From Bacteroidota bacterium (GTDB lineage: Bacteria; Bacteroidota; Bacteroidia; Chitinophagales; Saprospiraceae), in NCBI GenBank assembly GCA_016234735.1, contig JACRAN010000117.1, forward strand, positions 1-64,000: a DNA stretch of 64,000 nucleotides. The letters run 5' to 3'. The translations under genes and the position numbers were made by a program. Of this stretch, positions 1 through 64,000 are shown piece after piece; the first letter of the stretch is position 1, and each line of letters starts with the position of its first letter. The notes beneath the pieces are model-generated. The model did not search any database. It was not told the DNA's origin and saw nothing but the letters and a program-made list of their open reading frames with translations.

Positions 1-20
1 ATGACAGGTACTATCTAACA

Positions 21-52
21 ATTTGACAATCAATTATTTGACTGTCAATTTT
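21..52. repeat. Word-repeat element next to def stop
   Basis: A short stretch in which ATTTGAC/TTGACAA words and their complement TGTCAAT alternate. It ends exactly where the def stop codon begins. It looks like part of a longer word-repeat hairpin of the kind seen at many gene ends in this window, but its other half may lie outside the window. Confidence 0.4.
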
Positions 53-624
53 CACCGCTTCACGAACCTCATTTTGTAGTCTGTCTTGATTTCGCCCCGC
101 CGGATTTTTTCGAGTTTTCGCCTGATGAGTTGCTTTTTGATGGGCTTGAGGCGCTCGGTGAACAGCACCCCGTCGATGTGGTCGTACTCGTGCTGTGCGA
201 CCCTGGCGTTGAGGCCGGTGAAAACCTCCTCACATTCCCGGAAGTTTTCGTCTAAGTAGCGCAGGCGGATGTTCCCCGGCCTTTCCACGTCGCCCCGGAT
301 GTCGGGGATACTGAGGCACCCCTCCTCGAAAGACCACGCTGCGCCGTCTTCCTCGATTTTACGGGCGTTGATGAACACTTTTTTTATCGGCGGCTCCTGC
401 GGTTCCTTTTTTTCCTTTTCCTCGTCCTCCTTGGGGTGCGTGTCGATGACGAACAACCGGATGCCGTGCCCCACCTGCGGGGCGGCAAGCCCGACACCGT
501 CGGCATGGTGCATGGTCTCCCACATATTTTCGATGAGGGCCTGCAATTCCGGGTAGTCCGGCGTGATGTCTTCGGCCACTTTTTTCAGCACGGGCTGGCC
601 GTATGCGTATATGGGCAGTATCAT
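52..624 (-). CDS. def: Peptide deformylase
   Basis: Metalloenzyme that removes the formyl group from the N-terminal methionine of nascent proteins in the cytoplasm. All three family motifs are visible in the 190-residue product: GVGLAAPQ at about 43-50, EGCLS at 101-105 with the metal-binding Cys, and HEYDH at 145-149 with the two metal His and the catalytic Glu. An acidic/lysine-rich insert lies at about 64-79, a position where Bacteroidota deformylases often carry a charged loop. The first ATG gives the canonical start MILPIYAYG. The gene lies downstream of ruvX on the same strand, separated by a word-repeat hairpin. Length and motifs fit an active type of the family. Confidence 0.96.
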   Translation of the reverse strand: MILPIYAYGQPVLKKVAEDITPDYPELQALIENMWETMHHADGVGLAAPQVGHGIRLFVIDTHPKEDEEKEKKEPQEPPIKKVFINARKIEEDGAAWSFEEGCLSIPDIRGDVERPGNIRLRYLDENFRECEEVFTGLNARVAQHEYDHIDGVLFTERLKPIKKQLIRRKLEKIRRGEIKTDYKMRFVKR

Positions 625-628
625 TTTT

Positions 629-717
629 GCTGGTTGGCGTTTTGGCTGGTTGATGTTTTGGCAAAATTAGCTGCTTCGCAACCCAATACGCCAAAACGCC
701 AACCAGCCAAAACGCCC
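629..717. repeat. Word-repeat hairpin between ruvX and def
   Basis: Left arm repeats GGTTGGCGTTTTGGCTGGTT-like words. The right arm carries their reverse complement, GCCAAAACGCCAACCAGC. A perfect 18-bp pairing joins 629-646 and 690-707, around a loop of about 43 nt. The element fills the whole gap and its right end touches the ruvX stop codon. The same word returns at 1158-1253 on the other side of ruvX. Confidence 0.8.
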
Positions 718-1137
718 TTAAAATTTACCAATGCTTTTCAAATAATCTTCCAGAATCAGGGCGGCGCTCACCTTGTCCACCAGCGACTTGTCACGGCGCT
801 TTTTTTTGCCGATGCCGCTTTGCAAAATGACCTGTTTGGCGGCCTCGGAAGTGTAGCGCTCATCCTGCATAACCACTTGAACGTCAGGGAATTGCTTGCG
901 CAATTTGTTGACGAAACCCTTCACCAGATGGGCAATCTGCGCCGGATTCCCGTCAGGGTACAGCGGCTCGCCCACCACGATGGTTTCCACCACCTCCTCC
1001 AGCAGGTACTTTTCGATGAACCCCAACAACTCCTGCGTGTGGATGGTTGTCAGGCCCGAAGCGATGATTTGCAGCGGGTCGGTGACGGCGATGCCGGTGC
1101 GCTTGGTGCCGTAGTCGATTCCCATGATTCTTGGCAT
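718..1137 (-). CDS. ruvX: RuvX/YqgF family Holliday junction resolvase-like nuclease
   Basis: RNase H-fold protein of about 139 residues. Family members are implicated in Holliday junction resolution and in pre-16S rRNA 5' end processing. The start MPRIMGIDYGTKRTGIA shows the N-terminal catalytic Asp in GIDYGxKRxG. The motif VVGEPLYPDGN is the counterpart of the usual VVGLPxxxDG, and the tail carries QDERYTSEAA, the second acidic motif. Reading can extend upstream to 1251, but those codons run through a word-repeat hairpin and are not credible, so the ATG at 1137 is chosen. The gene is bracketed on both sides by hairpins built from the same GGCGTTTTGG word. Confidence 0.93.
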   Translation of the reverse strand: MPRIMGIDYGTKRTGIAVTDPLQIIASGLTTIHTQELLGFIEKYLLEEVVETIVVGEPLYPDGNPAQIAHLVKGFVNKLRKQFPDVQVVMQDERYTSEAAKQVILQSGIGKKKRRDKSLVDKVSAALILEDYLKSIGKF

Positions 1138-1157
1138 GGCCGCAAAGATAATTTTAA

Positions 1158-1253
1158 CTGGCGTTTTGGGAACTTGGCGTTTTGGCGCATTGGTAAAATT
1201 TGTTGCTGCTTCCATCCAACACGCTAAAACGCCAATCAGCCAACACGCCAAAA
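1158..1253. repeat. Word-repeat hairpin upstream of ruvX
   Basis: Left part 1158-1193 repeats CTGGCGTTTTGGGAACTTGG-like words. Right part 1212-1253 carries the complementary ACGCTAAAACGCCAATCAGC type. It uses the same word as the hairpin at 629-717. It fills the gap between the ruvX start and the stop codon of the upstream aminopeptidase gene at 1255. Confidence 0.75.
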
Positions 1254-1254
1254 A

Positions 1255-3900
1255 TCACGGTTTCAGCGCGGGGTCGGGGAACGCTGCGTACATATTCTTC
1301 ACCCGGTCGTCCGTCTCCCAGCCTTTGATTCGCTGGATGATTTTCACGATTTCGGCATCTGTTGCTTTGAGTTCCAATTGCCTGGCCGGGTCGTTTTCTT
1401 CTTCGATTTTATTGGCCAAAACTGCGTGCAACTCGTTGATGCTCTTGGTGGACATGAAGCGCATCCAGAACATTTTCTGGGCGTTCAGGGCAATGCCGCT
1501 GATGTTTTCGGCGGCCTTCAACATGCCTGCACCATCAGCTTTTTGGGCGAGTTTGGCGTAGTTCTGCACGAACCCGGCCTGGCTGTACCCGCCCACTTTT
1601 CCGAATTTTTCTTCGAAAAATGTCAACCGCTGCGGGTCGCCCGCCTCCGAGTACAGGCCGGCCACTGCGAGGATGATGCTTTCGTCGTCTTCTTTTTCCA
1701 GCTTTTTGGCAGCGCCGAGGGCAGCGTCCTTGTCCATCACGAGCAGGGTTTCCAGTGCTGCCGACACGACCTTGATGGCGGGGTCGTTTTCGATGGCCCT
1801 GGTCACCAACGGGGCGTATTTTTTGTCTTCGGTTCCGCCGAGTTTCCGAATGGCCGACTCCCGCACGTCGGAGTTGGGGTCTTTTTCGGCCATCTGCGCA
1901 ATGCGTTCCAGCGACTTGTCCTCCATTTTTGAGTTTTCGATGGCAAACAACCGGAAGAGCCAGAATTTTTCGTCCAGCGCTTTTTTTACCACTGCCTGCG
2001 CTTCCGGCGAATCGCTCTCGGTGATTTCGCCCAACGCCCGGATGCGGTGGAGGAAGTTGGGGGCATGTTCGTACTGGTAGATGTACTCGGCCAGGTTTTT
2101 TTCATCGTTGACCTGCGCAAGCAACACGCCGTCGCCATCGAACACGATGAGGTCGGGGTCATGGTCGGCTTCCAGCGTGAAGGTCTGCTGGCGCTGGTTG
2201 ATGCGCACGTTGTGTCGGGTCATTTTGCCCCCGGCGTACACGTCGATGGCCACCGGCAGCACGAACACCGGCGGCATCTCGGCAGCAGCCTGCTCCTGCG
2301 AAACCGTCACCGTCACCTGCTTCAACGCATCGTCGTAGTCGTACTCCACGTTCAGTTCCGGCTGGCCCTCACTGAAAAACCACTGGTTGAAAAACCAGTT
2401 CAGGTCTTCGCCGGTCACGTCCTCGAAAGCGAGGCGAAGCTCGTGGGCCTCCACGTCGGTGAAGGCGTTTTTCTTCAAATAATTTTGCAGCGCCGCAAAA
2501 AAAGCGTCGTCGCCCACGTAGTTGCGGAGCATGTGCAGTACGAGGCCGCCCTTGTTGTAGCTGTGCGCATCGAACATGTCCTCCTTGTCCTCGTAGCCGA
2601 AATGGATGAGCGGATGCACCCCCTGCGCCGCCGACTGCATGTAGCCGTTCAGTTCCGTGAGGCGGTGGAAATCGGCCTCGTCCCTGCCGTGCTTGTGCTC
2701 CAGCCAGAGGTACTCGCTGTAATTGGCGAAGCCCTCGTTCAGCGTCAGGTTCGACCAGCTTTCGCAGGTCACGTAGTCGCCGAACCAGTGGTGGAACATC
2801 TCGTGCGCCACGATATTTTCGTTCTGTCGGTTGTCCACCAGTTCGCGGTCGGTGCCCTGCATGAACTCGCCGAAAACGATGGCCGTCGTGTTCTCCATGG
2901 CCCCGGACACGTAGTCGCGCACCACTACCTGCGAGAGTTTTTGCCACGGGTACTCTACGCCGAGCCTGTCTGAAAAAAACTGGAGCATCTCCGGCGTGTA
3001 GGGGAAAATGTTGCGGGCGTATTTTTCAAACTTCGGCTCCACGTAGTAGTCCACCGTTTTGCCGTTCCAGGTATCCTTCACCACCGCGTACTCGCCGATG
3101 GCAAGCATGACGAGGTACGGGGCATGGGGCAGGTCCATTTTCCAGTAGTCGGTGCGGGTACCGTCGCTGTTTTTTTTCGAAGAAACAAGTACGCCGTTCG
3201 AGAGCGTTTTGAAACGGTCTTCCACCGTCATGGTGATTTCGTCGGTGGCCCGTTCGTTGGGTTTGTCGATGGTGGGGAACCAGCGGGAGTTGTTCTCCGT
3301 CTCGCCCTGTGTCCAGATTTGCTGGGGCTTGCCGTCCTCCTCGCCTTTCGGGTTGATGAAAAACAGGCCCTTGTCGGAACTGATGGCCGCACTGCCGCCC
3401 GACTCGGCAGGCGTGGCCGTGTAGTCGATGAAGAGTTTGTACTCCTGATTTCGGTTGAAAGTTTTACCGAGATGGATGGTCACCTTGCTGCTGTCGTAGT
3501 CGTATTTCAGCGGCTCGTTGCTGCCCTCGAACGTGATTTTGTGAAACTCGAACCCTTTGGCATCCAACACCACTTTGTCGGTGGGGTAGAAGTAGGGTTT
3601 CAGCGTGAGCGTCGCTTTGCCCAGCACCTGCTGCTTCTGCCAGTCGAAGCGGAGGTCGAGTTTGGTGTGCAGCAGGTCGCTCTCCCGTTTGGCGCTGGGG
3701 TTGTAGCTCGGCAGCGTGTAGGAGTCCGTGTCGTTTGCTTCGAGGGGGGCATCCTCTTCGGCGTACTCACTGGGGGCGGTGACGGTGACGGTGTCGAGGT
3801 CCACGTAGTCCGTCTCCGGCAGTAGGATGGCCGAATACTTTTTCGGGGCGCAACTTCCCAGCAGGGAGAAGGCCAGCAACAAAAACAGGAATTTTTTCAT
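1255..3900 (-). CDS. M1 family zinc aminopeptidase, lipoprotein with C-terminal HEAT-like region
   Basis: Predicted surface or periplasmic aminopeptidase of about 881 residues. The chosen ATG at 3900 gives a lipoprotein signal (MKKFLFLLLAFSLLGSC, lipobox LGSC, Cys17). An in-frame upstream extension to 3984 lacks signal-like character. M1 hallmarks are the substrate-binding GAMEN at 333-337, zinc motif HEMFH at 366-370 and the distal zinc Glu in LNEG near 389. After the catalytic and thermolysin-like domains, the last 250 or so residues carry alpha-helical pairs (ALDEKFWLFRLFAIENS, DPNSDVRESAIRKLG) that look like HEAT repeats in place of a classical ERAP-like C-domain. It probably trims peptides outside the cytoplasm. 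Its substrate cannot be told. Confidence 0.93.
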   Translation of the reverse strand: MKKFLFLLLAFSLLGSCAPKKYSAILLPETDYVDLDTVTVTAPSEYAEEDAPLEANDTDSYTLPSYNPSAKRESDLLHTKLDLRFDWQKQQVLGKATLTLKPYFYPTDKVVLDAKGFEFHKITFEGSNEPLKYDYDSSKVTIHLGKTFNRNQEYKLFIDYTATPAESGGSAAISSDKGLFFINPKGEEDGKPQQIWTQGETENNSRWFPTIDKPNERATDEITMTVEDRFKTLSNGVLVSSKKNSDGTRTDYWKMDLPHAPYLVMLAIGEYAVVKDTWNGKTVDYYVEPKFEKYARNIFPYTPEMLQFFSDRLGVEYPWQKLSQVVVRDYVSGAMENTTAIVFGEFMQGTDRELVDNRQNENIVAHEMFHHWFGDYVTCESWSNLTLNEGFANYSEYLWLEHKHGRDEADFHRLTELNGYMQSAAQGVHPLIHFGYEDKEDMFDAHSYNKGGLVLHMLRNYVGDDAFFAALQNYLKKNAFTDVEAHELRLAFEDVTGEDLNWFFNQWFFSEGQPELNVEYDYDDALKQVTVTVSQEQAAAEMPPVFVLPVAIDVYAGGKMTRHNVRINQRQQTFTLEADHDPDLIVFDGDGVLLAQVNDEKNLAEYIYQYEHAPNFLHRIRALGEITESDSPEAQAVVKKALDEKFWLFRLFAIENSKMEDKSLERIAQMAEKDPNSDVRESAIRKLGGTEDKKYAPLVTRAIENDPAIKVVSAALETLLVMDKDAALGAAKKLEKEDDESIILAVAGLYSEAGDPQRLTFFEEKFGKVGGYSQAGFVQNYAKLAQKADGAGMLKAAENISGIALNAQKMFWMRFMSTKSINELHAVLANKIEEENDPARQLELKATDAEIVKIIQRIKGWETDDRVKNMYAAFPDPALKP

Positions 3901-4120
3901 TGAACTTTTTTCTGAAGGCTTTAGAAAATGAGCCTGTGCCGCCGGTTGGAAGGCTGCAAAAAAGGCGGGCAAAGATAAAGACAAATGCGGAAGGGCAGTG
4001 GTGGTTGGGATAGTTATTTGGCTGGTTGGATGACATTGGATTCCCGTAGACTGGTCTTAAAAATCCTCGAAAACAGGCAGTCTACACACGGGATTTGTGT
4101 TGGCTGCCTGTTCCAATCAA

Positions 4121-4798
4121 TTATTCTACAATGGCTGGATTAATATTGAGGATGTTGATATTTACAGACTTTTCTTCAACAGACACGCCACCACTTTTCT
4201 TCAATTCCAATAAAGTCAGGATGGCTTTGTCTATTGTACCCGGCTGACGGTCGTGTTTGTAGCCGTCTGGAATATAGATGTAGAGTTGGGGTTTATTTGA
4301 ACCCATAAAGCAACGCAGAACAGCCAAAGGTTTGTGAGGAGAAAAAAATGTTACTTCAAAAATGGACATTATCGTACCGGTATTAGCAAATGTATAAAGC
4401 CCTGGTTTAACATTTTTTTGCAGTGAGATAAACCTTAGTACACTCATTACCTCCTTTTCACTGTATTGTTTGGTATCATTCCAGTTGAAGCTTTGTGCAA
4501 GAGGAATAGGATTTATTACCCCCTCTTTACTCTTCCAATACGGATCCATTACCCCATTAGTCACAATAACTTGAACATCGAAATCTATCCAACTCTGATT
4601 CTCCGAAAGACCGCCTGATTTTTGCGGTTGAATGAAATAAAATGATTTGTCTTCTGACCGGGCTATTCGATAGCCATCGTCAATCGAATACGAGGCCAAG
4701 TCATCAACGATTTCTTGTAAATCGTCGGAACTCAATCTGCCCTCAACTTTGGAGTGCAGGATGCTCATTAAACTGAGCTTTCTTTGCTGTATATTCAT
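4121..4798 (-). CDS. Hypothetical protein
   Basis: Protein of about 225 residues from the ATG at 4798 (MNIQQRKLSLMSILHSK). A longer in-frame reading reaches 4897 without a better start. I do not recognise the family. It has no signal peptide or membrane segment and looks like a soluble alpha/beta protein with regular hydrophobic strands in the middle (VQVIVTNGVMDPYWKS, FFSPHKPLAVLRCF). The gene and both flanks are clearly richer in A+T than the neighbouring aminopeptidase and receptor genes, and it has no operon partner, which hints at acquisition by transfer. The flanking gap 3901-4120 holds an imperfect hairpin (GTAGACTG at 4046-4053 with CAGTCTAC at 4078-4085). Confidence 0.7.
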   Translation of the reverse strand: MNIQQRKLSLMSILHSKVEGRLSSDDLQEIVDDLASYSIDDGYRIARSEDKSFYFIQPQKSGGLSENQSWIDFDVQVIVTNGVMDPYWKSKEGVINPIPLAQSFNWNDTKQYSEKEVMSVLRFISLQKNVKPGLYTFANTGTIMSIFEVTFFSPHKPLAVLRCFMGSNKPQLYIYIPDGYKHDRQPGTIDKAILTLLELKKSGGVSVEEKSVNINILNINPAIVE

Positions 4799-4981
4799 TT
4801 TGTAAACTTTTGTAGAGCGCTCTAAATAGAGAACCCTGGTGAATGAATTAAGAACTTGTGATGCCTGAATAAATTGGTAGGCAAAAGACCAAGACAATTT
4901 TCAGACAACAAGTTTTAAACGGTGCCAGCAAGAAAATTATTATTGGTCAGAATTGCAATCTATCGAGACTGGTATAAAAAG

Positions 4982-5012
4982 AAAAGCCCACTTGAAAATC
5001 AGGTGGGCTTTT
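4982..5012 (-). terminator. Rho-independent terminator after the DUF4249 gene
   Basis: Stem AAAAGCCCAC (4982-4991) pairs perfectly with GTGGGCTTTT (5003-5012) around an 11-nt loop. On the minus strand it is followed by a T-rich run. It lies 25 bp after the stop of the DUF4249 gene and ends that transcript. Confidence 0.85.
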
Positions 5013-5036
5013 CCGTTTTCACAAGTATTCATTCCA

Positions 5037-5909
5037 CTACTTCGTCACCACCGTCATCACCCGGTCGTAGCTCAGGCCGGTGAAAATGCCGATGGCCCCG
5101 GCATCGCCGCCCAGGTTCGAGATGATGCTGCTCGGCTGCCCGAAGGGGTTGCCGTTCGAGATGATGGCGTTGAAGGTGCTCTCCCAAAAGTCGAAGTACG
5201 CCCGGTCGATATGGAAGATGGTGTTGTAAATCGTGTCGCCCTCCGTGAAATCGTAGCCCGTGCCGAAGACAATTTTTTTATCATCGACATAGTCGTCGTT
5301 GGTGGTGAAATCCTGGTGGGGGATGGAGTCGAGCGAATTCTGGTGGATCATCCGGCGGTAAAAATCCACTGTGTTCGGGTCGTCGGAAATGTAGGTCAGG
5401 CAGCGGGCCAGTGTGTCCTTCTCTTCGTCAAACTCTACCACGATGCTGTCAATCGGCACGACGGGCAGCAGGCGGGTGGTGGCGGTGATGGATTTGCCAT
5501 CAGGCGTGGTGATTTTCAGGCTGAAATCATTGCCGAAATCCTCCGGCACCAGTTCGGCATTGGAGTAGTTGTACAGTTTGCTGGTGAGTGGGTTGAGGAA
5601 CAAGCCGTTGGCCAACACGAAATCCTGGCCGTTGTGCGTGATGGTCACCTCGGCAGAGTCCACGAGTATCTTGTCCACATACCCCAGCAAGTCGCTTGGG
5701 AAGGTCTCGAAGTACGGCGCACTCTTCGACAGCAGGAGCGAAAACGGCTGACCCGGCTCCAAGTAACATTCCACAACGTACTGCGGCTGGTACTCCGGCA
5801 GGTCGAGGTTGATTTCCTTTTCCAGGTGGCCACAGCTTTGCAGGGCAAAAGTGAAAAGGAGAAGGGAAAAAGGAAAAAGGGAAAAGTTTCCCCCAAATAA
5901 TTGATTCAT
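5037..5909 (-). CDS. DUF4249 domain lipoprotein, partner of the TonB receptor
   Basis: About 290 residues from ATG 5909. The N-terminus is a lipoprotein signal with lipobox ALQSC. The mature part begins with the DUF4249 signature (KEINLDLPEYQPQYVVECYL, then EPGQPFSLLLSKSAPYFE). DUF4249 proteins are encoded next to TonB-dependent receptors in Bacteroidota and are thought to act at the outer membrane with them. Here the receptor gene lies directly upstream on the same strand with a 72-bp gap, so the two probably form one transcript. The signal-peptide codons are unusual: 5846-5886 is an A+G word repeat (AAAAGGGAAAAAGG), so the hydrophobic run FSLFPFSLLLFTF is written by low-complexity DNA. Substrate unknown. 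Confidence 0.85.
   Translation of the reverse strand: MNQLFGGNFSLFPFSLLLFTFALQSCGHLEKEINLDLPEYQPQYVVECYLEPGQPFSLLLSKSAPYFETFPSDLLGYVDKILVDSAEVTITHNGQDFVLANGLFLNPLTSKLYNYSNAELVPEDFGNDFSLKITTPDGKSITATTRLLPVVPIDSIVVEFDEEKDTLARCLTYISDDPNTVDFYRRMIHQNSLDSIPHQDFTTNDDYVDDKKIVFGTGYDFTEGDTIYNTIFHIDRAYFDFWESTFNAIISNGNPFGQPSSIISNLGGDAGAIGIFTGLSYDRVMTVVTK
5846..5886. repeat. Word repeat inside a signal-peptide coding region
   Basis: GGCAAAAGTGAAAAGG, GAAGGGAAAAAGG and AAAAAGGGAAAAG words follow each other. They are read in frame on the minus strand as the hydrophobic core of the DUF4249 signal peptide. A similar word (AAGTAAAAAGGAGAAAGG) occurs upstream of xth near 48334. Confidence 0.6.
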
Positions 5910-5956
5910 TCTGACTATCATGGATGGTAAAAATTTTTGATTGAAAAATGGCTCCC

Positions 5957-5993
5957 CAACTCAAAACTCAAAACCCGGAACTCAAAACTTGAA
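5957..5993. repeat. Word repeat at the 3' end of the TonB receptor gene
   Basis: Direct repeats of the word AACTCAAAAC (three near copies). The stop codon of the TonB receptor gene (TCA at 5982-5984 on this strand) is inside one copy. Confidence 0.65.
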
Positions 5994-8336
5994 GTTCCAC
6001 GTCAGCGACCCGATAATCGGGAACAACGACACCTGCTTCGCAGCAATGCCGGTCGGTACGGCCAGCGGGTCCACGAGCGGGTCCACGCCCTCGGCGTATT
6101 TGGGTTCGAGATAGAGAAAAAACGCATTGCGGCGGTTCGTCAGATTGAAGACGCTCAGGGTCAGGTCGCTCTCGCCCCATTTCGGAAAAAACTTATAGAC
6201 GATGCCCAGGTCTGACCGGAAAAAATAGGGCAGACGGAACGCATTCCGCTCGCCGTACACCGGCACAATCGGCTGAAAATCAGCCCCGTAAACATCCTGG
6301 AACACGAAGCGGCCTTGCGGCAACCACGTCCGGTCGCCACTGCCGTACACCACCGTACCGGAGAGCGTGATGCGCCGGCTGAGGTCGTACATCAGCACCA
6401 GCGAGAGGTCGTGGCGGCGGTCGTAGCGGGGGAAAAAATAGCTGCCCTCCCCGGCGAAAATTTTCGTGTCGTCCACCGGCACGAAGTCGCCCCGCTTCAC
6501 CAGCGCCAGCGTGTAGCCGATCCAGCCCCGCAGGCCGCCCTCCTGCTTCTCGATGCCGAGTTCCATGCCATAGCCGTAGCCTTTGCCGACGGCAAATTCG
6601 TTCTCCAGGTAGTCGTTGGCGAAAAGTTGTGCGCCGTCCACGAAGTCCACCTGGTTGCGGAGCCATTTCACGTAGTATTCGTTGGTAATCAGGTACTTGT
6701 CGCCCAAAAGTTTCTCCACGCCGATGGCCACCTGGTCGGAGCGCTGCGGCTCGATTTGTTGGGTGCTGGGGTACCAGATGTCCGTCGGGAGCGCAATGCC
6801 CGACGTGGAAACGAGGTGCTGGTACTGGTACATGCGGGCGTAGCTGGCCTTGAACGACAGGTCGGCATCCACGTTGTACAGCGCCGCGAGGCGAGGCTCG
6901 ATTCCTGCGTAAAATTTGCCGTTGGCGAAGCCCGAAAGCCGCAGCCCGGCGTTGAGTTTCCAGTGCTGGCCGAAGCTCATCTCGTCGGCCATGTAGGCAC
7001 CCATCGAGTAGGCGGTGAAGTCGTTGCCGCCGGAGAAGGACACCGTACCGTCGTCGCTGCCTCCTTTGAGGCGGCCCACGCCAAAGTCGTGGTGGGTTGC
7101 ATTTACCCCAAAACGCAAGACATGGTTGTTGTTCAGGCCATAGTAAAAATCGGATTTCAGGTTGGCATCCTGCACGTCGGAGCCGACCTTGAAAGAGAAC
7201 CCGGTGAGTTTTGTTTCGATGTTGTAATCGTAATCGGAGTAGGTGAACGTGAGGTTGTGGAAGAGTTTGGGTGAAAAAACATGGTTCCATCGGGCAGTGC
7301 CCGTCTTGTTTCCCCAACTGAAACTGAAGTCAAAAAAATCGCCCTCGAAGCCGAACACGTCCCGACCGAAGTAGCCACTGAGGTAGAGGTGGTCTTTTTC
7401 GCCGAGGTCAAAATTCACCTTCGTGTTCAGGTCGTAGAAAAAGTAGTCGGGGATGGGGTTGTAGTCGGGGTTGTCTTCGTTCGATTTGTTGATTTGGCGG
7501 GTGATGAGGTCGGCGTAGGTACGCCGCCCGCTCACGATGAACGACGATTTGTCTTTCTCAATCGGCCCCTCCAGCGTCAGGCGGGAGGTGATGAGGCCGA
7601 TGCCGCCCGTGCCGGCGAAGCGCTGGTTGTTGCCCTCCTTCATCCGCACGTCGATGACCGACGAGAGCCGCCCGCCGTACTGCGCCGGGAAGCCGCCCTT
7701 GTACAGTTTCAGGTCCTTGACGGCATCGGTGTTGAAGGTGCTGAAAAAACCGAACAGGTGGTTGGCATTGTACACCACCGCCTCGTCGAGCACGATGAGG
7801 TTCTGGTCGCCGCCGCCGCCGCGCACGTACAAGCCCGTCGAGCCTTCCGAGCCGCTGGGGATGCCCGGCTTGAGTTGGATGACCTTCAAAATGTCCGACT
7901 CGCCGAGCAGCGCCGGGATGAGTTTCACTTCCCTCGTTGAAATTTCCTCGACGCTCATTTCCGTCGAGCGGATGGATTCCTTGTACGAGTTGGCCTTCAC
8001 CACCACTTCCTTCAACTCGATGCCCGTGCCGAGGCGCACGTTCAGCGCCACGTTTTTTTTGGGTAAAATGCGGTACGTCTTCGGCTGAAAACCCACGAAA
8101 CTGAACTCCACCGAAACGGAGTCGTCGCCCGCTGGCAGGGTCAGCGAGAAAAAACCGTATTCGTTGGTGGTGGAGCCGCTGCCGGAGGCCGCCTCAAAAA
8201 CGGAGGCCCCGATGAGCGTTTCACCGTTGTCGTCGTCTTTCACCGTGCCGCTCACAGTGATTTTCGATGGCTGCGCCGACAGCAGGTTCGCACAGCAAAG
8301 CAGGAGCAGGAGGGGGAAAAGTTTTTTTAGAATCAT
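5982..8336 (-). CDS. TonB-dependent receptor with carboxypeptidase-like N-terminal domain
   Basis: Outer-membrane, energy-coupled receptor of about 784 residues. ATG 8336 gives a signal peptide (MILKKLFPLLLLLCC, then NLLSAQ). Residues about 25-110 form a CarboxypepD_reg-like beta-sandwich (ITVSGTVKDDDNGETLIGAS). A plug domain follows at about 125-230, with GLYVRGGGGDQNLIVLDEA and GGFPAQYGGRLSSVIDVRMK. The rest is a beta-barrel that ends in an aromatic strand (IGSLTWNFKF). It lacks the full SusC architecture and is paired with a DUF4249 lipoprotein, not SusD. The imported substrate is unknown. The stop codon lies within a short word repeat. Confidence 0.93.
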   Translation of the reverse strand: MILKKLFPLLLLLCCANLLSAQPSKITVSGTVKDDDNGETLIGASVFEAASGSGSTTNEYGFFSLTLPAGDDSVSVEFSFVGFQPKTYRILPKKNVALNVRLGTGIELKEVVVKANSYKESIRSTEMSVEEISTREVKLIPALLGESDILKVIQLKPGIPSGSEGSTGLYVRGGGGDQNLIVLDEAVVYNANHLFGFFSTFNTDAVKDLKLYKGGFPAQYGGRLSSVIDVRMKEGNNQRFAGTGGIGLITSRLTLEGPIEKDKSSFIVSGRRTYADLITRQINKSNEDNPDYNPIPDYFFYDLNTKVNFDLGEKDHLYLSGYFGRDVFGFEGDFFDFSFSWGNKTGTARWNHVFSPKLFHNLTFTYSDYDYNIETKLTGFSFKVGSDVQDANLKSDFYYGLNNNHVLRFGVNATHHDFGVGRLKGGSDDGTVSFSGGNDFTAYSMGAYMADEMSFGQHWKLNAGLRLSGFANGKFYAGIEPRLAALYNVDADLSFKASYARMYQYQHLVSTSGIALPTDIWYPSTQQIEPQRSDQVAIGVEKLLGDKYLITNEYYVKWLRNQVDFVDGAQLFANDYLENEFAVGKGYGYGMELGIEKQEGGLRGWIGYTLALVKRGDFVPVDDTKIFAGEGSYFFPRYDRRHDLSLVLMYDLSRRITLSGTVVYGSGDRTWLPQGRFVFQDVYGADFQPIVPVYGERNAFRLPYFFRSDLGIVYKFFPKWGESDLTLSVFNLTNRRNAFFLYLEPKYAEGVDPLVDPLAVPTGIAAKQVSLFPIIGSLTWNFKF

Positions 8337-8572
8337 GTCGGGTGTGTTGGTAAAAAATAGAAGCCGGGAGCAATCGCCCTGGTTTTGATTTTTAGCAAAC
8401 GAAGGATGGGCGGCAAAGGTATCTGCCCTTAACCCGCCCTGTAACAATTTTCTACGAAAAGGGTTTTCCCCTAAACCAGTGGCGGGCGAAATTTGGCGAA
8501 TGGCTTCCCCGTTTTGCCAGTGGCCAAAAAAGATTTTTGAAATGCCGTTCTTTGCCGCGCAAAACCGCCGAC

Positions 8573-10390
8573 ATGCAACCTTTCTTCCGCCTGCTTTCGC
8601 ACTTGAAAAACTACAAGCCGCTGCTTGCAGGCAACATCGTTTGCAACCTGTTCATGGTCGTGTTCACGGTGGTCAGCATCCCCGCCATCATCCCCTTCCT
8701 CAACATCCTGCTCGACCAGCAGCCGATGGTGACGATACCACCTGTCGATTCGTTGAGTACGCAGAACTTCATCGAACACGTCAACTATTTTCTGAGCCAA
8801 ATCATCCTCGAAAAAGGCAAACGGTCTGCCCTGACTTACGCCCTGCTGCTCGTCATCGTGTTGTATTTTTTCAAAAATGTCTTCCGCTACCTCTCGCAAT
8901 TCTTCCTCGCCCCGGTGCGCAACGGCGTGGTGCGCGACATCCGGCAGGAGCTGTACGAAAAAATGCTGGCACTGCCCATGTCGTACTTTTCGGAGGAGCG
9001 CAAGGGCGACCTGCTGGCCCGTATGTCCGTGGACGTGCAGGAAGTGGAGTCGAGCATCCTCAACGTGCTGGAATCCATCATCCGGGAGCCGCTGATGATG
9101 GTCGGGGCGTTCAGTTTCATGGTGTACGTGAGTCCCGGCATGACGCTGTTCGTGCTGGTGTTGCTGGCATTCACGGGGCTGGTCATCGGGCGGGTGGGCA
9201 AGCTGCTCAAGCGACAGTCGAGGCTGGTGCAGGAGCGCCTCGGGGTGCTGCTGGCCATGATGGAGGAGGGCATTTCCGGGCTGCGGATCATCAAGGGCTT
9301 CAATGCGGAGCGGTTCCAGGCAACGCATTTCCGAAGGGAAAACAATGAGTACCGGCGGCTGCTCGTGCGGCTGCTGTGGCGGCGCGATTTGTCGTCGCCG
9401 CTCACCGAGTTCCTCGGTGTGGCGACTGTGGCCGTGCTCATCTGGTACGGCTACAACGAGGTGCAGCGGGGTGCCCTGACCGTGCCGACGTTCTTCGCCA
9501 TGCTGTACGCTTTTTTCAGCATGATCGAACCGGCGAAGAAGTTCGCCGCCGCGTTTTACAATGTGCAAAAAGGCATGGCGGCGGTGGAGCGCATCGACAG
9601 CATCCGGCAGGCAGATTTGCGCATTTTTGAAAAACCGGATGCACTGCCCCTCGGCGAATTCCGGGAGGCCATCGAGTACCGCAACGTCAGTTTTGCTTAC
9701 GCCAACAGCAGCCGGGCTGCCGTTGAAAACATCAACCTGAAAATCCCACGGGGAAAAATCATCGCCCTCGTCGGCACATCGGGCGGGGGAAAAAGTACGC
9801 TGGCGGACCTGCTGCCCCGCTTTTACGACGTGGAGCAGGGGGAGATTTTGCTCGACGGCACCAACATCAAAGATTACCGGCTGCACGACCTCCGCTCGCT
9901 CATGGGTATCGTCACACAGGAGCCGGTGTTGTTCAACGACACCATTTTCAACAACATCGCCTTCGGCATGAACGGGGTGCCGCAGCAGGCGGTGGAGCAG
10001 GCGGCGAGGATTGCCCACGCGCACGATTTCATCCTCGAAACCCCTGATGGCTACCGCACCAACATCGGCGACCGGGGGGTGAAACTCAGCGGCGGGCAGC
10101 GCCAGCGGCTGACCCTCGCCCGTGCCGTGCTCGCCAACCCGCCCATCCTCATCCTCGACGAGGCCACCTCGGCCCTCGACTCCGAGTCGGAGCGGCTGGT
10201 GCAGGATGCGCTGGATATTTTGATGAAAAACCGCACGACCATCGTCATCGCCCACCGCCTTTCCACGGTGCAGCACGCCGACGAAATCGTGGTGATGAAG
10301 GACGGCCACATCATCGAGCGGGGCACACACGAGCAGTTGATGGCGCAGGAAGGGGAGTACGGGAAACTGGTGGAGTTGCAGTCGTTTTGA
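8573..10390 (+). CDS. ABC transporter, fused permease and ATPase (MsbA-like)
   Basis: Half-transporter of about 605 residues with an N-terminal six-helix exporter domain (residues about 15-320) and a C-terminal ATPase. The Walker A motif GTSGGGKST is near residue 400, the ABC signature LSGGQRQR near 505, and Walker B ILILDEATSALD near 525-535, followed by the H-loop in IVIAHRLST. It should work as a homodimer in the inner membrane. The closest functional class is lipid A/lipid flippase MsbA, but multidrug exporters share the layout. The ATG at 8573 (MQPFFRLLSHLKNY) is chosen over an upstream in-frame ATG at 8537, whose codons look non-coding. It faces hppA convergently with a shared terminator. 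Confidence 0.9.
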   Translation: MQPFFRLLSHLKNYKPLLAGNIVCNLFMVVFTVVSIPAIIPFLNILLDQQPMVTIPPVDSLSTQNFIEHVNYFLSQIILEKGKRSALTYALLLVIVLYFFKNVFRYLSQFFLAPVRNGVVRDIRQELYEKMLALPMSYFSEERKGDLLARMSVDVQEVESSILNVLESIIREPLMMVGAFSFMVYVSPGMTLFVLVLLAFTGLVIGRVGKLLKRQSRLVQERLGVLLAMMEEGISGLRIIKGFNAERFQATHFRRENNEYRRLLVRLLWRRDLSSPLTEFLGVATVAVLIWYGYNEVQRGALTVPTFFAMLYAFFSMIEPAKKFAAAFYNVQKGMAAVERIDSIRQADLRIFEKPDALPLGEFREAIEYRNVSFAYANSSRAAVENINLKIPRGKIIALVGTSGGGKSTLADLLPRFYDVEQGEILLDGTNIKDYRLHDLRSLMGIVTQEPVLFNDTIFNNIAFGMNGVPQQAVEQAARIAHAHDFILETPDGYRTNIGDRGVKLSGGQRQRLTLARAVLANPPILILDEATSALDSESERLVQDALDILMKNRTTIVIAHRLSTVQHADEIVVMKDGHIIERGTHEQLMAQEGEYGKLVELQSF

Positions 10391-10438
10391 GGGGTGAGAG
10401 GGTGAGAAAAGTGAGAGGGTGAGAGGCGAGGGCGAGAG
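10391..10438. repeat. Word repeat after the ABC transporter gene
   Basis: Direct repeats of GGTGAGA, GTGAGAGG and GGCGAGAG start immediately after the stop codon. They belong to the GTGAGAGG word family also found near 13174, 49912, 50950, 51735 and 58675. No complementary arm is present here. Confidence 0.65.
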
Positions 10439-10458
10439 TATTTTTCAGGAAAACAAAG

Positions 10459-10492
10459 AAGCCCCGGCAACATGTACTGCCGGGGCTTTTTT
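10459..10492. terminator. Bidirectional terminator between the ABC gene and hppA
   Basis: AAGCCCCGGCA (10459-10469) pairs with TGCCGGGGCTT (10478-10488) around an 8-nt loop and runs into T6 on the plus strand. It lies between two convergent genes and can serve both. Confidence 0.88.
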
Positions 10493-10511
10493 GTTTACAA
10501 CATGCTGAAAA

Positions 10512-12713
10512 TCAAAGGAATGGTGCAATTACCAGCGCCACCACCGACATCAGCTTCATCAGGATGTTGAGCGATGGGCCGGAGGTGTCCTTGAACGGGT
10601 CACCCACTGTGTCGCCAACCACGGCGGCTTTGTGGGGGTCGGAGCCTTTGTAGTACATCTTGCCGTCAATCTCCACGCCAGCCTCGAACATCTTTTTGGC
10701 ATTGTCCCAAGCGCCACCGGCGTTGGCTTGGAAGATGGCCATCAGTACGCCAGTGACTGTGACACCAGCCAGCAAGCCACCCAACATGGCAGCACCGCCG
10801 AGCTTGCCAACGGCAACTGGCACTATTACGGCAATCAATCCAGGCAGCACCATTTTCCTGATGGCAGCCTTGGTGGAAATTTCCACGCATTTGCCATATT
10901 CCGCCTTGCCATCGGCATCGTTGAAGGTTTTTTGGTCCTGCGAAGTCCAAGTGTTCATGTCCTTGCCGTCATTGCGGCGCATGACTTCCAGCGCTGCCTT
11001 GAGGGCAGGGATGTCGCTGAACTGCCGACGCACTTCCTTGATCATGTCCATTGCGGCAGCGCCAACCGCCAACATGGCCAGGGCGGAGAACAGCAGTGGA
11101 ATCATGGAACCGACAAACAAGCCTGCCATTACGTCGGGCGCGGCAAGGTTGATGGAAGTGAGTACATTGTCCGGGTGGGTACGATTGTAAACTTCAATGA
11201 AAGACGCAAAGAATGCGAGCGCCGTTAGCGCCGCCGAGCCGATGGCAAATCCCTTGCCGATGGCAGCGGTGGTATTGCCCACGGCATCGAGCTTGTCGGT
11301 CCGTTCACGCACTTCCTTGGGCAGGTTGCTCATTTCGGCAATGCCGCCAGAGTTGTCGGAAATCGGCCCGTAAGCGTCCACGGCCAACTGGATGCCCGTG
11401 TTGGACAACATGCCGACAGCGGCGATGGCAATGCCGTAAATCCCACCGAAATGATACGCCCCCATGATGGCCGCTGCCAAAACCAGCGTGGGCCACATGG
11501 TGGAAATGAAACCCGTTGCCAAGCCGGCAATGATGTTGGTGGCAGAGCCGGTGCCCGATTGGCGCACGATGTTCATCACCGGCTTCTTGTCCGTGCCGGT
11601 GTAATATTCCGTGATGAATCCAATTGCCAGCCCCGCTACCAAGCCGATGAGGGTGGCTATAAATACGCCATTTGCCGTGAGGGTATGCGCCTCGGCGGAA
11701 AGCATGTCCTGGTACGACCAGCTTTCCGGCAGCATCCATTTGATGATGAAATAGGATAGCACCACCATGATGATGGAGGAGCCGTTGACGCCCCAGTTGA
11801 GCGCTGACTGTGGGTTGCCGCCTTCTTTCACCCGCACGAAAAAAGTGCCGATGATGGAGGTGAGGATGCCAACACCTGCCAGCAGCATTGGCAGCAGTAC
11901 GGCATTCAAGCCACCGAAACGCAGATCGCCGGAAAACTCGGTGAGGCCAATAAATGCAGCGCCAAGCACCATCGTGCCGACGATGGAACCGACATAACTT
12001 TCAAAAAGGTCAGCGCCCATGCCCGCGACATCGCCCACGTTATCGCCCACATTGTCGGCGATGGTGGCGGGGTTCAGCGGGTGGTCTTCGGGGATGCCAG
12101 CTTCCACTTTGCCCACGAGGTCGGCGCCAACGTCAGCAGCTTTGGTGTAAATACCGCCGCCCACCCTCGCAAAAAGGGCTATCGAAGAAGCGCCGAAGGA
12201 AAAGCCCGTGATAACGGTGATAACTTTAACGGTATCCCAGCCCATGTTGCTGTAAATCAGGAACAGTGCGCCAAGGCCAAGTACGCCAAGCCCCACCACA
12301 GCCATTCCCATGACCGACCCGCCAGCGAATGCTACTTCCAGCGCCTTGCCTAAGCTGGTGCGGGCTGCGTTGGTGGTGCGGACGTTGGCCTGCGTCGCAA
12401 CCTTCATGCCCAGGTAGCCCGCCAATGCCGAGCAACATGCCCCAACGATGAAGGAGACACCGACGAGGGGGGAAGAATTCGCTTCGCCCATAGCGCTAAA
12501 CGCAAGCAATATGGAAACAGCAAGGACAAATATGGCCAAGACCTTGTATTCCGCTTTTAGAAAAGCCATGGCCCCTTCGGAGATGGCGGCTGCAATGCTT
12601 TTCATGCGGTCCGTACCTTGTTCCTGTTTGCCGACCCAGGCAGTTTTCCAGAAGGTGTAAACCAAGCCCAGTGCGCCCAGTACCGGGATAATCAATGTCA
12701 GATTTTGACCCAT
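10512..12713 (-). CDS. hppA: Membrane-bound ion-translocating pyrophosphatase, K+-dependent type
   Basis: Integral membrane PPase of about 733 residues that couples pyrophosphate hydrolysis to H+ or Na+ export. The start [13 protein letters not shown] is at ATG 12713. Substrate motifs include [19 protein letters not shown] near residue 190-210, [20 protein letters not shown], and the C-terminal [15 protein letters not shown]. The motif [10 protein letters not shown] carries Ala where K+-independent enzymes have Lys, which places it in the K+-stimulated class. Whether it pumps Na+, H+ or both cannot be read with certainty by eye. It is monocistronic, with a terminator downstream, and has a strong candidate promoter and a leader hairpin upstream. 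Confidence 0.96.
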
Positions 12714-12777
12714 AATTTTGTTGGTTTTAATTTTTTTTCCTGAATGGTTGAACTCTCTAAGCGTGAAGCCATTCGCT

Positions 12778-12815
12778 CGGCAGGCAGTAGGCATTGAGCA
12801 TCCAACTGCCTGCCG
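12778..12815. promoter_or_regulatory. Leader hairpin of hppA
   Basis: Perfect 11-bp arms CGGCAGGCAGT (12778-12788) and ACTGCCTGCCG (12805-12815) with a 16-nt loop. It lies between the candidate hppA promoter (12842-12872, minus) and the hppA start at 12713, so it would sit in the hppA 5' untranslated region. No T-run follows directly, so a simple attenuator is not supported. Its role is unknown. Confidence 0.5.
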
Positions 12816-12841
12816 AAACCATGTTTTTTCGTTTAGGAGGG

Positions 12842-12872
12842 CGAAAGTAAAACAAAACTTAATTTTGGCAAA
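12842..12872 (-). promoter_or_regulatory. Candidate Bacteroidota-type promoter of hppA
   Basis: On the minus strand TTTG (12869-12872) is followed after exactly 19 nt by TACTTTCG (12842-12849). This is close to the TTTG-N19-TAnnTTTG consensus of the Bacteroidota housekeeping sigma factor. On the plus strand TAATTTTG at 12860-12867 is a candidate -7 box for hemW, so the two divergent promoters would overlap. Confidence 0.55.
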
Positions 12873-12931
12873 TTTTGCGGCACGGACTTATCGTTCTGCG
12901 CAAACTATTGCCCCGAAACCCCGCACTTCCT

Positions 12932-14062
12932 ATGGCCGGAATCTATCTCCACATCCCTTTTTGCAAACAGGCTTGCCACTATTGCAACTTCCATTTTTCC
13001 ACTTCCCTGAAGTACAAAGACGAAATGGTGGCCGCCATGCTCCGGGAACTCGAACTCTGCAAGGACTACCTCGGCGACGAACCTGTCGAAACCATCTACT
13101 TCGGCGGCGGCACCCCCTCGCTGCTCGACCGCCGTGATTTGGATTTGTTTTTTGAAAAAATCTGGAAACTCTTCCCCCTCACCCCTCACCCCTCACCCCT
13201 CACCCCTGAAATTACGCTGGAGGCCAACCCCGATGACCTGAACCCCCAGAAAATCAACGAGTTGCGCCAAACACCCGTCAACAGGTTCAGCATCGGCATC
13301 CAGTCGTTTTCGGAGGCAGATTTGAAGTTTATGAACCGGGCGCACACGGCTGGGGAAGCACTCGCCTGCCTCCAGAACGTACAGCAGGCCGGTTACGAAA
13401 ACCTGACAGTGGACCTGATTTACGGCTCGCCGACCACCTCCCACGAGCAATGGGCCGCCAATCTGGCGCAGGTTTTTTATTTCAAAATACCGCACCTCTC
13501 CTGCTACTGCCTCACGGTGGAGGAAAAAACGGCGCTGGCGCAATTTGTCAAATCCGGCAAGGCGCAACCCGTGGACGACGAACACGCCGCCCGGCAGTTC
13601 GGGTTTTTGATGGAGCAAGCCGCCGCCGTTGGCTACGAGCATTACGAAATCAGCAACTTCGCCCAACCCGGCTGGCACTCCCGCCACAATTCGAGCTACT
13701 GGCAGGGCAAAAAATACCTCGGCATCGGCCCCTCCGCCCACTCCTTCGACGGCCCCAGCCGCCAGTGGAACGTGGCCAACAACGCCCGATACCTTCGCTC
13801 CATCCAGGCTGGTGAGGTTCCGTTCGAGCGGGAAATCCTCACGCCGGAGCAACGCTACAACGAGTACGTGATGACCGGCCTGCGCACGATATGGGGTTGT
13901 AATTTGATGAAAATCAAGGAGTTAGACTTCGGGGTACACTTCCTGAAAAGCATCGCCCCGTTCATCAGCGAAGGGCTGGTGGAGCGCAGTGGCGAGGTCT
14001 TCCGGCTGACCGGAAAAGGAAAGTTTTTAGCAGATGGGATAGCAGCGGAGTTGTTCGCCTGA
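12932..14062 (+). CDS. hemW: Radical SAM heme chaperone HemW
   Basis: About 376 residues. The [4Fe-4S]/SAM motif is CKQACHYC with Cys 11, 15 and 18, followed by the family residue His (NFHFS), then GGGTPSLL and the HemW-type EITLEANPDD. HemW binds heme and inserts it into haem proteins. Many members are misnamed oxygen-independent coproporphyrinogen oxidase, but the CxxxCxxCxF variant and the single C-terminal HemN-like domain (ITPEQRYNEYVMTGLRT) point to HemW. The ATG at 12932 is chosen because the upstream extension is not protein-like. Residues about 81-93, just before EITLEANP, are written by a CCCCTCA word repeat and form a proline/threonine-rich insert. Confidence 0.93.
   Translation: MAGIYLHIPFCKQACHYCNFHFSTSLKYKDEMVAAMLRELELCKDYLGDEPVETIYFGGGTPSLLDRRDLDLFFEKIWKLFPLTPHPSPLTPEITLEANPDDLNPQKINELRQTPVNRFSIGIQSFSEADLKFMNRAHTAGEALACLQNVQQAGYENLTVDLIYGSPTTSHEQWAANLAQVFYFKIPHLSCYCLTVEEKTALAQFVKSGKAQPVDDEHAARQFGFLMEQAAAVGYEHYEISNFAQPGWHSRHNSSYWQGKKYLGIGPSAHSFDGPSRQWNVANNARYLRSIQAGEVPFEREILTPEQRYNEYVMTGLRTIWGCNLMKIKELDFGVHFLKSIAPFISEGLVERSGEVFRLTGKGKFLADGIAAELFA
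13174..13208. repeat. In-frame CACCCCT word repeat inside hemW
   Basis: Five near-perfect copies of the 7-mer CCCCTCA/CACCCCT, read in frame as LTPHPSPLTPE. On the opposite strand the word is TGAGGGG, the same family as the GTGAGAGG repeats found between genes here. Seven-base units shift the reading phase each copy, and the total length preserves the frame. Confidence 0.8.
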
Positions 14063-14073
14063 CAAAAGGGTTG

Positions 14074-15330
14074 TCAGGCATTTTGATCCAAATCCCGCAA
14101 AAAAAGCCGCAATAAATCCAGTGCGTAAAATCCGGTGTACTGGATGTTGCGGAGCCGGTCTTTTCCCAATTTCAGCTTTTTTGTCACAGTGCGGTGTTGG
14201 TTCCCGACGGCGATCCAGACCGTACCGACGGGCTTCTCCGGGGTGCCGCCGTCCGGCCCGGCGATGCCGGAAGTAGCGACGGCGATGTCCGTGCCGAGCA
14301 GCCGGTTGGCACCGGCCACCATCTCCTGCACTGTCTGCCCGCTCACGGCCCCGAATTGGCGCAAGGTCTCCTCACTCACACTCAACTGCTTCATTTTCAC
14401 TTCATTGGCGTAAGAAACCACACTGCCCAGGAAGTAGGCTGACGACCCCGGCACGGTGGTGATGAGATGGGCCAGGTAGCCGCCTGAGCAACTCTCGGCA
14501 GTGGAAAGCGTGAGGTTTTTCGCCTTCAAAGTTTGGCCGATGACGCTTTCCAGCGTGTCGTTGTCGTAGCCAGCCACGATTTCCGGCGGCAGCAGGCGCT
14601 CCATCTCCCGGAACTTTTCCTCCACCGTTTTTTTGACAAAAATTTCATCCACATCTGAAACGGTCAGACGCAAGCGCACCCGGCCAATGGAGGGCAGGTA
14701 GGCCAGTTTCGCCTGCGGCGGCAGGGTCTCCTCAAAATTTTTCAGGTACTCGGCGATGGTCGATTCACCTTCCCCAGAGGTGAACAAGGTACGGTGGACC
14801 GTGGGCAGCGGGTTGAAACGGCCTTGCAGTCGGGGCACCACCTCGTGTTCCATCAGGTACTCCATCTCGAAAGGCACGCCGGGCATGGAGACGAGCACCT
14901 TGCCGCCCTCCTCGAACCACATGCCGGGAGCCGTGCCCATCAGGTTTGTCAAAATCACAGCGTTCTGTGGCATCCAGCATTGGTCGCGCAGGGCATCGGT
15001 GATGGGCTTGCCGAGCCGGTCGAGGATGCGGTGCAGGCGTTCCAGTGTTTCCTGGTGAAAAACGAAGCCGGTGCCGTAGAAATCGGCAATGGCTTTTTTG
15101 GTCACATCGTCCTTCGTGGGGCCGAGGCCCCCGGTCACGAGCACGATGTCGGCACTGGCGCTGGCAATTTTCAGCGCCCCGATGATGTCGTCGTGCTCAT
15201 CGCCGACGGTGGTTTTGCCGGTGACTTTTGCGCCGATTTCCAGGAGGAACTGCGCCATTTTGGCCGAGTTGGTGTCGATGATTTGCCCGATGAGCAGTTC
15301 GTCGCCGATGGTTACGATGTGGACGGTCAT
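14074..15330 (-). CDS. cinA: CinA-like protein, nicotinamide-nucleotide amidase type
   Basis: Full-length two-domain protein of 418 residues. The N-terminal MoCF-like domain (residues about 1-170) starts with VHIVTIGDELLIGQIIDTNS and has VTGGLGPTKDDVTKKA, the ADP-ribose/CoA pyrophosphatase-type fold. The C-terminal CinA domain (about 255-418) has LSTAESCSGGYLAHLIT and TSGIAGPDGGTPEKPVGTVW, the amidase part that converts NMN to nicotinate mononucleotide in pyridine nucleotide recycling. The family name reflects co-transcription with recA in some Gram-positives. Here it is next to birA on the same strand, separated by a word-repeat hairpin. ATG at 15330 is the natural start. Confidence 0.94.
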   Translation of the reverse strand: MTVHIVTIGDELLIGQIIDTNSAKMAQFLLEIGAKVTGKTTVGDEHDDIIGALKIASASADIVLVTGGLGPTKDDVTKKAIADFYGTGFVFHQETLERLHRILDRLGKPITDALRDQCWMPQNAVILTNLMGTAPGMWFEEGGKVLVSMPGVPFEMEYLMEHEVVPRLQGRFNPLPTVHRTLFTSGEGESTIAEYLKNFEETLPPQAKLAYLPSIGRVRLRLTVSDVDEIFVKKTVEEKFREMERLLPPEIVAGYDNDTLESVIGQTLKAKNLTLSTAESCSGGYLAHLITTVPGSSAYFLGSVVSYANEVKMKQLSVSEETLRQFGAVSGQTVQEMVAGANRLLGTDIAVATSGIAGPDGGTPEKPVGTVWIAVGNQHRTVTKKLKLGKDRLRNIQYTGFYALDLLRLFLRDLDQNA

Positions 15331-15457
15331 TGATTCATTGTTTCACGGTTTCATTGTTTCATTGTTTCATTGTTTCATGGTTTTATGGCTTCGTTGTTTC
15401 ATGGCAGACGTGTAGCAATGAAACCGTGTAGCCATGAAGCCATGCATCAATGAAACC
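15331..15457. repeat. Word-repeat hairpin between birA and cinA
   Basis: Left arm 15331-15402 has about seven copies of ATTGTTTC/ATGGTTTCA-type words. Right arm 15414-15457 has the complement CAATGAAACC, GCCATGAAGCC. The birA stop (TCA, 15447-15449) is inside a right-arm word, so birA ends RFH-stop written by GGTTTCATTGA. The same ATTGTTTCAT word forms the hairpin at 20332-20398. Confidence 0.85.
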
Positions 15458-16238
15458 GAATTTCTTTCAAATCGAAAATCGTTTCCCTGCCCTGAACGGC
15501 CATTTTCAGGCGGCCCGATTCGTCGATGCCGGTGATGGTCCCTTCAAAGATTTCGCCGTCGCTGCGTTGGAATTTGGCAGGTGCTTGAAAGCGGTACAGG
15601 TTGCCGAGGTAATCTTGCTGCAAAGGAAGTATTTTCCCAGATTTAAGTTGGAGGAAGCGCGCTTCGAGGCGCTCGAAAAGTGATGACCGCAACTCCTCAA
15701 GGTCGAAATTTTCGCCGGTTTCGAGGCAGAGCGAGGTGGGGTTGGGCGGGTTGGTGGCGAACACGGTTTGGTTGACGTTGATGCCAATGCCTGCAACCGT
15801 GGAGCGTATCTGGTTGTTGATCAACGAGTTTTGCAGGAGGATGCCTGCAATTTTTCGGGCACCAACGTAAATGTCGTTGGGCCATTTGATGCTGACCTTG
15901 CTGACGGGCAGGTATTTTTTTACGAAATCGCAGACGGCCATCGCAACGGCCTGGTTGAGTTGGAACTGGTTTTTGACCAATAAAAAATCAGGGTAAAAAA
16001 TGACGCTGAGGGTGATGTTTTTGCCGGGTTCGCTTTCCCACTGGCTGCCAATTTGTCCTCTGCCTGCGGTCTGATTGCCCGTCGAAATGGCAGTTCCTTC
16101 GGCTGGATTGCTTTTTGATAGCAGCGTTAGCGCATATTCATTGGTGGATGCCACAGTTGGCAAGTCATGCACCACCTGCCCGACAAATAAAGTGTTTAGC
16201 CTTCTCAATGGAAAATTATTCGTACTTTTATCCTTCAA
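15447..16238 (-). CDS. birA: Biotin--[acetyl-CoA-carboxylase] ligase
   Basis: Attaches biotin to the carboxyl carrier protein of biotin-dependent carboxylases. The 263-residue product shows the catalytic core without an N-terminal repressor helix-turn-helix: STNEYA, then AGRGQIGSQWESEPGKNITLS (biotinyl-AMP loop GRGxxGxxW) and SIKWPNDIYVGARKIAGILLQ with the catalytic KWPND. A C-terminal SH3-like domain ends the protein. No ATG is available before the conserved region. TTG codons at 16238 and 16208 are both possible starts, and the second gives the more usual start spacing. The final residues are encoded by a word repeat. It is divergent from rsfS. Confidence 0.9.
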   Translation of the reverse strand: MKDKSTNNFPLRRLNTLFVGQVVHDLPTVASTNEYALTLLSKSNPAEGTAISTGNQTAGRGQIGSQWESEPGKNITLSVIFYPDFLLVKNQFQLNQAVAMAVCDFVKKYLPVSKVSIKWPNDIYVGARKIAGILLQNSLINNQIRSTVAGIGINVNQTVFATNPPNPTSLCLETGENFDLEELRSSLFERLEARFLQLKSGKILPLQQDYLGNLYRFQAPAKFQRSDGEIFEGTITGIDESGRLKMAVQGRETIFDLKEIRFH

Positions 16239-16374
16239 AAATCAAAACCGAGCGGCAAACCTTTGCCTTTCAAAAATTTTAATTAAAACATACCCAACGG
16301 CGCAGGCACCAAAATTTCAGGGATAAATTGCCGAAGGCATGGTGTCTGAAGTCCAAAAGTAAACAAATCCTGAT

Positions 16375-16761
16375 TTGAGCGCACAAGCAGTTCTGAAAAA
16401 AAACCTCTCCACCGTCGAAGCGCTGAACGACTTGATCATCGACAGCATTCAAGACATCAAAGGAAAAAAAATTGTAAAACTTGACCTCCGAAAATTGGGG
16501 GATGCACCGGCAGACTTTTTCATTGTCTGCGAAGGCGACTCCAACACGCAGGTCAAGGCCATTTCCAATAACATCTACAAACGGCTGAAAGAAGAAGAAG
16601 GTCAGCCCCCGGTACACATGGAAGGCACGCAAAACGCCCGCTGGATCTGCATGGACTACTTTAACACCGTCGTGCATATTTTTTATCGGGAAACGAGGGA
16701 GTTCTACGACATTGAATCCCTCTGGAGCGATGCCAAGTTTACGGAATACGAGAACCTGTAA
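16375..16761 (+). CDS. rsfS: Ribosomal silencing factor RsfS
   Basis: Protein of 128 residues of the RsfS/Iojap family. Family members bind ribosomal protein uL14 and block joining of the subunits when nutrients are scarce. Visible signature: KKIVKLDLRKLGDAPADFFIVCEG followed by S/NTQVKAISNNI and the C-terminal DYFNTVVHIFYRETREFYDIESLW. No in-frame ATG precedes the conserved part, so the TTG at 16375 (TTGAGCGCACAAG) is taken as start. It lies directly before ftsH on the same strand with a 109-bp gap. Confidence 0.93.
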   Translation: MSAQAVLKKNLSTVEALNDLIIDSIQDIKGKKIVKLDLRKLGDAPADFFIVCEGDSNTQVKAISNNIYKRLKEEEGQPPVHMEGTQNARWICMDYFNTVVHIFYRETREFYDIESLWSDAKFTEYENL

Positions 16762-16870
16762 GTCGTTGTTTTAAACAAACACATCGAAAATGAATGCCGA
16801 ACAGCGGGTAGCGAAAAACGAACCGTCGTTTCGTTTGTTTTTGTAGGAAATTTGAAGATTACAAGTTTAA

Positions 16871-18880
16871 ATGGAAAATAATAATCAGGATAACAATCAA
16901 AAGAACGGCACTAAATTCAATGCCTATTGGATTTACGGCGTGTTGGCGCTTTTTTTTATCGGTTTACAGTTCCTGCCCATCTCCGGCAACACCAGCGACC
17001 CCATCAATTTTGAGAAGTTCGCAGAAATGGCGAAAGGAGGTGACATAGAAAAATTAGAGGTCATCAACCAAAAATTCGCCCAGATTTACCTCGCAGAAGC
17101 TGCGCTCAAAAAGGACAAATACAAGGATGCTTCCAAAAGCACTTTTGCTAAAAAACGCCCGCATTACACCTTCGAAATTGGCCCGCCCGAAAATTTTGCC
17201 AAAAAATTAGATGAACTGAACAACACACTGCCCACCGATGGGCGTATTGAAGCCAACTTTATTGAAAAAGCAAACTGGCTGTCCCCAATCCTCAGCCTGC
17301 TGCTGCCGATAGCGCTGCTGGTGGTGCTCTGGATTGTCATTATGCGAAGGGTAGGCGGCGGCGGCGGCGGCCCCGGCGCGCAGCTTTTCAACATCGGCAA
17401 ATCCAAAGCCACCCTGTTCGACCAGAACTCGAAAGTGAACATCACCTTCACCGATGTCGCTGGCCTCGACGAAGCGAAGGAGGAGGTGATGGAGGTCGTG
17501 GATTTTCTGAAAAACCCGAAAAAATACACGGCACTCGGTGGCAAGATACCGAAAGGCGTACTGCTCATCGGCCCTCCGGGTACCGGCAAAACACTGCTGG
17601 CAAAAGCAGTGGCAGGCGAAGCAGCCGTGCCGTTTTTCTCCATTTCCGGTTCCGATTTCGTTGAAATGTTCGTGGGCGTAGGTGCGTCGAGGGTGCGTGA
17701 CCTGTTCCGGCAGGCGCGGGAAAAAGCGCCCTGCATCGTGTTCATCGACGAGATCGATGCCATTGGCCGGACACGTGGCCGCAACGCCGTCCAGGGCGGC
17801 AACGACGAGCGGGAAAACACGCTCAACCAGTTGCTCGTGGAAATGGACGGCTTTCCCACCGACAAGGGCGTGATACTCATGGCTGCCACCAACCGCCCCG
17901 ATGTACTCGACTCGGCGCTGATGCGGCCTGGCCGCTTCGACCGCCAGATTGCCATCGACCGCCCGGATTTGAGGGGCCGTGAGGCTATTTTCAAAGTGCA
18001 TTTGAAAAACATCAAAATCTCCACGAGCGTCAACCCGTTTGAATTATCTGAAATGACCCCGGGCTTCGCAGGTGCCGAAATCGCCAACGTGTGCAACGAG
18101 GCAGCGCTGATTGCCGCCCGCCGTAACAAGGAAGAGGTGGACATGGACGATTTCAACTATGCCCTTGACCGGGTTATCGGTGGTCTTGAGAAAAAGAACA
18201 AACTCATTTCACCGGAAGAAAAAGAAATCATCGCCTACCACGAAGCAGGCCACGCCGTGTGCGGCTGGTACCTGGAACACGCTTCGCCGTTGGTGAAAGT
18301 GACCATCGTGCCTCGTGGCATCGGCACGTTGGGCTACGCCCAATACCTGCCCAAAGACGAGTACATCACCCGCACCCAGCAACTGCACGACCGCATGTGC
18401 ATGACCTTCGGGGGCCGTGCTGCTGAGGAGGTAATTTTTGGTAAAATTTCCACCGGCGCTCAAAACGACCTCGACCAGGTGACGAAGATGGCGTACAGCA
18501 TGGTGGCTGTGTTCGGCATGAACGAGAAGGTAGGGCAAGTGTCGTTTTACGGGATGCAAAACGAGTCTTTTGCCAGGCCCTACTCGGAGGAGACGGCAGG
18601 CATGATTGACGAAGAGGTGCGGCAGATGGTCAACTCGCAGTTCGAAAGGGCCAAAAAATTGCTCACTGAGCGCAGGCATGAACTGGAAACCCTGGCCAAG
18701 CAACTCCTCGAAAAAGAAGTCCTCCTGAAATCAGACGTGGAGCGGCTCATCGGCCCACGCCCTTACCCAATCCCGGAAGCGCACAAAGTGGCGCACAATG
18801 GGGCGTATGTAGCAACCGACCCCAATGAATGGAAGGGCGCTTTGAATGAACCGAGCGAGGCAGAAGGCGAACAAAATTGA
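16871..18880 (+). CDS. ftsH: ATP-dependent zinc metalloprotease FtsH
   Basis: Membrane-anchored AAA+ protease of 669 residues that degrades unassembled and regulatory membrane proteins. TM1 is at about residues 20-36 and TM2 at about 138-158, enclosing a periplasmic segment. A glycine run ([13 protein letters not shown]) links TM2 to the AAA domain. Walker A GPPGTGKT lies near 235, Walker [12 protein letters not shown] near 295, the second region of homology with the arginine finger at RPGRFDRQ, and zinc motif HEAGH near 456. The C-terminus is short and acidic ([10 protein letters not shown]). All catalytic residues are present. It follows rsfS and ends in a terminator. Confidence 0.98.
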
Positions 18881-18904
18881 GTTTTTAACTAAAAAAATAC
18901 AACG

Positions 18905-18943
18905 AAAGGGCTGTTCGGACGAATCCGGGCGGCCCTTTTTGCT
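18905..18943 (+). terminator. Terminator after ftsH
   Basis: AAAGGGC (18905-18911) pairs with GCCCTTT (18932-18938), with an inner CGGA/TCCG stem, followed by a T-rich stretch. It lies 24 bp after the ftsH stop codon. Confidence 0.75.
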
Positions 18944-19021
18944 TTCCTGAATTTTGCCAGATGTCCTGCTACTTGCACCATTTTACTACCTTCGGGCTTT
19001 TTGAAAACAACTTTTGGAAGC

Positions 19022-19771
19022 ATGGCAAATCCGACCTTTAAGAAAACGCTACCTGTCTTAAACCCCGGTGAAATCCACTACCTGGAAGGCCCGAAAAGCC
19101 GACAGCGGGAGTTGGGGTTTGTAATAAAAGTGCTGTTCCAATTCCTCAAAGGCTTCCGGGTGCTGCATTTTGTGGGGCCGTGCATTACGGTGTTCGGTTC
19201 GGCCCGTTTCAAAGAAGGCCACCGCTACTACGAGAAGGCGAGGGAGGCGGGCAGGGCCATTGCCGAGTGCGGTTTCACCACCATGACCGGCGGCGGCCCC
19301 GGCATCATGGAAGCTGCCAACCGGGGGGCTTTCGAGGCGGGCGGCAGGTCGGTGGGGTGCAATATTGTGTTGCCCTTCGAGCAGAAACCCAATCCCTACA
19401 TGCACAAGTATGTGGCCATCCGGTACTTTTTTGTGCGCAAAACGCTGTTGTTGAAATACTCCTACGCCTTCATCATCCTGCCTGGCGGCTGGGGCACGAT
19501 GGATGAAATGTTTGAGACGCTGACCCTCGTACAAACGAAGGTCATGCACAACTTCCCGGTGGTGCTGATTGGCACAGAGTACTACTCGCCGCTGATGGAC
19601 TACCTGCTCTTCATGGAACGGCAGGGAACCATCTCGCCCGAAGACCTGAAGCTGGTGCTGCTCACCGACGATGTGACGCAAGCCATGGACCACGTGCAGA
19701 AATACATCGAGAAAAACTACCGGGTCATGACGCGGAACAAGCCCATTTCGTGGCTGTTGGAAAAAGTGTGA
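19022..19771 (+). CDS. LOG family protein (TIGR00730 type Rossmann fold)
   Basis: About 249 residues from the ATG at 19022. A TTG seven codons upstream is less likely. It carries the two LOG motifs, GGGPGIMEAANRGAFEAGG and PGGWGTMDEMFE. Proteins with PGGxGTxxE cleave ribose-5'-monophosphate from cytokinin nucleotides or related AMP-type substrates, and many carry the outdated label lysine decarboxylase. The N-terminal extension of about 55 residues before the FGSARF Rossmann strand is longer than in minimal LOG proteins. It is monocistronic, between the ftsH terminator and a word-repeat hairpin. The physiological substrate in bacteria of this group is not known. Confidence 0.88.
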   Translation: MANPTFKKTLPVLNPGEIHYLEGPKSRQRELGFVIKVLFQFLKGFRVLHFVGPCITVFGSARFKEGHRYYEKAREAGRAIAECGFTTMTGGGPGIMEAANRGAFEAGGRSVGCNIVLPFEQKPNPYMHKYVAIRYFFVRKTLLLKYSYAFIILPGGWGTMDEMFETLTLVQTKVMHNFPVVLIGTEYYSPLMDYLLFMERQGTISPEDLKLVLLTDDVTQAMDHVQKYIEKNYRVMTRNKPISWLLEKV

Positions 19772-19779
19772 TTCGTGGT

Positions 19780-19847
19780 GTTGATCCGATTATTTGTTGA
19801 TTTGTTGATGGGAGAATAAACGAATAAACAAATCGACAAATCAACAG
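19780..19847. repeat. Word-repeat hairpin after the LOG gene
   Basis: Left arm has TTGATCCGATTATTTGTTGA and TTTGTTGATG words. The right arm, with almost no loop, has GAATAAACAAATCGAC and AAATCAACAGC. TTTGTTGATTTG-type words recur around the four-helix-bundle gene near 62304-62862. Confidence 0.75.
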
Positions 19848-19855
19848 CCGCAATT

Positions 19856-19863
19856 TACCTTTG
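19856..19863 (+). promoter_or_regulatory. Candidate -7 promoter element
   Basis: TACCTTTG matches the Bacteroidota -7 box TAnnTTTG and lies 34 bp before the start of the small membrane protein gene. No clear TTTG box at -33 is seen, so only the -7 half is supported. It sits just after a word-repeat hairpin. Confidence 0.35.
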
Positions 19864-19896
19864 CCAAAATCATAAACAAATCAAAAACTGCCAATT

Positions 19897-20331
19897 ATGC
19901 TAAACGGATTAGTACATGCCCACTCCGGCCTGCGTTGGGTCGTCCTGTTGCTCCTGATTTCAGCCACTTTCAAAGCGCTGATGAAGTGGCGCTCCAATGC
20001 ACCCTACACCGAAGGCGACCGCAAACTCAACCTGTTCACCATGATTTTCATGCATGTCCAGTTGTTGCTGGGGCTGACACTTTTCTTCATGAGCGAACGG
20101 GTTGATTTCTCTCAAATGGGAAAAGCGGCCTTTCGCTTTTTCACCGTGGAGCACAGCGTGATGATGCTGCTGGCCATTGCGCTCGTCACCATCGGCTACT
20201 CAAAATCGAAAAAAGCGAAGGAAGATGCCCAGAAATTCCGCTCGGTTTTCATCTACTACCTGCTGGCATTGATTTTGATCCTGGTGGCCATCCCCTGGCC
20301 GTTCCGCGGCTTCGGCACCCAGTGGTTTTGA
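19897..20331 (+). CDS. Small four-helix integral membrane protein
   Basis: Protein of 144 residues with four evident membrane segments, at about 10-27, 47-65, 83-102 and 115-134. It begins MLNGLVHAHSGLRWVVLLLL, and histidines occur at the ends of helices (VHAHSG, MHVQLLLG, VEHSVMM). This arrangement resembles small cytochrome-b561-like or related haem-binding membrane proteins conserved in Bacteroidota, but haem binding is an inference from His placement only. There is no operon partner. It is followed directly by a word-repeat hairpin. Confidence 0.75.
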   Translation: MLNGLVHAHSGLRWVVLLLLISATFKALMKWRSNAPYTEGDRKLNLFTMIFMHVQLLLGLTLFFMSERVDFSQMGKAAFRFFTVEHSVMMLLAIALVTIGYSKSKKAKEDAQKFRSVFIYYLLALILILVAIPWPFRGFGTQWF

Positions 20332-20398
20332 TGTATTGTTTCATTGCTTCACTGTTTCATGGCCTCTTGGGGCAAAGCAATGAAACAGTGAAGCAATG
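20332..20398. repeat. Word-repeat hairpin after the small membrane protein gene
   Basis: A perfect 19-bp inverted repeat, CATTGCTTCACTGTTTCAT at 20342-20360 and its complement at 20380-20398, is made of repeated CATTGTTTCA words. The element starts right at the stop codon and shares its word with 15331-15457. Confidence 0.88.
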
Positions 20399-20434
20399 TT
20401 AACACCGCCGTTAAAAAAATACTATCGTTGCGAA

Positions 20435-20470
20435 GCGCCACAACCTTGCAAGTTGTGGCGCATTATTTTT
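20435..20470 (+). terminator. Hairpin with T-rich tail, terminator-like
   Basis: GCGCCACAAC (20435-20444) pairs perfectly with GTTGTGGCGC (20452-20461) around a 7-nt loop and is followed by ATTATTTTTG. It lies 33 bp before the start of the next gene, so it could end the upstream transcript. The tail TATTTTTG also resembles a -7 promoter box for the gene at 20503. Confidence 0.55.
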
Positions 20471-20502
20471 GCCAACTGCATTGAAAATCAAACCTTTTTG
20501 AA

Positions 20503-20964
20503 ATGAAACAATCAATCTTTTTTGCGCTGGCATTTTTTACTGCAAGCGCCGTTTTTGCACAAGAGAACCCGGTGAAATGGTCCTACGAGGCCAAAAAAAT
20601 AGCCGACGGCCCCACGGGGGCAGGCCAGTACGACCTCGTCTTCACCGCCAACATCCAGGACGGCTGGTACGTGTACTCGCAGTACCTCGAATCGGACGAT
20701 GGCCCCATCCGCACGTCCTTTCATTTTGATGAAAACGCTTCGGTGGAATTGCCGGGAAAGAACAAGGAAGAAGGCCACAAGTACGAGGGCTACGACGACC
20801 TGTTCGGCATGAACATCATCAAGTTCAGCGGTAGGCCGACCTTCACGCAGCGGGTCAGGACGGTTTCACCGGCCACGCTCACCGGCTACCTCGAATTCAT
20901 GACTTGTGACAACGAAAAATGCCTGCCACCGGCAGAGGTGAAGTTTCGTTTTGACCTGAAATAA
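20503..20964 (+). CDS. Secreted single-domain DsbD-alpha-like protein
   Basis: Protein of 153 residues with a signal peptide (ALAFFTASAVFAQ) and a single N-terminal-DsbD-like immunoglobulin fold. It shares GWYVYSQYLESDDGPIRTSF with both N-terminal domains of the DsbD encoded immediately downstream. The C-terminus is MTCDNEKCLPPAEVKF, with the paired Cys of the redox-active alpha domain. In DsbD this domain passes electrons from the membrane domain to periplasmic partners. A free copy could act as a soluble shuttle (inference). The 137-bp gap to dsbD contains a -7-like box, so the pair may be separate transcripts. Confidence 0.82.
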   Translation: MKQSIFFALAFFTASAVFAQENPVKWSYEAKKIADGPTGAGQYDLVFTANIQDGWYVYSQYLESDDGPIRTSFHFDENASVELPGKNKEEGHKYEGYDDLFGMNIIKFSGRPTFTQRVRTVSPATLTGYLEFMTCDNEKCLPPAEVKFRFDLK

Positions 20965-20994
20965 AGTACGTCGAAAGACCTTGGGGCAGATATT

Positions 20995-21025
20995 TTTTCC
21001 CTTTAAAATCAAGACATTAGCTTTG
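20995..21025 (+). promoter_or_regulatory. Candidate promoter of dsbD
   Basis: TAGCTTTG (21018-21025) fits the -7 box TAnnTTTG, with a T-rich TTTT at the -33 position 19 nt upstream. The dsbD start is 77 bp downstream. Confidence 0.35.
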
Positions 21026-21101
21026 CAAAATTTTTTGAAAACCCTGTTTCATTAACACCCAGGTTGCGGTTTTCACCGCCTCCATTTTCAAATATTTCAC
21101 C

Positions 21102-23648
21102 ATGAGGAAGTTTTGGACACTTTCGTTTTTCCTGACGCTCGCCCTGACCGCCTTCGGTCAAATTTACAACCCGGTCAAGTGGAGTTTTTCCTCCAAACAA
21201 GTCAGCGACACAGAATTCAACCTGCTGTTCACCGCCAATATCGAGAGCGGTTGGTACGTGTATTCACAGTACCTCTCCAGCGACGACGGGCCGGTGAAAA
21301 CCAGTTTCACCTTCAACAAAGGCAGCCATTTCAGCCTTGTTGGTAAAAACATCGAGACCTCAGACCACCGCAAGGAGTTGAATGACCCGCTTTTTGAAAA
21401 TATGCTGGTCATCAAGTTCTCGGACAAGGTCGTTTTCAGCCAAAAAGTGAAAGTGACGGACTTCTCCAAGCCCATCGCCGGCTATCTCGAATTTATGACC
21501 TGCAACAACGAACGTTGCCTGCCACCGAAAGAGGTCGATTTTTCTTTTGAGCTAAAACCTGCCACTAAAAGTGCTGATAACCAGCCGGTTAAAACGGAAG
21601 CTGCCGCCGGTTCCAAAACAACAAAACCTGCCGAAACCACCACCACTGCTGTACCCGCCGACCCAAAAATCCCGGCATCCGACCTCGGCAGCGGCATCGA
21701 AAAGCCGGTCGCCTGGTCGGCCACCATTCAAAAAAACAGCGAGACGGAGTACGTGCTGCACCTGAAAGCCACGATTGAAAAAGGCTGGGCGGTGTACTCG
21801 CAGTTCGTGGCCGATGGCGGCCCGATACCCACTTCCCTGACTTTCAACACGGACGACAACCTCCAGGTGACGGGCAAGGCCACGGAAACCAGCGCCCATA
21901 AAATCGAAGGCCACGACCCGATTTTCGATATGAAGGTCATCAAGTTTAAAGAGGAGGGGACGTTCAGCCAGAAGTTGACCGTGAAAGATGCCACGAAACC
22001 TGTGACTGGCTTCGTGACCTACATGACCTGCAACGACGAGAAGTGCCTGCCACCAGACGATGTGCCGTTCAAAATTGTGCCTGCTTCACTGACGGCAATG
22101 ATTGGTGCCGAAGCGGAAGAGAACGGGCAGGTTGCGGAAGCGCCAACGGCGGGTTTCGCCATCGACAAAACCGCCGCCGCCACTTGCGGCGAGGTCGCTC
22201 AGGAAAACGAAGGCAAGGGCATCTGGGGCATTTTCATCCTTGGATTCCTCGGCGGCCTGCTGGCCCTGCTCACGCCCTGCGTTTTCCCGATGATCCCGCT
22301 GACGGTGAGTTTTTTCACCAAAGGCAGCCAGAACAAGAAAAAAGGGTTGTTCAACGCCTTCATGTACGGTTTTTACATTTTGCTGGTCTATCTGTTGCTG
22401 AGTATCCCGTTCCATCTGCTGGACTCGGTCAGCCCCGGCATCCTCAATGAAATCTCCACCAACGTCTGGCTGAATATCGCCTTTTTTGTCATATTCCTCG
22501 TCTTCGCTTTTTCGTTTTTCGGATACTACGAACTCACGCTGCCGTCCAGTTGGGCCAACAAAGCGGCATCGGCGGAAGGCATCGGAGGTGCCATCGGCAT
22601 ATTTTTCATGGCCCTGACGCTGGCGCTGGTGTCGTTTTCCTGCACCGGCCCCATCCTCGGTTCGCTGCTCGCAGGTGCCCTGACCAAAGACGGCGGTGCC
22701 ATGCAACTGACGGCGGGCATGGGCGGCTTCGGCCTCGCCCTGGCGTTGCCGTTCGGGCTGTTCGCTGCGTTCCCAAGCTGGTTGAGTTCCCTGCCAAAAT
22801 CAGGGGGCTGGATGACGACGGTGAAAGTGGTGCTCGGCTTCCTCGAACTGGCGCTGGCCTTGAAGTTCCTCTCCAACGCTGACCTCGTGAAGCACTGGGG
22901 CATGTTGAAAATCGAACCGTTCCTCCTGCTGTGGATCCTTATTTTCGTGGCAATGGGGTTTTATCTTTTTGGCAAGATCGGGTTCCCACACGACTCGCCC
23001 ATCAAGAAATTGGCACCACTCCGCATCGCCACGGGGGTAGCTTCGTTTGCCTTCGCCGCTTATTTGGCCACCGGGTTCATCTACGATGATACAGCGGGGT
23101 CGCTTCGCCCGCTGAAACTGCTGAGTGGACTGGCACCGCCTGCCGGCTACAGTTGGCTCTACCCAAAGGAGTGCCCGCAAAACCTCGATTGTTTCAAAGA
23201 CTTCGACCAGGGGCTGGCCTACGCCAAAAAAATGAACAAACCCATCATGATCGACTTCACCGGCCACGCTTGTGTGAACTGCCGCAAGATGGAGGAACAC
23301 GTCTGGCCGGAACAGGAGGTTTACGGTTTTTTGAAGAAAGACTTCGTGCTCATCTCGCTGTACGTGGACGAGAAAATCGACTTGCCGGAGGCCGAACAAA
23401 AGGTTTTGCCGGTGAAAAGCGGCGGCACCTTCCGGTTGCGCACCACCGGCCACAAGTGGCAGTACCTGCAAACCGAGACGTTTGAAAACAACTCGCAACC
23501 CTACTACGTACTGCTCTCACCGGAGGGCAAAATGCTGAACCACCCGGTCGGTTACACGCCTGATTCGGAGGAATACGCTCATTTCCTCCAGTGCGGCCTC
23601 GACCGTTTCAATGAATTGAACGGAAAGAAAATGCTGGGAGAAAAGTGA
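21102..23648 (+). CDS. dsbD: Thiol:disulfide interchange protein DsbD with duplicated N-terminal domain
   Basis: Protein of 848 residues that carries electrons across the inner membrane to periplasmic thiol proteins. Order: signal peptide (about 1-19); first DsbD-alpha domain (20-150, ending MTCNNERCLPPKEV); a Thr/Pro/Lys linker (150-197); second alpha domain (200-335, MTCNDEKCLPPDDV); CcdA-like membrane domain of eight helices (about 375-660) with the paired Cys in LLTPCVFPM and SFSCTGPILG; and a C-terminal thioredoxin domain with CVNCRKME (Cys about 724 and 727). All redox Cys pairs are present. The doubled alpha domain plus the stand-alone copy upstream make three in a row. Confidence 0.94.
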   Translation: MRKFWTLSFFLTLALTAFGQIYNPVKWSFSSKQVSDTEFNLLFTANIESGWYVYSQYLSSDDGPVKTSFTFNKGSHFSLVGKNIETSDHRKELNDPLFENMLVIKFSDKVVFSQKVKVTDFSKPIAGYLEFMTCNNERCLPPKEVDFSFELKPATKSADNQPVKTEAAAGSKTTKPAETTTTAVPADPKIPASDLGSGIEKPVAWSATIQKNSETEYVLHLKATIEKGWAVYSQFVADGGPIPTSLTFNTDDNLQVTGKATETSAHKIEGHDPIFDMKVIKFKEEGTFSQKLTVKDATKPVTGFVTYMTCNDEKCLPPDDVPFKIVPASLTAMIGAEAEENGQVAEAPTAGFAIDKTAAATCGEVAQENEGKGIWGIFILGFLGGLLALLTPCVFPMIPLTVSFFTKGSQNKKKGLFNAFMYGFYILLVYLLLSIPFHLLDSVSPGILNEISTNVWLNIAFFVIFLVFAFSFFGYYELTLPSSWANKAASAEGIGGAIGIFFMALTLALVSFSCTGPILGSLLAGALTKDGGAMQLTAGMGGFGLALALPFGLFAAFPSWLSSLPKSGGWMTTVKVVLGFLELALALKFLSNADLVKHWGMLKIEPFLLLWILIFVAMGFYLFGKIGFPHDSPIKKLAPLRIATGVASFAFAAYLATGFIYDDTAGSLRPLKLLSGLAPPAGYSWLYPKECPQNLDCFKDFDQGLAYAKKMNKPIMIDFTGHACVNCRKMEEHVWPEQEVYGFLKKDFVLISLYVDEKIDLPEAEQKVLPVKSGGTFRLRTTGHKWQYLQTETFENNSQPYYVLLSPEGKMLNHPVGYTPDSEEYAHFLQCGLDRFNELNGKKMLGEK

Positions 23649-23740
23649 TTTGATTTACGATTGACGATTTTGGATTTACGATTCTAAAAAGTTGAAAGTC
23701 AAATAATTAGAATCGTAAATCCGCAATCGTCAGTCGTCAT
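23646..23740. repeat. Word-repeat hairpin between dsbD and recX
   Basis: Left arm 23646-23687 has GATTTGATTTACGATTGACG words. Right arm 23707-23740 is complementary, with a perfect 16-bp pairing GGATTTACGATTCTAA (23672-23687) to 23707-23722. The dsbD stop touches the left end. The recX stop (23730-23732) is inside the right arm, so the final Asp-Asp-stop of RecX is written by the word GACGACTGA. Confidence 0.88.
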
Positions 23741-24236
23741 TTTTCAACGCCTGCCACACCAGCTCCGCCTCGAAGCCCCTCGACATGGCATATTGCGCCA
23801 GTTTGCTTTTCCTTGCAAAATCGTTGGTTTCGCTGATGTGTGCTGCCCGTCTTTCCAACACCTCCGCCAGCGTTTTCAGGTATTCAGCTTCCTCGATTTC
23901 CTCCAGCGCCTTGCGGATGCAGTAGTCTGAAATATTCCGCATTTTCAACTCCCGGATGATGCGGTTGCGGCCCCACTGCTTCATGCGGAACTTGCCCCGT
24001 GCGAACGAACGGGCGAAGCGCTCTTCGTTGAGAAAATTTTCCTGGATGAGGTCGGCCATGATTTCTTCCAACGTATGGCCGTAGATACCGAGTTCGAGGA
24101 GTTTGGTGCGCACCTCCTGGTGGCAGCGGTCCTGGTAGGCGCAGTAACGTTGCAACTTGACGAGTGCATCCGCTTTCGACAGGTATTTTTTGGAAGCTTG
24201 CTTTTCCACGATAGCAAAGGTAAAACGCCGGTTCAT
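23730..24236 (-). CDS. recX: Regulatory protein RecX
   Basis: Protein of 168 residues and all-helical, with the three-repeat RecX layout. It shows YCAYQDRCHQEVRTKLLELG in the first repeat, LIQENFLNEERFARSFARGKFR (the family signature Fl(n/d)DerFA..f) in the second, and ELKMRNISDYCIRKALEEI in the third. RecX binds RecA filaments and modulates recombination and SOS. No recA is visible nearby. Its start codon directly follows the TGA of the upstream TPR gene (TGAATG), so the two are translationally coupled. The C-terminus is encoded by a word-repeat hairpin. Confidence 0.92.
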   Translation of the reverse strand: MNRRFTFAIVEKQASKKYLSKADALVKLQRYCAYQDRCHQEVRTKLLELGIYGHTLEEIMADLIQENFLNEERFARSFARGKFRMKQWGRNRIIRELKMRNISDYCIRKALEEIEEAEYLKTLAEVLERRAAHISETNDFARKSKLAQYAMSRGFEAELVWQALKNDD

Positions 24237-25118
24237 TCAAAAAAGCCACTCCGGTGCTTCAAACTTTTTCAAAGTGATCACCTCCCAGTTTTTCAAAACT
24301 GCCGTGAGGTCGTCCACGCCGCGGGCAGCCATTGCCACCAGGAACACATCCCGCTCCAGCTTGCCGAAGATGGCCTGGTCGAAATACTCCGACACGTTTT
24401 TGTGCAGGTTGGGTTGAAAAAAACGAGTGGCATTCGACCAGTTGTCGAAGCCGATTTCCGCTTCGAGGCAGAGGTTGGCCAGCGTGTCCACATCCCGCTG
24501 CGAATCGGTGTGGAGCAGGGCGGAGTAGGTGTTCCAGGTCGATTGTTTCAGTAAATCAAGTTCATCGTGTACCTGCATTTTTTTGTTTTGCTGAAAAAAA
24601 CGGCCCGCCGGTTTGTGTTCGATTAAAATCAAATCCTTGTGCCGCCTGCCGGACGAGGGCTGCGGGATGCTCTCGATGCGCGCCCGCACGGGGTCGAGGC
24701 GGCGGGCGGCGACGATTTCAGGCTGGGTGAACGGATTGAGGCGCACCGGCACGATGCCGAGGTCGAGGTGCAGCGCCCCACCGGAGTTTTTGAAATCAAA
24801 ACCCAACTGGTTCCAGGCGTAGCGGGCGGTTTCCCAATCGGCGAGGGCGGTGGCCGCCAGTCCCAGCGTTTCCCAGAGGTTTTCGTCGAAAGGATTGTGC
24901 TCCACTGCTTTCAGGCAGTAGTGGAAGGTGGGTTTCCATTCGTGCCGCGAGCGGTACATCCGGCTCAGGAAGGCGAACGGGGCCGACCAATCGGGGGCGA
25001 GTTTTGCCAGGTGCTTGCAAAGCTTGACCGCATTGTACACATCGCCCCGGCGGTCGTACTCGACCACCAACTGGTAAAGGCGTTCTGAATCTGTGTAGTC
25101 TTCCTGGCGAGGCTCCAT
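24237..25118 (-). CDS. TPR-like protein of unknown function
   Basis: About 293 residues from ATG 25118 (MEPRQEDYTDSERLYQLV). The first 120 residues form tetratricopeptide-like helix pairs: VVEYDRRGDVYNAVKLCKHLAKLAPDW, then FLSRMYRSRHEWKPTFHYCLKAVEHNPFDENLWETLGL. The remaining half is not recognised. It contains IVPVRLNPFTQPEIVAARRLDPVRARI and a C-terminal stretch resembling a regulator of several tens of residues with no clear motif. There is no signal or membrane segment, so it is probably a cytoplasmic scaffold. It overlaps functionally with recX only through tight gene coupling (TGAATG). An upstream in-frame extension to 25190 is not favoured. Confidence 0.75.
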   Translation of the reverse strand: MEPRQEDYTDSERLYQLVVEYDRRGDVYNAVKLCKHLAKLAPDWSAPFAFLSRMYRSRHEWKPTFHYCLKAVEHNPFDENLWETLGLAATALADWETARYAWNQLGFDFKNSGGALHLDLGIVPVRLNPFTQPEIVAARRLDPVRARIESIPQPSSGRRHKDLILIEHKPAGRFFQQNKKMQVHDELDLLKQSTWNTYSALLHTDSQRDVDTLANLCLEAEIGFDNWSNATRFFQPNLHKNVSEYFDQAIFGKLERDVFLVAMAARGVDDLTAVLKNWEVITLKKFEAPEWLF

Positions 25119-25366
25119 CGCTGTTTTTTTCACCAAATGTAAGCAACACGCGGCCAAGTTCCAACTAAAAAAGAGGGACCGGGAAGGCATTGCCCATCTC
25201 CGCCCCTTCCAAATCTTTTATCCGCATTGAGGGAATCAATGGATGTGCCAGTAGTTTAACTGGTTGATTTTTAATTGTTTATGAAAAATGAAATGCTTGC
25301 AGGGAAGTCAAAAACCGTGCGGTGATGGACGTGGGTGTTCGGAAACGGACGGGTGCGGGCATTTTT

Positions 25367-26050
25367 TCAGCCCATAAAACTGCCGTCTTCCTCTCGTTCT
25401 TTTTTCGTTTTTTCAAAAACATCCCGGTCGAGGAAGTACGATGTTTCTGACTTTTCCCCCTCCCACGAGGGTGGTTTCTTTTCTTCGTCGGCCTCGATTT
25501 CTTCCTTGTACCAGTACGCCGTGAAAATGCCCATCAGCCCGCCGAGCAGGTGACTCTCCCACGAGATGCCTACCTGGTTCGGCAGGATGCCGTTGAGGTA
25601 ACCGCTGTACAGCACGGTGACAATGAGTGCCAGGATGATGGATTGCAGGCTCCTTCGGAAAATGCCGCTCCAAAAAACAAAGCTCAACAGCCCGTACACC
25701 ACACCGCTGGCCCCAATGTGAAACACCTTCCGGGCGAAGATCCAAACGGCCAGCCCGGTCAGCAGGTAAATCATCACGATGCTGCGAGCGGCCACCCGGC
25801 GGTAGAAGTAGGTAATGATGGTGGAAAGCACAAAAATCGGGGCAGAGTTGGAGATGAGGTGCCGCAAATCGTCGTGCAGCAACGGTGCAAGAACGATACC
25901 CCGCAGCCCGAAAAACTCTCTCGGATAAACGCCATACGCACCGAAATCGAGGCCGCTGGCGACCTCCAAAAAGTACACGCCCCACATCAGCGCCACAAAC
26001 TGGAAGGGCAGGCGAAGGCTCGATACGATCCGGTTTTTTTGTTCTTCCAT
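25367..26050 (-). CDS. Rhomboid family intramembrane serine protease
   Basis: Protein of 227 residues with six to seven membrane helices. Catalytic Ser115 lies in GASGVVYGL and catalytic His167 in WESHLLGGLMG. The family oxyanion residues are present upstream in the HDDLRHLISNSAPIFVLS loop (the HxxxNS equivalent), with the helix-4 and helix-6 dyad intact. Rhomboids cleave transmembrane helices in the plane of the membrane. The C-terminal 40 residues are charged and cytoplasmic. It lies upstream of nothing else on its strand; a 249-bp gap follows. A word-repeat hairpin separates it from the O-antigen ligase gene upstream. Natural substrates are unknown. Confidence 0.92.
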   Translation of the reverse strand: MEEQKNRIVSSLRLPFQFVALMWGVYFLEVASGLDFGAYGVYPREFFGLRGIVLAPLLHDDLRHLISNSAPIFVLSTIITYFYRRVAARSIVMIYLLTGLAVWIFARKVFHIGASGVVYGLLSFVFWSGIFRRSLQSIILALIVTVLYSGYLNGILPNQVGISWESHLLGGLMGIFTAYWYKEEIEADEEKKPPSWEGEKSETSYFLDRDVFEKTKKEREEDGSFMG

Positions 26051-26129
26051 GTTGAAATATGAGGTTGATAAGGGTTGATAGGAGGTTGATAATCAACTTT
26101 TTATCAACCTCTTAAAACCTTCATCAACG
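26051..26129. repeat. Word-repeat hairpin between rhomboid and O-antigen ligase genes
   Basis: Left arm has GAGGTTGATAAGGGTTGATA words. The right arm, directly adjoining, has ATCAACTTTTTATCAACCTC and CTTCATCAAC. The perfect core is GAGGTTGATA with TATCAACCTC. It begins right at the rhomboid start codon and ends 9 bp before the stop of the O-antigen ligase gene. Confidence 0.82.
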
Positions 26130-26137
26130 ATTGAACT

Positions 26138-27448
26138 TCATCGCCGGGGCTTCAAAAACGGCACTTTCACCACCTCCTCGCCAGCTTTTTCCTCGTTGGA
26201 AAGGTAGTTCAAACCCATCAACAAAAAAAACAGGTAGAGAGATGTGCCAAAGTTGTTTTCGATGGTATTATCCACAAAAAACGACGAAAGAACAATGGCA
26301 TGGAGTGCCAGTAAAAGCGGGTTTCGGAAGTTTTTCCGGTAAAAAAGCGGGCAGAAAAAGCCAACAAAAAACAGCGCCAGCCCCACCAGCCCGGTGCCTG
26401 CGTACACCGTGACAAGCTGGTTGTTTGTGGTGAATCTAAACTTGTATTTGCCGGCAGCGCCGGTTTCGTATTTTTCTTGCACGGCCTGCCGCAAGTCGCC
26501 CGCCCCAACGCCCAGCAGCGGATGCTCGTGGCCGATTTCCAGTCCGATTTTTATGGAAGTGAAGCGTTCCGAATCGGGGTAGTCGGTGCCGGTGCCCTGC
26601 CGGAATTGGAGGTAGTCCCAACGGGCGTAATCGACTTTAGTTTTAAAACTCGGCAAGGTGAAATAGGCAGCCAGCGGGAGCACCACCACCGCTGCGATGC
26701 CCACCAGCCCGATGAGGTATTTTTTTTTGAAATAAACATAAAAAACGCCCAGCGCCAGCAACGCCAGATAAAACGAAATCAGACCGCTCCGCACCGACAG
26801 CACATGGATGAAAACGAACAGGAACAGCGTCAGCCCGCCGATGAACCAGCGCTCGCCGGGCTGCTGAAAGTGGAACTTTTCGACCCAAAGCGCCAGCCCA
26901 CCGATGATGGCCAGCGCCAGCATGATGCTGAACCGGATGTGGTTGGAAGGGGTGGGGAGGTGCCCGCCCCGGCCCAGTTCGCCAATCACCGCATCGAAGT
27001 TGGCGATGAAATTGAGCAGCACGTACAGGCTGATGATGGACATCATCACCAGCAAAAAGTAGAGGATGGTGAAAATTTCCCGCCTGCGCAGAGGGGGCAT
27101 GGAGGCGAAGGCAAACGGCAGCACAAGGAATGGCAGCTTGATGCGCAGACGCTCCAGCGTGTACACCAGGTCGGTTGACCAAAGCCACGACACCAGCACG
27201 AGAAGAAACGGCACGGACACTGCCAGCCACGCTTTGTAATTCCAATATTGCCGAAAATTTTCCCGGAGGGAATCCCGAAGCGTGAAGTGTACCTTCGGCC
27301 CGTCGATTTTCAACTGGAACAGCGACAGCGCGAGCAGCACAATCATGGAAACGGACAGCACGAACTCCGCCGACAGCACCATGCTCACCAACCAGATGAA
27401 CAGGCAAATGACGGCTTGTGCTTTGTACGATTGCAGGAGGGTTTGCAT
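26138..27448 (-). CDS. O-antigen ligase family (Wzy_C) membrane protein
   Basis: Polytopic protein of about 436 residues with roughly ten to twelve membrane helices. It resembles WaaL/Wzy-type polymerases and ligases. The diagnostic large periplasmic loop contains RFTSIKIGLEIGHEHPLLGVGAGDLRQAV, the H-P-(L/F)-x-G-x-G signature, and a following TTNNQLVTVYAGTGL helix start. Such proteins join or polymerise undecaprenyl-linked glycans at the periplasmic face. No glycosyltransferase genes surround it, so ligase versus polymerase cannot be decided. ATG 27448 is preferred. A longer reading begins in a word repeat. Confidence 0.85.
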   Translation of the reverse strand: MQTLLQSYKAQAVICLFIWLVSMVLSAEFVLSVSMIVLLALSLFQLKIDGPKVHFTLRDSLRENFRQYWNYKAWLAVSVPFLLVLVSWLWSTDLVYTLERLRIKLPFLVLPFAFASMPPLRRREIFTILYFLLVMMSIISLYVLLNFIANFDAVIGELGRGGHLPTPSNHIRFSIMLALAIIGGLALWVEKFHFQQPGERWFIGGLTLFLFVFIHVLSVRSGLISFYLALLALGVFYVYFKKKYLIGLVGIAAVVVLPLAAYFTLPSFKTKVDYARWDYLQFRQGTGTDYPDSERFTSIKIGLEIGHEHPLLGVGAGDLRQAVQEKYETGAAGKYKFRFTTNNQLVTVYAGTGLVGLALFFVGFFCPLFYRKNFRNPLLLALHAIVLSSFFVDNTIENNFGTSLYLFFLLMGLNYLSNEEKAGEEVVKVPFLKPRR

Positions 27449-27451
27449 TTT

Positions 27452-27614
27452 AAGGATTGAAGGATTGGGGGGACTGAGGGATTGAAGGGACGAGAGTTTG
27501 AGGGTTTTTAAAAGAACCAATCATTACCTTTGCGCCTTACTTTTGAAAGGGTTTGACAGGAAAAAGATTGTAGCCAGCCTCCAATCCTGCATTCCTTCAA
27601 CCCCCCAATCCTTG
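27452..27614. repeat. Word-repeat arms bracketing a divergent promoter region
   Basis: Left arm 27452-27489 has AAGGATTGAAGGATTGGGGG words just upstream of the O-antigen ligase start. Right arm 27578-27614 has the complement CCCCCCAATCCTTG and lies 6 bp before the pheS start. The 88-nt interval holds TACCTTTG at 27525-27532, a -7-like box for pheS. Each arm would be in the 5' leader of one gene. Confidence 0.78.
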
Positions 27615-27619
27615 CCACC

Positions 27620-28654
<1,035 letters not shown>

Positions 28655-28665
28655 GGCTTATTTTT

Positions 28666-28673
28666 TATCTTTG
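28666..28673 (+). promoter_or_regulatory. Candidate -7 promoter element of the Uma2 gene
   Basis: TATCTTTG matches TAnnTTTG and is 17 bp before the ATG at 28690. It is close to the start, which would give a very short leader. No clear -33 box. Confidence 0.35.
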
Positions 28674-28689
28674 TTTAAACTTGAATCGA

Positions 28690-29262
28690 ATGACAATTGG
28701 AACTTTAGATATAACCGACCGGCAATTCAATGTAGAGGAATGGCTGGAATTGGAAAAGCAATCCGAGGTTCGGCACGAATTCTACTATGGAAAACTCATA
28801 CCTATGGCTGGAGAAGCAAAAAAAGCCAACAGGATTTCCAAAACCCTGGTCAAGCTCATGGACGACCACCTTTTGGAACATGGCTATGAAGCCTTTTACC
28901 TCGACGTAAAGGTCGAGGTGTTGCCGAACGGGATTTACCGTTATCCGGACATGGTAGTTGCCCCTGTTTCGGATGCCGGGCATGAATACATTGTAAAGTA
29001 TCCGGTCATGCTCGTAGAAGTGGCGTCCGAAGATTCCAGCTACCGTGACCGGGTCAAAAAGCGCAAGGAATATTTCAAGATACCAGGCTTGTGGTATTAC
29101 CTCATCATTTCACAAGACGAAATATGGGTCGAATTGCACCTGAAATCAGATGACGACAACTGGACAACCCGGTATTTTACTGAACCGGAAGATGTCATCG
29201 AACTGGAACGGTTCGGCTTGAAACTCAGCATTTCAGCCCTTTACAAGCAAGCCAAAGTTTAA
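28690..29262 (+). CDS. Uma2 family (DUF820) putative endonuclease
   Basis: About 190 residues from ATG 28690. It shows the PD-(D/E)xK fold of Uma2 proteins: EWLELEKQSEVRHEFYYGKLIPMAGE, then YPDMVVA (first acidic residue), MLVEVASEDS (the ExV/ExK strand) and the Y-x-R-x-x-K-x-x-E-Y helix. The family is very common in cyanobacteria and some Bacteroidota, and its biological role is poorly known. The ATG is 35 bp after the pheS stop, with its own -7-like box, so it may be transcribed separately. No toxin-antitoxin partner is adjacent. Confidence 0.85.
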   Translation: MTIGTLDITDRQFNVEEWLELEKQSEVRHEFYYGKLIPMAGEAKKANRISKTLVKLMDDHLLEHGYEAFYLDVKVEVLPNGIYRYPDMVVAPVSDAGHEYIVKYPVMLVEVASEDSSYRDRVKKRKEYFKIPGLWYYLIISQDEIWVELHLKSDDDNWTTRYFTEPEDVIELERFGLKLSISALYKQAKV

Positions 29263-29372
29263 AAGGGTTGTTTAAATTTAAACTCCCCCGCTGACACCCA
29301 CCCCTGTTCGCTAAAACCTCCAAGTTTTCTCTTTTCCTCAAATCCCCCATCTTTGCCCCAAATCCATTCAAA

Positions 29373-30800
29373 GTGAAATACCCATCCCTCGCCCAAACAC
29401 AAGTTGCCCTCCGCTCCGGCGAAGCCACCTGCGCTTCCATCGTGGAGCATTACCTCGCACAAATCGAAGCGACCCGTCACCTTAATATTTATGTGGAAGT
29501 TTTCACTGAAGAAGCCCGGCAGCGGGCGAGGGATTTGGATGAAAAATTTGCGCAAAACCCTAATTCCGTTGGCAAGCTGTTCGGGGCCGTCATTTCCATC
29601 AAAGACGTGATTTGCTACGCCGGGCACGAGGTCACGGCAGGCTCGAAGATGTTGAAAGGTTTCCGGTCGGTGTTTTCGGCCACGGTGGTGGAGCGGCTGC
29701 TGGCGGAGGATGCCATCATCATCGGACGGGTGAACTGCGACGAGTTTGCGATGGGCAGCACCAACGAAAGCTCCTGCTACGGCCCTACCCGCAATGCCGC
29801 TGACCCCTCGAAAGTGCCGGGCGGCAGCAGCGGCGGCTCGGCAGTGGCGGTGCAGGCGGGCACCTGCATCCTGTCGCTCGGTAGCGACACGGGTGGCTCG
29901 GTGCGCCTGCCGGCGGCGTTCTGCGGCGTCGTCGGTTTCAAACCCAGCTACGGGCGCATCTCCCGGCACGGCCTGCTGGCCTATGCCTCCAGCTTCGACC
30001 AAATCGGCATCCTGGCCAACGACGTGGCGGATGTGGCAACGTTGCTGGAAGTGGTGGCCGGGCCGGACGGGTTCGACGCCACTTGCAGCCACGAGCCTGT
30101 CAGAAGCGACACTTTTTTAAAAACTGCCACTGCTGGAAAAGCAAAAATCGCCTACTTCGACACGGCCCTCCACCACCCCGGCATGGACGAGGGGGTGAAA
30201 AACCTCACGCTCGATTTCATCGAAAAACTCAGGGCCGCAGGGCACATCGTGGAACCGGTCGGGTTCGACTACCTCGACTACATCATCCCGGCCTACTACG
30301 TGCTCACGACCGCCGAGGCTTCGAGCAACCTCAGCCGCTACGACGGCATCCGTTTCGGCCACCGCACCGCCGGGGCGAAGGACATCCACGAGGTGTACAA
30401 AAAATCGAGGACAGAGGGCTTCGGCACGGAGGTCAAGCGCCGCATCATGCTGGGCACTTTCGTGCTGAGTGCGGGCTACTACGATGCCTACTACGCCAAG
30501 GCACAGCAGGTGCGGAGGCTCATCCGGGACCGGACGGAAGAAATTTTACAAAAATTTAATTTTATCCTGATGCCTGCTTCGCCCGTACCCGCCTGGGACA
30601 TCGGCGAAATGGCCGACGACCCGGTGGCCATGTATCTCGCCGACATTTTTACCGTACAAGCAAACATGGCGGGCATTCCGGCCATCGCCCTGCCGATCGG
30701 CCAGCATCCATGCGGGTTGCCGGTGGGGGTGCAGTTCATGGCGGGCAAGTTCCGGGAAGCAGAATTGCTCGCTTTTTCGGCTGGTTTGGCTAAGATTTGA
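29373..30800 (+). CDS. gatA: Asp-tRNA(Asn)/Glu-tRNA(Gln) amidotransferase subunit A
   Basis: Amidase-signature protein of 475 residues with the Ser-cisSer-Lys triad: Lys77 in SIKD, Ser152 in GGSSGGSA and Ser176 in SDTGGSVRLPA. The fixed NESSCYGPTRNA and GFKPSYGRISRHGL motifs are typical of GatA and not of generic amidases. GatA releases ammonia from glutamine for transamidation of mischarged tRNA with GatB and GatC, which are not in this window. The start is GTG at 29373 (GTGAAATACCC). No better ATG is available. A CATCTTTG box just upstream may be its -7 element. Confidence 0.93.
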   Translation: MKYPSLAQTQVALRSGEATCASIVEHYLAQIEATRHLNIYVEVFTEEARQRARDLDEKFAQNPNSVGKLFGAVISIKDVICYAGHEVTAGSKMLKGFRSVFSATVVERLLAEDAIIIGRVNCDEFAMGSTNESSCYGPTRNAADPSKVPGGSSGGSAVAVQAGTCILSLGSDTGGSVRLPAAFCGVVGFKPSYGRISRHGLLAYASSFDQIGILANDVADVATLLEVVAGPDGFDATCSHEPVRSDTFLKTATAGKAKIAYFDTALHHPGMDEGVKNLTLDFIEKLRAAGHIVEPVGFDYLDYIIPAYYVLTTAEASSNLSRYDGIRFGHRTAGAKDIHEVYKKSRTEGFGTEVKRRIMLGTFVLSAGYYDAYYAKAQQVRRLIRDRTEEILQKFNFILMPASPVPAWDIGEMADDPVAMYLADIFTVQANMAGIPAIALPIGQHPCGLPVGVQFMAGKFREAELLAFSAGLAKI

Positions 30801-31106
30801 AAAGGCTCATTTTAATTTGGTTTTTAATACGAACCCCATCTTTTTTTTGCCAAAAACGCCTCAAACCGGAAGGGATGTGGATAAGTTCTTGCGCATCGGG
30901 CTTGTTCGTTTGATTTCTTTTTCTACTTTTGCGCCCTCACAATCTCTGATACTACCTTACTGTGACTTACCCAATGAGCGTATCTATCGCTGAACATCGT
31001 TAAGAAAGCTACAGAAAAGCCGGACATCTGCGAGCGTTTAAGAAAAAAATGAACACCTTTTTCCCGCTGCGACTTGCCGGTCATTGCTAACAAAACAAGC
31101 CTAAGC
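30801..31106. other. Intergenic region between gatA and the transglycosylase gene
   Basis: A 306-bp stretch without a credible gene. The only clear signal is the promoter at 30902-30931. The remaining 175 bp up to the start codon would be a long leader. No convincing hairpin, riboswitch core or terminator was seen in it. Confidence 0.5.
30902..30931 (+). promoter_or_regulatory. Bacteroidota-type promoter of the transglycosylase gene
   Basis: TTG at 30902-30904 (context CTTG) is followed after 19 nt by TACTTTTG at 30924-30931. This matches the TTTG-N19-TAnnTTTG pattern with the right spacing. Confidence 0.6.
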
Positions 31107-32570
31107 ATGGAACCTTCTCATTTACGCCGGTTAATGGCAACGCTGATTTCTTTGTTCTTCCTCTCTCAAATTGACGCAAACACCCCCTCCTTCAATACCG
31201 ACGAAATCAAGCTCCGCTTCGAAGCGATGGCGTGCATAGTGACTCCCCGCTACACCACAGAAGTGGAAAGCTACATCAAAAGATACCTTGCCTACAACGG
31301 TTCAACCGCCAAGCGGGTAATGGGGCGTGCCGCCGAGTATTTTCCCATTTTTGAAAAATACTTGGACGAGCACAACCTGCCGCAGGATTTGAAATACTTA
31401 GCCATCGTGGAGTCGGCGCTGAACCCGACCGCCGTTTCACCGGCAGGGGCAAGGGGTCTCTGGCAGTTCATGAGCCAAACCGGCCGCAACTACGCCCTCG
31501 ACATCAATAAGAACGTGGACGAACGCTATTGCCCGTACAACTCCACCGAGGCTGCCATGCAATACCTGGCACACCAATTCGAGCGATTTGGCACTTGGGA
31601 GCTGGCGCTGGCTGCCTACAACTGCGGGGCCGGGGTCATCAACAACGCCATGAAACGGGCCAGGACGCAGGATTACTGGGCGCTGTCAAAATACCTGCCC
31701 CGTGAAACGAGGAACTTCGTGCCTGCTTTCCTCGGCGCAGCCTACGTTGCCAACTACTATCACCTGCACGACATTGAGCCTGATTACCCCAGCCTTGACA
31801 TGCAACTCACCGAGGCCGTGAAAGTATTTGATCGCCTCGATTTCACAACCATCGCTGCCGTCACGGCGCTTCCGGTCGAAGTGGTCACACAACTCAACCC
31901 TGCTTTCAAAAACAAATTTGTCCCTGAAAGACCGGAGGGCCACCTGGTGATTTTGCCGCAGCGCGTAGCGTCCGCCCTCACGGAATATCAAAATGCACTT
32001 CGCCCTGACAACGGCGAAAAAATTGAGTTGCCGCCCCTGCCCGCGCTGGTTGACACCAGCACGTACAAACCGGAGGAGCGCTATTTCAAATCGGCGTACA
32101 TCGTGACCGGGGGCGACAAAATCGACTTGTTGGCCTATCTTTTTAAATGCACTCCGTACAACATCAAAGTCTGGAACAACCTGACTTCTTACACGCTGAA
32201 GGACGGCCAGGAACTTTCGATTTGGTTCCCGACCGAGTACCACCATTTCTTGCCGGAGGAGGAAAAAATCGAAGTAGCCCCGACTGCCGCCCTCAACTCA
32301 CCTGCATCAGCGCCGGAAGTAGTGATGGTACGTGAAGTAATTCCCGTGCCCAGCGAAATGCCCGCTTTGAAACCAAAAATCAGCACCACGACCAAACCGG
32401 CAGTGAAACTGGCACCAGCCATCCCTCTGAAAAAACAGGAGGTTGCTCCGAAGAAAAAGCCAGCGGCCCCGTCCGTAAAGAAAAAGCCGGCAGCACCTTC
32501 CCAGAAGAAACCCACTGTGCCAAAACCAGCGCCGAAAGTTAGCGTACAAACAGGCCACGGGATTCTCTGA
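31107..32570 (+). CDS. Membrane-bound lytic transglycosylase with LysM region (MltD-like)
   Basis: About 487 residues from ATG 31107. The N-terminal segment MATLISLFFLSQIDA is a signal or anchor. The SLT domain (about 75-230) has the catalytic Glu in YLAIVESALNPTAVSPAGARGLWQFM, then ALAAYNCGAGVINNAM. A LysM-type peptidoglycan-binding region follows (FDRLDFTTIAAVTAL, and KSAYIVTGGDKIDLLAYLFKCTPYNIKVWNNL). The last 70 residues are low-complexity Lys/Pro/Ala (KKKPAAPSVKKKPAAPS), a basic tail that might contact the wall or nucleic acid. The enzyme cleaves glycan strands to 1,6-anhydro-muropeptides. It has a good promoter 175 bp upstream and a terminator after it. Confidence 0.9.
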   Translation: MEPSHLRRLMATLISLFFLSQIDANTPSFNTDEIKLRFEAMACIVTPRYTTEVESYIKRYLAYNGSTAKRVMGRAAEYFPIFEKYLDEHNLPQDLKYLAIVESALNPTAVSPAGARGLWQFMSQTGRNYALDINKNVDERYCPYNSTEAAMQYLAHQFERFGTWELALAAYNCGAGVINNAMKRARTQDYWALSKYLPRETRNFVPAFLGAAYVANYYHLHDIEPDYPSLDMQLTEAVKVFDRLDFTTIAAVTALPVEVVTQLNPAFKNKFVPERPEGHLVILPQRVASALTEYQNALRPDNGEKIELPPLPALVDTSTYKPEERYFKSAYIVTGGDKIDLLAYLFKCTPYNIKVWNNLTSYTLKDGQELSIWFPTEYHHFLPEEEKIEVAPTAALNSPASAPEVVMVREVIPVPSEMPALKPKISTTTKPAVKLAPAIPLKKQEVAPKKKPAAPSVKKKPAAPSQKKPTVPKPAPKVSVQTGHGIL

Positions 32571-32600
32571 CGAGTTACCCTTCGGCAAGATTTGAAAAAA

Positions 32601-32640
32601 AGAGGGTCGGCTTTCAGTGAAGCCGCCCCTCTTTTTTTTA
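32601..32640 (+). terminator. Terminator after the transglycosylase gene
   Basis: AGAGG-gt-CGGCTT pairs with AAGCCG-ccc-CTCT around a 6-nt loop, followed by eight T. It lies 30 bp after the stop codon. Confidence 0.88.
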
Positions 32641-32725
32641 TGCCTGCCAGGCTTGGTTTTGCTGCAATGATTCCCGAACATTGGTTTTTGAAAAACATTT
32701 TTGAAACTCCGTAAAATATTTCACC

Positions 32726-34102
32726 ATGGCAAAATCAACACACCACAAAACAAACGGCTTGGGCCGCCGGGAGTTTGTCAAAACATCCACGCTGGCTGCC
32801 GGAAGTCTGTTCCTCATGCCTTCCATGCTCGCCGCAAAAGCCCACACCGACGGCGACGACACCATCAAAGTAGCGCTCGTCGGCTGCGGTGGCAGGGGTA
32901 CCGGGGCTGCCGTGCAGGCGCTTTTGACCAAACAAAATGTGAAGCTGGTAGCGATGGCCGACGCTTTCCGCGACAAAATCGACGAGGCATACGCCGTGCT
33001 GACTGCCGACGATGTCTCCGACTGGTCGGGCACCGAGGGCAGCGTCAAAGCCTGGGTGCAGGTGCCGGAGGAGCACAAGTTCACTGGGTTTGATGGCTAC
33101 AAAAAAGCAATCCCACTGGCCGATGTGGTCATCCTGACCACGCCGCCGGGCTTCCGGCCTATCCACTTCGAGGAGGCGGTCCGGCAGGGTAAACACGTTT
33201 TCATGGAAAAACCCGTGGCCACGGACGCACCCGGAGTGCGCCGGGTGCTGGAAGCCGCTGAGGTTGCGAAGCAGAAAAAACTCAACGTCGTTGTCGGCTT
33301 GCAGCGGCACTACCAGACGGTGTACCGGCAATGGGTGGAAATGATACAGGCAGGCGCCATCGGCGAGGTCGTCACTTCGCACGTGTACTGGAACAACGAC
33401 GGCGTGTGGGTGCGTGGCCGGGAGGAATTCTCCCAAAAAATCGGAAGGCCGCTCACCGAAATGGAGTACCAGATGCGCAACTGGTACTACTTCAACTGGC
33501 TTTGCGGCGACCACATCACCGAGCAGCACATCCACAACCTCGACGTGGGCAACTGGGTGAAAAACGCCTACCCCGTGCGGGCGCAAGGCATGGGTGGCCG
33601 CCAGGTGCGGGTCGGCAAGGATTTCGGGGAGATTTTCGACCACCACTTCGTGGAGTTCGAGTACGAAGACGGCAGCCGCATGTTCAGCCAGTGCCGCCAC
33701 CAGCCGGACACCATGAGCCGGGTCACGGAATTTTTTCAGGGCACCAACGGCTCGGCACCCCGGCCTGGCCTGCTGCTGACGCGCAGCGGCCACGAGTTGT
33801 TCAAGCACGACGACCGCAACGACCCGAACCCCTACCAGGTGGAGCACGACGAACTTTTCGATGCCATCGCCAAAGGCGAGTACCGCTTCGCCGATGCCGA
33901 AAACGGAGCGAAGGCGACGATGACTTCCATCCTGGGCCGCATGGCCACCTACTCCGGCCAGGTGGTGGAATGGAAGGATGCGATGGCCTCCACCGTCAGT
34001 TTGGCACCGCAGCGGTTCGCCTGGGATGCCACGCCGCCGGTGCTGCCGGGCGCAGATGGCATGTACGCCTGCGCCGTGCCGGGCGTGACGAAGGTTTTGT
34101 AA
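32726..34102 (+). CDS. Gfo/Idh/MocA family oxidoreductase, Tat-exported
   Basis: Protein of 458 residues. A twin-arginine signal (GRREFVKTSTLAAGSLFL, Arg14-Arg15) precedes the NAD(P)-binding Rossmann fold KVALVGCGGRGTGAAV at about 50-65. The family motif EKPVATDAPGVRR supplies the catalytic-type Lys. The C-terminal alpha/beta domain is followed by an extra region (HHFVEFEYEDGSRMFSQCRH) usual in periplasmic sugar-modifying members. Substrate is probably a carbohydrate or cyclitol derivative, but nothing here identifies it. The start MAKSTHHKTNG is the first ATG after the upstream terminator. It is monocistronic. Confidence 0.9.
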   Translation: MAKSTHHKTNGLGRREFVKTSTLAAGSLFLMPSMLAAKAHTDGDDTIKVALVGCGGRGTGAAVQALLTKQNVKLVAMADAFRDKIDEAYAVLTADDVSDWSGTEGSVKAWVQVPEEHKFTGFDGYKKAIPLADVVILTTPPGFRPIHFEEAVRQGKHVFMEKPVATDAPGVRRVLEAAEVAKQKKLNVVVGLQRHYQTVYRQWVEMIQAGAIGEVVTSHVYWNNDGVWVRGREEFSQKIGRPLTEMEYQMRNWYYFNWLCGDHITEQHIHNLDVGNWVKNAYPVRAQGMGGRQVRVGKDFGEIFDHHFVEFEYEDGSRMFSQCRHQPDTMSRVTEFFQGTNGSAPRPGLLLTRSGHELFKHDDRNDPNPYQVEHDELFDAIAKGEYRFADAENGAKATMTSILGRMATYSGQVVEWKDAMASTVSLAPQRFAWDATPPVLPGADGMYACAVPGVTKVL

Positions 34103-34117
34103 ATGGTTGAAAATAAA

Positions 34118-34155
34118 GAGGTTGTAGGTTTTCTCCCTACAACCTCTACTCTTTT
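34118..34155 (+). terminator. Terminator between the oxidoreductase and apbE
   Basis: Perfect 11-bp stem GAGGTTGTAGG (34118-34128) with CCTACAACCTC (34136-34146), followed by TACTCTTTTT. The tail ends only a few bases before the apbE ATG at 34159, so the structure would sit over the apbE ribosome-binding region and may affect its translation. Confidence 0.8.
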
Positions 34156-34158
34156 TAA

Positions 34159-35091
34159 ATGAAGCATTGTTGCGATTTTCTTCTCCCCGTATTTATTCTT
34201 TTTTGTCAAAACTTGCATGCCCAGCGCCACGAATTTGCCAGGCCACTCATGGGCACCGACTTCCGCATTGTGCTGTACCACCCCGACAGCTCCCTTGCCA
34301 GGGAAGCTGCCAGCGAAGCCTTCGAGCGGGTGGCTGACCTCGAAAATATTTTCAGCGATTACGATGAAAACAGCGAAGTGAGTCGATTGTCGGATGCAGG
34401 AAATGGCGAGGTGAGCGACGAACTTTGGGAGGTGCTGGAATATGCGCTGGATGTTTCCGCAAGGTCGGAAGGAGCCTTCGATGTGACCGTCGGGGCATTG
34501 ACGAAGCTCTGGCGTAAAGCCTTTCGGCAAAAAGAATTTCCTTCGGAACGAGATATTGAAGTGGCAAAGGCCACCGTCGGCTACAAGGGCATCAAAACGA
34601 ACCCCCGAACCCGCAATGTCAAACTGAAAAACAAAGGCATGAGGCTCGACTTCGGTGCCATCGCCAAAGGCTACGCCGTGGACGAAGCGATGGAGGTGCT
34701 GCGGGATTACGGCATCTACGTTGCCTTGGTGGATGGCGGCGGCGACCTCCGGGTCGGAAATACCCCGCCCGGCCAAAAAGGTTGGGAAATCGAGCAACCG
34801 GACAAAATTGTCAACGGCGAACCGACCTACAAAAAAGCCTGGTACGTCAACACTGCCGTCGCCACCTCCGGCGATACCTACCGCTACCTCGAACACGACG
34901 GCAAGCGCTACTCGCACATCATCGACCCGCGGACGGGCATGGGACTGACCAACCGCCGCATCGTGACCGTGACAGCTCCCACCTGCATGGCTGCCGATGC
35001 CTGGGCGACCGCCGCCAGCGTGGGCATTAAAAAACTGCTGACGGTGGATTTGCGGGAAGAAGGGATTTCCATCCAGATTATCGAGGAATAA
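34159..35091 (+). CDS. apbE: FAD:protein FMN transferase (ApbE)
   Basis: Protein of 310 residues with a signal peptide (LLPVFILFCQNLHAQ) that attaches FMN covalently to periplasmic target proteins such as Na+-NQR or Rnf subunits. Motifs: MGTDFRIVLYH at the start of the fold, LWRKAFR, DFGAIAKGYAVDEAMEVL with the flavin-binding GAIAKGYAVD, VDGGGDLRVGN, and YSHIIDPRTGMG, then the metal-binding T/A-A-D-A-W near the end (CMAADAWATAASV). The target flavoprotein is not encoded nearby. The start overlaps the tail of a terminator hairpin. Confidence 0.94.
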   Translation: MKHCCDFLLPVFILFCQNLHAQRHEFARPLMGTDFRIVLYHPDSSLAREAASEAFERVADLENIFSDYDENSEVSRLSDAGNGEVSDELWEVLEYALDVSARSEGAFDVTVGALTKLWRKAFRQKEFPSERDIEVAKATVGYKGIKTNPRTRNVKLKNKGMRLDFGAIAKGYAVDEAMEVLRDYGIYVALVDGGGDLRVGNTPPGQKGWEIEQPDKIVNGEPTYKKAWYVNTAVATSGDTYRYLEHDGKRYSHIIDPRTGMGLTNRRIVTVTAPTCMAADAWATAASVGIKKLLTVDLREEGISIQIIEE

Positions 35092-35260
35092 GTTTTTGCC
35101 AGATTCACACAACCGGAAAAGCCAACACAGCTTTGTTTTTTATCATCCTTCGCACCAAAAGCCCTACTTTTGGCACTTATTTTTCCGCTGCCTGCGGCAA
35201 ACCAAAACCAACCTTGCCAAATCACGTAAAACCGATTGTCTTAAATTCACTCACATTTTC

Positions 35261-37735
35261 ATGAAAGTTCTCAAGTTTGGCGGAAGCTCCGTCGGCACAC
35301 CGGAGCGCATCGAGGGACTCATCGACATCCTGAAAGGCTACTACGGCCGGGGCGAACACTTCACGGTTGTTTTCTCTGCCTTCAGCGGCGTGACGGACAG
35401 CCTGCTCGAAATGGGTCGGAAGGCTGCTTTCGGTGATGAAAGCTGGCGGGCGGCATTTGAGAAATTTGCCCAGCGCCACCAGGATGCCATCACTGCGCTG
35501 CTCACCGGGCCGCTCCGGGAGCAGGTGTCTGCCGACATGGAACGCAGCCACCAGTCGTTGGGCAACATGCTCACGGGCATCTTCCTCGTCCGTGAGGCAT
35601 CGCCCCGTACGATGGATTACGTGGTTAGTTTCGGCGAACGCAGTTCCGCTTTCATCATCGCCAACGCCATGCAGCAGGCAGGAATTCCGGCCTTTTTTCT
35701 GGATGCCCGGAAAGTCATCAAGACCAATAATTCGTTCGTGAATGCGAAAGTGGACTTCGCCGTCACCTACCCACTCGTCAGGGATTATTATACACAACAT
35801 CCTGAAATACAAGTAGTTACTGGTTTCATCGGCTCCACCTCTGATGATCTGACTACTACGTTGGGCAGGGGTGGTTCCGACTACACCGCTGCCATCATCG
35901 CTGCCGGGCTGGACGCTGTGAGCATCGAAATCTGGACGGACGTGGACGGGGTACTCACTGCCGATCCCCGCAAAGTGAAAAAAGCGTTCACCATTCCCAA
36001 AATGACTTACGCCGAAGCAATGGAAATGTCGCACTTCGGGGCGAAGGTGATTTACCCGCCCACGCTGCAACCGGCGCTGCAAAAACGCATCCCGCTTTTT
36101 ATCAAAAACACATTCAACCCGAATTTTGAGGGCACCTACATCACTGACAAGCGTGACCCCTCTGGCCATGCCGTCACGGGCATTTCCTCCATCAACCAGG
36201 TGGCACTGCTCACCTTACAAGGCGGCGGCATGTTCGGGGTGCCGGGCATTGCGGGGCGACTGTTCAGCAGCCTGGCGGGGGCGGGCATCAGTGTGATTTT
36301 GATTACGCAAGGTTCGTCGGAGCACTCGATTACCTTCGCCATTCCACCCGAACTGTCTGCGAAAGCGAAGCAGCAAGTAGAAACCGAGTTTGGATTCGAA
36401 ATGGAAAAAGGCATGGTGGAGCCGGTGAAAGTCGAGGTGGATTTGTCCGTCATCGCCATCATTGGAGAGAACATGCGCTACCGGCCCGGCATCGCAGGCC
36501 GTATGTTCCAGGCGTTGGGTAAAAACGGCGTGAACGTGGTGGCCATCGCCCAAGGTTCCTCAGAGTTGAACATCTCCGTCGTGGTGGCCCATGCCGACGA
36601 GGCCAAGGCGATGAACGCGCTGCACGAGACGTTTTTCCTCTCCGACACCAAGGAACTACACCTGTTCATGGTGGGCGTAGGGCTGATTGGCGCTACGCTG
36701 ATGGAGCAAATCAGGGCACAGGCGCAATTTTTAAAAGAAAAACGCAGCCTGGAATTAAAAATCATCGGGCTGGCCAACAGCACGAAGATGCTGTTCAACG
36801 AAAACGGCATTGACCTGGGCAACTGGAAGGAACTTTTGAACGCCTCCGGCGAAAAAACCAGCCTGGCCAGTTTCGTGGAACGGATGAAAAACCTGAACCT
36901 GAGCAACTCGGTTTTCGTGGACAACACCGCCAGCGAGCAGGTCACGCATTTCTACGAAACCATCCTGGAGAGCAGCATCTCCATCTCCACCCCGAACAAA
37001 ATCGCCACGTCGTCGTCGTACCTGCAATACCAACGGCTGAAGGGAATCGCTGCCCGGCGGGGCGTACCGTTTTTGTACGAAACCAACGTGGGAGCGGGCC
37101 TTCCGGTCATCGGCACCCTCGAAGACCTCATCACGAGCGGCGACTGCATCCTCAAAATCGAAGGGGTATTGTCCGGCACGATGTCGTTCATTTTCAACCA
37201 CTTCCAGGCAGGCGGTGAGCCGTTCAGCGCCATCGTTCGGGAAGCCAAGCGGCGGGGCTACACCGAACCCGACCCTCGTGACGACCTCGGCGGGGCCGAT
37301 GTACGCCGCAAGCTGCTCATCCTTGCCCGTGAAATTGGCCTGCCGCTCGAAGCCACCGATGTGCAAATCGAAAACATATTGCCCAAAGCGGCACAGGATG
37401 CGCCCAGCGTGGATGCGTTTTTCACGGAATTGGAAAAATCAGACGGTTATTTTGAAAAACTCGTGGCAGATGCGGCCAAAGAAGGCAAAGCACTGCGCAT
37501 GATTGCCAGCCTCGAAAACGGAACCGAAGGTACAAGCCAGGCCTGCATTGGCCTTCGGGCGGTGGATGCCTCGCACCCGTTCTTCGCCCTCAGTGGCAGC
37601 GACAACATGATCGTGTTCACCACCGAACGCTACAAGGAGCGTCCGCTCGTGGTGCGTGGCCCTGGTGCCGGTGCCGAGGTGACGGCGGCAGGGGTGTTCG
37701 CAGAGGTCGTTCGGATAGGGAATTATTTGTCCTGA
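35261..37735 (+). CDS. thrA: Bifunctional aspartokinase / homoserine dehydrogenase
   Basis: Fusion enzyme of about 824 residues catalysing the first and third steps from aspartate to homoserine. The aspartokinase domain begins MKVLKFGGSSVGTPERI, and contains GRGGSDYTAAIIAA. Two ACT regulatory domains follow (LLTLQGGGMFGVPGIAGRLFSSL and VIAIIGENMRYRPGIAGRMFQAL). The homoserine dehydrogenase part starts near residue 465 (LFMVGVGLIGATLMEQI) and carries the substrate motif LSGTMSFIFN and GYTEPDPRDDLGGADVRRK. The ATG at 35261 is chosen. Upstream in-frame codons are not protein-like. It opens a thrA-thrB-thrC operon and is probably feedback-inhibited by threonine through the ACT domains. Confidence 0.96.
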   Translation: MKVLKFGGSSVGTPERIEGLIDILKGYYGRGEHFTVVFSAFSGVTDSLLEMGRKAAFGDESWRAAFEKFAQRHQDAITALLTGPLREQVSADMERSHQSLGNMLTGIFLVREASPRTMDYVVSFGERSSAFIIANAMQQAGIPAFFLDARKVIKTNNSFVNAKVDFAVTYPLVRDYYTQHPEIQVVTGFIGSTSDDLTTTLGRGGSDYTAAIIAAGLDAVSIEIWTDVDGVLTADPRKVKKAFTIPKMTYAEAMEMSHFGAKVIYPPTLQPALQKRIPLFIKNTFNPNFEGTYITDKRDPSGHAVTGISSINQVALLTLQGGGMFGVPGIAGRLFSSLAGAGISVILITQGSSEHSITFAIPPELSAKAKQQVETEFGFEMEKGMVEPVKVEVDLSVIAIIGENMRYRPGIAGRMFQALGKNGVNVVAIAQGSSELNISVVVAHADEAKAMNALHETFFLSDTKELHLFMVGVGLIGATLMEQIRAQAQFLKEKRSLELKIIGLANSTKMLFNENGIDLGNWKELLNASGEKTSLASFVERMKNLNLSNSVFVDNTASEQVTHFYETILESSISISTPNKIATSSSYLQYQRLKGIAARRGVPFLYETNVGAGLPVIGTLEDLITSGDCILKIEGVLSGTMSFIFNHFQAGGEPFSAIVREAKRRGYTEPDPRDDLGGADVRRKLLILAREIGLPLEATDVQIENILPKAAQDAPSVDAFFTELEKSDGYFEKLVADAAKEGKALRMIASLENGTEGTSQACIGLRAVDASHPFFALSGSDNMIVFTTERYKERPLVVRGPGAGAEVTAAGVFAEVVRIGNYLS

Positions 37736-37775
37736 ATATTTCATAAAAAATTGATAATCAAATACATAGATTAAA

Positions 37776-38708
37776 ATGCAACCCGGAATTAAGGTTTTTG
37801 CCCCTGCCTCCGTTGGCAACGCTGCCGTGGGTTTCGACGTGATGGGATTTGCGCTGGAGCAACCTGGCGACGAGGTCATCGTCCGCTTCTCCGACACGCC
37901 GGGGCTGCGCATCACACTCATTGCCGGGGCACAGGGCAAACTTTCCAGCGACCCACAGAAAAATACCGCCGGGCTTGCAGCGCTCAAGTTGCTCGAACAC
38001 CTCGGCGAAACCGGACGGGGCATCGAGATGGAATTGCACAAAAAAATGCCAATCGGTAGCGGTCTTGGCAGCAGTGCGGCCAGTGCAGTGGCGGGTGCAA
38101 TGGCCATCAACGAATTGCTCAAACGACCGCTGGAAAAAAAAGACTTGCTGCCGTTTGCCCTGCAAGGCGAGTACCTCGCTTCGGGAGGGTGGCACGCTGA
38201 CAATGTTGCACCGTCGCTCATGGGCGGCCTCGTGCTCATCCGCGACAACGAGACGATGGACTTCCATCGCCTGCCTGTGCCTCACGGTATTTACGCCACG
38301 GTGATTTACCCGCATGTGGAAGTGCTGACGAAGGATGCCCGTAGTATTCTGAGCGATGCGGTGCCGTTGAAGAAATTCATCCAGCAAAATGCCAATCTTG
38401 GCGCTTTCATCATCGGCCTCTACCGTTCGGACATTGCGCTTATCGGACGTGCGTTGCAGGATGCGGTCATTGAACCGCAGCGGGCAAGGCTGATCCCGCA
38501 TTTTTATGCCGTGAAGGAAGCGGCGTTGAAGGCGGGGGCGCTGGGTTGCAGCATCTCTGGTGCCGGGCCTTCGATTTTCGCGCTGAGTGCCAACAGCCTG
38601 ATAGCCGAGGAGGTGCGTGAAGCGATGAGGCAGGTTTATTTTGATTCTAAAATCGAGTACGATTCGTTCATGTCACCCATCAATCAGGAGGGGGCGGTGA
38701 AACTTTAA
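37776..38708 (+). CDS. thrB: Homoserine kinase
   Basis: GHMP-family kinase of 310 residues that phosphorylates homoserine. The start MQPGIKVFAPASVGNAAVGFD is the usual PASxxNxGxGFD motif 1. The ATP loop is PIGSGLGSSAASAVAGA near residue 90-106. Motif 3 is GCSISGAGPSIFAL close to the end. The gene sits 40 bp after thrA and 23 bp before thrC, as the second gene of the operon. Nothing is missing relative to the family. Confidence 0.96.
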   Translation: MQPGIKVFAPASVGNAAVGFDVMGFALEQPGDEVIVRFSDTPGLRITLIAGAQGKLSSDPQKNTAGLAALKLLEHLGETGRGIEMELHKKMPIGSGLGSSAASAVAGAMAINELLKRPLEKKDLLPFALQGEYLASGGWHADNVAPSLMGGLVLIRDNETMDFHRLPVPHGIYATVIYPHVEVLTKDARSILSDAVPLKKFIQQNANLGAFIIGLYRSDIALIGRALQDAVIEPQRARLIPHFYAVKEAALKAGALGCSISGAGPSIFALSANSLIAEEVREAMRQVYFDSKIEYDSFMSPINQEGAVKL

Positions 38709-38731
38709 CCGAAAGGAAAACGGGATAAAAC

Positions 38732-40036
38732 ATGCGTTTTTACAGCACAAAAAACAAATCCAAATTCGTCTCTTTGCAGGAAGCTGTTTTAAAAGGGCTG
38801 CCCGAAGATAACGGGTTGTACATGCCCGAATCCATCCCGCAACTCCCTGAAAGTTTTGTAAAAAACTTAAAGAATTACTCGTTTCAGGAAATCGGTTTCG
38901 AGGTTTGCAAGTCCCTTTTCGATGGCGCTATCCCTGAAAATGACCTGTGGGACATCGTTGAAAAGTCCATCACCTTCCCCGCCCCTGTCGTGAAATTGGA
39001 TGACCAAACCTACATCCTCGAACTGTTTCATGGCCCGTCCCTTGCGTTCAAAGACTTTGGCGCAAGGTTCATGGCGCAATTAATGAGCTACTTCAATCGG
39101 GGCGAAGACAAGGAATTGGTCATCCTCGTGGCCACTTCCGGCGATACGGGCGGGGCCGTTGCGGCTGGTTTTTACAAGACACCGGGCATCCGGGTCGTCA
39201 TCCTCTACCCTTCCGGGAAGGTGAGCCACTTGCAGGAAAAACAATTGACGACTTTGGGAGAAAACGTGACTGCCATTGAGGTGGCGGGTACGTTTGACGA
39301 TTGCCAGGCGCTGGTGAAGCAGGCTTTTTTGGATGAAGATTTGACTCGGAGCATACGCCTCAGTTCTGCCAATTCCATTAATATCGCCCGGTTGGTGCCG
39401 CAATCTTTCTACTATTTCGAGGCTTACAAACAATTGGAAGCGGATGAAAGGCCAGTGGTTTTTTGCATACCAAGTGGCAACTTCGGCAACCTGACTGCGG
39501 GACTTTTTGCTAAAAAAATGGGGCTGCCTGTACATCGATTCATTGCCGCCACCAATGCAAACGACGTGGTGCCAGAGTATTTAAACACAGGTATTTACTC
39601 ACCTCGACCATCCACCCCTACCCTTTCCAATGCAATGGACGTGGGAAACCCTTCCAATTTTGCCCGCACATTGGATTTGTATCGTTCCACGTGGAACAAT
39701 ATCAAAAACGAAATTTCAGGATACTCGTTCAATGACGCTGAAACCAAAACAGCCATGAGGGAGGTTTTTCAAAAACACAACTACATTATGGACCCACACG
39801 GGGCGGTTGGTTATTTGGCTTTGCGGCAATTTCAGAGAGAGTATGCAGGTGCCAAAGGTGTCGTTTTAGAAACTGCCCACCCTTCCAAATTTCTTCCCGG
39901 TGTGGAAGCAATTCTTCAAACAAGCGTCGCTGTCCCCGAAAGATTGGCGGTGTTGTCCCAAAAAGAAAAACAGGCTTGGCAGCTTGGCGCTGCGTTCCAC
40001 CCATTCAAATCCTGGCTATTGGAAAGTTTTGGGTAA
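38732..40036 (+). CDS. thrC: Threonine synthase
   Basis: PLP enzyme of 434 residues converting O-phosphohomoserine to threonine. Its start MRFYSTKNKSKFVSLQEAVLKGLPEDNGLYMPE is the N-terminal family signature. PLP-binding Lys107 lies in HGPSLAFKDFGARF. The phosphate loop SGDTGGAVAAGF and the later PSGNFGNLTAGL are intact. Last gene of the thr operon; a terminator follows. The coding sequence contains a 14-bp palindrome, GTTCCACGTGGAAC at 39684-39697, that resembles a parS site. A longer copy lies right after the stop codon. Confidence 0.96.
   Translation: MRFYSTKNKSKFVSLQEAVLKGLPEDNGLYMPESIPQLPESFVKNLKNYSFQEIGFEVCKSLFDGAIPENDLWDIVEKSITFPAPVVKLDDQTYILELFHGPSLAFKDFGARFMAQLMSYFNRGEDKELVILVATSGDTGGAVAAGFYKTPGIRVVILYPSGKVSHLQEKQLTTLGENVTAIEVAGTFDDCQALVKQAFLDEDLTRSIRLSSANSINIARLVPQSFYYFEAYKQLEADERPVVFCIPSGNFGNLTAGLFAKKMGLPVHRFIAATNANDVVPEYLNTGIYSPRPSTPTLSNAMDVGNPSNFARTLDLYRSTWNNIKNEISGYSFNDAETKTAMREVFQKHNYIMDPHGAVGYLALRQFQREYAGAKGVVLETAHPSKFLPGVEAILQTSVAVPERLAVLSQKEKQAWQLGAAFHPFKSWLLESFG
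39683..39698. other. parS-like centromere site within thrC
   Basis: CGTTCCACGTGGAACA, with a perfect 14-bp palindromic core. It differs from the site at 40041 only in its first base and resembles the chromosomal ParB-binding consensus TGTTnCACGTGaAACA. No parA or parB gene is in this window. Confidence 0.6.
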
Positions 40037-40040
40037 ATTT

Positions 40041-40056
40041 TGTTCCACGTGGAACA
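40041..40056. other. parS-like centromere site after thrC
   Basis: TGTTCCACGTGGAACA is a perfect 16-bp palindrome that extends to 22 bp (40038-40059) with flanking A/T pairs. It lies 4 bp after the thrC stop and 358 bp from the site in thrC. It fits the parS consensus for ParB/Spo0J proteins. Clustered parS sites are normally within the origin-proximal part of the chromosome. Confidence 0.68.
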
Positions 40057-40060
40057 AAAA

Positions 40061-40101
40061 AGCCGGAGAATGGGATATCTCATTCTCCGGCTTTTGCTTT
40101 T
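40061..40101. terminator. Bidirectional terminator after the thr operon
   Basis: Perfect 12-bp stem AGCCGGAGAATG (40061-40072) with CATTCTCCGGCT (40081-40092), T-runs on both sides. It separates thrC from the convergent gene at 40114 and directly abuts the second parS-like palindrome. Confidence 0.88.
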
Positions 40102-40113
40102 TTAGGCAACGGT

Positions 40114-40716
40114 TTATTTTAAAAACTGAACTTCAATCGAAAAAAACTGGTCATTCGTCAAGGCGGCATCCTGGTGGCTCTCGATGGTGTACCCGGTAGC
40201 CGGTCGATAAGCCAATATCTGCCTCGAACTGGCGATGGTGCTGGTGGTATTGTTTTCGATAAAAACACCCACAACCGTTTGCTTCTCAAAATCAATGGAA
40301 ATTTTCCGGGTCTTTAGTTTTTCATCGGCAGCGGTATAATCAAGCCTAACGAGTTCTTTTTCATCATTGAAAATACTGTCCGTTTTGTACTTGTCGGACC
40401 AAGCGGGGCGATTGATGTCGGAGGCTGAAAAAATACCCAACTCTTGCCGATAGTTGATGCTGTCCAATACCTGTTCTTCTTTTATATTACCAACCGCTAC
40501 TATTTTTTTTGCCTTATTTCCATTCGCAAGGCGTTGGGTCTCGGACTCGAAATACGCTTTGAGGTCGAAGAAAGATTTTTCGGCTTTCCTCCCCGGTTTT
40601 GTGCCGGATTGACAGGACAATAAAAAAGTCAACATAAAAATCATTGTGAACGCGCTTAAATTCACTTTATTTAACCCCTGCTGCCCACGATGTAACTTAC
40701 TCAGCATTTTTTTCAT
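40114..40716 (-). CDS. Hypothetical lipoprotein
   Basis: Protein of 200 residues. An N-terminal stretch (MKKMLSKLHRGQQGLNKVNL) precedes a signal-type hydrophobic segment ending in the lipobox LLSC (Cys about 35). An internal ATG closer to the hydrophobic core could be the real start. The mature part is soluble with alternating beta strands (RKISIDFEKQTVVGVFIENN, FFSIEVQFLK). I do not recognise the family. It lies 9 bp after gpmI on the same strand, so it is probably co-transcribed, but a metabolic link is not evident. Confidence 0.72.
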   Translation of the reverse strand: MKKMLSKLHRGQQGLNKVNLSAFTMIFMLTFLLSCQSGTKPGRKAEKSFFDLKAYFESETQRLANGNKAKKIVAVGNIKEEQVLDSINYRQELGIFSASDINRPAWSDKYKTDSIFNDEKELVRLDYTAADEKLKTRKISIDFEKQTVVGVFIENNTTSTIASSRQILAYRPATGYTIESHQDAALTNDQFFSIEVQFLK

Positions 40717-40725
40717 TGTCGCAAA

Positions 40726-42282
40726 TTAAACTGTGGCTGTCACTGAAATAACAGGTGTCAGAAGCACCTCTCCATCCATCTCTTTCGGAGGCTCGATACC
40801 GAGCATTTTCAAAATAGTCGGGGCAATATCAGCCAGTTTGCCGCTCTTCAATCTTGCACGTTCAGGGTGTTGGTTCACATAAATACACGGAACTGGATTT
40901 TTTGTATGAGCCGTATTGGGTGTGCCATCTTCGTTGATCATGTAATCCGAGTTGCCATGGTCAGCAATGATGATAGCGTCATAACCATATTTCAAGCCCG
41001 TTTCCAAAAGTCGGCCAAGGCATGTGTCCACCGTCTCGGCAGCTACCTTGCAAGCGTCGAATACGCCGGTATGCCCAACCATGTCGGTATTGGCAAAATT
41101 AAGGCAAACGAAATTGGGCTGATGGTTTTCAATATCAGCAATGATAGCATCTGTAATTTGGGCAGCACTCATTTCCGGCTGTAGGTCGTACGTGGCTACT
41201 TTCAGGGACGGTATCATGATCCGTCGCTCACCGCTGAAAGGCTCCTCCCGCCCACCGGAAAAAAAGAACGTCACATGTGGGTATTTTTCTGTCTCGGCGA
41301 TGCGCACTTGCGTCAGGCCATTTTTCGATAATACTTCACCGAGCGTATTCGTGAGATTGTCTTTTTCAAAAATGACGCGTACGTTTTGAAATGACTCGTC
41401 GTAGCGGGTCATCGTGACATAGTACAAATTGAGTTTCTTCATCCCGAAATCGGGCATGTCTTTTTGTGTGAGCACGATGGAAATTTCCCGAGGCCTATCG
41501 GTTCGAAAATTGAAGCAAACCAATACATCGCCATCCTGAATGGTTGCAATGGGTTCGCCCTTGGCACCCACACAAACGATGGGTTTTATAAACTCGTCCG
41601 TCTCTCCGGCTTCATAGCGTTGGCAAATGAGCGATAGCGGGTCGGAGGTTTTTTCACCGATGCCGTTCACCAGCAGGTCGTAAGCTAATTTCACCCGCTC
41701 CCAGCGGTTGTCGCGGTCCATGGCGAAGTACCTCCCAATGACAGATGCTAATTTAACTGTTTGATTATCAGTGTTTTGTAAAAATTCTTTTAAAAAACCA
41801 TGCCCGCTTTTTGGGTCAGTGTCACGCCCATCCATGAAGGCGTGGACGAAAACTTTCTGCAAGCCTTGTGCTTGCCCAGCATCACACAAGGCTTTGAGGT
41901 GGCTCGTGTGGGAATGAACTCCGCCATCGGACAACAACCCGATGAAATGGATTGCTTTGCTATTTTCTTTTGCGTACCGGAGGGCTGCCAATAGAACGGG
42001 ATGCTGCTGCAACTCGCCTTCTCTCACCGCTTTGTTGATGCGGGCCAATTCCTGGTAGACGATGCGCCCCGCACCGATGTTCAGGTGGCCGACCTCGGAG
42101 TTGCCCATCTGGCCATCGGGGAGGCCAACCAACTCGCCATGTGTCACCAATTCGGAATTGGGATATTTCTTCATCAACGCATCCATCACTGGCGTACGAG
42201 CCTGGGCAATGGCATCGGCTTCATACTTCTGTCCCTTCCCCCAGCCGTCGAGAATGACCAGCATGGCATGTTTCGTACGCAT
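40726..42282 (-). CDS. gpmI: 2,3-bisphosphoglycerate-independent phosphoglycerate mutase
   Basis: Glycolytic enzyme of about 518 residues interconverting 3- and 2-phosphoglycerate, dependent on two Mn2+ ions. ATG 42282 gives MRTKHAMLVILDGWG, with the first metal-binding Asp. The phosphorylated Ser62 is in GQMGNSEVGHLNIGAG. Later motifs are GRDTDPKSGHGFL, FRTDRPREI, NFANTDMVGHTG, and IIADHGNSDYM, the second metal site with H, D and H residues. The alkaline-phosphatase-like and phosphotransferase domains are both complete. It is upstream of the hypothetical lipoprotein gene. Confidence 0.97.
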   Translation of the reverse strand: MRTKHAMLVILDGWGKGQKYEADAIAQARTPVMDALMKKYPNSELVTHGELVGLPDGQMGNSEVGHLNIGAGRIVYQELARINKAVREGELQQHPVLLAALRYAKENSKAIHFIGLLSDGGVHSHTSHLKALCDAGQAQGLQKVFVHAFMDGRDTDPKSGHGFLKEFLQNTDNQTVKLASVIGRYFAMDRDNRWERVKLAYDLLVNGIGEKTSDPLSLICQRYEAGETDEFIKPIVCVGAKGEPIATIQDGDVLVCFNFRTDRPREISIVLTQKDMPDFGMKKLNLYYVTMTRYDESFQNVRVIFEKDNLTNTLGEVLSKNGLTQVRIAETEKYPHVTFFFSGGREEPFSGERRIMIPSLKVATYDLQPEMSAAQITDAIIADIENHQPNFVCLNFANTDMVGHTGVFDACKVAAETVDTCLGRLLETGLKYGYDAIIIADHGNSDYMINEDGTPNTAHTKNPVPCIYVNQHPERARLKSGKLADIAPTILKMLGIEPPKEMDGEVLLTPVISVTATV

Positions 42283-42660
42283 ATCAATTGGATTAAAACA
42301 GGATGTAATTATTTGCCCGAAGGGGCAACACAAAAATAGAAAGTAACTTCAGCCTGCATCTGTAACTTTTTAAAAAGGCACCGTTACCCGAATTGTTTTT
42401 GCGAAGCGGAAAAAATGCATCTTGAAAAATACCACCTGAGTTACCTTGGCGTTAATTTGTCACTCAATTTGCAGCAAGCCATTTTGGAATATTTAACTTT
42501 TCAAGTAGTTACCCCTATCGCAAGTCACGTCAGAATTTTGTCAAACGAACATATCGTATTTTTTGCTTGTTTGACATGAAATAAGGAACTTCGCAGGCTC
42601 ATGCCGGTAAGCCCAAAACAGGCGGACTCATGAGCCGATGTGTTCATAAATTTAAAAACC
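42283..42660. other. Intergenic region between gpmI and the DUF4783 gene
   Basis: About 378 bp of AT-rich sequence with divergent genes on both sides. It contains two inverted repeats: TGTCAAAC (42539-42546) with GTTTGACA (42569-42576), and GGCTCATG (42596-42603) with CATGAGCC (42629-42636). The second would form a hairpin in the leader of the DUF4783 gene. CAAAAATA at 42331-42338 is a minus-strand -7-like box for gpmI. No gene is seen. Confidence 0.5.
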
Positions 42661-43050
42661 ATGAAAAATTTTCTGTTTGTTCTGCTTCTTGCCCCTTCGA
42701 TTGCCTTCATAACGGAAGATGAGTTGAATCTTGATGCCATTACCAAGGCTATCAGCAGCGGCAACGCCGACGCATTGAGTCCATACTTTGATGCCACTGT
42801 GGAAGTGGCCGTTATGGACAAGGAGGAGACTTACCCGAAGGCCGAGGCCGTGAAAGTGGTCAAAGAGTTTTTTGCCAAAAACAAGCCGACCTCTTTCAAA
42901 CAGGTACACCAGGGTGCCTCGAAAGGGCAGGATTCCCAGTATTGCATTGGTAACATGACTGCCACTTCAGGTACTTTCCGGGTGTACATTTACATGAAAG
43001 TAACTGGCGGCAAGTACATCATTCAGGAGTTGAGGTTTGACAAAGAATAA
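42661..43050 (+). CDS. DUF4783 family secreted protein
   Basis: About 129 residues from ATG 42661, with a short signal peptide (MKNFLFVLLLAPSIAFI). The mature part is a small SnoaL/NTF2-like alpha+beta fold. It shows ITKAISSGNADALSPYFDATVEVAVMD, KAEAVKVVKEFFAKNKPTSF and the closing FRVYIYMKVTGGKYIIQELRF typical of DUF4783. Members are conserved across Bacteroidota and their role is unknown. It is monocistronic, with a structured leader and a strong terminator. Confidence 0.85.
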   Translation: MKNFLFVLLLAPSIAFITEDELNLDAITKAISSGNADALSPYFDATVEVAVMDKEETYPKAEAVKVVKEFFAKNKPTSFKQVHQGASKGQDSQYCIGNMTATSGTFRVYIYMKVTGGKYIIQELRFDKE

Positions 43051-43074
43051 TTTCTGAAAATCTGACCCACAAAA

Positions 43075-43109
43075 AAAGGCATCCCGCATTTGGGATGCCT
43101 TTCTTTTTT
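43075..43109. terminator. Bidirectional terminator between DUF4783 and alkaline phosphatase genes
   Basis: AAAGGCATCCC (43075-43085) pairs with GGGATGCCTTT (43092-43102), followed by CTTTTTT on the plus strand and a poly-T (seen here as A7) on the minus strand. It serves two convergent genes. Confidence 0.9.
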
Positions 43110-43128
43110 AAACTATTGATGGTGGGCT

Positions 43129-44262
43129 TTATTTTATATCAAAACCCAAGGCCCTTCTCATTTTATCATAAATAGATGTGTTTTCATAAATCCCGCTAAA
43201 GAATTCCTCGCCCGGCCCGTAGGCAAAAACTGGTATCAAAGCAGCCGTGTGTTTATCAGTAGTGAAAGCAGGTACGATACTGTCCATTCTGGAAGTCGGG
43301 TTGATAGCATAGCCGCCCGTTTCGTGGTCGGCTGTCACGATGACCAGGGTTTCTCCATCCTGCCTGGCAAATTCCAGCACAGCACCGATGGCATTGTCAA
43401 AGTCAATCATTTCGCTGATGATGTAGTCCGAATCATTGGCATGGCCGCCCCAGTCAATTTGCGAACCCTCAATCATCAGGAAAAAACCTTTCTCCTGTTG
43501 GTTTGACAAAAAGTTCACGGCAGCCTGGCAAGCCGGCACAAAATAATCCCGGCCTTGCGAAAGTGGAAGTGGCTCGCCGTCAGCCGTGAAGTAACCGAAG
43601 TTTTTGTTGAAGTCGATAGCAGTGTTTTTGAAATCTTTGTCAAGAAAAGTGGACACGGCATAGCCTTTCTTACTCAATTGGGCCATCAGGTCTTGCTCGT
43701 CCTTGCGGCGGTCGAAGTATTGTTTGCCGCCTCCGACAAAAAAATCAACATCCGTCTTCAACAAGCCAGCGGCAATTTCTTCCATCATGCCCCGGTCTTT
43801 TTCATGTGCAAAAAAACAGGCCGGCGTGGCATGTGTGATGGAAGACGTGACTACAAGGCCCGTTGCAAAACCGGCCAGTTCGGCTTCTTCGAGTATGGTC
43901 TGAGCGGGTTTGCCTTTTTGATCCACTCCGATGGCACCATTGTAGGTTTTTTTGCCACAAGAAAATGCCGTCGCACCGGCTGCCGAGTCGGTCACAAGGT
44001 TGTCGGAGGCATACGATTTGTGCAGGCCAATGTACTTGAATTGCTCCAGGTTGAGTTTGTTCCCGTTGATGTACATGCCCGCTGTGATTTGCGTCAGGCC
44101 CATGCCATCGCCTATCATCAGGATGATGTTTTTGGGCGGAGTAAAAGTTATCGTATCCGTCGCAACAATGATTTCTTTATCCTTGCTGATTACTTCCGTT
44201 GTCGGTTTGGGGTGACATGCCAACATTGAAATGCAAAGGGCAAGTGTGATGGGTTTTTTCAT
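43129..44262 (-). CDS. Alkaline phosphatase, lipoprotein
   Basis: About 377 residues from ATG 44262. The lipobox is MLAC (Cys16). The fold markers are KNIILMIGDGMGLTQI (first metal Asp), the nucleophile Ser93 in TDSAAGATAFSCG, FFVGGGKQYFDRRKDEQDL, and VTADHETGGYAI with metal-binding His. This matches the PhoA-type superfamily of phosphomonoesterases that release phosphate outside the cytoplasm. An insertion or regulation by phosphate cannot be seen; no Pho box was identified. It lies 16 bp after dprA on the same strand, with no obvious functional link. Confidence 0.93.
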   Translation of the reverse strand: MKKPITLALCISMLACHPKPTTEVISKDKEIIVATDTITFTPPKNIILMIGDGMGLTQITAGMYINGNKLNLEQFKYIGLHKSYASDNLVTDSAAGATAFSCGKKTYNGAIGVDQKGKPAQTILEEAELAGFATGLVVTSSITHATPACFFAHEKDRGMMEEIAAGLLKTDVDFFVGGGKQYFDRRKDEQDLMAQLSKKGYAVSTFLDKDFKNTAIDFNKNFGYFTADGEPLPLSQGRDYFVPACQAAVNFLSNQQEKGFFLMIEGSQIDWGGHANDSDYIISEMIDFDNAIGAVLEFARQDGETLVIVTADHETGGYAINPTSRMDSIVPAFTTDKHTAALIPVFAYGPGEEFFSGIYENTSIYDKMRRALGFDIK

Positions 44263-44278
44263 GTTCAAAAAAAGTTTT

Positions 44279-45382
44279 TTAACAAAGAACGTATCGTTTG
44301 CCCGGCAGGGAACGCACGATGCCTTTGAATTCAAGGTTCAGCAGCAACGAGGCCAGTTCGCTGTTGGTTATGTGGGATTGATAGCTCAACTGGTCAACGC
44401 CGATTTCTTCTTCTTTTTGAATCAAATCGACCACGGTTTTCTCTTGCGCTGAAAGTTCCTCAAAAAGACGGCCTTGCAGCGGCTGCGGGTTACCATCTTC
44501 GCCATCCCGGTTCCAGCGCAGGGTAGTCGCTACGTCTTCGGCGCTTTCAATCAGCGAGGCCATGTTTTTTTTGATTAAAAAATTGCAGCCCTGCGAAAAT
44601 TTATCCTTCACCCGGCCCGGCACCGCAAATACATCCCTGTTGTAGCCGTTCGCCTGCTGCACGGTGATGATGGAGCCGCCCCGCACTGCCGTTTCCACCA
44701 CAATCAGCGCATCGCACAAACCTGCAACGATGCGGTTGCGCATGGGGAAATTTTCCCGCTCCGGCCCCACATGGCTGGCAAACTCGGTTATCAGCCCGCC
44801 TTTTTCCGCCATTTCCAGGGCCACTTTCCGATGCTGTGCCGGGTAAATCCTTGCCAGCCCATGCCCCAGTACAGCTACTGTTTCAAGGCCGGACTGTAGG
44901 CTTTTTTTATGCGCCGCTACATCAATGCCATAAGCTAAACCACTGATTATGACGGGTTTATAAGGTGTAAGCCCCTCGACCAACTCATCGCAAATGCTTA
45001 GGCCCTGCGGGGAGGGGGTGCGGGTTCCAACAATGCTGATGGTGCGCTGATAGTTCAAATCGGCGGTGCCTTTGTAGTACAACATCACCGGGGCATCGTT
45101 GATGTTTCGGAGCCGTTGAGGATAATCTTTGTGTAGATAAAAAAGTGGGGTGATGACATGTTGGTCCATAAACTCCAACTCTTTTTCCGCCTCATCCAAC
45201 ACACTTTTGCCGGAGATGTTAGTGGCTGTCATCTCGCCAATACCTGGGATTTTGAGCAACTCCGATTTTCTCGCCTCAAAAACCTCCCTTGCACCACCGC
45301 AGTAACTGACCAATACCTTGGCCGTTACTGCTCCCACCAGCGGGATTTTGGTCAATGCTACTTTATAAAGGAGGTCTTTCAT
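44279..45382 (-). CDS. dprA: DNA-processing protein DprA
   Basis: Protein of 367 residues that loads RecA on incoming single-stranded DNA during natural transformation. The N-terminal helix-hairpin-helix part (LLKIPGIGEMTATNI) is followed by the Rossmann-like DprA core: SIVGTRTPSPQGLSICDEL (the GxR motif, here GTR), SGLAYGIDVAAHKKSL, VLGHGLARIYPAQH, and ENFPMRNRIVAGLCDALIVVETA. A C-terminal winged-helix-like domain (about 295-367) is present. The complete gene suggests DNA uptake ability, but no com genes are visible here. Confidence 0.95.
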   Translation of the reverse strand: MKDLLYKVALTKIPLVGAVTAKVLVSYCGGAREVFEARKSELLKIPGIGEMTATNISGKSVLDEAEKELEFMDQHVITPLFYLHKDYPQRLRNINDAPVMLYYKGTADLNYQRTISIVGTRTPSPQGLSICDELVEGLTPYKPVIISGLAYGIDVAAHKKSLQSGLETVAVLGHGLARIYPAQHRKVALEMAEKGGLITEFASHVGPERENFPMRNRIVAGLCDALIVVETAVRGGSIITVQQANGYNRDVFAVPGRVKDKFSQGCNFLIKKNMASLIESAEDVATTLRWNRDGEDGNPQPLQGRLFEELSAQEKTVVDLIQKEEEIGVDQLSYQSHITNSELASLLLNLEFKGIVRSLPGKRYVLC

Positions 45383-45390
45383 TACTTTTG
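45383..45390 (+). promoter_or_regulatory. Candidate -7 promoter element of the SH3 gene
   Basis: TACTTTTG fits TAnnTTTG, 118 bp before the SH3 gene. It overlaps the start of the divergent dprA, and there is no clear -33 match. Confidence 0.3.
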
Positions 45391-45507
45391 CTCAGGATTG
45401 CAGGTGCTTTTAAGTTCGGTCGTTTTTTTGCAGAAGAGAGCTATCGTCCCTTGAAAAGCCTAAAGTGCTTGCACCAACGAGCCACAAACTTACTTCAAAC
45501 CTGTTAA

Positions 45508-46098
45508 ATGAAAATGAAAGGTTTATTATCAAAAGTAGAGTACATCGTCATTGGTGTACTGGCCCTGGTTTTCCTGCTTTGGACCATATCAAAATGCAAC
45601 GCCCACAAGCAGGGGGCACAAACCACCGCGGCTGCCGAAGCCAGAGAAGACAGCCTGGCCAATGCGAGTGGTAAGCCTGCTGCCACTACGGCCTCACCGC
45701 AGCAGCCCGCCACCGGCCAAACGGCAACTGCCACCCAACTTGCTGTCACTACTGCCGGTGAAACCACTACCGCTGCCCCCGCTCCAACGCAGCAAAGCCA
45801 GCCTGCCACCACACCGGCCTCGAAAGAGCCGCAGCTTTCCAAACTCTACGTCACCATCGATAAACTCAAAGTCAGAAAGTCCCCGGGACTGAAAGGTGAA
45901 CTGCTGGGCGAGTTGAAACTTTTCGATGAGGTGTACTACATGAACGAAGTCACCGACTCCAGCTACCAGGTGAACCTGGGCAAAGAAATGGCCAACGAAC
46001 CCTACGTGAAAATCAAGACCAAAAGAGGCACCATCGGGTGGGTGTACGGTGCCGGGGTTCACTACGTGAAGAAAAAACGAAGTGGCGTTTTGGAGTGA
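45508..46098 (+). CDS. Membrane-anchored bacterial SH3-domain protein
   Basis: Protein of 196 residues. A single N-terminal membrane helix (about 11-27, VEYIVIGVLALVFLLW) is followed by a Thr/Ala/Pro/Gln-rich linker of about 80 residues, then a C-terminal SH3b domain (LYVTIDKLKVRKSPGLKGELLGEL ... TKRGTIGWVYGAGVHYV). SH3b domains often bind cell-wall peptides or metals. The layout suggests an envelope-facing sensor or wall-binding protein. Its function is not known. It ends 3 bp before the convergent response regulator gene stop. Confidence 0.82.
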   Translation: MKMKGLLSKVEYIVIGVLALVFLLWTISKCNAHKQGAQTTAAAEAREDSLANASGKPAATTASPQQPATGQTATATQLAVTTAGETTTAAPAPTQQSQPATTPASKEPQLSKLYVTIDKLKVRKSPGLKGELLGELKLFDEVYYMNEVTDSSYQVNLGKEMANEPYVKIKTKRGTIGWVYGAGVHYVKKKRSGVLE

Positions 46099-46101
46099 TT
46101 T

Positions 46102-46809
46102 TCAGGGAGCCACCTCCAGCACGAAGCCGCTGCTATGCACATTCACAATGCGGATGCGCTCGTCTTTCACTAAATATTTTCGCAGACGGGAAATGAACAC
46201 GTCCATGCTCTTGCGGGCGAGGAAGTCGTTTCGGCCCCACATTTTATCCAGCACCCGCTCCCGACTGACGAGTTGGCCTGCGTTCTCGCAAAGCATTTTC
46301 AGCAGCTTGGCTTCCTTTTCAGTCAAATGCACGACTTCTTCCCCGATTTGCAGGCGCAGTTTTTCACTGTCAAAAATGTATTTCCCGATTTGAAAAACGC
46401 GGCGGTTTTCATCGCCCGTTTGATTGGAAGAACCAAAGGCCGTGCGTTTCAGCACTGCCTGAATCCGCACCACCAACTCTTCCTCGTTCACCGGTTTTTT
46501 GATGTAATCGTCGGCACCTGCTTTGAAACCACGAGCCACATCGGCGTGGAGTGATTTCGCAGTGAGAAAAACGATGGGCAAATCCGGGCGGCGGTTGCGC
46601 AACAACTCGGCCACCGTGAAGCCGTCCAGCGCAGGCATCATCACGTCGAGCAGGCAAAGGTCGCAGGGCCAATCCTTGAACAGGCGAAGGGCTTCGACTC
46701 CGTTTTTTGCCCAGACCACCTCAAAGTCACGGGAAGTCAGGAACTCACCGAGCAAAAACCCCAGCGCTTCATCGTCTTCTGCCAGCAGGATTTTAGGTTG
46801 CATCGTCAT
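46102..46809 (-). CDS. OmpR-family response regulator
   Basis: Protein of 235 residues. The receiver domain (about 5-120) has the acidic pocket EDDE, the phosphoacceptor Asp55 in LLDVMMPALDG, Thr in FLTAKS and the conserved Lys in DDYIKKPV. The C-terminal winged helix (about 140-232) has LRLQIGEEVVHLTEKEAKLLKMLCEN and VFISRLRKYL. It binds DNA when phosphorylated. No histidine kinase gene is adjacent, so it is an orphan here. It is divergent from ribA, with about 80 bp between their starts. Confidence 0.93.
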   Translation of the reverse strand: MTMQPKILLAEDDEALGFLLGEFLTSRDFEVVWAKNGVEALRLFKDWPCDLCLLDVMMPALDGFTVAELLRNRRPDLPIVFLTAKSLHADVARGFKAGADDYIKKPVNEEELVVRIQAVLKRTAFGSSNQTGDENRRVFQIGKYIFDSEKLRLQIGEEVVHLTEKEAKLLKMLCENAGQLVSRERVLDKMWGRNDFLARKSMDVFISRLRKYLVKDERIRIVNVHSSGFVLEVAP

Positions 46810-46829
46810 CGGGTTGAAAGGTTGGGTTG

Positions 46830-46837
46830 TACCTTTG
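46830..46837 (+). promoter_or_regulatory. Candidate -7 promoter element of ribA
   Basis: TACCTTTG matches the TAnnTTTG box, 53 bp before the ribA start in the short divergent gap with the response regulator. A -33 box is not clear at the expected spacing. Confidence 0.4.
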
Positions 46838-46890
46838 CGAACTTAACACCCTGTTGGGTGTTCCATGTTCCAAATTTACGAACCACCACC

Positions 46891-47472
46891 ATGCAACGAC
46901 AAGTACAGGCATTCTTGCCTACGGATTGGGGAAACTTTAACATCATCGCCTACGCCGGGTCGGCTGACGACCTGACGCCGCATGTCGCTTTGGTGCATGA
47001 AAATTTAGACCCCGCCCGGCCCGTACTCGTACGCATCCACTCGGAGTGCATGACCGGCGATTTGTTCCACTCCCGCCGCTGCGATTGTGGGGAGCAATTG
47101 GACAAGGCGCTTGAAATGGCGGCAAGGGAAGGCGGCGCGGTGATTTACCTCCGCCAGGAAGGGCGGGGCATTGGCCTCATCAACAAACTGAAAGCGTACA
47201 ACCTGCAAGACCAAGGCTTCAACACCGCCAACGCCAACACGCACCTCGGCTTCGAGGTGGATGCCCGGCAGTACGGCCTGGCGGTTGAAATCCTGAACGA
47301 CCTCGGCATCCGCCAGATCCGCCTGCTCACCAACAACCCGCTGAAAATCGAAGCCATCGAACACTCCGGCATCGAAATCGTCAGCCGGGAGCCGCTCGTC
47401 ATCGAACCAAAAAAGGAAAATGCCGCCTACTTGCGTACGAAGCGGGAAGTGATGGGGCACCTTTTGAAATAG
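46891..47472 (+). CDS. ribA: GTP cyclohydrolase II
   Basis: About 193 residues from ATG 46891, the single-domain form that opens the imidazole ring of GTP in riboflavin synthesis. Zinc ligands are Cys53, Cys64 and Cys66 in HSECMTGDLFHSRRCDCGEQL. The catalytic loop is YLRQEGRGIGLINKLKAY, and LLTNNPLKIEAIEHSGIEIV ends the active site. The more common RibBA fusion would have an N-terminal DHBP synthase domain, which is absent here. No other rib gene is in the window. Confidence 0.95.
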   Translation: MQRQVQAFLPTDWGNFNIIAYAGSADDLTPHVALVHENLDPARPVLVRIHSECMTGDLFHSRRCDCGEQLDKALEMAAREGGAVIYLRQEGRGIGLINKLKAYNLQDQGFNTANANTHLGFEVDARQYGLAVEILNDLGIRQIRLLTNNPLKIEAIEHSGIEIVSREPLVIEPKKENAAYLRTKREVMGHLLK

Positions 47473-47534
47473 TTGAAAATGGAGAATTGAAAATTACAAA
47501 TTATCCATGTGATGCGTTTTCAATTTTCAATTAA
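47472..47534. repeat. Word-repeat hairpin between ribA and xth
   Basis: Left arm has GTTGAAAATGGAGAATTGAAAATT. The right arm has GTTTTCAATTTTCAATTAA. Words TTGAAAATTGAAAA pair with TTTTCAATTTTCAA. It spans the gap exactly from the ribA stop codon to the xth stop codon (47531-47533). Confidence 0.78.
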
Positions 47535-48304
47535 ATATCAATCTTCATCCACACCGGACAGTGGTCGGAATGCACGGCCTCGTTGAGGTGGCGGACATCC
47601 AGCACTTTTTCCTTCAAATTATCCGTAACTGACTGATAATCAATTCTCCAACCCTTGTTGTTGGCCCTCGAATTGAAGCGGAAACTCCACCAACTGTACT
47701 CCACTTTGGCGGGATGCACCTGCCGGAAAGCATCTGTGATGCCGCTGCCAAACCACTTTGTCATCCAGGCCCGCTCTGCTGGCAGGAAGCCGGAGGACTG
47801 CTGGTTGGTCTTCGGGCTGTGGATGTCGATGTCGGTGTGGGCAATGTTGTAGTCGCCCACGACGATGATTTTCGGACGTTCTTTTTTCAACTCGCCTATC
47901 CAGTTGAAAAAATCATCGAGGAACCCGTACTTGAAGCCCTGGCGTTCCTCGCCGGTGGTTCCCGAAGGGAAGTAGCAGTTGAGCAGCGTCCAGTCGCCGA
48001 AGTCGGTGCGCAGGATGCGCCCCTCCCGGTCGTATTTTTCCATGCCGCAGCCCGCCACCACAAGGTCCGGTTCTTTTTTTGACATGGTGGCCACGCTGCT
48101 GTAGCCTTTTTTTTCCGCCGAGTGCCAGTAGTGAAATTTATAGCCCAGTGCTTCGAAATGCACAGCATCTACCTGGTCAGGCTGCATTTTCGTTTCCTGA
48201 AAGCAGATGATGTCGGGGTTTTCCTGCTTTAACCATTCGAAGAGGCCCTTGCCCGCTGCCCCCCGAAAACCGTTGACGTTGTAAGAAATAATGGTCGTAG
48301 GCAT
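47531..48304 (-). CDS. xth: Exodeoxyribonuclease III
   Basis: About 257 residues from ATG 48304 (MPTTIISYNVNGFRGA). It belongs to the AP endonuclease/exonuclease III fold, with ICFQETKMQP (metal-binding Glu), the catalytic GDYNIAHTDIDIHSP, a WRIDYQSVT motif and the final HSDHCPVWMKI. It nicks DNA at abasic sites and trims 3' ends in base excision repair. Upstream codons from 48325 add a short, unlikely extension. A TATGTTTG -7-like box lies on its strand at 48323-48330. The last coding bases touch a word-repeat hairpin. Confidence 0.94.
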   Translation of the reverse strand: MPTTIISYNVNGFRGAAGKGLFEWLKQENPDIICFQETKMQPDQVDAVHFEALGYKFHYWHSAEKKGYSSVATMSKKEPDLVVAGCGMEKYDREGRILRTDFGDWTLLNCYFPSGTTGEERQGFKYGFLDDFFNWIGELKKERPKIIVVGDYNIAHTDIDIHSPKTNQQSSGFLPAERAWMTKWFGSGITDAFRQVHPAKVEYSWWSFRFNSRANNKGWRIDYQSVTDNLKEKVLDVRHLNEAVHSDHCPVWMKIDI

Positions 48305-48333
48305 TTGATTTTGTTTTGATGGCAAACATAAGT

Positions 48334-48369
48334 ATTAAGTAAAAAGGAGAAAGGACAAAGTAAAAAGTG
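48334..48369. repeat. AAGTAAAAAGG word repeat upstream of xth
   Basis: Direct repeats AAGTAAAAAGG, AGAAAGGAC, AAAGTAAAAAGTG. There is no complementary arm nearby. The word resembles the one in the DUF4249 signal-peptide region. Confidence 0.5.
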
Positions 48370-48430
48370 TAGGCCGAGCGCGTATCTCTCGCCAGTTTGA
48401 CAACCATGTTTTTCCTAAAAAAATACATAC

Positions 48431-48798
48431 ATGGCTGCAACTGCACCGGACCTTTCCATCCTTGACGAGCCGTTTGCGCTCAACTCCGAGCAGGTTGATT
48501 TTTATCGGGAACACAATTTTGTCAAACTCAAGCAGGTGTTCCCGACGGAGGTGCTGGCGCATTTCGGCCAGGTCGTTTCACAAAAAGTGCAGGAACTGAA
48601 CACCCAGCACCTGCCGATGGAGCAGCGGGACACCTACGGCAAAGCCTTCCTCCAAATCGTGAACATCTGGACCCGGAGCGAGGAGGTGAAACGCTTCGTG
48701 TTCGGCAAGCGGCTGGCCCGTATCGCCACCGAACTGATGGGCGTGCGGGGCGTGCGCATGTACCACGACCAGGCGCTGTTCAAGGAGCCGTGCGGCGG
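48431..48798 (+). pseudogene. Truncated phytanoyl-CoA dioxygenase family gene
   Basis: The first 121 or so codons encode the start of a PhyH-type 2-oxoglutarate/Fe(II) oxygenase (LNSEQVDFYREHNFVKLKQVF, then the VRGVRMYHDQALFKEP strand). The family continues with a GGxTPWHQD iron-binding motif, but here the sequence switches to unrelated codons (CGGVVVGLHFF) near 48798. All iron and 2-oxoglutarate ligands are therefore missing. The remaining frame to 48985 is antisense to a transposase remnant. The gene is surely inactive as an oxygenase. Confidence 0.82.
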
Positions 48799-48813
48799 CG
48801 TTGTAGTAGGCCT

Positions 48814-48966
48814 TCATTTTTTCGACTGTTTGGCGCCAGACTTTTTTCGGATGTCAATTTGGAGTTCTTCTTCAGCAATGTCAATCATTGTTTCAAGGGC
48901 CTCCACTTTTTGTTCCGATAGTTCCAACTGCCGTTTCAGTTGTTTGATTTGCACCTCGAATGATGG
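48814..48966 (-). mobile_element. Remnant of an IS3-family transposase OrfA (C-terminal end)
   Basis: About 50 codons on the minus strand give a leucine-zipper-like tail and the ending MIDIAEEELQIDIRKKSGAKQ. This is characteristic of IS3-family OrfA proteins. The N-terminal helix-turn-helix and all of OrfB are absent, and no inverted repeats remain recognisable. It abuts the break in the dioxygenase gene and the ATPase remnant. Confidence 0.72.
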
Positions 48967-49200
48967 CTCCGCAACGACCAAGTGATCAATATTTTTGAAA
49001 TCAAATTTTATAAAACCGAAATGACAATTGACGGCGAATATGCCAAGGCGTTGCGGGAAAAATTGAGGGTTTTCCAGGAAACGACAAATACCAGAAAATA
49101 CCCGATGCTCACCCTGATGACTACGTTTGGGATAAACGTGAACCAGCACAGTTTAGGGGTAGTGGAGAAGGTTATGACGCTGGAGGATTTGTTTGGGTAA
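48967..49200 (+). pseudogene. 3' remnant of an AAA ATPase with PD-(D/E)xK-type C-terminal region
   Basis: About 77 codons resemble the tail of the common Bacteroidota AAA ATPases of the DUF234-like group. Recognisable parts are RNDQVINIFEIKFYKTE, then EYAKALREKLRVFQETTNTRK, LTLMTTFGIN and the end VMTLEDLF. The ATPase domain with Walker motifs is missing, and no proper start is available, so it is a fragment. Confidence 0.65.
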
Positions 49201-49216
49201 GGAATGTAGTGCCAGG

Positions 49217-49894
49217 TCACATCCTCAAATCCTCAAACCGGCACTCCGGGCACTCGGTTTTGGCAAAGGTAAAAGTAGTGGCCGGTGTCTGCTTGTTGGG
49301 CGTTAACTTGTTCATTATCAACGTGTAACGGGAGCCATCCTTGCCAAACGACTTGATGCTCACGATGTCAAGCGTTTTTTTGTCCAGCGTCAGCCGGATT
49401 TTCGAATAGTCGGAATCTTTCGAAATGGGCTTGAACTCGATTTGCTGCACGAGCTTGCCGTTTTCCGAAAATTCATTGGTGAGGCCGTAGATGTAGTCGT
49501 TCCAGGCGTAGGCTTTCAGCAGATCCTGCGGGGATGAGATGCCGCCTTCCGCCGCATCCTCCTCCACGTCATTGATTTGCACCTCCTTGTTTTTGGCGAT
49601 GTACAGCCAAACCGCCTTCCCGTCGGAGACGAGGGTGCGGTCGTTGAGGTTGAGGCGGTACTTCTCGCCCTGCTGCACCAGCTTGCCTTTTTGCGTTTGC
49701 TTGGGCTGCTGCGGCACTTCGATTTCCAGCGAAAACTCAGCCTCCAACGTTTGGAAAGCTTCATATTTCTTGCGCATTTTCTCCAAAACTTCCTTCGCCT
49801 GTGGGTCGGACACCTCTTTTTTGGCGACGGGCGTTTGCGCAAAAACAACCACCGTGAAAATGGAAAAAAGGCTGGCAAGCATTATTTTTTGCAT
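49217..49894 (-). CDS. lolA: LolA-like outer membrane lipoprotein carrier protein
   Basis: Protein of 225 residues with a cleavable signal (LASLFSIFTVVVFAQ). The LolA fold is shown by AKEVLEKMRKKYEAFQTLEAEFSLE at the start, KGKLVQQGEKYRLNL, SDGKAVWLYIAKNKEVQI and the strand pair KIRLTLDKKTLDIVSI. LolA-like proteins carry lipoproteins across the periplasm. Bacteroidota members are divergent and some may have other ligands. It has an unusual Cys-containing end (KTECPECRFEDLRM). Upstream of it lies a word-repeat element with the GTGAGAGG word. Confidence 0.86.
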   Translation of the reverse strand: MQKIMLASLFSIFTVVVFAQTPVAKKEVSDPQAKEVLEKMRKKYEAFQTLEAEFSLEIEVPQQPKQTQKGKLVQQGEKYRLNLNDRTLVSDGKAVWLYIAKNKEVQINDVEEDAAEGGISSPQDLLKAYAWNDYIYGLTNEFSENGKLVQQIEFKPISKDSDYSKIRLTLDKKTLDIVSIKSFGKDGSRYTLIMNKLTPNKQTPATTFTFAKTECPECRFEDLRM

Positions 49895-49911
49895 GGTTTC
49901 TCTTTTTTAGA

Positions 49912-49978
49912 GATGTGAGATGTGAGAGGGTGAGAGGTGAGATTCGGCATTTTAAATCCAAACCGCTTTCTGAAAACA
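49912..49978. repeat. Composite dispersed repeat, copy 1
   Basis: GATGTGAGATGTGAGAGGGT-type words (49912-49942) are followed by GGCATTTTAAATCCAAACCG and CTTTCTGAAAACAACTCCCG. The latter two blocks are diverged copies of the tail shared with 50950-51052 and 58675-58787. This copy lacks the central CCCGATAGCTATCGGG palindrome. Confidence 0.65.
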
Positions 49979-50080
49979 ACTCCCGTCTCCATCATTCGCT
50001 TTCGTAAACGCTTCGGACGGGCGATTATTCATCTGGCCACCGTTTCAGCCGGTTAAAATTTGTTTAAAAACGGTGCCGTG

Positions 50081-50659
50081 CTACTCCGGCTTTCCCCACG
50101 ACCACCCGAAACGCAGCGAGAGTTCGCCCAAAAACGAGGAGAGTTCGCCATCGTTCGGCTTGGGCAGGCTGGTGTCGGAGACGAAGCGGTAGCCGCCTTC
50201 GAGGCCGAACCGGAACCATTGGAAAACGTTGATTTCCACACCCAGCGATGGCTGCACCACGAAAATCTTGTCGTCCGGTTCGTCCTCGGATTTCAAATCG
50301 CCACTGCCCATCAGGAAGCCGATTTTCGGATGCACCACCTTGAAGGAACGGGGCACGAAACCCACCATGAAGCCGCCGTAGGAAAGGTCGAAATTTCGTT
50401 TTTGACCGTTGTAAGTGGTTGATTCCGAGCTACTTGCCCCGCCAAAACCCAATAGCAAGGACTTGTTGAATTCCAATCCGCCAAAGCCGCCGCTGATGAA
50501 GGCCGTTTCGTCGCCGGAGCCGACAAACCCCAACACCGTGCCGCCCCAGGCACCCGTGAGTTTCAAGCCTGTTTTGCCAAACAGCGTTTCGTCCCGCTGC
50601 GCGTGAAGTGCCGTTGCCAGGAAAAACAGTGCGGGTAGGAGTAACGGGAATTTTTTCAT
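50081..50659 (-). CDS. Predicted outer-membrane beta-barrel protein
   Basis: About 192 residues from ATG 50659 with a signal peptide (MKKFPLLLPALFFLATALHAQ). The mature part is a series of glycine/aromatic-rich amphipathic strands (KLTGAWGGTVLGFVG, FISGGFGGLEFNKSLLLGFGG, YGGFMVGFV, LRFGWSWGKPE). It ends near the C-terminus with an aromatic strand, as expected for a small barrel of roughly eight strands. The specific family is not recognised. The 5' leader on its strand runs through an oddly structured region (50700-50830). Confidence 0.75.
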   Translation of the reverse strand: MKKFPLLLPALFFLATALHAQRDETLFGKTGLKLTGAWGGTVLGFVGSGDETAFISGGFGGLEFNKSLLLGFGGASSSESTTYNGQKRNFDLSYGGFMVGFVPRSFKVVHPKIGFLMGSGDLKSEDEPDDKIFVVQPSLGVEINVFQWFRFGLEGGYRFVSDTSLPKPNDGELSSFLGELSLRFGWSWGKPE

Positions 50660-50910
50660 GTGGTCAAAATTTGAGGCAAGATACGACGGGAAGGGCCCGT
50701 CCGCCAAACCTTAGTGGCCGCTACTTCGACGAACGGCCTGCATTTTTGGAGGAAGTAGCCCGCCGAATGCCGAAGCAGCCAGGCAACGGGCTGATTTTAC
50801 CAACTAATGACAAACCATCGTAGGTGGCTCGTGTTCAGAATGTGTCAAACAACAAAAATCCGAGTAGCCCAGAACCTCCGAGTTTTGTGATTTTAGTTGG
50901 TGAAAAATGG

Positions 50911-50945
50911 CCCCGGCAGGCGTGTTCGTCTGGCCGGGGTTTTTT
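50911..50945 (+). terminator. Orphan plus-strand terminator
   Basis: CCCCGGC (50911-50917) pairs with GCCGGGG (50933-50939) and is followed directly by six T. No plus-strand gene lies upstream within 1.7 kb, since the last is the ATPase remnant ending at 49200. It may end an unannotated short transcript. Confidence 0.7.
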
Positions 50946-50949
50946 ATAG

Positions 50950-51052
50950 AGGTGAGAAGGTGAGAGCCGGCGAGAAGGTGAGGTTGTATCCCGATAGCTA
51001 TCGGGATGAATTTCAGCATTTTAAATTCAAATTACTTTCTCAAAACAACTCA
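50950..51052. repeat. Composite dispersed repeat, copy 2
   Basis: GGTGAGAAGGTGAGAG words are followed by the palindrome ATCCCGATAGCTATCGGGAT (50988-51007) and GAATTTCAGCATTTTAAATT, then a tail with TACTTTCTCAAAACAACTC. The same order occurs at 58675-58787, and a reduced form at 49912. Confidence 0.78.
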
Positions 51053-51108
51053 CGCCTCAATATTTCAAAGAAAGGCACGAATTTCACCCCACATAAAAAA
51101 CGCTACGC

Positions 51109-51756
51109 ATGTCCATCCAAATTGCAGGCAGGTCTTTCCAGCCCAACCCGACTACCTACCCGGTCTGGTGGGCCATCATCAATCTGGGCATTTTGCTGTA
51201 CGGCATCCTGTTCCTGAAATGGAGCCTCGAACCTGTCATTTTCCTGTTTTGGATGGAAATCATTTTCTCCATCGGGGCAGCGCTGGTGCGGGCAGCTTTT
51301 GCCCTGGAGGGCCAGCCGTTCATGGCCACACTGCTCCGCAGGATTTTCCTCGTGGGCGCCGGAGCGGTGCTCGGCGTCGGCTTCATTCTGCTGACGGTTA
51401 CTTTCACCATCCATGCCTTCCACGATGCCTCCGGGCTGGTTGGGTCCAACCTTCAACTTCAAATGTTTTTGCTGCTGCTGAATTACTTGGCAGCGCTGGT
51501 GTTCCATTTTTTCCTGAACGGGCGCTTCCGGTCGGCCAGCCCGATCGGTGAGTTGATGAGCACCTTCGTGTACCTGCTGGTGCTGCTTTGCCTCATCATG
51601 GTGGTCACGATGCACCTGCTGCCGAAGTTCCCGGCGCTGAACCAGTCGCTGTGGGTCGGCTTGGCGGTGGTGGGCATAAAATTCGGTGTGGATTTGCTTT
51701 TCTGGAAAGTAAAAAGAGTGAAACCTGAAATATTGGAGGTGAGAGGCGAGGAGTGA
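51109..51756 (+). CDS. DUF6498-like polytopic membrane protein
   Basis: Protein of 215 residues with five or six membrane helices (about 20-38, 42-62, 80-100, 115-135, 145-168, 178-196). The start MSIQIAGRSFQPNPTTYPVWWAII is followed by a WSLEPVIFLFWMEIIF segment that resembles DUF6498 proteins, assigned with moderate confidence. Function unknown. The last residues (EVRGEE-stop) are read from a GGAGGTGAGAGGCGAGGAG word repeat that forms a hairpin with the end of the convergent GNAT gene. Confidence 0.7.
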   Translation: MSIQIAGRSFQPNPTTYPVWWAIINLGILLYGILFLKWSLEPVIFLFWMEIIFSIGAALVRAAFALEGQPFMATLLRRIFLVGAGAVLGVGFILLTVTFTIHAFHDASGLVGSNLQLQMFLLLLNYLAALVFHFFLNGRFRSASPIGELMSTFVYLLVLLCLIMVVTMHLLPKFPALNQSLWVGLAVVGIKFGVDLLFWKVKRVKPEILEVRGEE

Positions 51757-51836
51757 GAAGCGAGGTTTTAAAGAATTCAAGGGTTTTCCTCACCGCCTCA
51801 GCTCTCGCTGTCTCACCTCTCACTTCTCACCGCTCC
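51735..51836. repeat. Word-repeat hairpin joining two convergent genes
   Basis: Left arm 51735-51765 has GGAGGTGAGAGGCGAGGAG words. Right arm 51788-51836 has CTCACCTCTCACTTCTCACC and related words. Both stop codons (51754-51756 plus strand and 51820-51822 minus strand) lie inside the arms. It uses the GTGAGAGG word family. Confidence 0.85.
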
Positions 51837-52407
51837 AATCCCACACAACAATTTCCCAAAGGTCGGTCTCGTCACGGAAGGTGTGGATGGTTTCAAAACC
51901 CACCCGCCGGTGCGCCCGCAGGGAGCGGGTGTTTCGGGTGGCGATTTCCGTGATGCAGAAGTCAAAACTGCCGGAAAATAATTCTTTGTGCTTCAAATAC
52001 AGCCCGTCAAAAATGCCCATGCCCCGGTAGCCGTCCGCCACGCAAATTTGCCCCATGACGTAGTAGCGGTAGTCCGACACTTTTTTTCCGTCGTAATCCA
52101 GCCCGTCAAACACGACGAACATCGGTTTCAGCACCGGCACCAAATCCTGGAACGAAGGCAGCATCACCAATGCGTAACCCACTACCTGGTCGCCAGCTTT
52201 CGCAATGACCTGTGGCACTGCCCCGTTCATTTTTTGCAGCAAATCAAAATTGTGCTGCACGGTGACGAAGCCTTGAGAGGAAGCAATCTCATCGGAAACA
52301 CGGGTGGAAAGGTTGGCCTGCTGCAAAGCAAGCACCTGCCGGATGTCTTCGTTGTCGGCGATGGTGGTGATTTGAATAAACCCGGCGGTGTTCGGTTGGT
52401 TGCTCAT
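51820..52407 (-). CDS. GNAT family N-acetyltransferase
   Basis: About 196 residues from ATG 52407 (MSNQPNTAGFIQIT). A longer reading to 52581 runs antisense to the CNNM gene and is not used. Acetyl-CoA binding motif A is seen as ICVADGYRGMGIFDGLY (the RxxGxG loop is RGMGIF). The C-terminal motif B is RNTRSLRAHRRVGFE, the usual N-x-x-S-x-x-x-(h/y)-x-(k/r)-x-G-F. The acceptor substrate is unknown. The final codons (DWSGEK-stop) come from a word-repeat hairpin shared with the convergent gene. Confidence 0.9.
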   Translation of the reverse strand: MSNQPNTAGFIQITTIADNEDIRQVLALQQANLSTRVSDEIASSQGFVTVQHNFDLLQKMNGAVPQVIAKAGDQVVGYALVMLPSFQDLVPVLKPMFVVFDGLDYDGKKVSDYRYYVMGQICVADGYRGMGIFDGLYLKHKELFSGSFDFCITEIATRNTRSLRAHRRVGFETIHTFRDETDLWEIVVWDWSGEK

Positions 52408-52429
52408 TTTGGGAAAAACTATCGGCAAG

Positions 52430-53752
52430 TTAAACTGACTTATCTTCAGATACGGCCTTGAGCAGGTCGCCAACGTACTGTGCCTGCACCAGTTCGGGGC
52501 TGGCCTGGAACATTTTGAGCACTTTGATTTCGTAGTCCTCGACCCTGATGACTTCCCCCTGTTCGGGAATTTCCTCCGCAATCTTCATCAGCAGGCCCGA
52601 CAAGGTGTGGTACTCTTCACTCTCCGGGAACGGCACGGGCAGGAATTCATTGATTTCATCCAGCGGGTTTTGCGCCTGTATTCGGAAGGTGGTTTCGTCC
52701 ACTTTTTCAACGATGGGCGTTTCGGTATCGTACTCGTCCTGAATGTCACCGACCAACTCTTCGATGATGTCTTCGAGCGTCACCAAGCCCACCGTGCCGC
52801 CAAATTCGTTGACGGCAATGGCCAACTGCACCCGCTCCTTCTGCATCAGCCGCAACAACCGAACGACTTTTTTGCTGGAAGAAACGTACAGCATGGGCCT
52901 GAGTATCTCCCGGATGTTTTTACCGTTTTTCTGGCGGGAGAGCAGCAGCAGGTCTTTTGAGTGGACAAACCCGATGATGTTGTCGATGGAATCGTCGTAC
53001 ACCGGGTAGCGGGAGTAGCCCTCCGAGATGGCAAATTCGATGGATTCCTCGATGGGTGTTTCCACATCGAGCGCGGCAATCTGGGTGCGGGGCTTCAAAA
53101 TTTGCCAAACAAAACGGTCGTCGAAATCAAACACATTTTGAATCAACTCCCGCTCCGAGGCTTCGATGGCCCCGCCTTCGGCGCTCTCGGCGATGATGAG
53201 TTTTAATTCCTCCTCCGAGTGGATGGCTGCATGAGGCACAGGTGTGATGCCAATGAGCCGCAGGATGAAATTGGCGAAGCCGTTCAGCACAAAAATGAAC
53301 GGCCTGAACACCAGGTGGAAAAGCCGTAGCGGTGCGGCCACAGCAAGCGCCGTGTTTATCGGATGGCGAATGGCCAATGATTTGGGGGCCAATTCCCCGA
53401 AAACGATGTGCAAAACCGTGATGGTAGCAAAAGCTATCGGAAGTGCAATTTTATGCGCCAGGGCTTCGTCCACCTGCATGTTGAACAGGTCCATCGTTTG
53501 AATAATCACCCTTGAAACGACGCTCTCCCCAATCCAGCCCAAGCCAAGACTGGCAATGGTGATGCCCAATTGGGTAGCGGCAAGGTACCCGTCGAGGTTG
53601 TTCACCATGCTCTCGGCGATGCGTGCCGTGAAACTGGAACCAGAACGAACTTGCAATTGTGAAATCCGAACCTTGACAATGGCAAATTCGGCAGCTACGA
53701 AAAAACCGTTCAGAAGAACTAAGAAGACAGTGAGTAATATGTCTGCGACCAT
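52430..53752 (-). CDS. CNNM/CorC-type hemolysin family protein with CBS pair
   Basis: Protein of 440 residues. An N-terminal DUF21 transmembrane domain (about 1-190) shows LNGFFVAAEFAIVKVR and ITIASLGLGWIGE. It is followed by a CBS-domain pair (about 215-335, with LKPRTQIAALDVETPIEES and LVTLEDIIEELVGDIQDEYD) and a C-terminal CorC_HlyC domain (about 355-430). The family is linked to Mg2+/Co2+ efflux or transport. The old hemolysin label is not evidence of toxicity. It lies 22 bp from the GNAT gene on the same strand. A minus-strand TACATTTG -7-like box is at 53825-53832. Confidence 0.92.
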   Translation of the reverse strand: MVADILLTVFLVLLNGFFVAAEFAIVKVRISQLQVRSGSSFTARIAESMVNNLDGYLAATQLGITIASLGLGWIGESVVSRVIIQTMDLFNMQVDEALAHKIALPIAFATITVLHIVFGELAPKSLAIRHPINTALAVAAPLRLFHLVFRPFIFVLNGFANFILRLIGITPVPHAAIHSEEELKLIIAESAEGGAIEASERELIQNVFDFDDRFVWQILKPRTQIAALDVETPIEESIEFAISEGYSRYPVYDDSIDNIIGFVHSKDLLLLSRQKNGKNIREILRPMLYVSSSKKVVRLLRLMQKERVQLAIAVNEFGGTVGLVTLEDIIEELVGDIQDEYDTETPIVEKVDETTFRIQAQNPLDEINEFLPVPFPESEEYHTLSGLLMKIAEEIPEQGEVIRVEDYEIKVLKMFQASPELVQAQYVGDLLKAVSEDKSV

Positions 53753-54162
53753 GTAGGTGACTTGCGTCTTGTTGGAAAATCCTTTTTCTTACGAAAAAAC
53801 CTCGTAATTGTTGGGGAATTGCAGCAAATGTAAATGTTTTTTTGCATGGTTCGGCGGGCAAATCGTTAATTGACAGGAAATCAGGCTGCCGCATCGTACA
53901 ACCAGCGTGTTTTTAAAAAACTGCACACCGCAGAAAAAATGCCCTTGCGGTCTAATTTTGACGCCGTATTTCTGTTGGACTTTGGACACTCAACCCAATC
54001 GTTCCGTAGGAACGAAATCTTTGTAGGGGCACCAAATGAAATTTTACCCGTTCCGTAGGAACGGCATCTGAGCATCTACAAAGATTTCGTTCCTACGGAA
54101 CGATTGGGTTGAGTGTCCAAAATCTAAATTTCTGAGCTTCACCTTCTAAGAAAACACAAGCC
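53753..54162. other. Intergenic region holding a 46-bp perfect inverted repeat
   Basis: About 410 bp between divergent genes. Apart from the repeat at 53981-54121 and a -7-like box near 53825, no gene or terminator was seen. Confidence 0.5.
53981..54121. repeat. REP-like element, 46-bp perfect inverted repeat
   Basis: Arms 53981-54026 and 54076-54121 are exact reverse complements, with a 49-nt loop. Each arm contains CGTTCCGTAGGAACG, itself palindromic. A third copy (CCGTTCCGTAGGAACGG) is in the loop. It resembles palindromic repeats associated with REP-type transposases in Bacteroidota and other phyla, but no such transposase gene is in the window. Confidence 0.85.
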
Positions 54163-55245
54163 ATGACGATTGAGGAAAACATCCGCAAAGCCTCCACCCT
54201 GCCGGGCGCATTCTACCGGGACAAAGCAGTTTTTGAAACGGTGAAGGAAAAAATCTTTGCGGCCACCTGGCACTACGTGGCCGATGCCGGGGTGGTGAAA
54301 AATCCCGGCGACGTGCATCCCTTCACACTGCTGCCCGGCGTGCTCGACGAACCGCTCGTGCTGGCCCGCGACCGGGAGGGCCATCTGCGCTGCCTCTCCA
54401 ACGTCTGCACGCACCGGGGGAAAATCATCGTGGAGCAGCCCGGCAACCTGGGGATGCTGCGCTGCGGCTACCACGGCCGCTGCTTCCGGTTGGACGGTTC
54501 GTTCAAGAGCATGCCTGAATTTCAACAGGCTGAAAATTTTCCGACCAAAGATGACGACCTCACGCAAGTGCCTGTACATCAGTGGCTTGGGATGATTTTC
54601 GTGTCGCTCCAGCCGACATTCGATTTCGAGGAGGCCACCCGGCCCATCCGCGAGCGCATCGGGTTTCTGCCGCTGGAGCAGTTGAGATTTCACGAAGAGG
54701 GTACGCAGGACTACTTCGTGGCTGCCAATTGGACGCTCTACTGCGACAACTTTCTGGAGGGTTTTCACATCCCGTTCGTGCATCCGGCGCTGAACCAAGC
54801 GCTGGACTTCGGGCAGTACGGCTACCAGCTTTTCCGCTACTGCAACCTCCAGGTCGGCATTGCCGAAGACGGCCAACCGCACTTCGACATCCTGCCCGAC
54901 CAGCCGGATTTTGGAAAAAAAATCTACGCCTGGTATTTTTGGCTGTTCCCGAACCTGATGCTGAATTTTTACCCCTGGGGCCTCTCCCTCAACGTCGTGG
55001 AGCCACTCGGCCACGACCGCACGAGGATTGCTTTCAGGACCTATCGATTTGAAAACCAGCCGTTTAACAGAGGTGAAAATCAATTGGAAAAAACGGAATT
55101 CGAAGATGAGGCTGTGGTGGAAAGTGTGCAGCGGGGCATCCAGTCGAGGTTCTACCGGCAGGGCCGTTTTTCACCGACGATGGAGCAGGGGGTGCATCAT
55201 TTTCACAGGCTGGTGGCGGAGTTTTTAGACAGTTTTGATTGTTGA
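54163..55245 (+). CDS. Rieske [2Fe-2S] aromatic-ring-hydroxylating-type oxygenase, alpha subunit
   Basis: Protein of 360 residues. The Rieske centre ligands are Cys82 and His84 (CTHRG), and Cys101 and His104 (CGYHGR). The mononuclear iron site appears at Asp195, His202 and His207 in YCDNFLEGFHIPFVHP. This resembles the choline monooxygenase/RHO alpha-subunit group, where the SRPBCC domain binds the substrate. No reductase or ferredoxin gene is adjacent, and the physiological substrate is unknown. The last residues (DSFDC-stop) come from a GATTGTTGATTG word repeat. It lies just after a large inverted repeat. Confidence 0.9.
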   Translation: MTIEENIRKASTLPGAFYRDKAVFETVKEKIFAATWHYVADAGVVKNPGDVHPFTLLPGVLDEPLVLARDREGHLRCLSNVCTHRGKIIVEQPGNLGMLRCGYHGRCFRLDGSFKSMPEFQQAENFPTKDDDLTQVPVHQWLGMIFVSLQPTFDFEEATRPIRERIGFLPLEQLRFHEEGTQDYFVAANWTLYCDNFLEGFHIPFVHPALNQALDFGQYGYQLFRYCNLQVGIAEDGQPHFDILPDQPDFGKKIYAWYFWLFPNLMLNFYPWGLSLNVVEPLGHDRTRIAFRTYRFENQPFNRGENQLEKTEFEDEAVVESVQRGIQSRFYRQGRFSPTMEQGVHHFHRLVAEFLDSFDC

Positions 55246-55391
55246 TTGTTGATTGACGATGTGATGGCTGATGGCCAATTTCGGTAATGAGTTCAAAACG
55301 GTGGATGGCAAGGAACGCCCAATCATCCGTTTTACATCTCACATTCCATCAAAAATCAACAATCATGTAATCAACAATCGTCAATCAAAAC
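55233..55391. repeat. Word-repeat hairpin between the Rieske gene and gcvT
   Basis: Left arm 55233-55276 has GATTGTTGATTGTTGATTG and TGATGGCTGATGG words. Right arm 55335-55391 has AATCAACAATCGTCAATC and CATCTCACATTCCATC. A 58-nt loop separates the arms. The Rieske stop codon lies in the left arm. Confidence 0.85.
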
Positions 55392-55409
55392 CACTCAATA
55401 AAATATTCG

Positions 55410-56528
55410 CTACCCCTTATAAAATGGCAGTTTCACCACCTTCGCCGCCAGCCGTTTTCCACCTGCAACTACCTGAATATCAGCGCCTTCCTTCGCAAAT
55501 GGCGTGGTCACGTAGCCCATGCCGATGGGTTTGTCGAGCGAAGGTGACTGGGTGCCGGAGGTCACTTTCCCGATGACGTTGCCTGCCAGGTCTTCGATGG
55601 GGTAGTCGTGGCGGGGCACCCGGCGGTCGAGCACGTCGAAGGCGACGAGCTTGCGGCTGAGGCCGGTTTCTTTTTGCTTTTTGATGAGGTTGCTGGCGTT
55701 GAAGTCGCCCTTGTTCAGCTTGGTAATCCAGCCGAGGCCCGCTTCGAGCGGGGAGGTGGTGTCGTCGATGTCGTTGCCGTAGAGTGCGAAGCCCATTTCG
55801 AGTCGCAACGTGTCACGGGCACCGAGGCCGATGGGCTTGATGCCATAATTTTTGCCTGCTTCAAAAACAGCGTCCCAGAGTTTTTCGATGTGCTCGTTGC
55901 GGGCGTAAATCTCGAACCCGCCCGAACCCGTGTAGCCCGTTGCCGACACCAGCACGTTGTCGATTCCGGCAAACCTGCCCTTCGCAAACGTGTAGTATTT
56001 CATGCTGGCAAGGTCGATGCCCGTGAGCGGTTGCAGCGCTTCGGCAGCCTTCGGGCCTTGCACGGCGAGCAAGCCGGTCTCGTCCGAGATGTTGATCATC
56101 CGGGCATCGAAGGTGTTGTGCTGCGCAATCCAGTTCCAGTCTTTTTCGATGTTCGACGCATTGACCACCAGCAGGAAAACCTGCTCGCCCTCGCCGCCCC
56201 GGCCCATGTCGGGGTTCAGTGGCAGGTGGTACACCAGCAGGTCGTCCACGATGCCGCCCTCGTGGTTGGGCAGGCAGGAGTACTGGGCATCGCCGATTTC
56301 GAGTTTGGAAGCATCGTTCGAGGTGACTTTTTGCACCAGCGCCAGCGCCTCCTTGCCCCGAACGATGAACTCGCCCATGTGCGACACGTCGAACACACCG
56401 ACAGCTTTGCGCACCGTGTCGTGTTCTTCCCGGATGCCGGCGTAGGAAATGGGCATGTTGTAGCCTGCGAACTCGGCCATTTTTGCCCCGAGGGCAATGT
56501 GTTTTTCCGTCAATGGTGTGGTTTTCAT
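55410..56528 (-). CDS. gcvT: Aminomethyltransferase, glycine cleavage T protein
   Basis: Protein of about 372 residues that transfers the methylene group of the lipoylated H-protein intermediate to tetrahydrofolate. The start [27 protein letters not shown] is characteristic. It has [22 protein letters not shown], the folate-loop [46 protein letters not shown] and the C-terminal [24 protein letters not shown] 56528 is used. The upstream extension is read from a word repeat. Other gcv genes are not in the window. Confidence 0.96.
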
Positions 56529-56536
56529 ATTATCTT

Positions 56537-56618
56537 GATTGTTGGATTGCTTGATTGTTAAGAATGTTTGTTGAGAATTGGGCACTATGCCGACTGCCAA
56601 CTTTCGAACTGCCCACTG
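56537..56618. repeat. Word-repeat element between gcvT and the cyclophilin gene
   Basis: GATTGTTGGATTGCTTGATTG words run from 56537 to 56563, then ACTGCCGACTGCCAAC and ACTGCCCACTGC words from 56587 to the stop of the cyclophilin gene (56619). Two different words are juxtaposed and no clear hairpin forms. Confidence 0.55.
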
Positions 56619-58634
56619 CTACTTCGGCTCCACCAGCGTCACCTCGTCAATCACATCGCCGATTTCGATTTTGTGAACCACGTCCATGCCCTCCGACACT
56701 TTGGCGAAGATGGTGTAGTTCCCGTCGAGGTGGGGTGTGGGGCTATGGGTGATGAAAAACTGCGTCGACTCGGTGTTGTTGCCAGCCGAAGCCATGCCCA
56801 CGTAGCCCTCCTGGTCGTAGTGGAGGTTGGGCAACTCGGAGCGGATGGCGTAGTTGGGGCTTCCGTAGCCATCGCCACGGGTGCAGCCGCCCTGCACCAC
56901 GAAATTCGGCACCACCCGGTGGAAGTTTTTGCCGTTGAAAAACTTGTCTTTTATCAATTCCAAAAAGTTGCTGACAGTGCCGGGAGCCTGCTCGGTGAGC
57001 AGGTCCAGCGTGATGGTTCCTTTTTTGGTTTTGATGGCCACCTTCGTGCCTGGCTTGAGGTCGGTGATGATTTTCCAGTCGATTTTATGGGTAAACTTGG
57101 GCTTGGCGGCCACGCTCTTTTCGATGCCTTTGAAAAAATCGAGCGTTTTTTTCACTTCGTAGTACGTCTCGATTTCCTGCGGCAGGCGCAGCTTTTTCAT
57201 GGCGTTTTCGAGGATGCTCAAGCTGTCAAAAGTCGCTTTGAAGTTCAAGGCCGGGTCGCGCAACACCTCGGCTGCGACAGCCATCATGCCCACGTCGCCG
57301 TTTTCGATGGCATCCCGGAAGCACTCGGTGATTTCGCGTTTGGCCGTGATGCCGCCGCCAAAAAACGAGTTGAAATTCGGCTTCCGGGCAATGTTGGCGA
57401 GGGCTTCCACGCTGGCCGTGCGCACGGGTGCCAGGTCGGAGGGGTAGCCCACATCGCGGATGTAGCGGTAGTTCCAGCCGTATTCGCCCAGCCCCCGGAT
57501 GGCTGCTGCTTTTTCGTAAGGCGAAGCGGCTCCCTCAAAACGGCGTTTCAACTCCCAATTGAGGTACTTCCTCGATTCCTCGAAGCCGTAGGGCAAATGT
57601 TTGGAGGCGGCGGCGTACATCGCCAGGGCCACCTGCCATTTTCTGCCTGGCTGTTTCGCCACTTCCCAGTAGGTGCTGGCCTCTTCGCCCACGCCGTGTT
57701 CCACAAAAAATTCCGCTGCCGTGACTGCCACTGCCATTGACGGGTCTTCCAGCGCATGGTAAGCAGTGGCTTTCACTTTTTCATACTCAAAATTGCCGAG
57801 CGCCCGCAGGATGTTGCATTTCACGCGGTAATCCCGCTCGATGTTGTACTGGTAAAGCAGCGCATTCACTGCCCGCTCCGATTTGGTTTTGCCCAACGCA
57901 ATCGCCAGCGACATCCGCATGCGGTAGTCGTCCTCCTTGGCCAATGCCGGTGCTATCAGGCTGTCGCCATTGGTCAGTTCGATGTCTTGCGCCCTCGACA
58001 GGTAGTTGGCACCGATGAAACGTACACTGGCCGGGTATCTTGAGTTGGTGGCAAAGTCCAGCATTTTGGCGGTGCCCTCTGCCGACACCATCTTGCGCAG
58101 CGCATAACGATAGATGGCCCATGCCTGGCCCTCCATCAGCGTGGTGTCCGTGAGGCGGTACGTGCTGATGCCGGACAGGGCACCCAGCAGTTTTACGGTG
58201 CCGCATTTGCCGATGGCCTCCATGATGGCCGCGTTGAAATCTTTGGAAACTCCCGTGGTATCGTAGCGGTCGAAGGCATCGAGCAGGGGCTGCTCGGCCC
58301 TGGAGTTGCCGATTTGCCCGAGTGCGTAGGCAGCGGCGATGCGCACTGCCTCGGCAGGGTCGTCCAGCCGCCGCACGAGGCTGTCGATGGCCGTGCTGTC
58401 CTTGATGGAAGCAAAGGCCATCACGGCCAGGTAGCGCATGGTCGCGTCTTTGTCCCGGAAGTGCAGCAGCAGGCTGTCCGTGTGCCCCCGGTCTTTCAAA
58501 TCGTACAGACTTTGATAGACGGGGTTGGTGAAATCCAGGTGTACGCCTGCCTGTTTTTCCTCGGAAGGAGGTACACACCGGGTGCAGATTCCGACAAAAA
58601 CTACGGCTATAAGTAAGGTTAAGTATTTGTTCAT
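56619..58634 (-). CDS. HEAT-repeat lipoprotein with C-terminal cyclophilin-type peptidyl-prolyl isomerase
   Basis: Protein of 671 residues. The N-terminal signal (LTLLIAVVFVGICTRC) suggests a lipoprotein with Cys near residue 20. Residues about 45-500 are a long array of HEAT-like helical repeats (AVRIAAAYALGQIGNSRAEQPLLDAF and many others). Residues about 510-671 are a cyclophilin domain: FHRVVPNFVVQGG, then the catalytic-pocket ESTQFFITHSPTPHLDGNYTIFAKV. The active-site Arg (FHRVV) is present. It probably folds or chaperones envelope proteins, with HEAT repeats serving as the docking part (inference). The stop touches a word repeat. Confidence 0.9.
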   Translation of the reverse strand: MNKYLTLLIAVVFVGICTRCVPPSEEKQAGVHLDFTNPVYQSLYDLKDRGHTDSLLLHFRDKDATMRYLAVMAFASIKDSTAIDSLVRRLDDPAEAVRIAAAYALGQIGNSRAEQPLLDAFDRYDTTGVSKDFNAAIMEAIGKCGTVKLLGALSGISTYRLTDTTLMEGQAWAIYRYALRKMVSAEGTAKMLDFATNSRYPASVRFIGANYLSRAQDIELTNGDSLIAPALAKEDDYRMRMSLAIALGKTKSERAVNALLYQYNIERDYRVKCNILRALGNFEYEKVKATAYHALEDPSMAVAVTAAEFFVEHGVGEEASTYWEVAKQPGRKWQVALAMYAAASKHLPYGFEESRKYLNWELKRRFEGAASPYEKAAAIRGLGEYGWNYRYIRDVGYPSDLAPVRTASVEALANIARKPNFNSFFGGGITAKREITECFRDAIENGDVGMMAVAAEVLRDPALNFKATFDSLSILENAMKKLRLPQEIETYYEVKKTLDFFKGIEKSVAAKPKFTHKIDWKIITDLKPGTKVAIKTKKGTITLDLLTEQAPGTVSNFLELIKDKFFNGKNFHRVVPNFVVQGGCTRGDGYGSPNYAIRSELPNLHYDQEGYVGMASAGNNTESTQFFITHSPTPHLDGNYTIFAKVSEGMDVVHKIEIGDVIDEVTLVEPK

Positions 58635-58674
58635 TGATTTCTATTACTTCAATTCTCGTTCACACGCCTTCAAG

Positions 58675-58787
58675 ATGTGAGAAGTGAGAGGGTGAGAATG
58701 TGAGGTTCAATCCCGATAACTATCGGGATGAATTTGAGCATTTTAAATTCAAATCACTTTCTCAAAAAACTCACGGCTCAATAGTTT
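58675..58787. repeat. Composite dispersed repeat, copy 3
   Basis: GATGTGAGAAGTGAGAGGGT words are followed by a near-palindrome ATCCCGATAACTATCGGGAT (58710-58729), then AATTTGAGCATTTTAAATTC and a tail with CACTTTCTCAAAAAACTCAC. It matches copy 2 at 50950-51052 in order and sequence with few changes. Confidence 0.8.
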
Positions 58788-58813
58788 TCACACGCTTTTT
58801 TCAAAAAAAAAAA

Positions 58814-61411
58814 TCATCTCCCACCTTCAAGGCCATCATCGGTTTTTTTCTTGCCCGATGTGTCCCGTTTCACTGCACCGCCTGTGCCGAACGGGTCTTC
58901 GTAAAAATCGTCGCCGCCTGCCGGGGTATCGATGCCACCGTCATCACCGCCGGAGCCTTCGTCGTCAGAGCCTCGGTTGTCGTAATCACTGCAATCGAGT
59001 CCGATGCTCAGGTCGCCGCCGGGGCGCACGAAGCGGGCCTTGGCATCGTAGCCCGTGGCGTTCGGGTCGGCTTCCAGGCGGAGCAACAGTTCCTTACAGA
59101 ACGGTTTTGCCATCCTGCTGCCCTGCCCCTCGGCTATCGAAAGGAAACGGATCCAACGGTCTTCGCCCCCCACCCACGTGCCCACCACGAGGCTGGGCGT
59201 CACGCCCATGAACCAGCCGTCCACGTAGTCGTTGGTGGTCCCGGTTTTGCCGCCGATTTCGCTTTTCAGGCCCATGCCGCCGCTGGCGTATTTCAGCATG
59301 TCTATCATCACGTAGTTCGGTTCTTCCTCCAGCGCCTGGTTGTCCTGCTCTTCCTGCGAGTAAATCGTGCGGCCATTTTTATCTTCGATGCGGGTGATGT
59401 AGATGGGTTTGCTGTGGTAGCCGTTGTTGGCAAAAGTCGTGTAGGCCCCTGTCATGTCCATCACCGTCATGTCGGCTGCACCGAGGCAGATGGAGGGTTG
59501 CCGGGGTATTTTTTTGATGTCAACACCCATGTTGTCGAGCAATTCGATGACCGGCTCCGTGCTGCCCAATTGCTGCATGAGGAAGACCGAGACCGAGTTG
59601 ATGGACTTCTGAAGTGCCGTGCGGAGCCGCAGCCGACGGTAGCTGTACTTGCCATCGGAGTTCTGCGGGGTCCAATCTTTGATGAGCTTGAAATTCCCGG
59701 TTCCTGCAAAAATGGTGCGGGGCATATCCTCGACCTCCATGCAGGGCGACACGCCTTGCTGCGCAATGGCCGTGGCATAGATGAACGGCTTGAAGGTGGA
59801 GCCTACCTGCCGGTTGGCGCTCGTGTGGTTGAAGGCAAAATACTTGTGGTTGATGCCGCCGACCCATGCCTTCACGTGGCCTGTTTTCGGGTCGATGGCC
59901 AACGAGCCGATTTGCAGGAACATGTGGTGGTACTTCAACGAATCGAGCGGCGACATGGTGGTGTCTTTTTCCATTCTTTCGTTGTAGTCGAACACCACCA
60001 TCTTTATTTTTTTGTTGAACTCCCGCTCCACGTTTTTCTGAAATGCCTGCCAATCTTTTTTGAGTTCGTTCCACTTTTCCGATTGCATCGCCTTCCGCTG
60101 CGGGCCGCTCAAATCCCGATAGCTATCGGGATTGCCTTTCAGCATTTTTTCGATGGCGGGGTCGCCGAGGCGCAGCCCGTCCACGTCGTTTTCGAGTTCT
60201 GCTTCCAGCGAGCCGATGGCATGGTCGCGCATGGCAATGTAGCGCTCGGAATAGCGCACGAGTTGCGCCAGTTTGCGTTTGCGGTAGGTCAGTTCGCCCT
60301 CCGTGGTCTTGGCATCTTTGTAGTCCCACGGGGATTTTTTCATGCGTTTGTTCCACAAATCCCAGAAGCGGGCCTGCACTTTTTTCATGTGGACGACCAT
60401 CGCCTCCTCTGCATGTTTCTGGATGACAGGGTCGATGGTCGTGTAAATTTTCAGGCCGTCCCGCCAGATGTTGTACGGGGAGCCGTCGGGTTTCTTGCGG
60501 GCATCTTCGCCGATGAGAATTTCGTGCATCAATTCATCCGCCAACTCGGAGCGGAAGTACTGCGCCAAACCTTGCGTGTGGGTCTTCCTTCGGAATTTGG
60601 TGAGGTCAACGGGCAGCATTTTCAACGAATCGTACTGCCCCCGGCTGATGATGTCGTTTCTTCGCATCTGGTCGAGCACCACCGAACGGCGGCGCGTGGC
60701 GATTTCCAACTTGCGTTTCGGATTGAAAAGCGAGGGGTTTTTCAACATACCCACCAGCATCGCCGCTTCCTGGATGTTGAGCGAATCCTGGCTTTTGGCA
60801 AAATAAGTCTCCGATGCTGATTTAATGCCGTAGCTGTCGTAGAGGAAATCGAATTTGTTGAGGTACATCGTCATGATTTCCTCCTTCGTGTACTTGCGCT
60901 CGAGGCGCACGGCAATGATCCATTCCTTCAATTTTTGAGGTATCCGCTGAAGGAGGTTGTCCGCTTTTCGGCCGGTGAACAGCAGCTTGGCCAACTGCTG
61001 TGTGATGGTGCTGGCACCGCCGCTGCTCTTGTCGCCGAGCAAAAAGGTTTTGACAATGGACCGGCCCAGCGCCCGGAAATCGATGCCGGAATGCTTGTAG
61101 AACCGCTCGTCCTCGGTAGCCACCAGCGCCTGTTCCACAAACGGCGACAGTTCGCTGAAATCCACCGGCACCCTGTTTTCGATAAAAAAAAGGCCCAGCA
61201 CGGAGCCATCGGCGGCAATGACTTCCGAAGCCAGTTCACTTTTCGGGTTTTCCAGCTCCTCCGTATCGGGCAGGTCGGAGAAAGAAAGGACGATGAGCGA
61301 AAAAATAAGGCCCCCAATGCCCAAAACAACCAGCCGCCACATCCATCGGATGATGCGGTGGTACAGCGGCAGCCTCATTTCACGAAGTCGTTGCGGGGTG
61401 ATGTTGGACAT
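58814..61411 (-). CDS. Penicillin-binding protein 1A, bifunctional glycosyltransferase/transpeptidase
   Basis: Protein of 865 residues that polymerises and cross-links peptidoglycan. A cytoplasmic tail and one membrane helix (about 25-46) precede the GT51 domain (about 65-240) with catalytic EDERFYKHSGID and GGASTITQQLAK. The transpeptidase domain carries STFKPF (nucleophile Ser), SINS and KTGTTNDYVDGWF. Its C-terminus is a long acidic/glycine tail (DEGSGGDDGGIDTP). A palindromic repeat, CCCGATAGCTATCGGG, is embedded in frame (residues GNPDSYRDLSG) at 60112-60133. The gene is followed by an AT-rich intergenic region with the composite repeat. Confidence 0.95.
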   Translation of the reverse strand: MSNITPQRLREMRLPLYHRIIRWMWRLVVLGIGGLIFSLIVLSFSDLPDTEELENPKSELASEVIAADGSVLGLFFIENRVPVDFSELSPFVEQALVATEDERFYKHSGIDFRALGRSIVKTFLLGDKSSGGASTITQQLAKLLFTGRKADNLLQRIPQKLKEWIIAVRLERKYTKEEIMTMYLNKFDFLYDSYGIKSASETYFAKSQDSLNIQEAAMLVGMLKNPSLFNPKRKLEIATRRRSVVLDQMRRNDIISRGQYDSLKMLPVDLTKFRRKTHTQGLAQYFRSELADELMHEILIGEDARKKPDGSPYNIWRDGLKIYTTIDPVIQKHAEEAMVVHMKKVQARFWDLWNKRMKKSPWDYKDAKTTEGELTYRKRKLAQLVRYSERYIAMRDHAIGSLEAELENDVDGLRLGDPAIEKMLKGNPDSYRDLSGPQRKAMQSEKWNELKKDWQAFQKNVEREFNKKIKMVVFDYNERMEKDTTMSPLDSLKYHHMFLQIGSLAIDPKTGHVKAWVGGINHKYFAFNHTSANRQVGSTFKPFIYATAIAQQGVSPCMEVEDMPRTIFAGTGNFKLIKDWTPQNSDGKYSYRRLRLRTALQKSINSVSVFLMQQLGSTEPVIELLDNMGVDIKKIPRQPSICLGAADMTVMDMTGAYTTFANNGYHSKPIYITRIEDKNGRTIYSQEEQDNQALEEEPNYVMIDMLKYASGGMGLKSEIGGKTGTTNDYVDGWFMGVTPSLVVGTWVGGEDRWIRFLSIAEGQGSRMAKPFCKELLLRLEADPNATGYDAKARFVRPGGDLSIGLDCSDYDNRGSDDEGSGGDDGGIDTPAGGDDFYEDPFGTGGAVKRDTSGKKKTDDGLEGGR
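60112..60133. repeat. CCCGATAGCTATCGGG palindrome inside PBP1A
   Basis: A perfect 22-bp palindrome with the same 16-bp core as the intergenic repeat at 50988-51007. It is read in frame as part of GNPDSYRDL. It may be a repeat inserted in coding sequence. Confidence 0.7.
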
Positions 61412-61730
61412 CGGTTGTTTTACGTGGCGAATGGGTGTTTTGAGTGGCTGCGTTTGGGTTCAAGATTTATTTTGACGGCTTCCCGACCCAGACTCAGCAG
61501 TCTCAAAACAAAATTACAAGGCGGCAAAACTACGAAAGGAAGTTGGGAGTTTGCAGGGTTTGATACAGCCGCATTTGTTAAAAATGCCATCGCAGACTCC
61601 CTGAACCAGCAGCGAAAAACATCGGCCTGAAAAAAAACAGCCCGCCGCCTTCCCGTCAACCGGGGCAAAAAACCAATGGTCGGGGAAAGTGGCGGGCAGG
61701 AGGTAAGTTTTTGAAAACCAGCGATTTACG
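61412..61730. other. Intergenic region between PBP1A and the GMC subunit 3 gene
   Basis: About 319 bp. The only clear element is a minus-strand terminator at 61630-61697. No gene with a convincing frame was seen. Confidence 0.5.
61630..61697 (-). terminator. Terminator after the GMC subunit 3 gene
   Basis: GCCCGCC (61640-61646) pairs with GGCGGGC (61691-61697), and TTCCC (61650-61654) with GGGAA (61683-61687). On the minus strand the hairpin is followed by eight T. It lies 34 bp after the stop of the gene at 61731. Confidence 0.75.
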
Positions 61731-62303
61731 TCAGGTGGCCCATGCAGCGCCAACCTCAGCATACGGGATGCAACCTTTGTAGTCGCCCGGCACGGGGTCG
61801 TATTTCAGGAACTCCGTGGCACCCACCTCCGAGGTGCAGAAGCCGAGAACCGTCAGTTCCTTCATCGTGCGGAAGAAATGTGGCGGCTCGTCCTTGCCCC
61901 GGTTCGGGTCATAAGCCTCGGCATCGTATTTTTTCAGCAGGTCGTCCTGCTGCTCCGGCGTCAGGGCCACGAACGATTTGCCGTGGGCGGCCTTCGCATC
62001 GGCTTCCACTTTTTTCAAGCCCTCCCGGAAGGCAGTTTTTTCTTTTTCCTGGTAAAATCCGTCCATCATCGAGTCGATGAAAGTAGGTACGCCCGCATCT
62101 TTTGCACCCGGTGTGTTGGTGCGCGGGATGATGCGCTCGGCAATGGCTTCCACGAGGCCGCCCTCTTCCGAGGTGAAATATTTGGGTGCCCAGTCGATTT
62201 TGGGTTCGGCCTTGCAGCCGCTCATCACCCCGGAAATGGCGCTGGCGGAAATCACCCCGCCCAGCAGGATGGAGGCTCTTTTTATGGCTTCTCTCCTATT
62301 CAT
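61731..62303 (-). CDS. Gluconate 2-dehydrogenase subunit 3 family protein
   Basis: Protein of 190 residues with a twin-arginine signal (NRREAIKRASILLGG) and a Cys-containing segment after it (GVMSGCK). The mature helical domain has EGGLVEAIAERIIPRTNTPGAKDAGVPTFID and EFLKYDPVPGDYKGC, the hallmark of the small subunit of membrane-bound GMC dehydrogenases. The small subunit guides folding and Tat export of the FAD-bearing subunit. The large subunit gene lies upstream on the same strand, beyond an inserted four-helix-bundle gene. The sugar or alcohol substrate is unknown. Confidence 0.88.
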   Translation of the reverse strand: MNRREAIKRASILLGGVISASAISGVMSGCKAEPKIDWAPKYFTSEEGGLVEAIAERIIPRTNTPGAKDAGVPTFIDSMMDGFYQEKEKTAFREGLKKVEADAKAAHGKSFVALTPEQQDDLLKKYDAEAYDPNRGKDEPPHFFRTMKELTVLGFCTSEVGATEFLKYDPVPGDYKGCIPYAEVGAAWAT

Positions 62304-62337
62304 TGTTGATTTGTTTATGTGGTGATTTGTTTATGCG
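62304..62337. repeat. Word-repeat arm, left of the four-helix-bundle gene
   Basis: TGTTGATTTGTTTATGTGG and TGATTTGTTTATGC words. The complementary words ATAAACAAAT lie 490 bp away at 62830-62862, on the other side of the four-helix-bundle gene. It also shares its word with 19780-19847. Confidence 0.75.
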
Positions 62338-62338
62338 G

Positions 62339-62371
62339 CTTGATGATATTGATGGGTTTTGCATCATCAAG
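62339..62371. other. Short hairpin between word-repeat arm and four-helix-bundle gene
   Basis: CTTGATGAT (62339-62347) pairs perfectly with ATCATCAAG (62363-62371). The loop is 15 nt. It lies just after the left arm and 33 bp after the stop (minus strand) of the four-helix-bundle gene. Confidence 0.6.
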
Positions 62372-62403
62372 CAGGCACTAAGCAATTCATCAAAATGAAA
62401 AAG

Positions 62404-62772
62404 TCAGATGTCTTTTTTGAGTTGTGCTTCACGCAATTTGTTCAACTTATTCCCGATTTCATCTATCAATGGACGTTGGCCATCAACTTCTCGCTCAGAA
62501 ATATATCCAAGGTCAACCGCTACGATGAGGTGGTTCAGCACCTCCATCAAACTCCCAAATGACATTTCGGTGTATCGGGCCTGCTCCTTGCCGGAAATTC
62601 GCCCACTGCCTTCGGCCAAATTGGAAGTTATTGAAGTACTCGCCCGTCTTATCTGCTGTACCAGGGCAAATCTTTCGTCAACAGGAAACTGGCTCGTTAT
62701 CCGATAGGTTTCCTTGACAAATTGGCGGCCTTTTTCCCAAACATCCAGTTTTTCAAATGAATATTTCTTCAT
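62404..62772 (-). CDS. Four-helix-bundle protein (S23/IVS type)
   Basis: About 122 residues from ATG 62772 (MKKYSFEKLDVWEKGRQFV). It has the typical four-helix S23 layout: LDVWEKGRQFVKETYRITSQFP, then DERFALVQQIRRASTSITSNLAEGSGR, KEQARYTEMSFGSLMEVLNHL and a last helix. The group includes proteins encoded in 23S rRNA intervening sequences and the Avd accessory proteins of diversity-generating retroelements, and is expected to form pentameric rings with basic surfaces that bind nucleic acid. Here the gene is not in an rRNA. It lies between the two subunit genes of a GMC dehydrogenase and is flanked on both sides by complementary word repeats. Confidence 0.9.
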   Translation of the reverse strand: MKKYSFEKLDVWEKGRQFVKETYRITSQFPVDERFALVQQIRRASTSITSNLAEGSGRISGKEQARYTEMSFGSLMEVLNHLIVAVDLGYISEREVDGQRPLIDEIGNKLNKLREAQLKKDI

Positions 62773-62829
62773 AAGCCTTCCAATTGACTTGGTTTCCTGC
62801 CAAATTGATATTCCAGACAGGTTTTCTGT

Positions 62830-62862
62830 CAAATAAACAAATAATCAAATCAGCAAATAAAC
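62830..62862. repeat. Word-repeat arm, right of the four-helix-bundle gene
   Basis: CAAATAAACAAATAATCAAA and CAGCAAATAAAC words complementary to the arm at 62304-62337. It lies 6 bp from the stop codon of the GMC oxidoreductase gene. Confidence 0.75.
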
Positions 62863-62867
62863 ACTAC

Positions 62868-64000
62868 TCAAAGATTTCCTTTCTTCAATTCCTTCACGGC
62901 ATAGTCACAAGCACGTGCCGTCAGCGCCATGTAGGTCAGCGACGGGTTCACGCAGGCAGCGGAAGTCATGCAGGCACCGTCCGTCATGAAAACGTTCGGC
63001 ACTTCGTGTACCTGGTTCCACTTGTTCAGCACCGAAGTTTTCGGGTCACGACCCATGCGGGCGGTGCCCATTTCGTGGATGCCGAGGCCGGGGGCGTAGT
63101 TGCGGTCGAAGGATTTTACATCCTTCAACCCGGCGGCTTCGAGCATTTCGACGGCAGCAGTGGCCATGTCCTTGCGCATGGCCAACTCGTTCTCCCGGAT
63201 TTGCACGTCCATCGTGAGCGTCGGCAGTCCCCATTTGTCCAGCACCTCCTTGTTGAGCGTGATGCGGTTGTCGGGGTGCGGCAGTATTTCACCGAAAGCA
63301 TTGATGCCTACCCGCCACTGGCCAGGTTCGTGCATTTGCTCTTTCATCTTCTCTCCGAAGCCCATCTCGGCAATGAGCCGCTGCCAACCTTCGCGGCTGG
63401 CCCCGCCCTGGTAGCCGTAGCCCCGCAGGAAATCTTTTTGCTTCGTTTTTGCGTCCAGGTTGCGGTAGCGGGGGATGTAGATGCCGTTGGCGCGCCTGCC
63501 GGAGTAGTAGCGGTCGGCAAAATCTTCCGATTTGCCGGAGGCACCTGCCTGGAAGTGGTGGTCCATCACGTTGCGGCCAAGCTGGTCGCTGCTGTTGCCG
63601 AGGCCGTTGGGAAAACGGTCGGTGGCGCTGTTCATCAGCACCCAGGTCGAGTTGAAGGCAGAGGCGTTGAGGAAAATGATTTTCGCATAAAATTCCATCT
63701 CCTGCTTCGTTTCGGCATCAAGGATTTTCACGCCTTTGGCCTTGCCGGTTTTCTCGTCGTAGATGATGGAATGCACGATGGAGTTGGGGCGCAGCGTCAT
63801 GTTGCCGGTGCGCTCCGCAGCGATGAGCGTGGCACCGTTGCTGCTGAAATACGCACCGTACGGGCAGCCCCTCATGCAAAGGTTGCGCATCTGGCACTTG
63901 CCCCGGCCCAGTGCTTTTTGCACTTCGGTCGGCTGGGTGATATGCGCCGTGCGCCCCATCGTGACTTTCCTTTCGGAAAATTTCGACTCGATTTTGCCCT
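62868..64000 (-). CDS. GMC-type oxidoreductase, large subunit of a gluconate 2-dehydrogenase-like complex (5' end outside window)
   Basis: At least 377 residues of the C-terminal part, the start lying beyond the window edge. The reading continues in frame to position 64000 (upstream codons IESKFSERKVTMGRTAHIT), so the ATG at 63959 is not the start. Markers are KCQMRNLCMRGCPYGAYFS with a Cys cluster, the FAD-associated SAFNSTWVLMNS, and the GMC C-terminal motif HEMGTARMGRDPKTS followed by FMTDGACMTSAACVNPSLTYMAL. With the subunit 3 gene it forms a periplasmic dehydrogenase for sugars or alcohols; the substrate is unknown. Confidence 0.9.
   Translation of the reverse strand, partial: GKIESKFSERKVTMGRTAHITQPTEVQKALGRGKCQMRNLCMRGCPYGAYFSSNGATLIAAERTGNMTLRPNSIVHSIIYDEKTGKAKGVKILDAETKQEMEFYAKIIFLNASAFNSTWVLMNSATDRFPNGLGNSSDQLGRNVMDHHFQAGASGKSEDFADRYYSGRRANGIYIPRYRNLDAKTKQKDFLRGYGYQGGASREGWQRLIAEMGFGEKMKEQMHEPGQWRVGINAFGEILPHPDNRITLNKEVLDKWGLPTLTMDVQIRENELAMRKDMATAAVEMLEAAGLKDVKSFDRNYAPGLGIHEMGTARMGRDPKTSVLNKWNQVHEVPNVFMTDGACMTSAACVNPSLTYMALTARACDYAVKELKKGNL

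What the first reader, a model, noticed from the sequence alone, without database searches (positions are those of the whole stretch)
629..62862. A class of locus-specific word-repeat hairpins at gene ends
About twenty intergenic elements consist of a 7-12 bp word repeated with variation, and most carry the reverse complement of the same word 0-100 nt away. Examples are 629-717, 1158-1253, 15331-15457, 19780-19847, 20332-20398, 23646-23740, 26051-26129, 27452-27614, 47472-47534, 51735-51836 and 55233-55391. They differ from REP or BIME elements because the word changes from locus to locus while the architecture stays. They differ from microsatellites because the two arms match each other. I know of no named class that fits. 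Possible roles are bidirectional transcript ends, RNA stability, or a hairpin-copying process that generates them.
Basis: partly seen in the sequence, partly recalled or inferred. Interest (0 to 1): 0.75.

Follow-up and report, generated by a model that had tools for sequence, protein, structure and literature searches.

The report
Polarised word-repeat hairpins between genes
Between many genes of this uncultured Saprospiraceae bacterium and its relatives lie hairpins built from a 7- or 8-letter DNA word repeated with variation; they follow strict placement and strand rules, and species swap one word for another at the same spot while keeping the hairpin, which shows a poorly understood copying and exchange process at work in bacterial intergenic DNA.

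Summary
All 11 named elements have repeated words beyond shuffling (p<=0.025), and 10 of 11 have matching inverted arms (p<=0.01; 51735-51836 is borderline at 0.055). In 527 kb of this genome 53 of 304 intergenic regions pass both tests, against 3 of 304 coding segments. Periodicity is sharp at 7 and 8 nt, and elements fill the gap from stop codon to the next gene.

The interpretation needs correcting. Words are not locus-specific but come from a lexicon reused across loci and species. At one orthologous site different species carry different words, a plain hairpin, or nothing. In a class-mate genus (probably Flavobacterium) one site holds a word hairpin in 24 of 24 sampled species, in three unrelated word classes that change 7-10 times on flanking-gene trees.

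An unreported rule emerged: the 5' arm is richer in G than C in 77 hairpins and poorer in 6; plain hairpins show no such bias. G-quadruplexes cannot explain it here.

Single-word heptamer relatives are published for Xanthomonas, Nostoc and Beggiatoaceae, so this is a multi-word, two-armed variant of a known kind. Best account: DNA-level slippage, fold-back copying and module exchange, probably kept as gene-end hairpins. Function is unproven; terminator and RNA-pairing signatures are weak.

The parts
629..717 (.). Word hairpin TTTTGGCG/CGCCAAAA (period 8) between the peptide deformylase and RuvX genes
   Evidence: IR score 21, p<0.005; RNA fold z -8.5
1158..1253 (.). Word hairpin TTGGCGTT (period 8) between RuvX and the M1 peptidase gene
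   Evidence: word p<0.005, IR p=0.01; RNA fold z -5.6
15331..15457 (.). Word hairpin TTTCATTG/TTTCATGG (period 8) between the CinA-like and biotin/lipoate ligase-like genes
   Evidence: 8+4 word copies; IR p<0.005
19780..19847 (.). Word hairpin TTTGTTGA (period 8) after the LOG-family (Lysine_decarbox) gene
20332..20398 (.). Word hairpin CATTGTTT (period 8) right after a stop codon; an exception to the G>C rule
   Evidence: 19-bp perfect arms
23646..23740 (.). Word hairpin ATTTACG/ATTGACG (period 7) between convergent dsbD-like and recX genes; both stop codons lie in the arms
   Evidence: IR score 22; RNA fold z -6.7; orthologous site compared across the genus
26051..26129 (.). Word hairpin AGGTTGAT between the rhomboid and O-antigen ligase-like genes
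   Evidence: RNA fold z -6.4
27452..27614 (.). Word hairpin AAGGATTG (period 8) filling a divergent gap upstream of pheS; long loop
   Evidence: word p<0.005, IR p<0.005
47472..47534 (.). Word hairpin AATTGAAA (period 7) between convergent GTP cyclohydrolase II and exonuclease/phosphatase-family genes
   Evidence: IR p=0.01; orthologous site carries at least five word types in the genus
51735..51836 (.). Weak word hairpin GTGAGAAG/GAGGTGA between convergent genes
   Evidence: word p<0.005 but IR p=0.055 and no stable RNA fold
55233..55391 (.). Word hairpin TTGATTG/ATTGACG (period 7) between convergent Rieske dioxygenase and gcvT genes; about 90-nt loop
   Evidence: IR p<0.005
62304..62403 (.). 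Further two-sided element, word TGTTGATT, in a same-strand gap
   Evidence: found by the scan

Best explanation
These are modular intergenic hairpins. Each module is an array of a 7- or 8-nt word, a loop, and the reverse complement of the array, nearly always with the G-richer, C-poor arm first on either strand, fitted into the promoter-free space between a stop codon and the next gene. Shown: architecture, 7/8 periodicity, position, polarity, shared lexicon, replacement of one word family by another at the same site. Inferred: arrays grow by 7/8-nt slippage during replication, the second arm is made by fold-back copying of the first, and finished modules spread between loci and species by recombination over the flanking genes or over the words themselves. 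Inferred and less certain: once in place a hairpin is useful as a gene-end or intercistronic element (mRNA 3'-end protection, insulation or bidirectional stop), so selection keeps the architecture while the letters are interchangeable.
For: Sharp lag peaks at 7, 8, 14 and 16, repeated in the class-mate genome G264 (lag 7: 447 against 47). Polarity: 5' arm G>C in 77, C>G in 6, p=8e-17, against plain hairpins 34:29; per word family 18:4, p=0.004; one-sided arrays obey it too, odds ratio 22, p=1e-9; G264 8:0. Word order is mirrored between arms more than under word permutation, 18 of 59 at p<0.05. Position: word copies start a median 2 nt after the stop codon and end 5 nt before the next start; convergent 23/130, same-strand 48/464, divergent 7/162. 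C-termini of preceding genes are ancestral. Replacement: GTP cyclohydrolase II site with AATTGAAA, TTCATGG, GGTTTCA, ATTGTTG and TAGGGTT/GAGTAGA words in different species; dsbD-recX site with four different words, and plain hairpins in other species. Class-mate genus: site STAS-rnz occupied in 24/24 sampled species by three classes, within-class identity 0.88 against 0.70 at third codon positions, dissimilar pairs 0.32 on average with equal flank identity; 7-10 class changes on flank trees against 10 for shuffled labels. One orthologous pair has the module in opposite orientations and a third species keeps only one arm.
Against: No RNA-level signature: on the sense strand 53 G-U against 70 A-C arm mismatches, and few compensatory changes. 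T-tracts after the stem are rare, 11% against 39% for plain hairpins. Some congeners have no module at a given site, so no single module is essential. High within-class identity can reflect recent transfer rather than constraint. The mirrored-order test is partly biased because the arms were chosen as the best pair. No replication or slippage event was seen directly.
Confidence: 0.45

Rival explanations
1. Purely neutral or selfish DNA: by-products of slippage and fold-back synthesis that are tolerated only where no promoter is disturbed (convergent gaps and operon gaps), with no function.
For: Orientation bias, module-free orthologous sites, patchy lexicon per genome, no G-U bias.
Against: 24/24 sampled species occupied with changing words at one site; convergent gaps with a word hairpin carry no separate plain hairpin (0/18 against 31/73, although little room is left).
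Confidence: 0.3
2. Bidirectional transcription terminators, intrinsic or Rho-dependent (the 3' arm is C-rich and G-poor, as Rho loading sites are).
For: Convergent enrichment; the same convergent site carries a plain hairpin, some with a U-tract, in some species and a word hairpin in others; C-rich 3' arm on both strands.
Against: T-tracts rare; many modules sit in tight same-strand gaps where termination would silence the next gene, such as pyrR-pyrB and STAS-rnz; the hairpin would hide the C-rich arm.
Confidence: 0.12
3. Arrays of binding sites for a protein (post-transcriptional regulator such as S1, Csp or CsrA, or a DNA-binding protein), as proposed for TAACTGA repeats.
For: Regular 7/8 spacing; proposed for TAACTGA in Beggiatoaceae.
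Against: Many unrelated words within one genome make a single sequence-specific binder unlikely.
Confidence: 0.07
4. A mobile element family, REP-like and moved by a RAYT/Y1 transposase, or another MITE.
For: Dispersed word families, for example ATTTACGATTTACGA 126 times in G000; hairpin form.
Against: Y1_Tnp genes occur in genomes with and without TTTACGA words and are only weak fragments in word-rich G004; loops differ between loci with the same arms; many word families of one architecture.
Confidence: 0.05
5. G-quadruplex-forming elements, as proposed for Xanthomonas and Nostoc heptamers.
For: Same strand polarity as published there.
Against: Only 2 of 87 elements hold four G3 tracts and 6 hold four G2 tracts in the arm, yet the polarity holds.
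Confidence: 0.01

Closest known systems
Xanthomonas GGGAATC and Nostoc GGGGA(C/T)T intergenic heptamer repeats (PMC4692102)
   Same: 7-nt tandem units, intergenic, within 0-50 bp of genes, overlapping stop codons, G-strand on coding strand downstream and on non-coding strand upstream of genes, divergent gaps under-represented, 70-75 inverted pairs in Xanthomonas, strong length variation between relatives
   Different: One word per genome and G4-forming; here many words per genome, 7 or 8 nt, most not G4-capable, usually two-armed, and one word family replaces another at orthologous sites
TAACTGA direct repeats of Beggiatoaceae, Cyanobacteria and five Bacteroidetes (PMC4679880)
   Same: Heptamer direct repeats in intergenic gaps, abutting start codons in one orientation and, in a noted case, just after a stop codon in the reverse orientation
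   Different: Single word, almost never inverted (one case), related heptamers rarely repeated
Cyanobacterial tandem heptanucleotides of Calothrix (cited in PMC4692102; called STRR, from memory)
   Same: Several different tandem heptamers in one genome
   Different: Two-armed hairpin form and polarity rule not known to me for STRR
REP/BIME elements (from memory)
   Same: Short intergenic hairpins at gene ends in hundreds of copies
   Different: One conserved palindrome, no tandem 7/8 words; no correlation with Y1 transposases here
Switched intergenic regions / horizontal regulatory transfer (PMC5890482)
   Same: Unrelated intergenic sequences between the same genes, incongruent with gene trees
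   Different: Here every alternative has the same hairpin architecture, and in the pyrB-STAS gap only the hairpin half is swapped while the promoter-proximal half is conserved

Membership tests
Intergenic heptamer (7-nt) repeat class (Xanthomonas/Nostoc type) | Tandem 7-nt unit over-represented in intergenic DNA | tested here: met
   Lag-7 peak 13-fold over shuffles; lag 8 also 6-fold
Intergenic heptamer (7-nt) repeat class (Xanthomonas/Nostoc type) | G-rich strand on coding strand after stop, non-coding strand before start | tested here: met
Intergenic heptamer (7-nt) repeat class (Xanthomonas/Nostoc type) | One word family per genome | tested here: not met
   At least a dozen word types in G000
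Intergenic heptamer (7-nt) repeat class (Xanthomonas/Nostoc type) | G-quadruplex capability | tested here: not met
   2 of 87
REP/BIME with RAYT | Single conserved palindrome dispersed in the genome | tested here: not met
   Many unrelated words
REP/BIME with RAYT | Associated Y1/RAYT transposase | tested here: not met
   No tracking of PF01797 with words
Intrinsic terminator | Stem followed by T-tract | tested here: not met
   11% against 39% in plain hairpins
Intrinsic terminator | Transcript 3' end at the element | not testable with these tools
   No RNA data held
Microsatellite / simple tandem repeat | Head-to-tail copies only, no inverted partner | tested here: not met
   Of strongly periodic gaps 95 two-sided, 46 one-sided
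Known RNA family (Rfam 15) | Match above gathering score | tested here: not met
   0 matches in the window
DNA uptake sequence dyads (Neisseria DUS, Haemophilus USS; from memory) | One fixed 9-12-mer, often in inverted pairs acting as terminators | tested here: not met
   Not one fixed word; uptake itself not testable

The most novel reading that the evidence does not exclude
Heptamer arrays of Xanthomonas, Nostoc and Beggiatoaceae and these word hairpins are one general bacterial phenomenon: a DNA copying process with a 7/8-nt step that extends a G-rich, C-poor strand away from gene boundaries and folds back to make the second arm (formally like two telomere-like ends pointing at each other), with cells retaining and exchanging the resulting hairpins as interchangeable gene-boundary modules.
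Probability: 0.25. Interest if true: 0.85.

Novelty: new variant of a known kind. Interest (0 to 1): 0.62.

Why it matters
Occupying about one intergenic region in six here, these modules are a major part of the non-coding genome in this genus and occur in other Bacteroidota, yet I found no description of them, and none of six sample word strings, in the searched literature. The polarity rule holds for words that cannot form G-quadruplexes, so it removes the explanation offered for the Xanthomonas and Nostoc repeats and points to one common cause. Sites where the word is replaced while the hairpin stays give a direct, testable way to separate structure from sequence, and strain collections of Flavobacterium-like bacteria could show the copying events themselves.

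Tried and rejected
Locus-unique words: rejected. One mobile family or RAYT/REP: rejected as main cause. G-quadruplex: rejected. RNA-level selection seen as G-U bias: not found. Compensatory evolution within word classes in the class-mate genus: little (1 of 39 and 3 of 20 pairs). Insertion that truncates genes: rejected, C-termini ancestral. Word supplying a particular stop codon: no excess of any stop codon (51 TGA, 34 TAA, 20 TAG against 333, 263, 114). Rfam families: none. Word strings in the literature: none found. The reversed control of the word AGTTATGAG is itself used as a word in some other genomes, so sharing of one word across the phylum is only moderate evidence for common descent of words. 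In some searches and 51 loci on the minus strand were read from the partner gene's side or the wrong end; I used only those rows in which the same gap could be recognised, so G005 and G010 at the GTP cyclohydrolase II site stay unresolved.

Full report
WHAT WAS CHECKED. The window is contig C25 of a 4.88-Mb Saprospiraceae metagenome-assembled genome. I called genes with a simple codon-model caller, tested each cited interval against dinucleotide shuffles and scanned 527 kb of this genome, 360 kb of congener G004 and smaller samples of other genomes. Every cited element has a repeated word in both orientations beyond shuffles; ten of eleven have significant arms. Two-sided elements occupy 53 of 304 intergenic regions here and 34 of 215 in G004, against 3 of 304 and 1 of 215 coding controls. 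Without any selection of elements, exact 6-mer repeats in intergenic DNA peak at distances 7, 8, 14 and 16 only. So the feature is real, and the unit is 7 or 8 nt.

WORDS ARE A SHARED LEXICON. Words such as ATTTACG, AGTTATG, AATTGGG, AATTGAAA, GGATTGAA, GAATTGTT, TTTCATTG, GGACGGT, TAGATTT and GAACTATGAACGATG recur at many loci and in several species. ATTTACGATTTACGA occurs 126 times in this genome, 74 in G001, 88 in G006 and 141 in another genus (G044), never in five congeners, with one hit of the reversed-string control in 61 genomes. AGTTATGAGTTATGAG occurs in 30 of 396 phylum members.

PLACEMENT. Word copies begin a median 2 nt after the stop codon and end a median 5 nt before the next start codon. 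Convergent gaps are most often occupied (23/130), then same-strand (48/464), and divergent gaps least (7/162). Upstream proteins keep their ancestral C-termini, so these are not insertions into genes. Convergent gaps with a word hairpin have no separate plain hairpin (0/18 against 31/73), although little room is left for one.

POLARITY, A NEW RULE HERE. In 77 of 83 decided cases the 5' arm has more G than C (579 G, 170 C in all); plain hairpins in the same genomes are balanced (34:29). Counted by word family it is 18:4. One-sided arrays follow the same rule: the G-richer strand runs away from whichever gene boundary the array touches. The class-mate genome G264 agrees, 8:0, while its plain hairpins lean the other way, 12:22. 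Intergenic DNA next to stop codons has no such skew by itself (3351 G, 3435 C). The same rule can be read from published data on GGGAATC repeats of Xanthomonas and GGGGA(C/T)T of Nostoc, where it was tied to G-quadruplexes; here only 2 of 87 elements could form one.

EVOLUTION AT ORTHOLOGOUS SITES. The convergent dsbD-recX gap holds ATTTACG words here, GTCTATT words in G009, GGACGGT words in G006 and AGATTTA words in G004, ordinary hairpins in G001, G003, G005 and G010, and a short gap without a hairpin in G008. The GTP cyclohydrolase II gap holds AATTGAAA words in G000, G004 and G013, TTCATGG in G007, GGTTTCA in G001, ATTGTTG in G006 and G012, TAGGGTT/GAGTAGA in G003, and none in G008 and G011. 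One module is present in G009 as a perfect 37-bp hairpin, in G001 in the opposite orientation, and in G004 as a single-arm relic. In a large class-mate genus (Flavobacterium by size and gene order, my inference) the STAS-rnz gap (gene names also my inference) is occupied in 24 of 24 sampled species by three unrelated classes of word hairpin. Identity within a class averages 0.88 against 0.70 at third codon positions of the flanks; dissimilar pairs average 0.32 with the same flank identity. Class changes on flank trees number 7-10, close to the 10 of shuffled labels. In the neighbouring pyrB-STAS gap only the hairpin half is exchanged and the promoter-proximal half is conserved. So modules are replaced as wholes, often, and the architecture is kept.

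MECHANISM. Shown: the anatomy and the replacement. Suggestive: word variants are mirrored in order between arms more than under permutation, as expected if one arm was copied from the other. Against an RNA-level role: no excess of G-U over A-C mismatches on the sense strand, few compensatory changes and few T-tracts. I therefore favour DNA-level growth by 7/8-nt slippage, fold-back copying, and exchange by recombination, with retention of the hairpin as a useful gene-boundary element as the less certain second half. Neutral tolerance of the same products is the strongest rival.

NOVELTY. Single-word heptamer arrays are known (PMC4692102; PMC4679880, including five Bacteroidetes). New here are the many-word lexicon, the regular two-armed form, the polarity for words that cannot form quadruplexes, and the replacement of words at fixed sites. 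I call it a new variant of a known kind.

LIMITS. Gene calls are home-made. The genomes are mostly metagenome assemblies. Sites for ortholog comparison were chosen because this genome is occupied there, and the 24 class-mate species are those with the best DNA match to a region chosen for its elements. Loci of one word family are not independent, and single linkage over-merges families. No transcript data and no strain-level data were available.

Noticed in passing
window 53981-54121: A 46-bp perfect inverted repeat with a 49-bp loop containing CGTTCCGTAGGAACG, in the divergent gap upstream of the Rieske gene. A related GTTCCTACGGAA sequence lies near gcvT in G001 (L250), and one arm piece matches G003 (L212); possibly a separate REP-like family.
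   Followed up: partly
L262-L285, pyrB-STAS gap: Flavobacterium-like word hairpins carry nested inner hairpins such as GTCAGGCTGAGCGAAGTCGAAG...CTTCGACTTCGCTCAGCCTGAC or GCAAAGTTCGC arrays in their loops, as if one repeat had landed in the loop of another.
   Followed up: no
window 20332-20505; L142:15260-15483; L093:1966-2096; L104:15871-16086: A conserved GCGCCACAACC...GGTTGTGGCGCATTATTTTTG hairpin next to a likely promoter upstream of the small dsbD-like gene, kept in G000, G009, G004 and G001 while the neighbouring word module changes.
   Followed up: no
L219 (G006) and L228 (G012): Next to the one-sided ATTGTTG array downstream of GTP cyclohydrolase II both species seem to carry a small inserted gene that reads like a four-helix-bundle (23S IVP-like) protein (identity from reading only).
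   Followed up: no
L176-L178 (G003), L227: Congener G003 has very long arrays in gaps, for example GAGTAGA and TAGGGTT repeats and GGCCTTCGGCCGTTGAATTGTTGAA units.
   Followed up: no
window 32450-32510: In-frame 27-nt tandem repeat inside a called gene (consensus GAAGAAAAAGCCAGCAGCACCGTCCCA).
   Followed up: no
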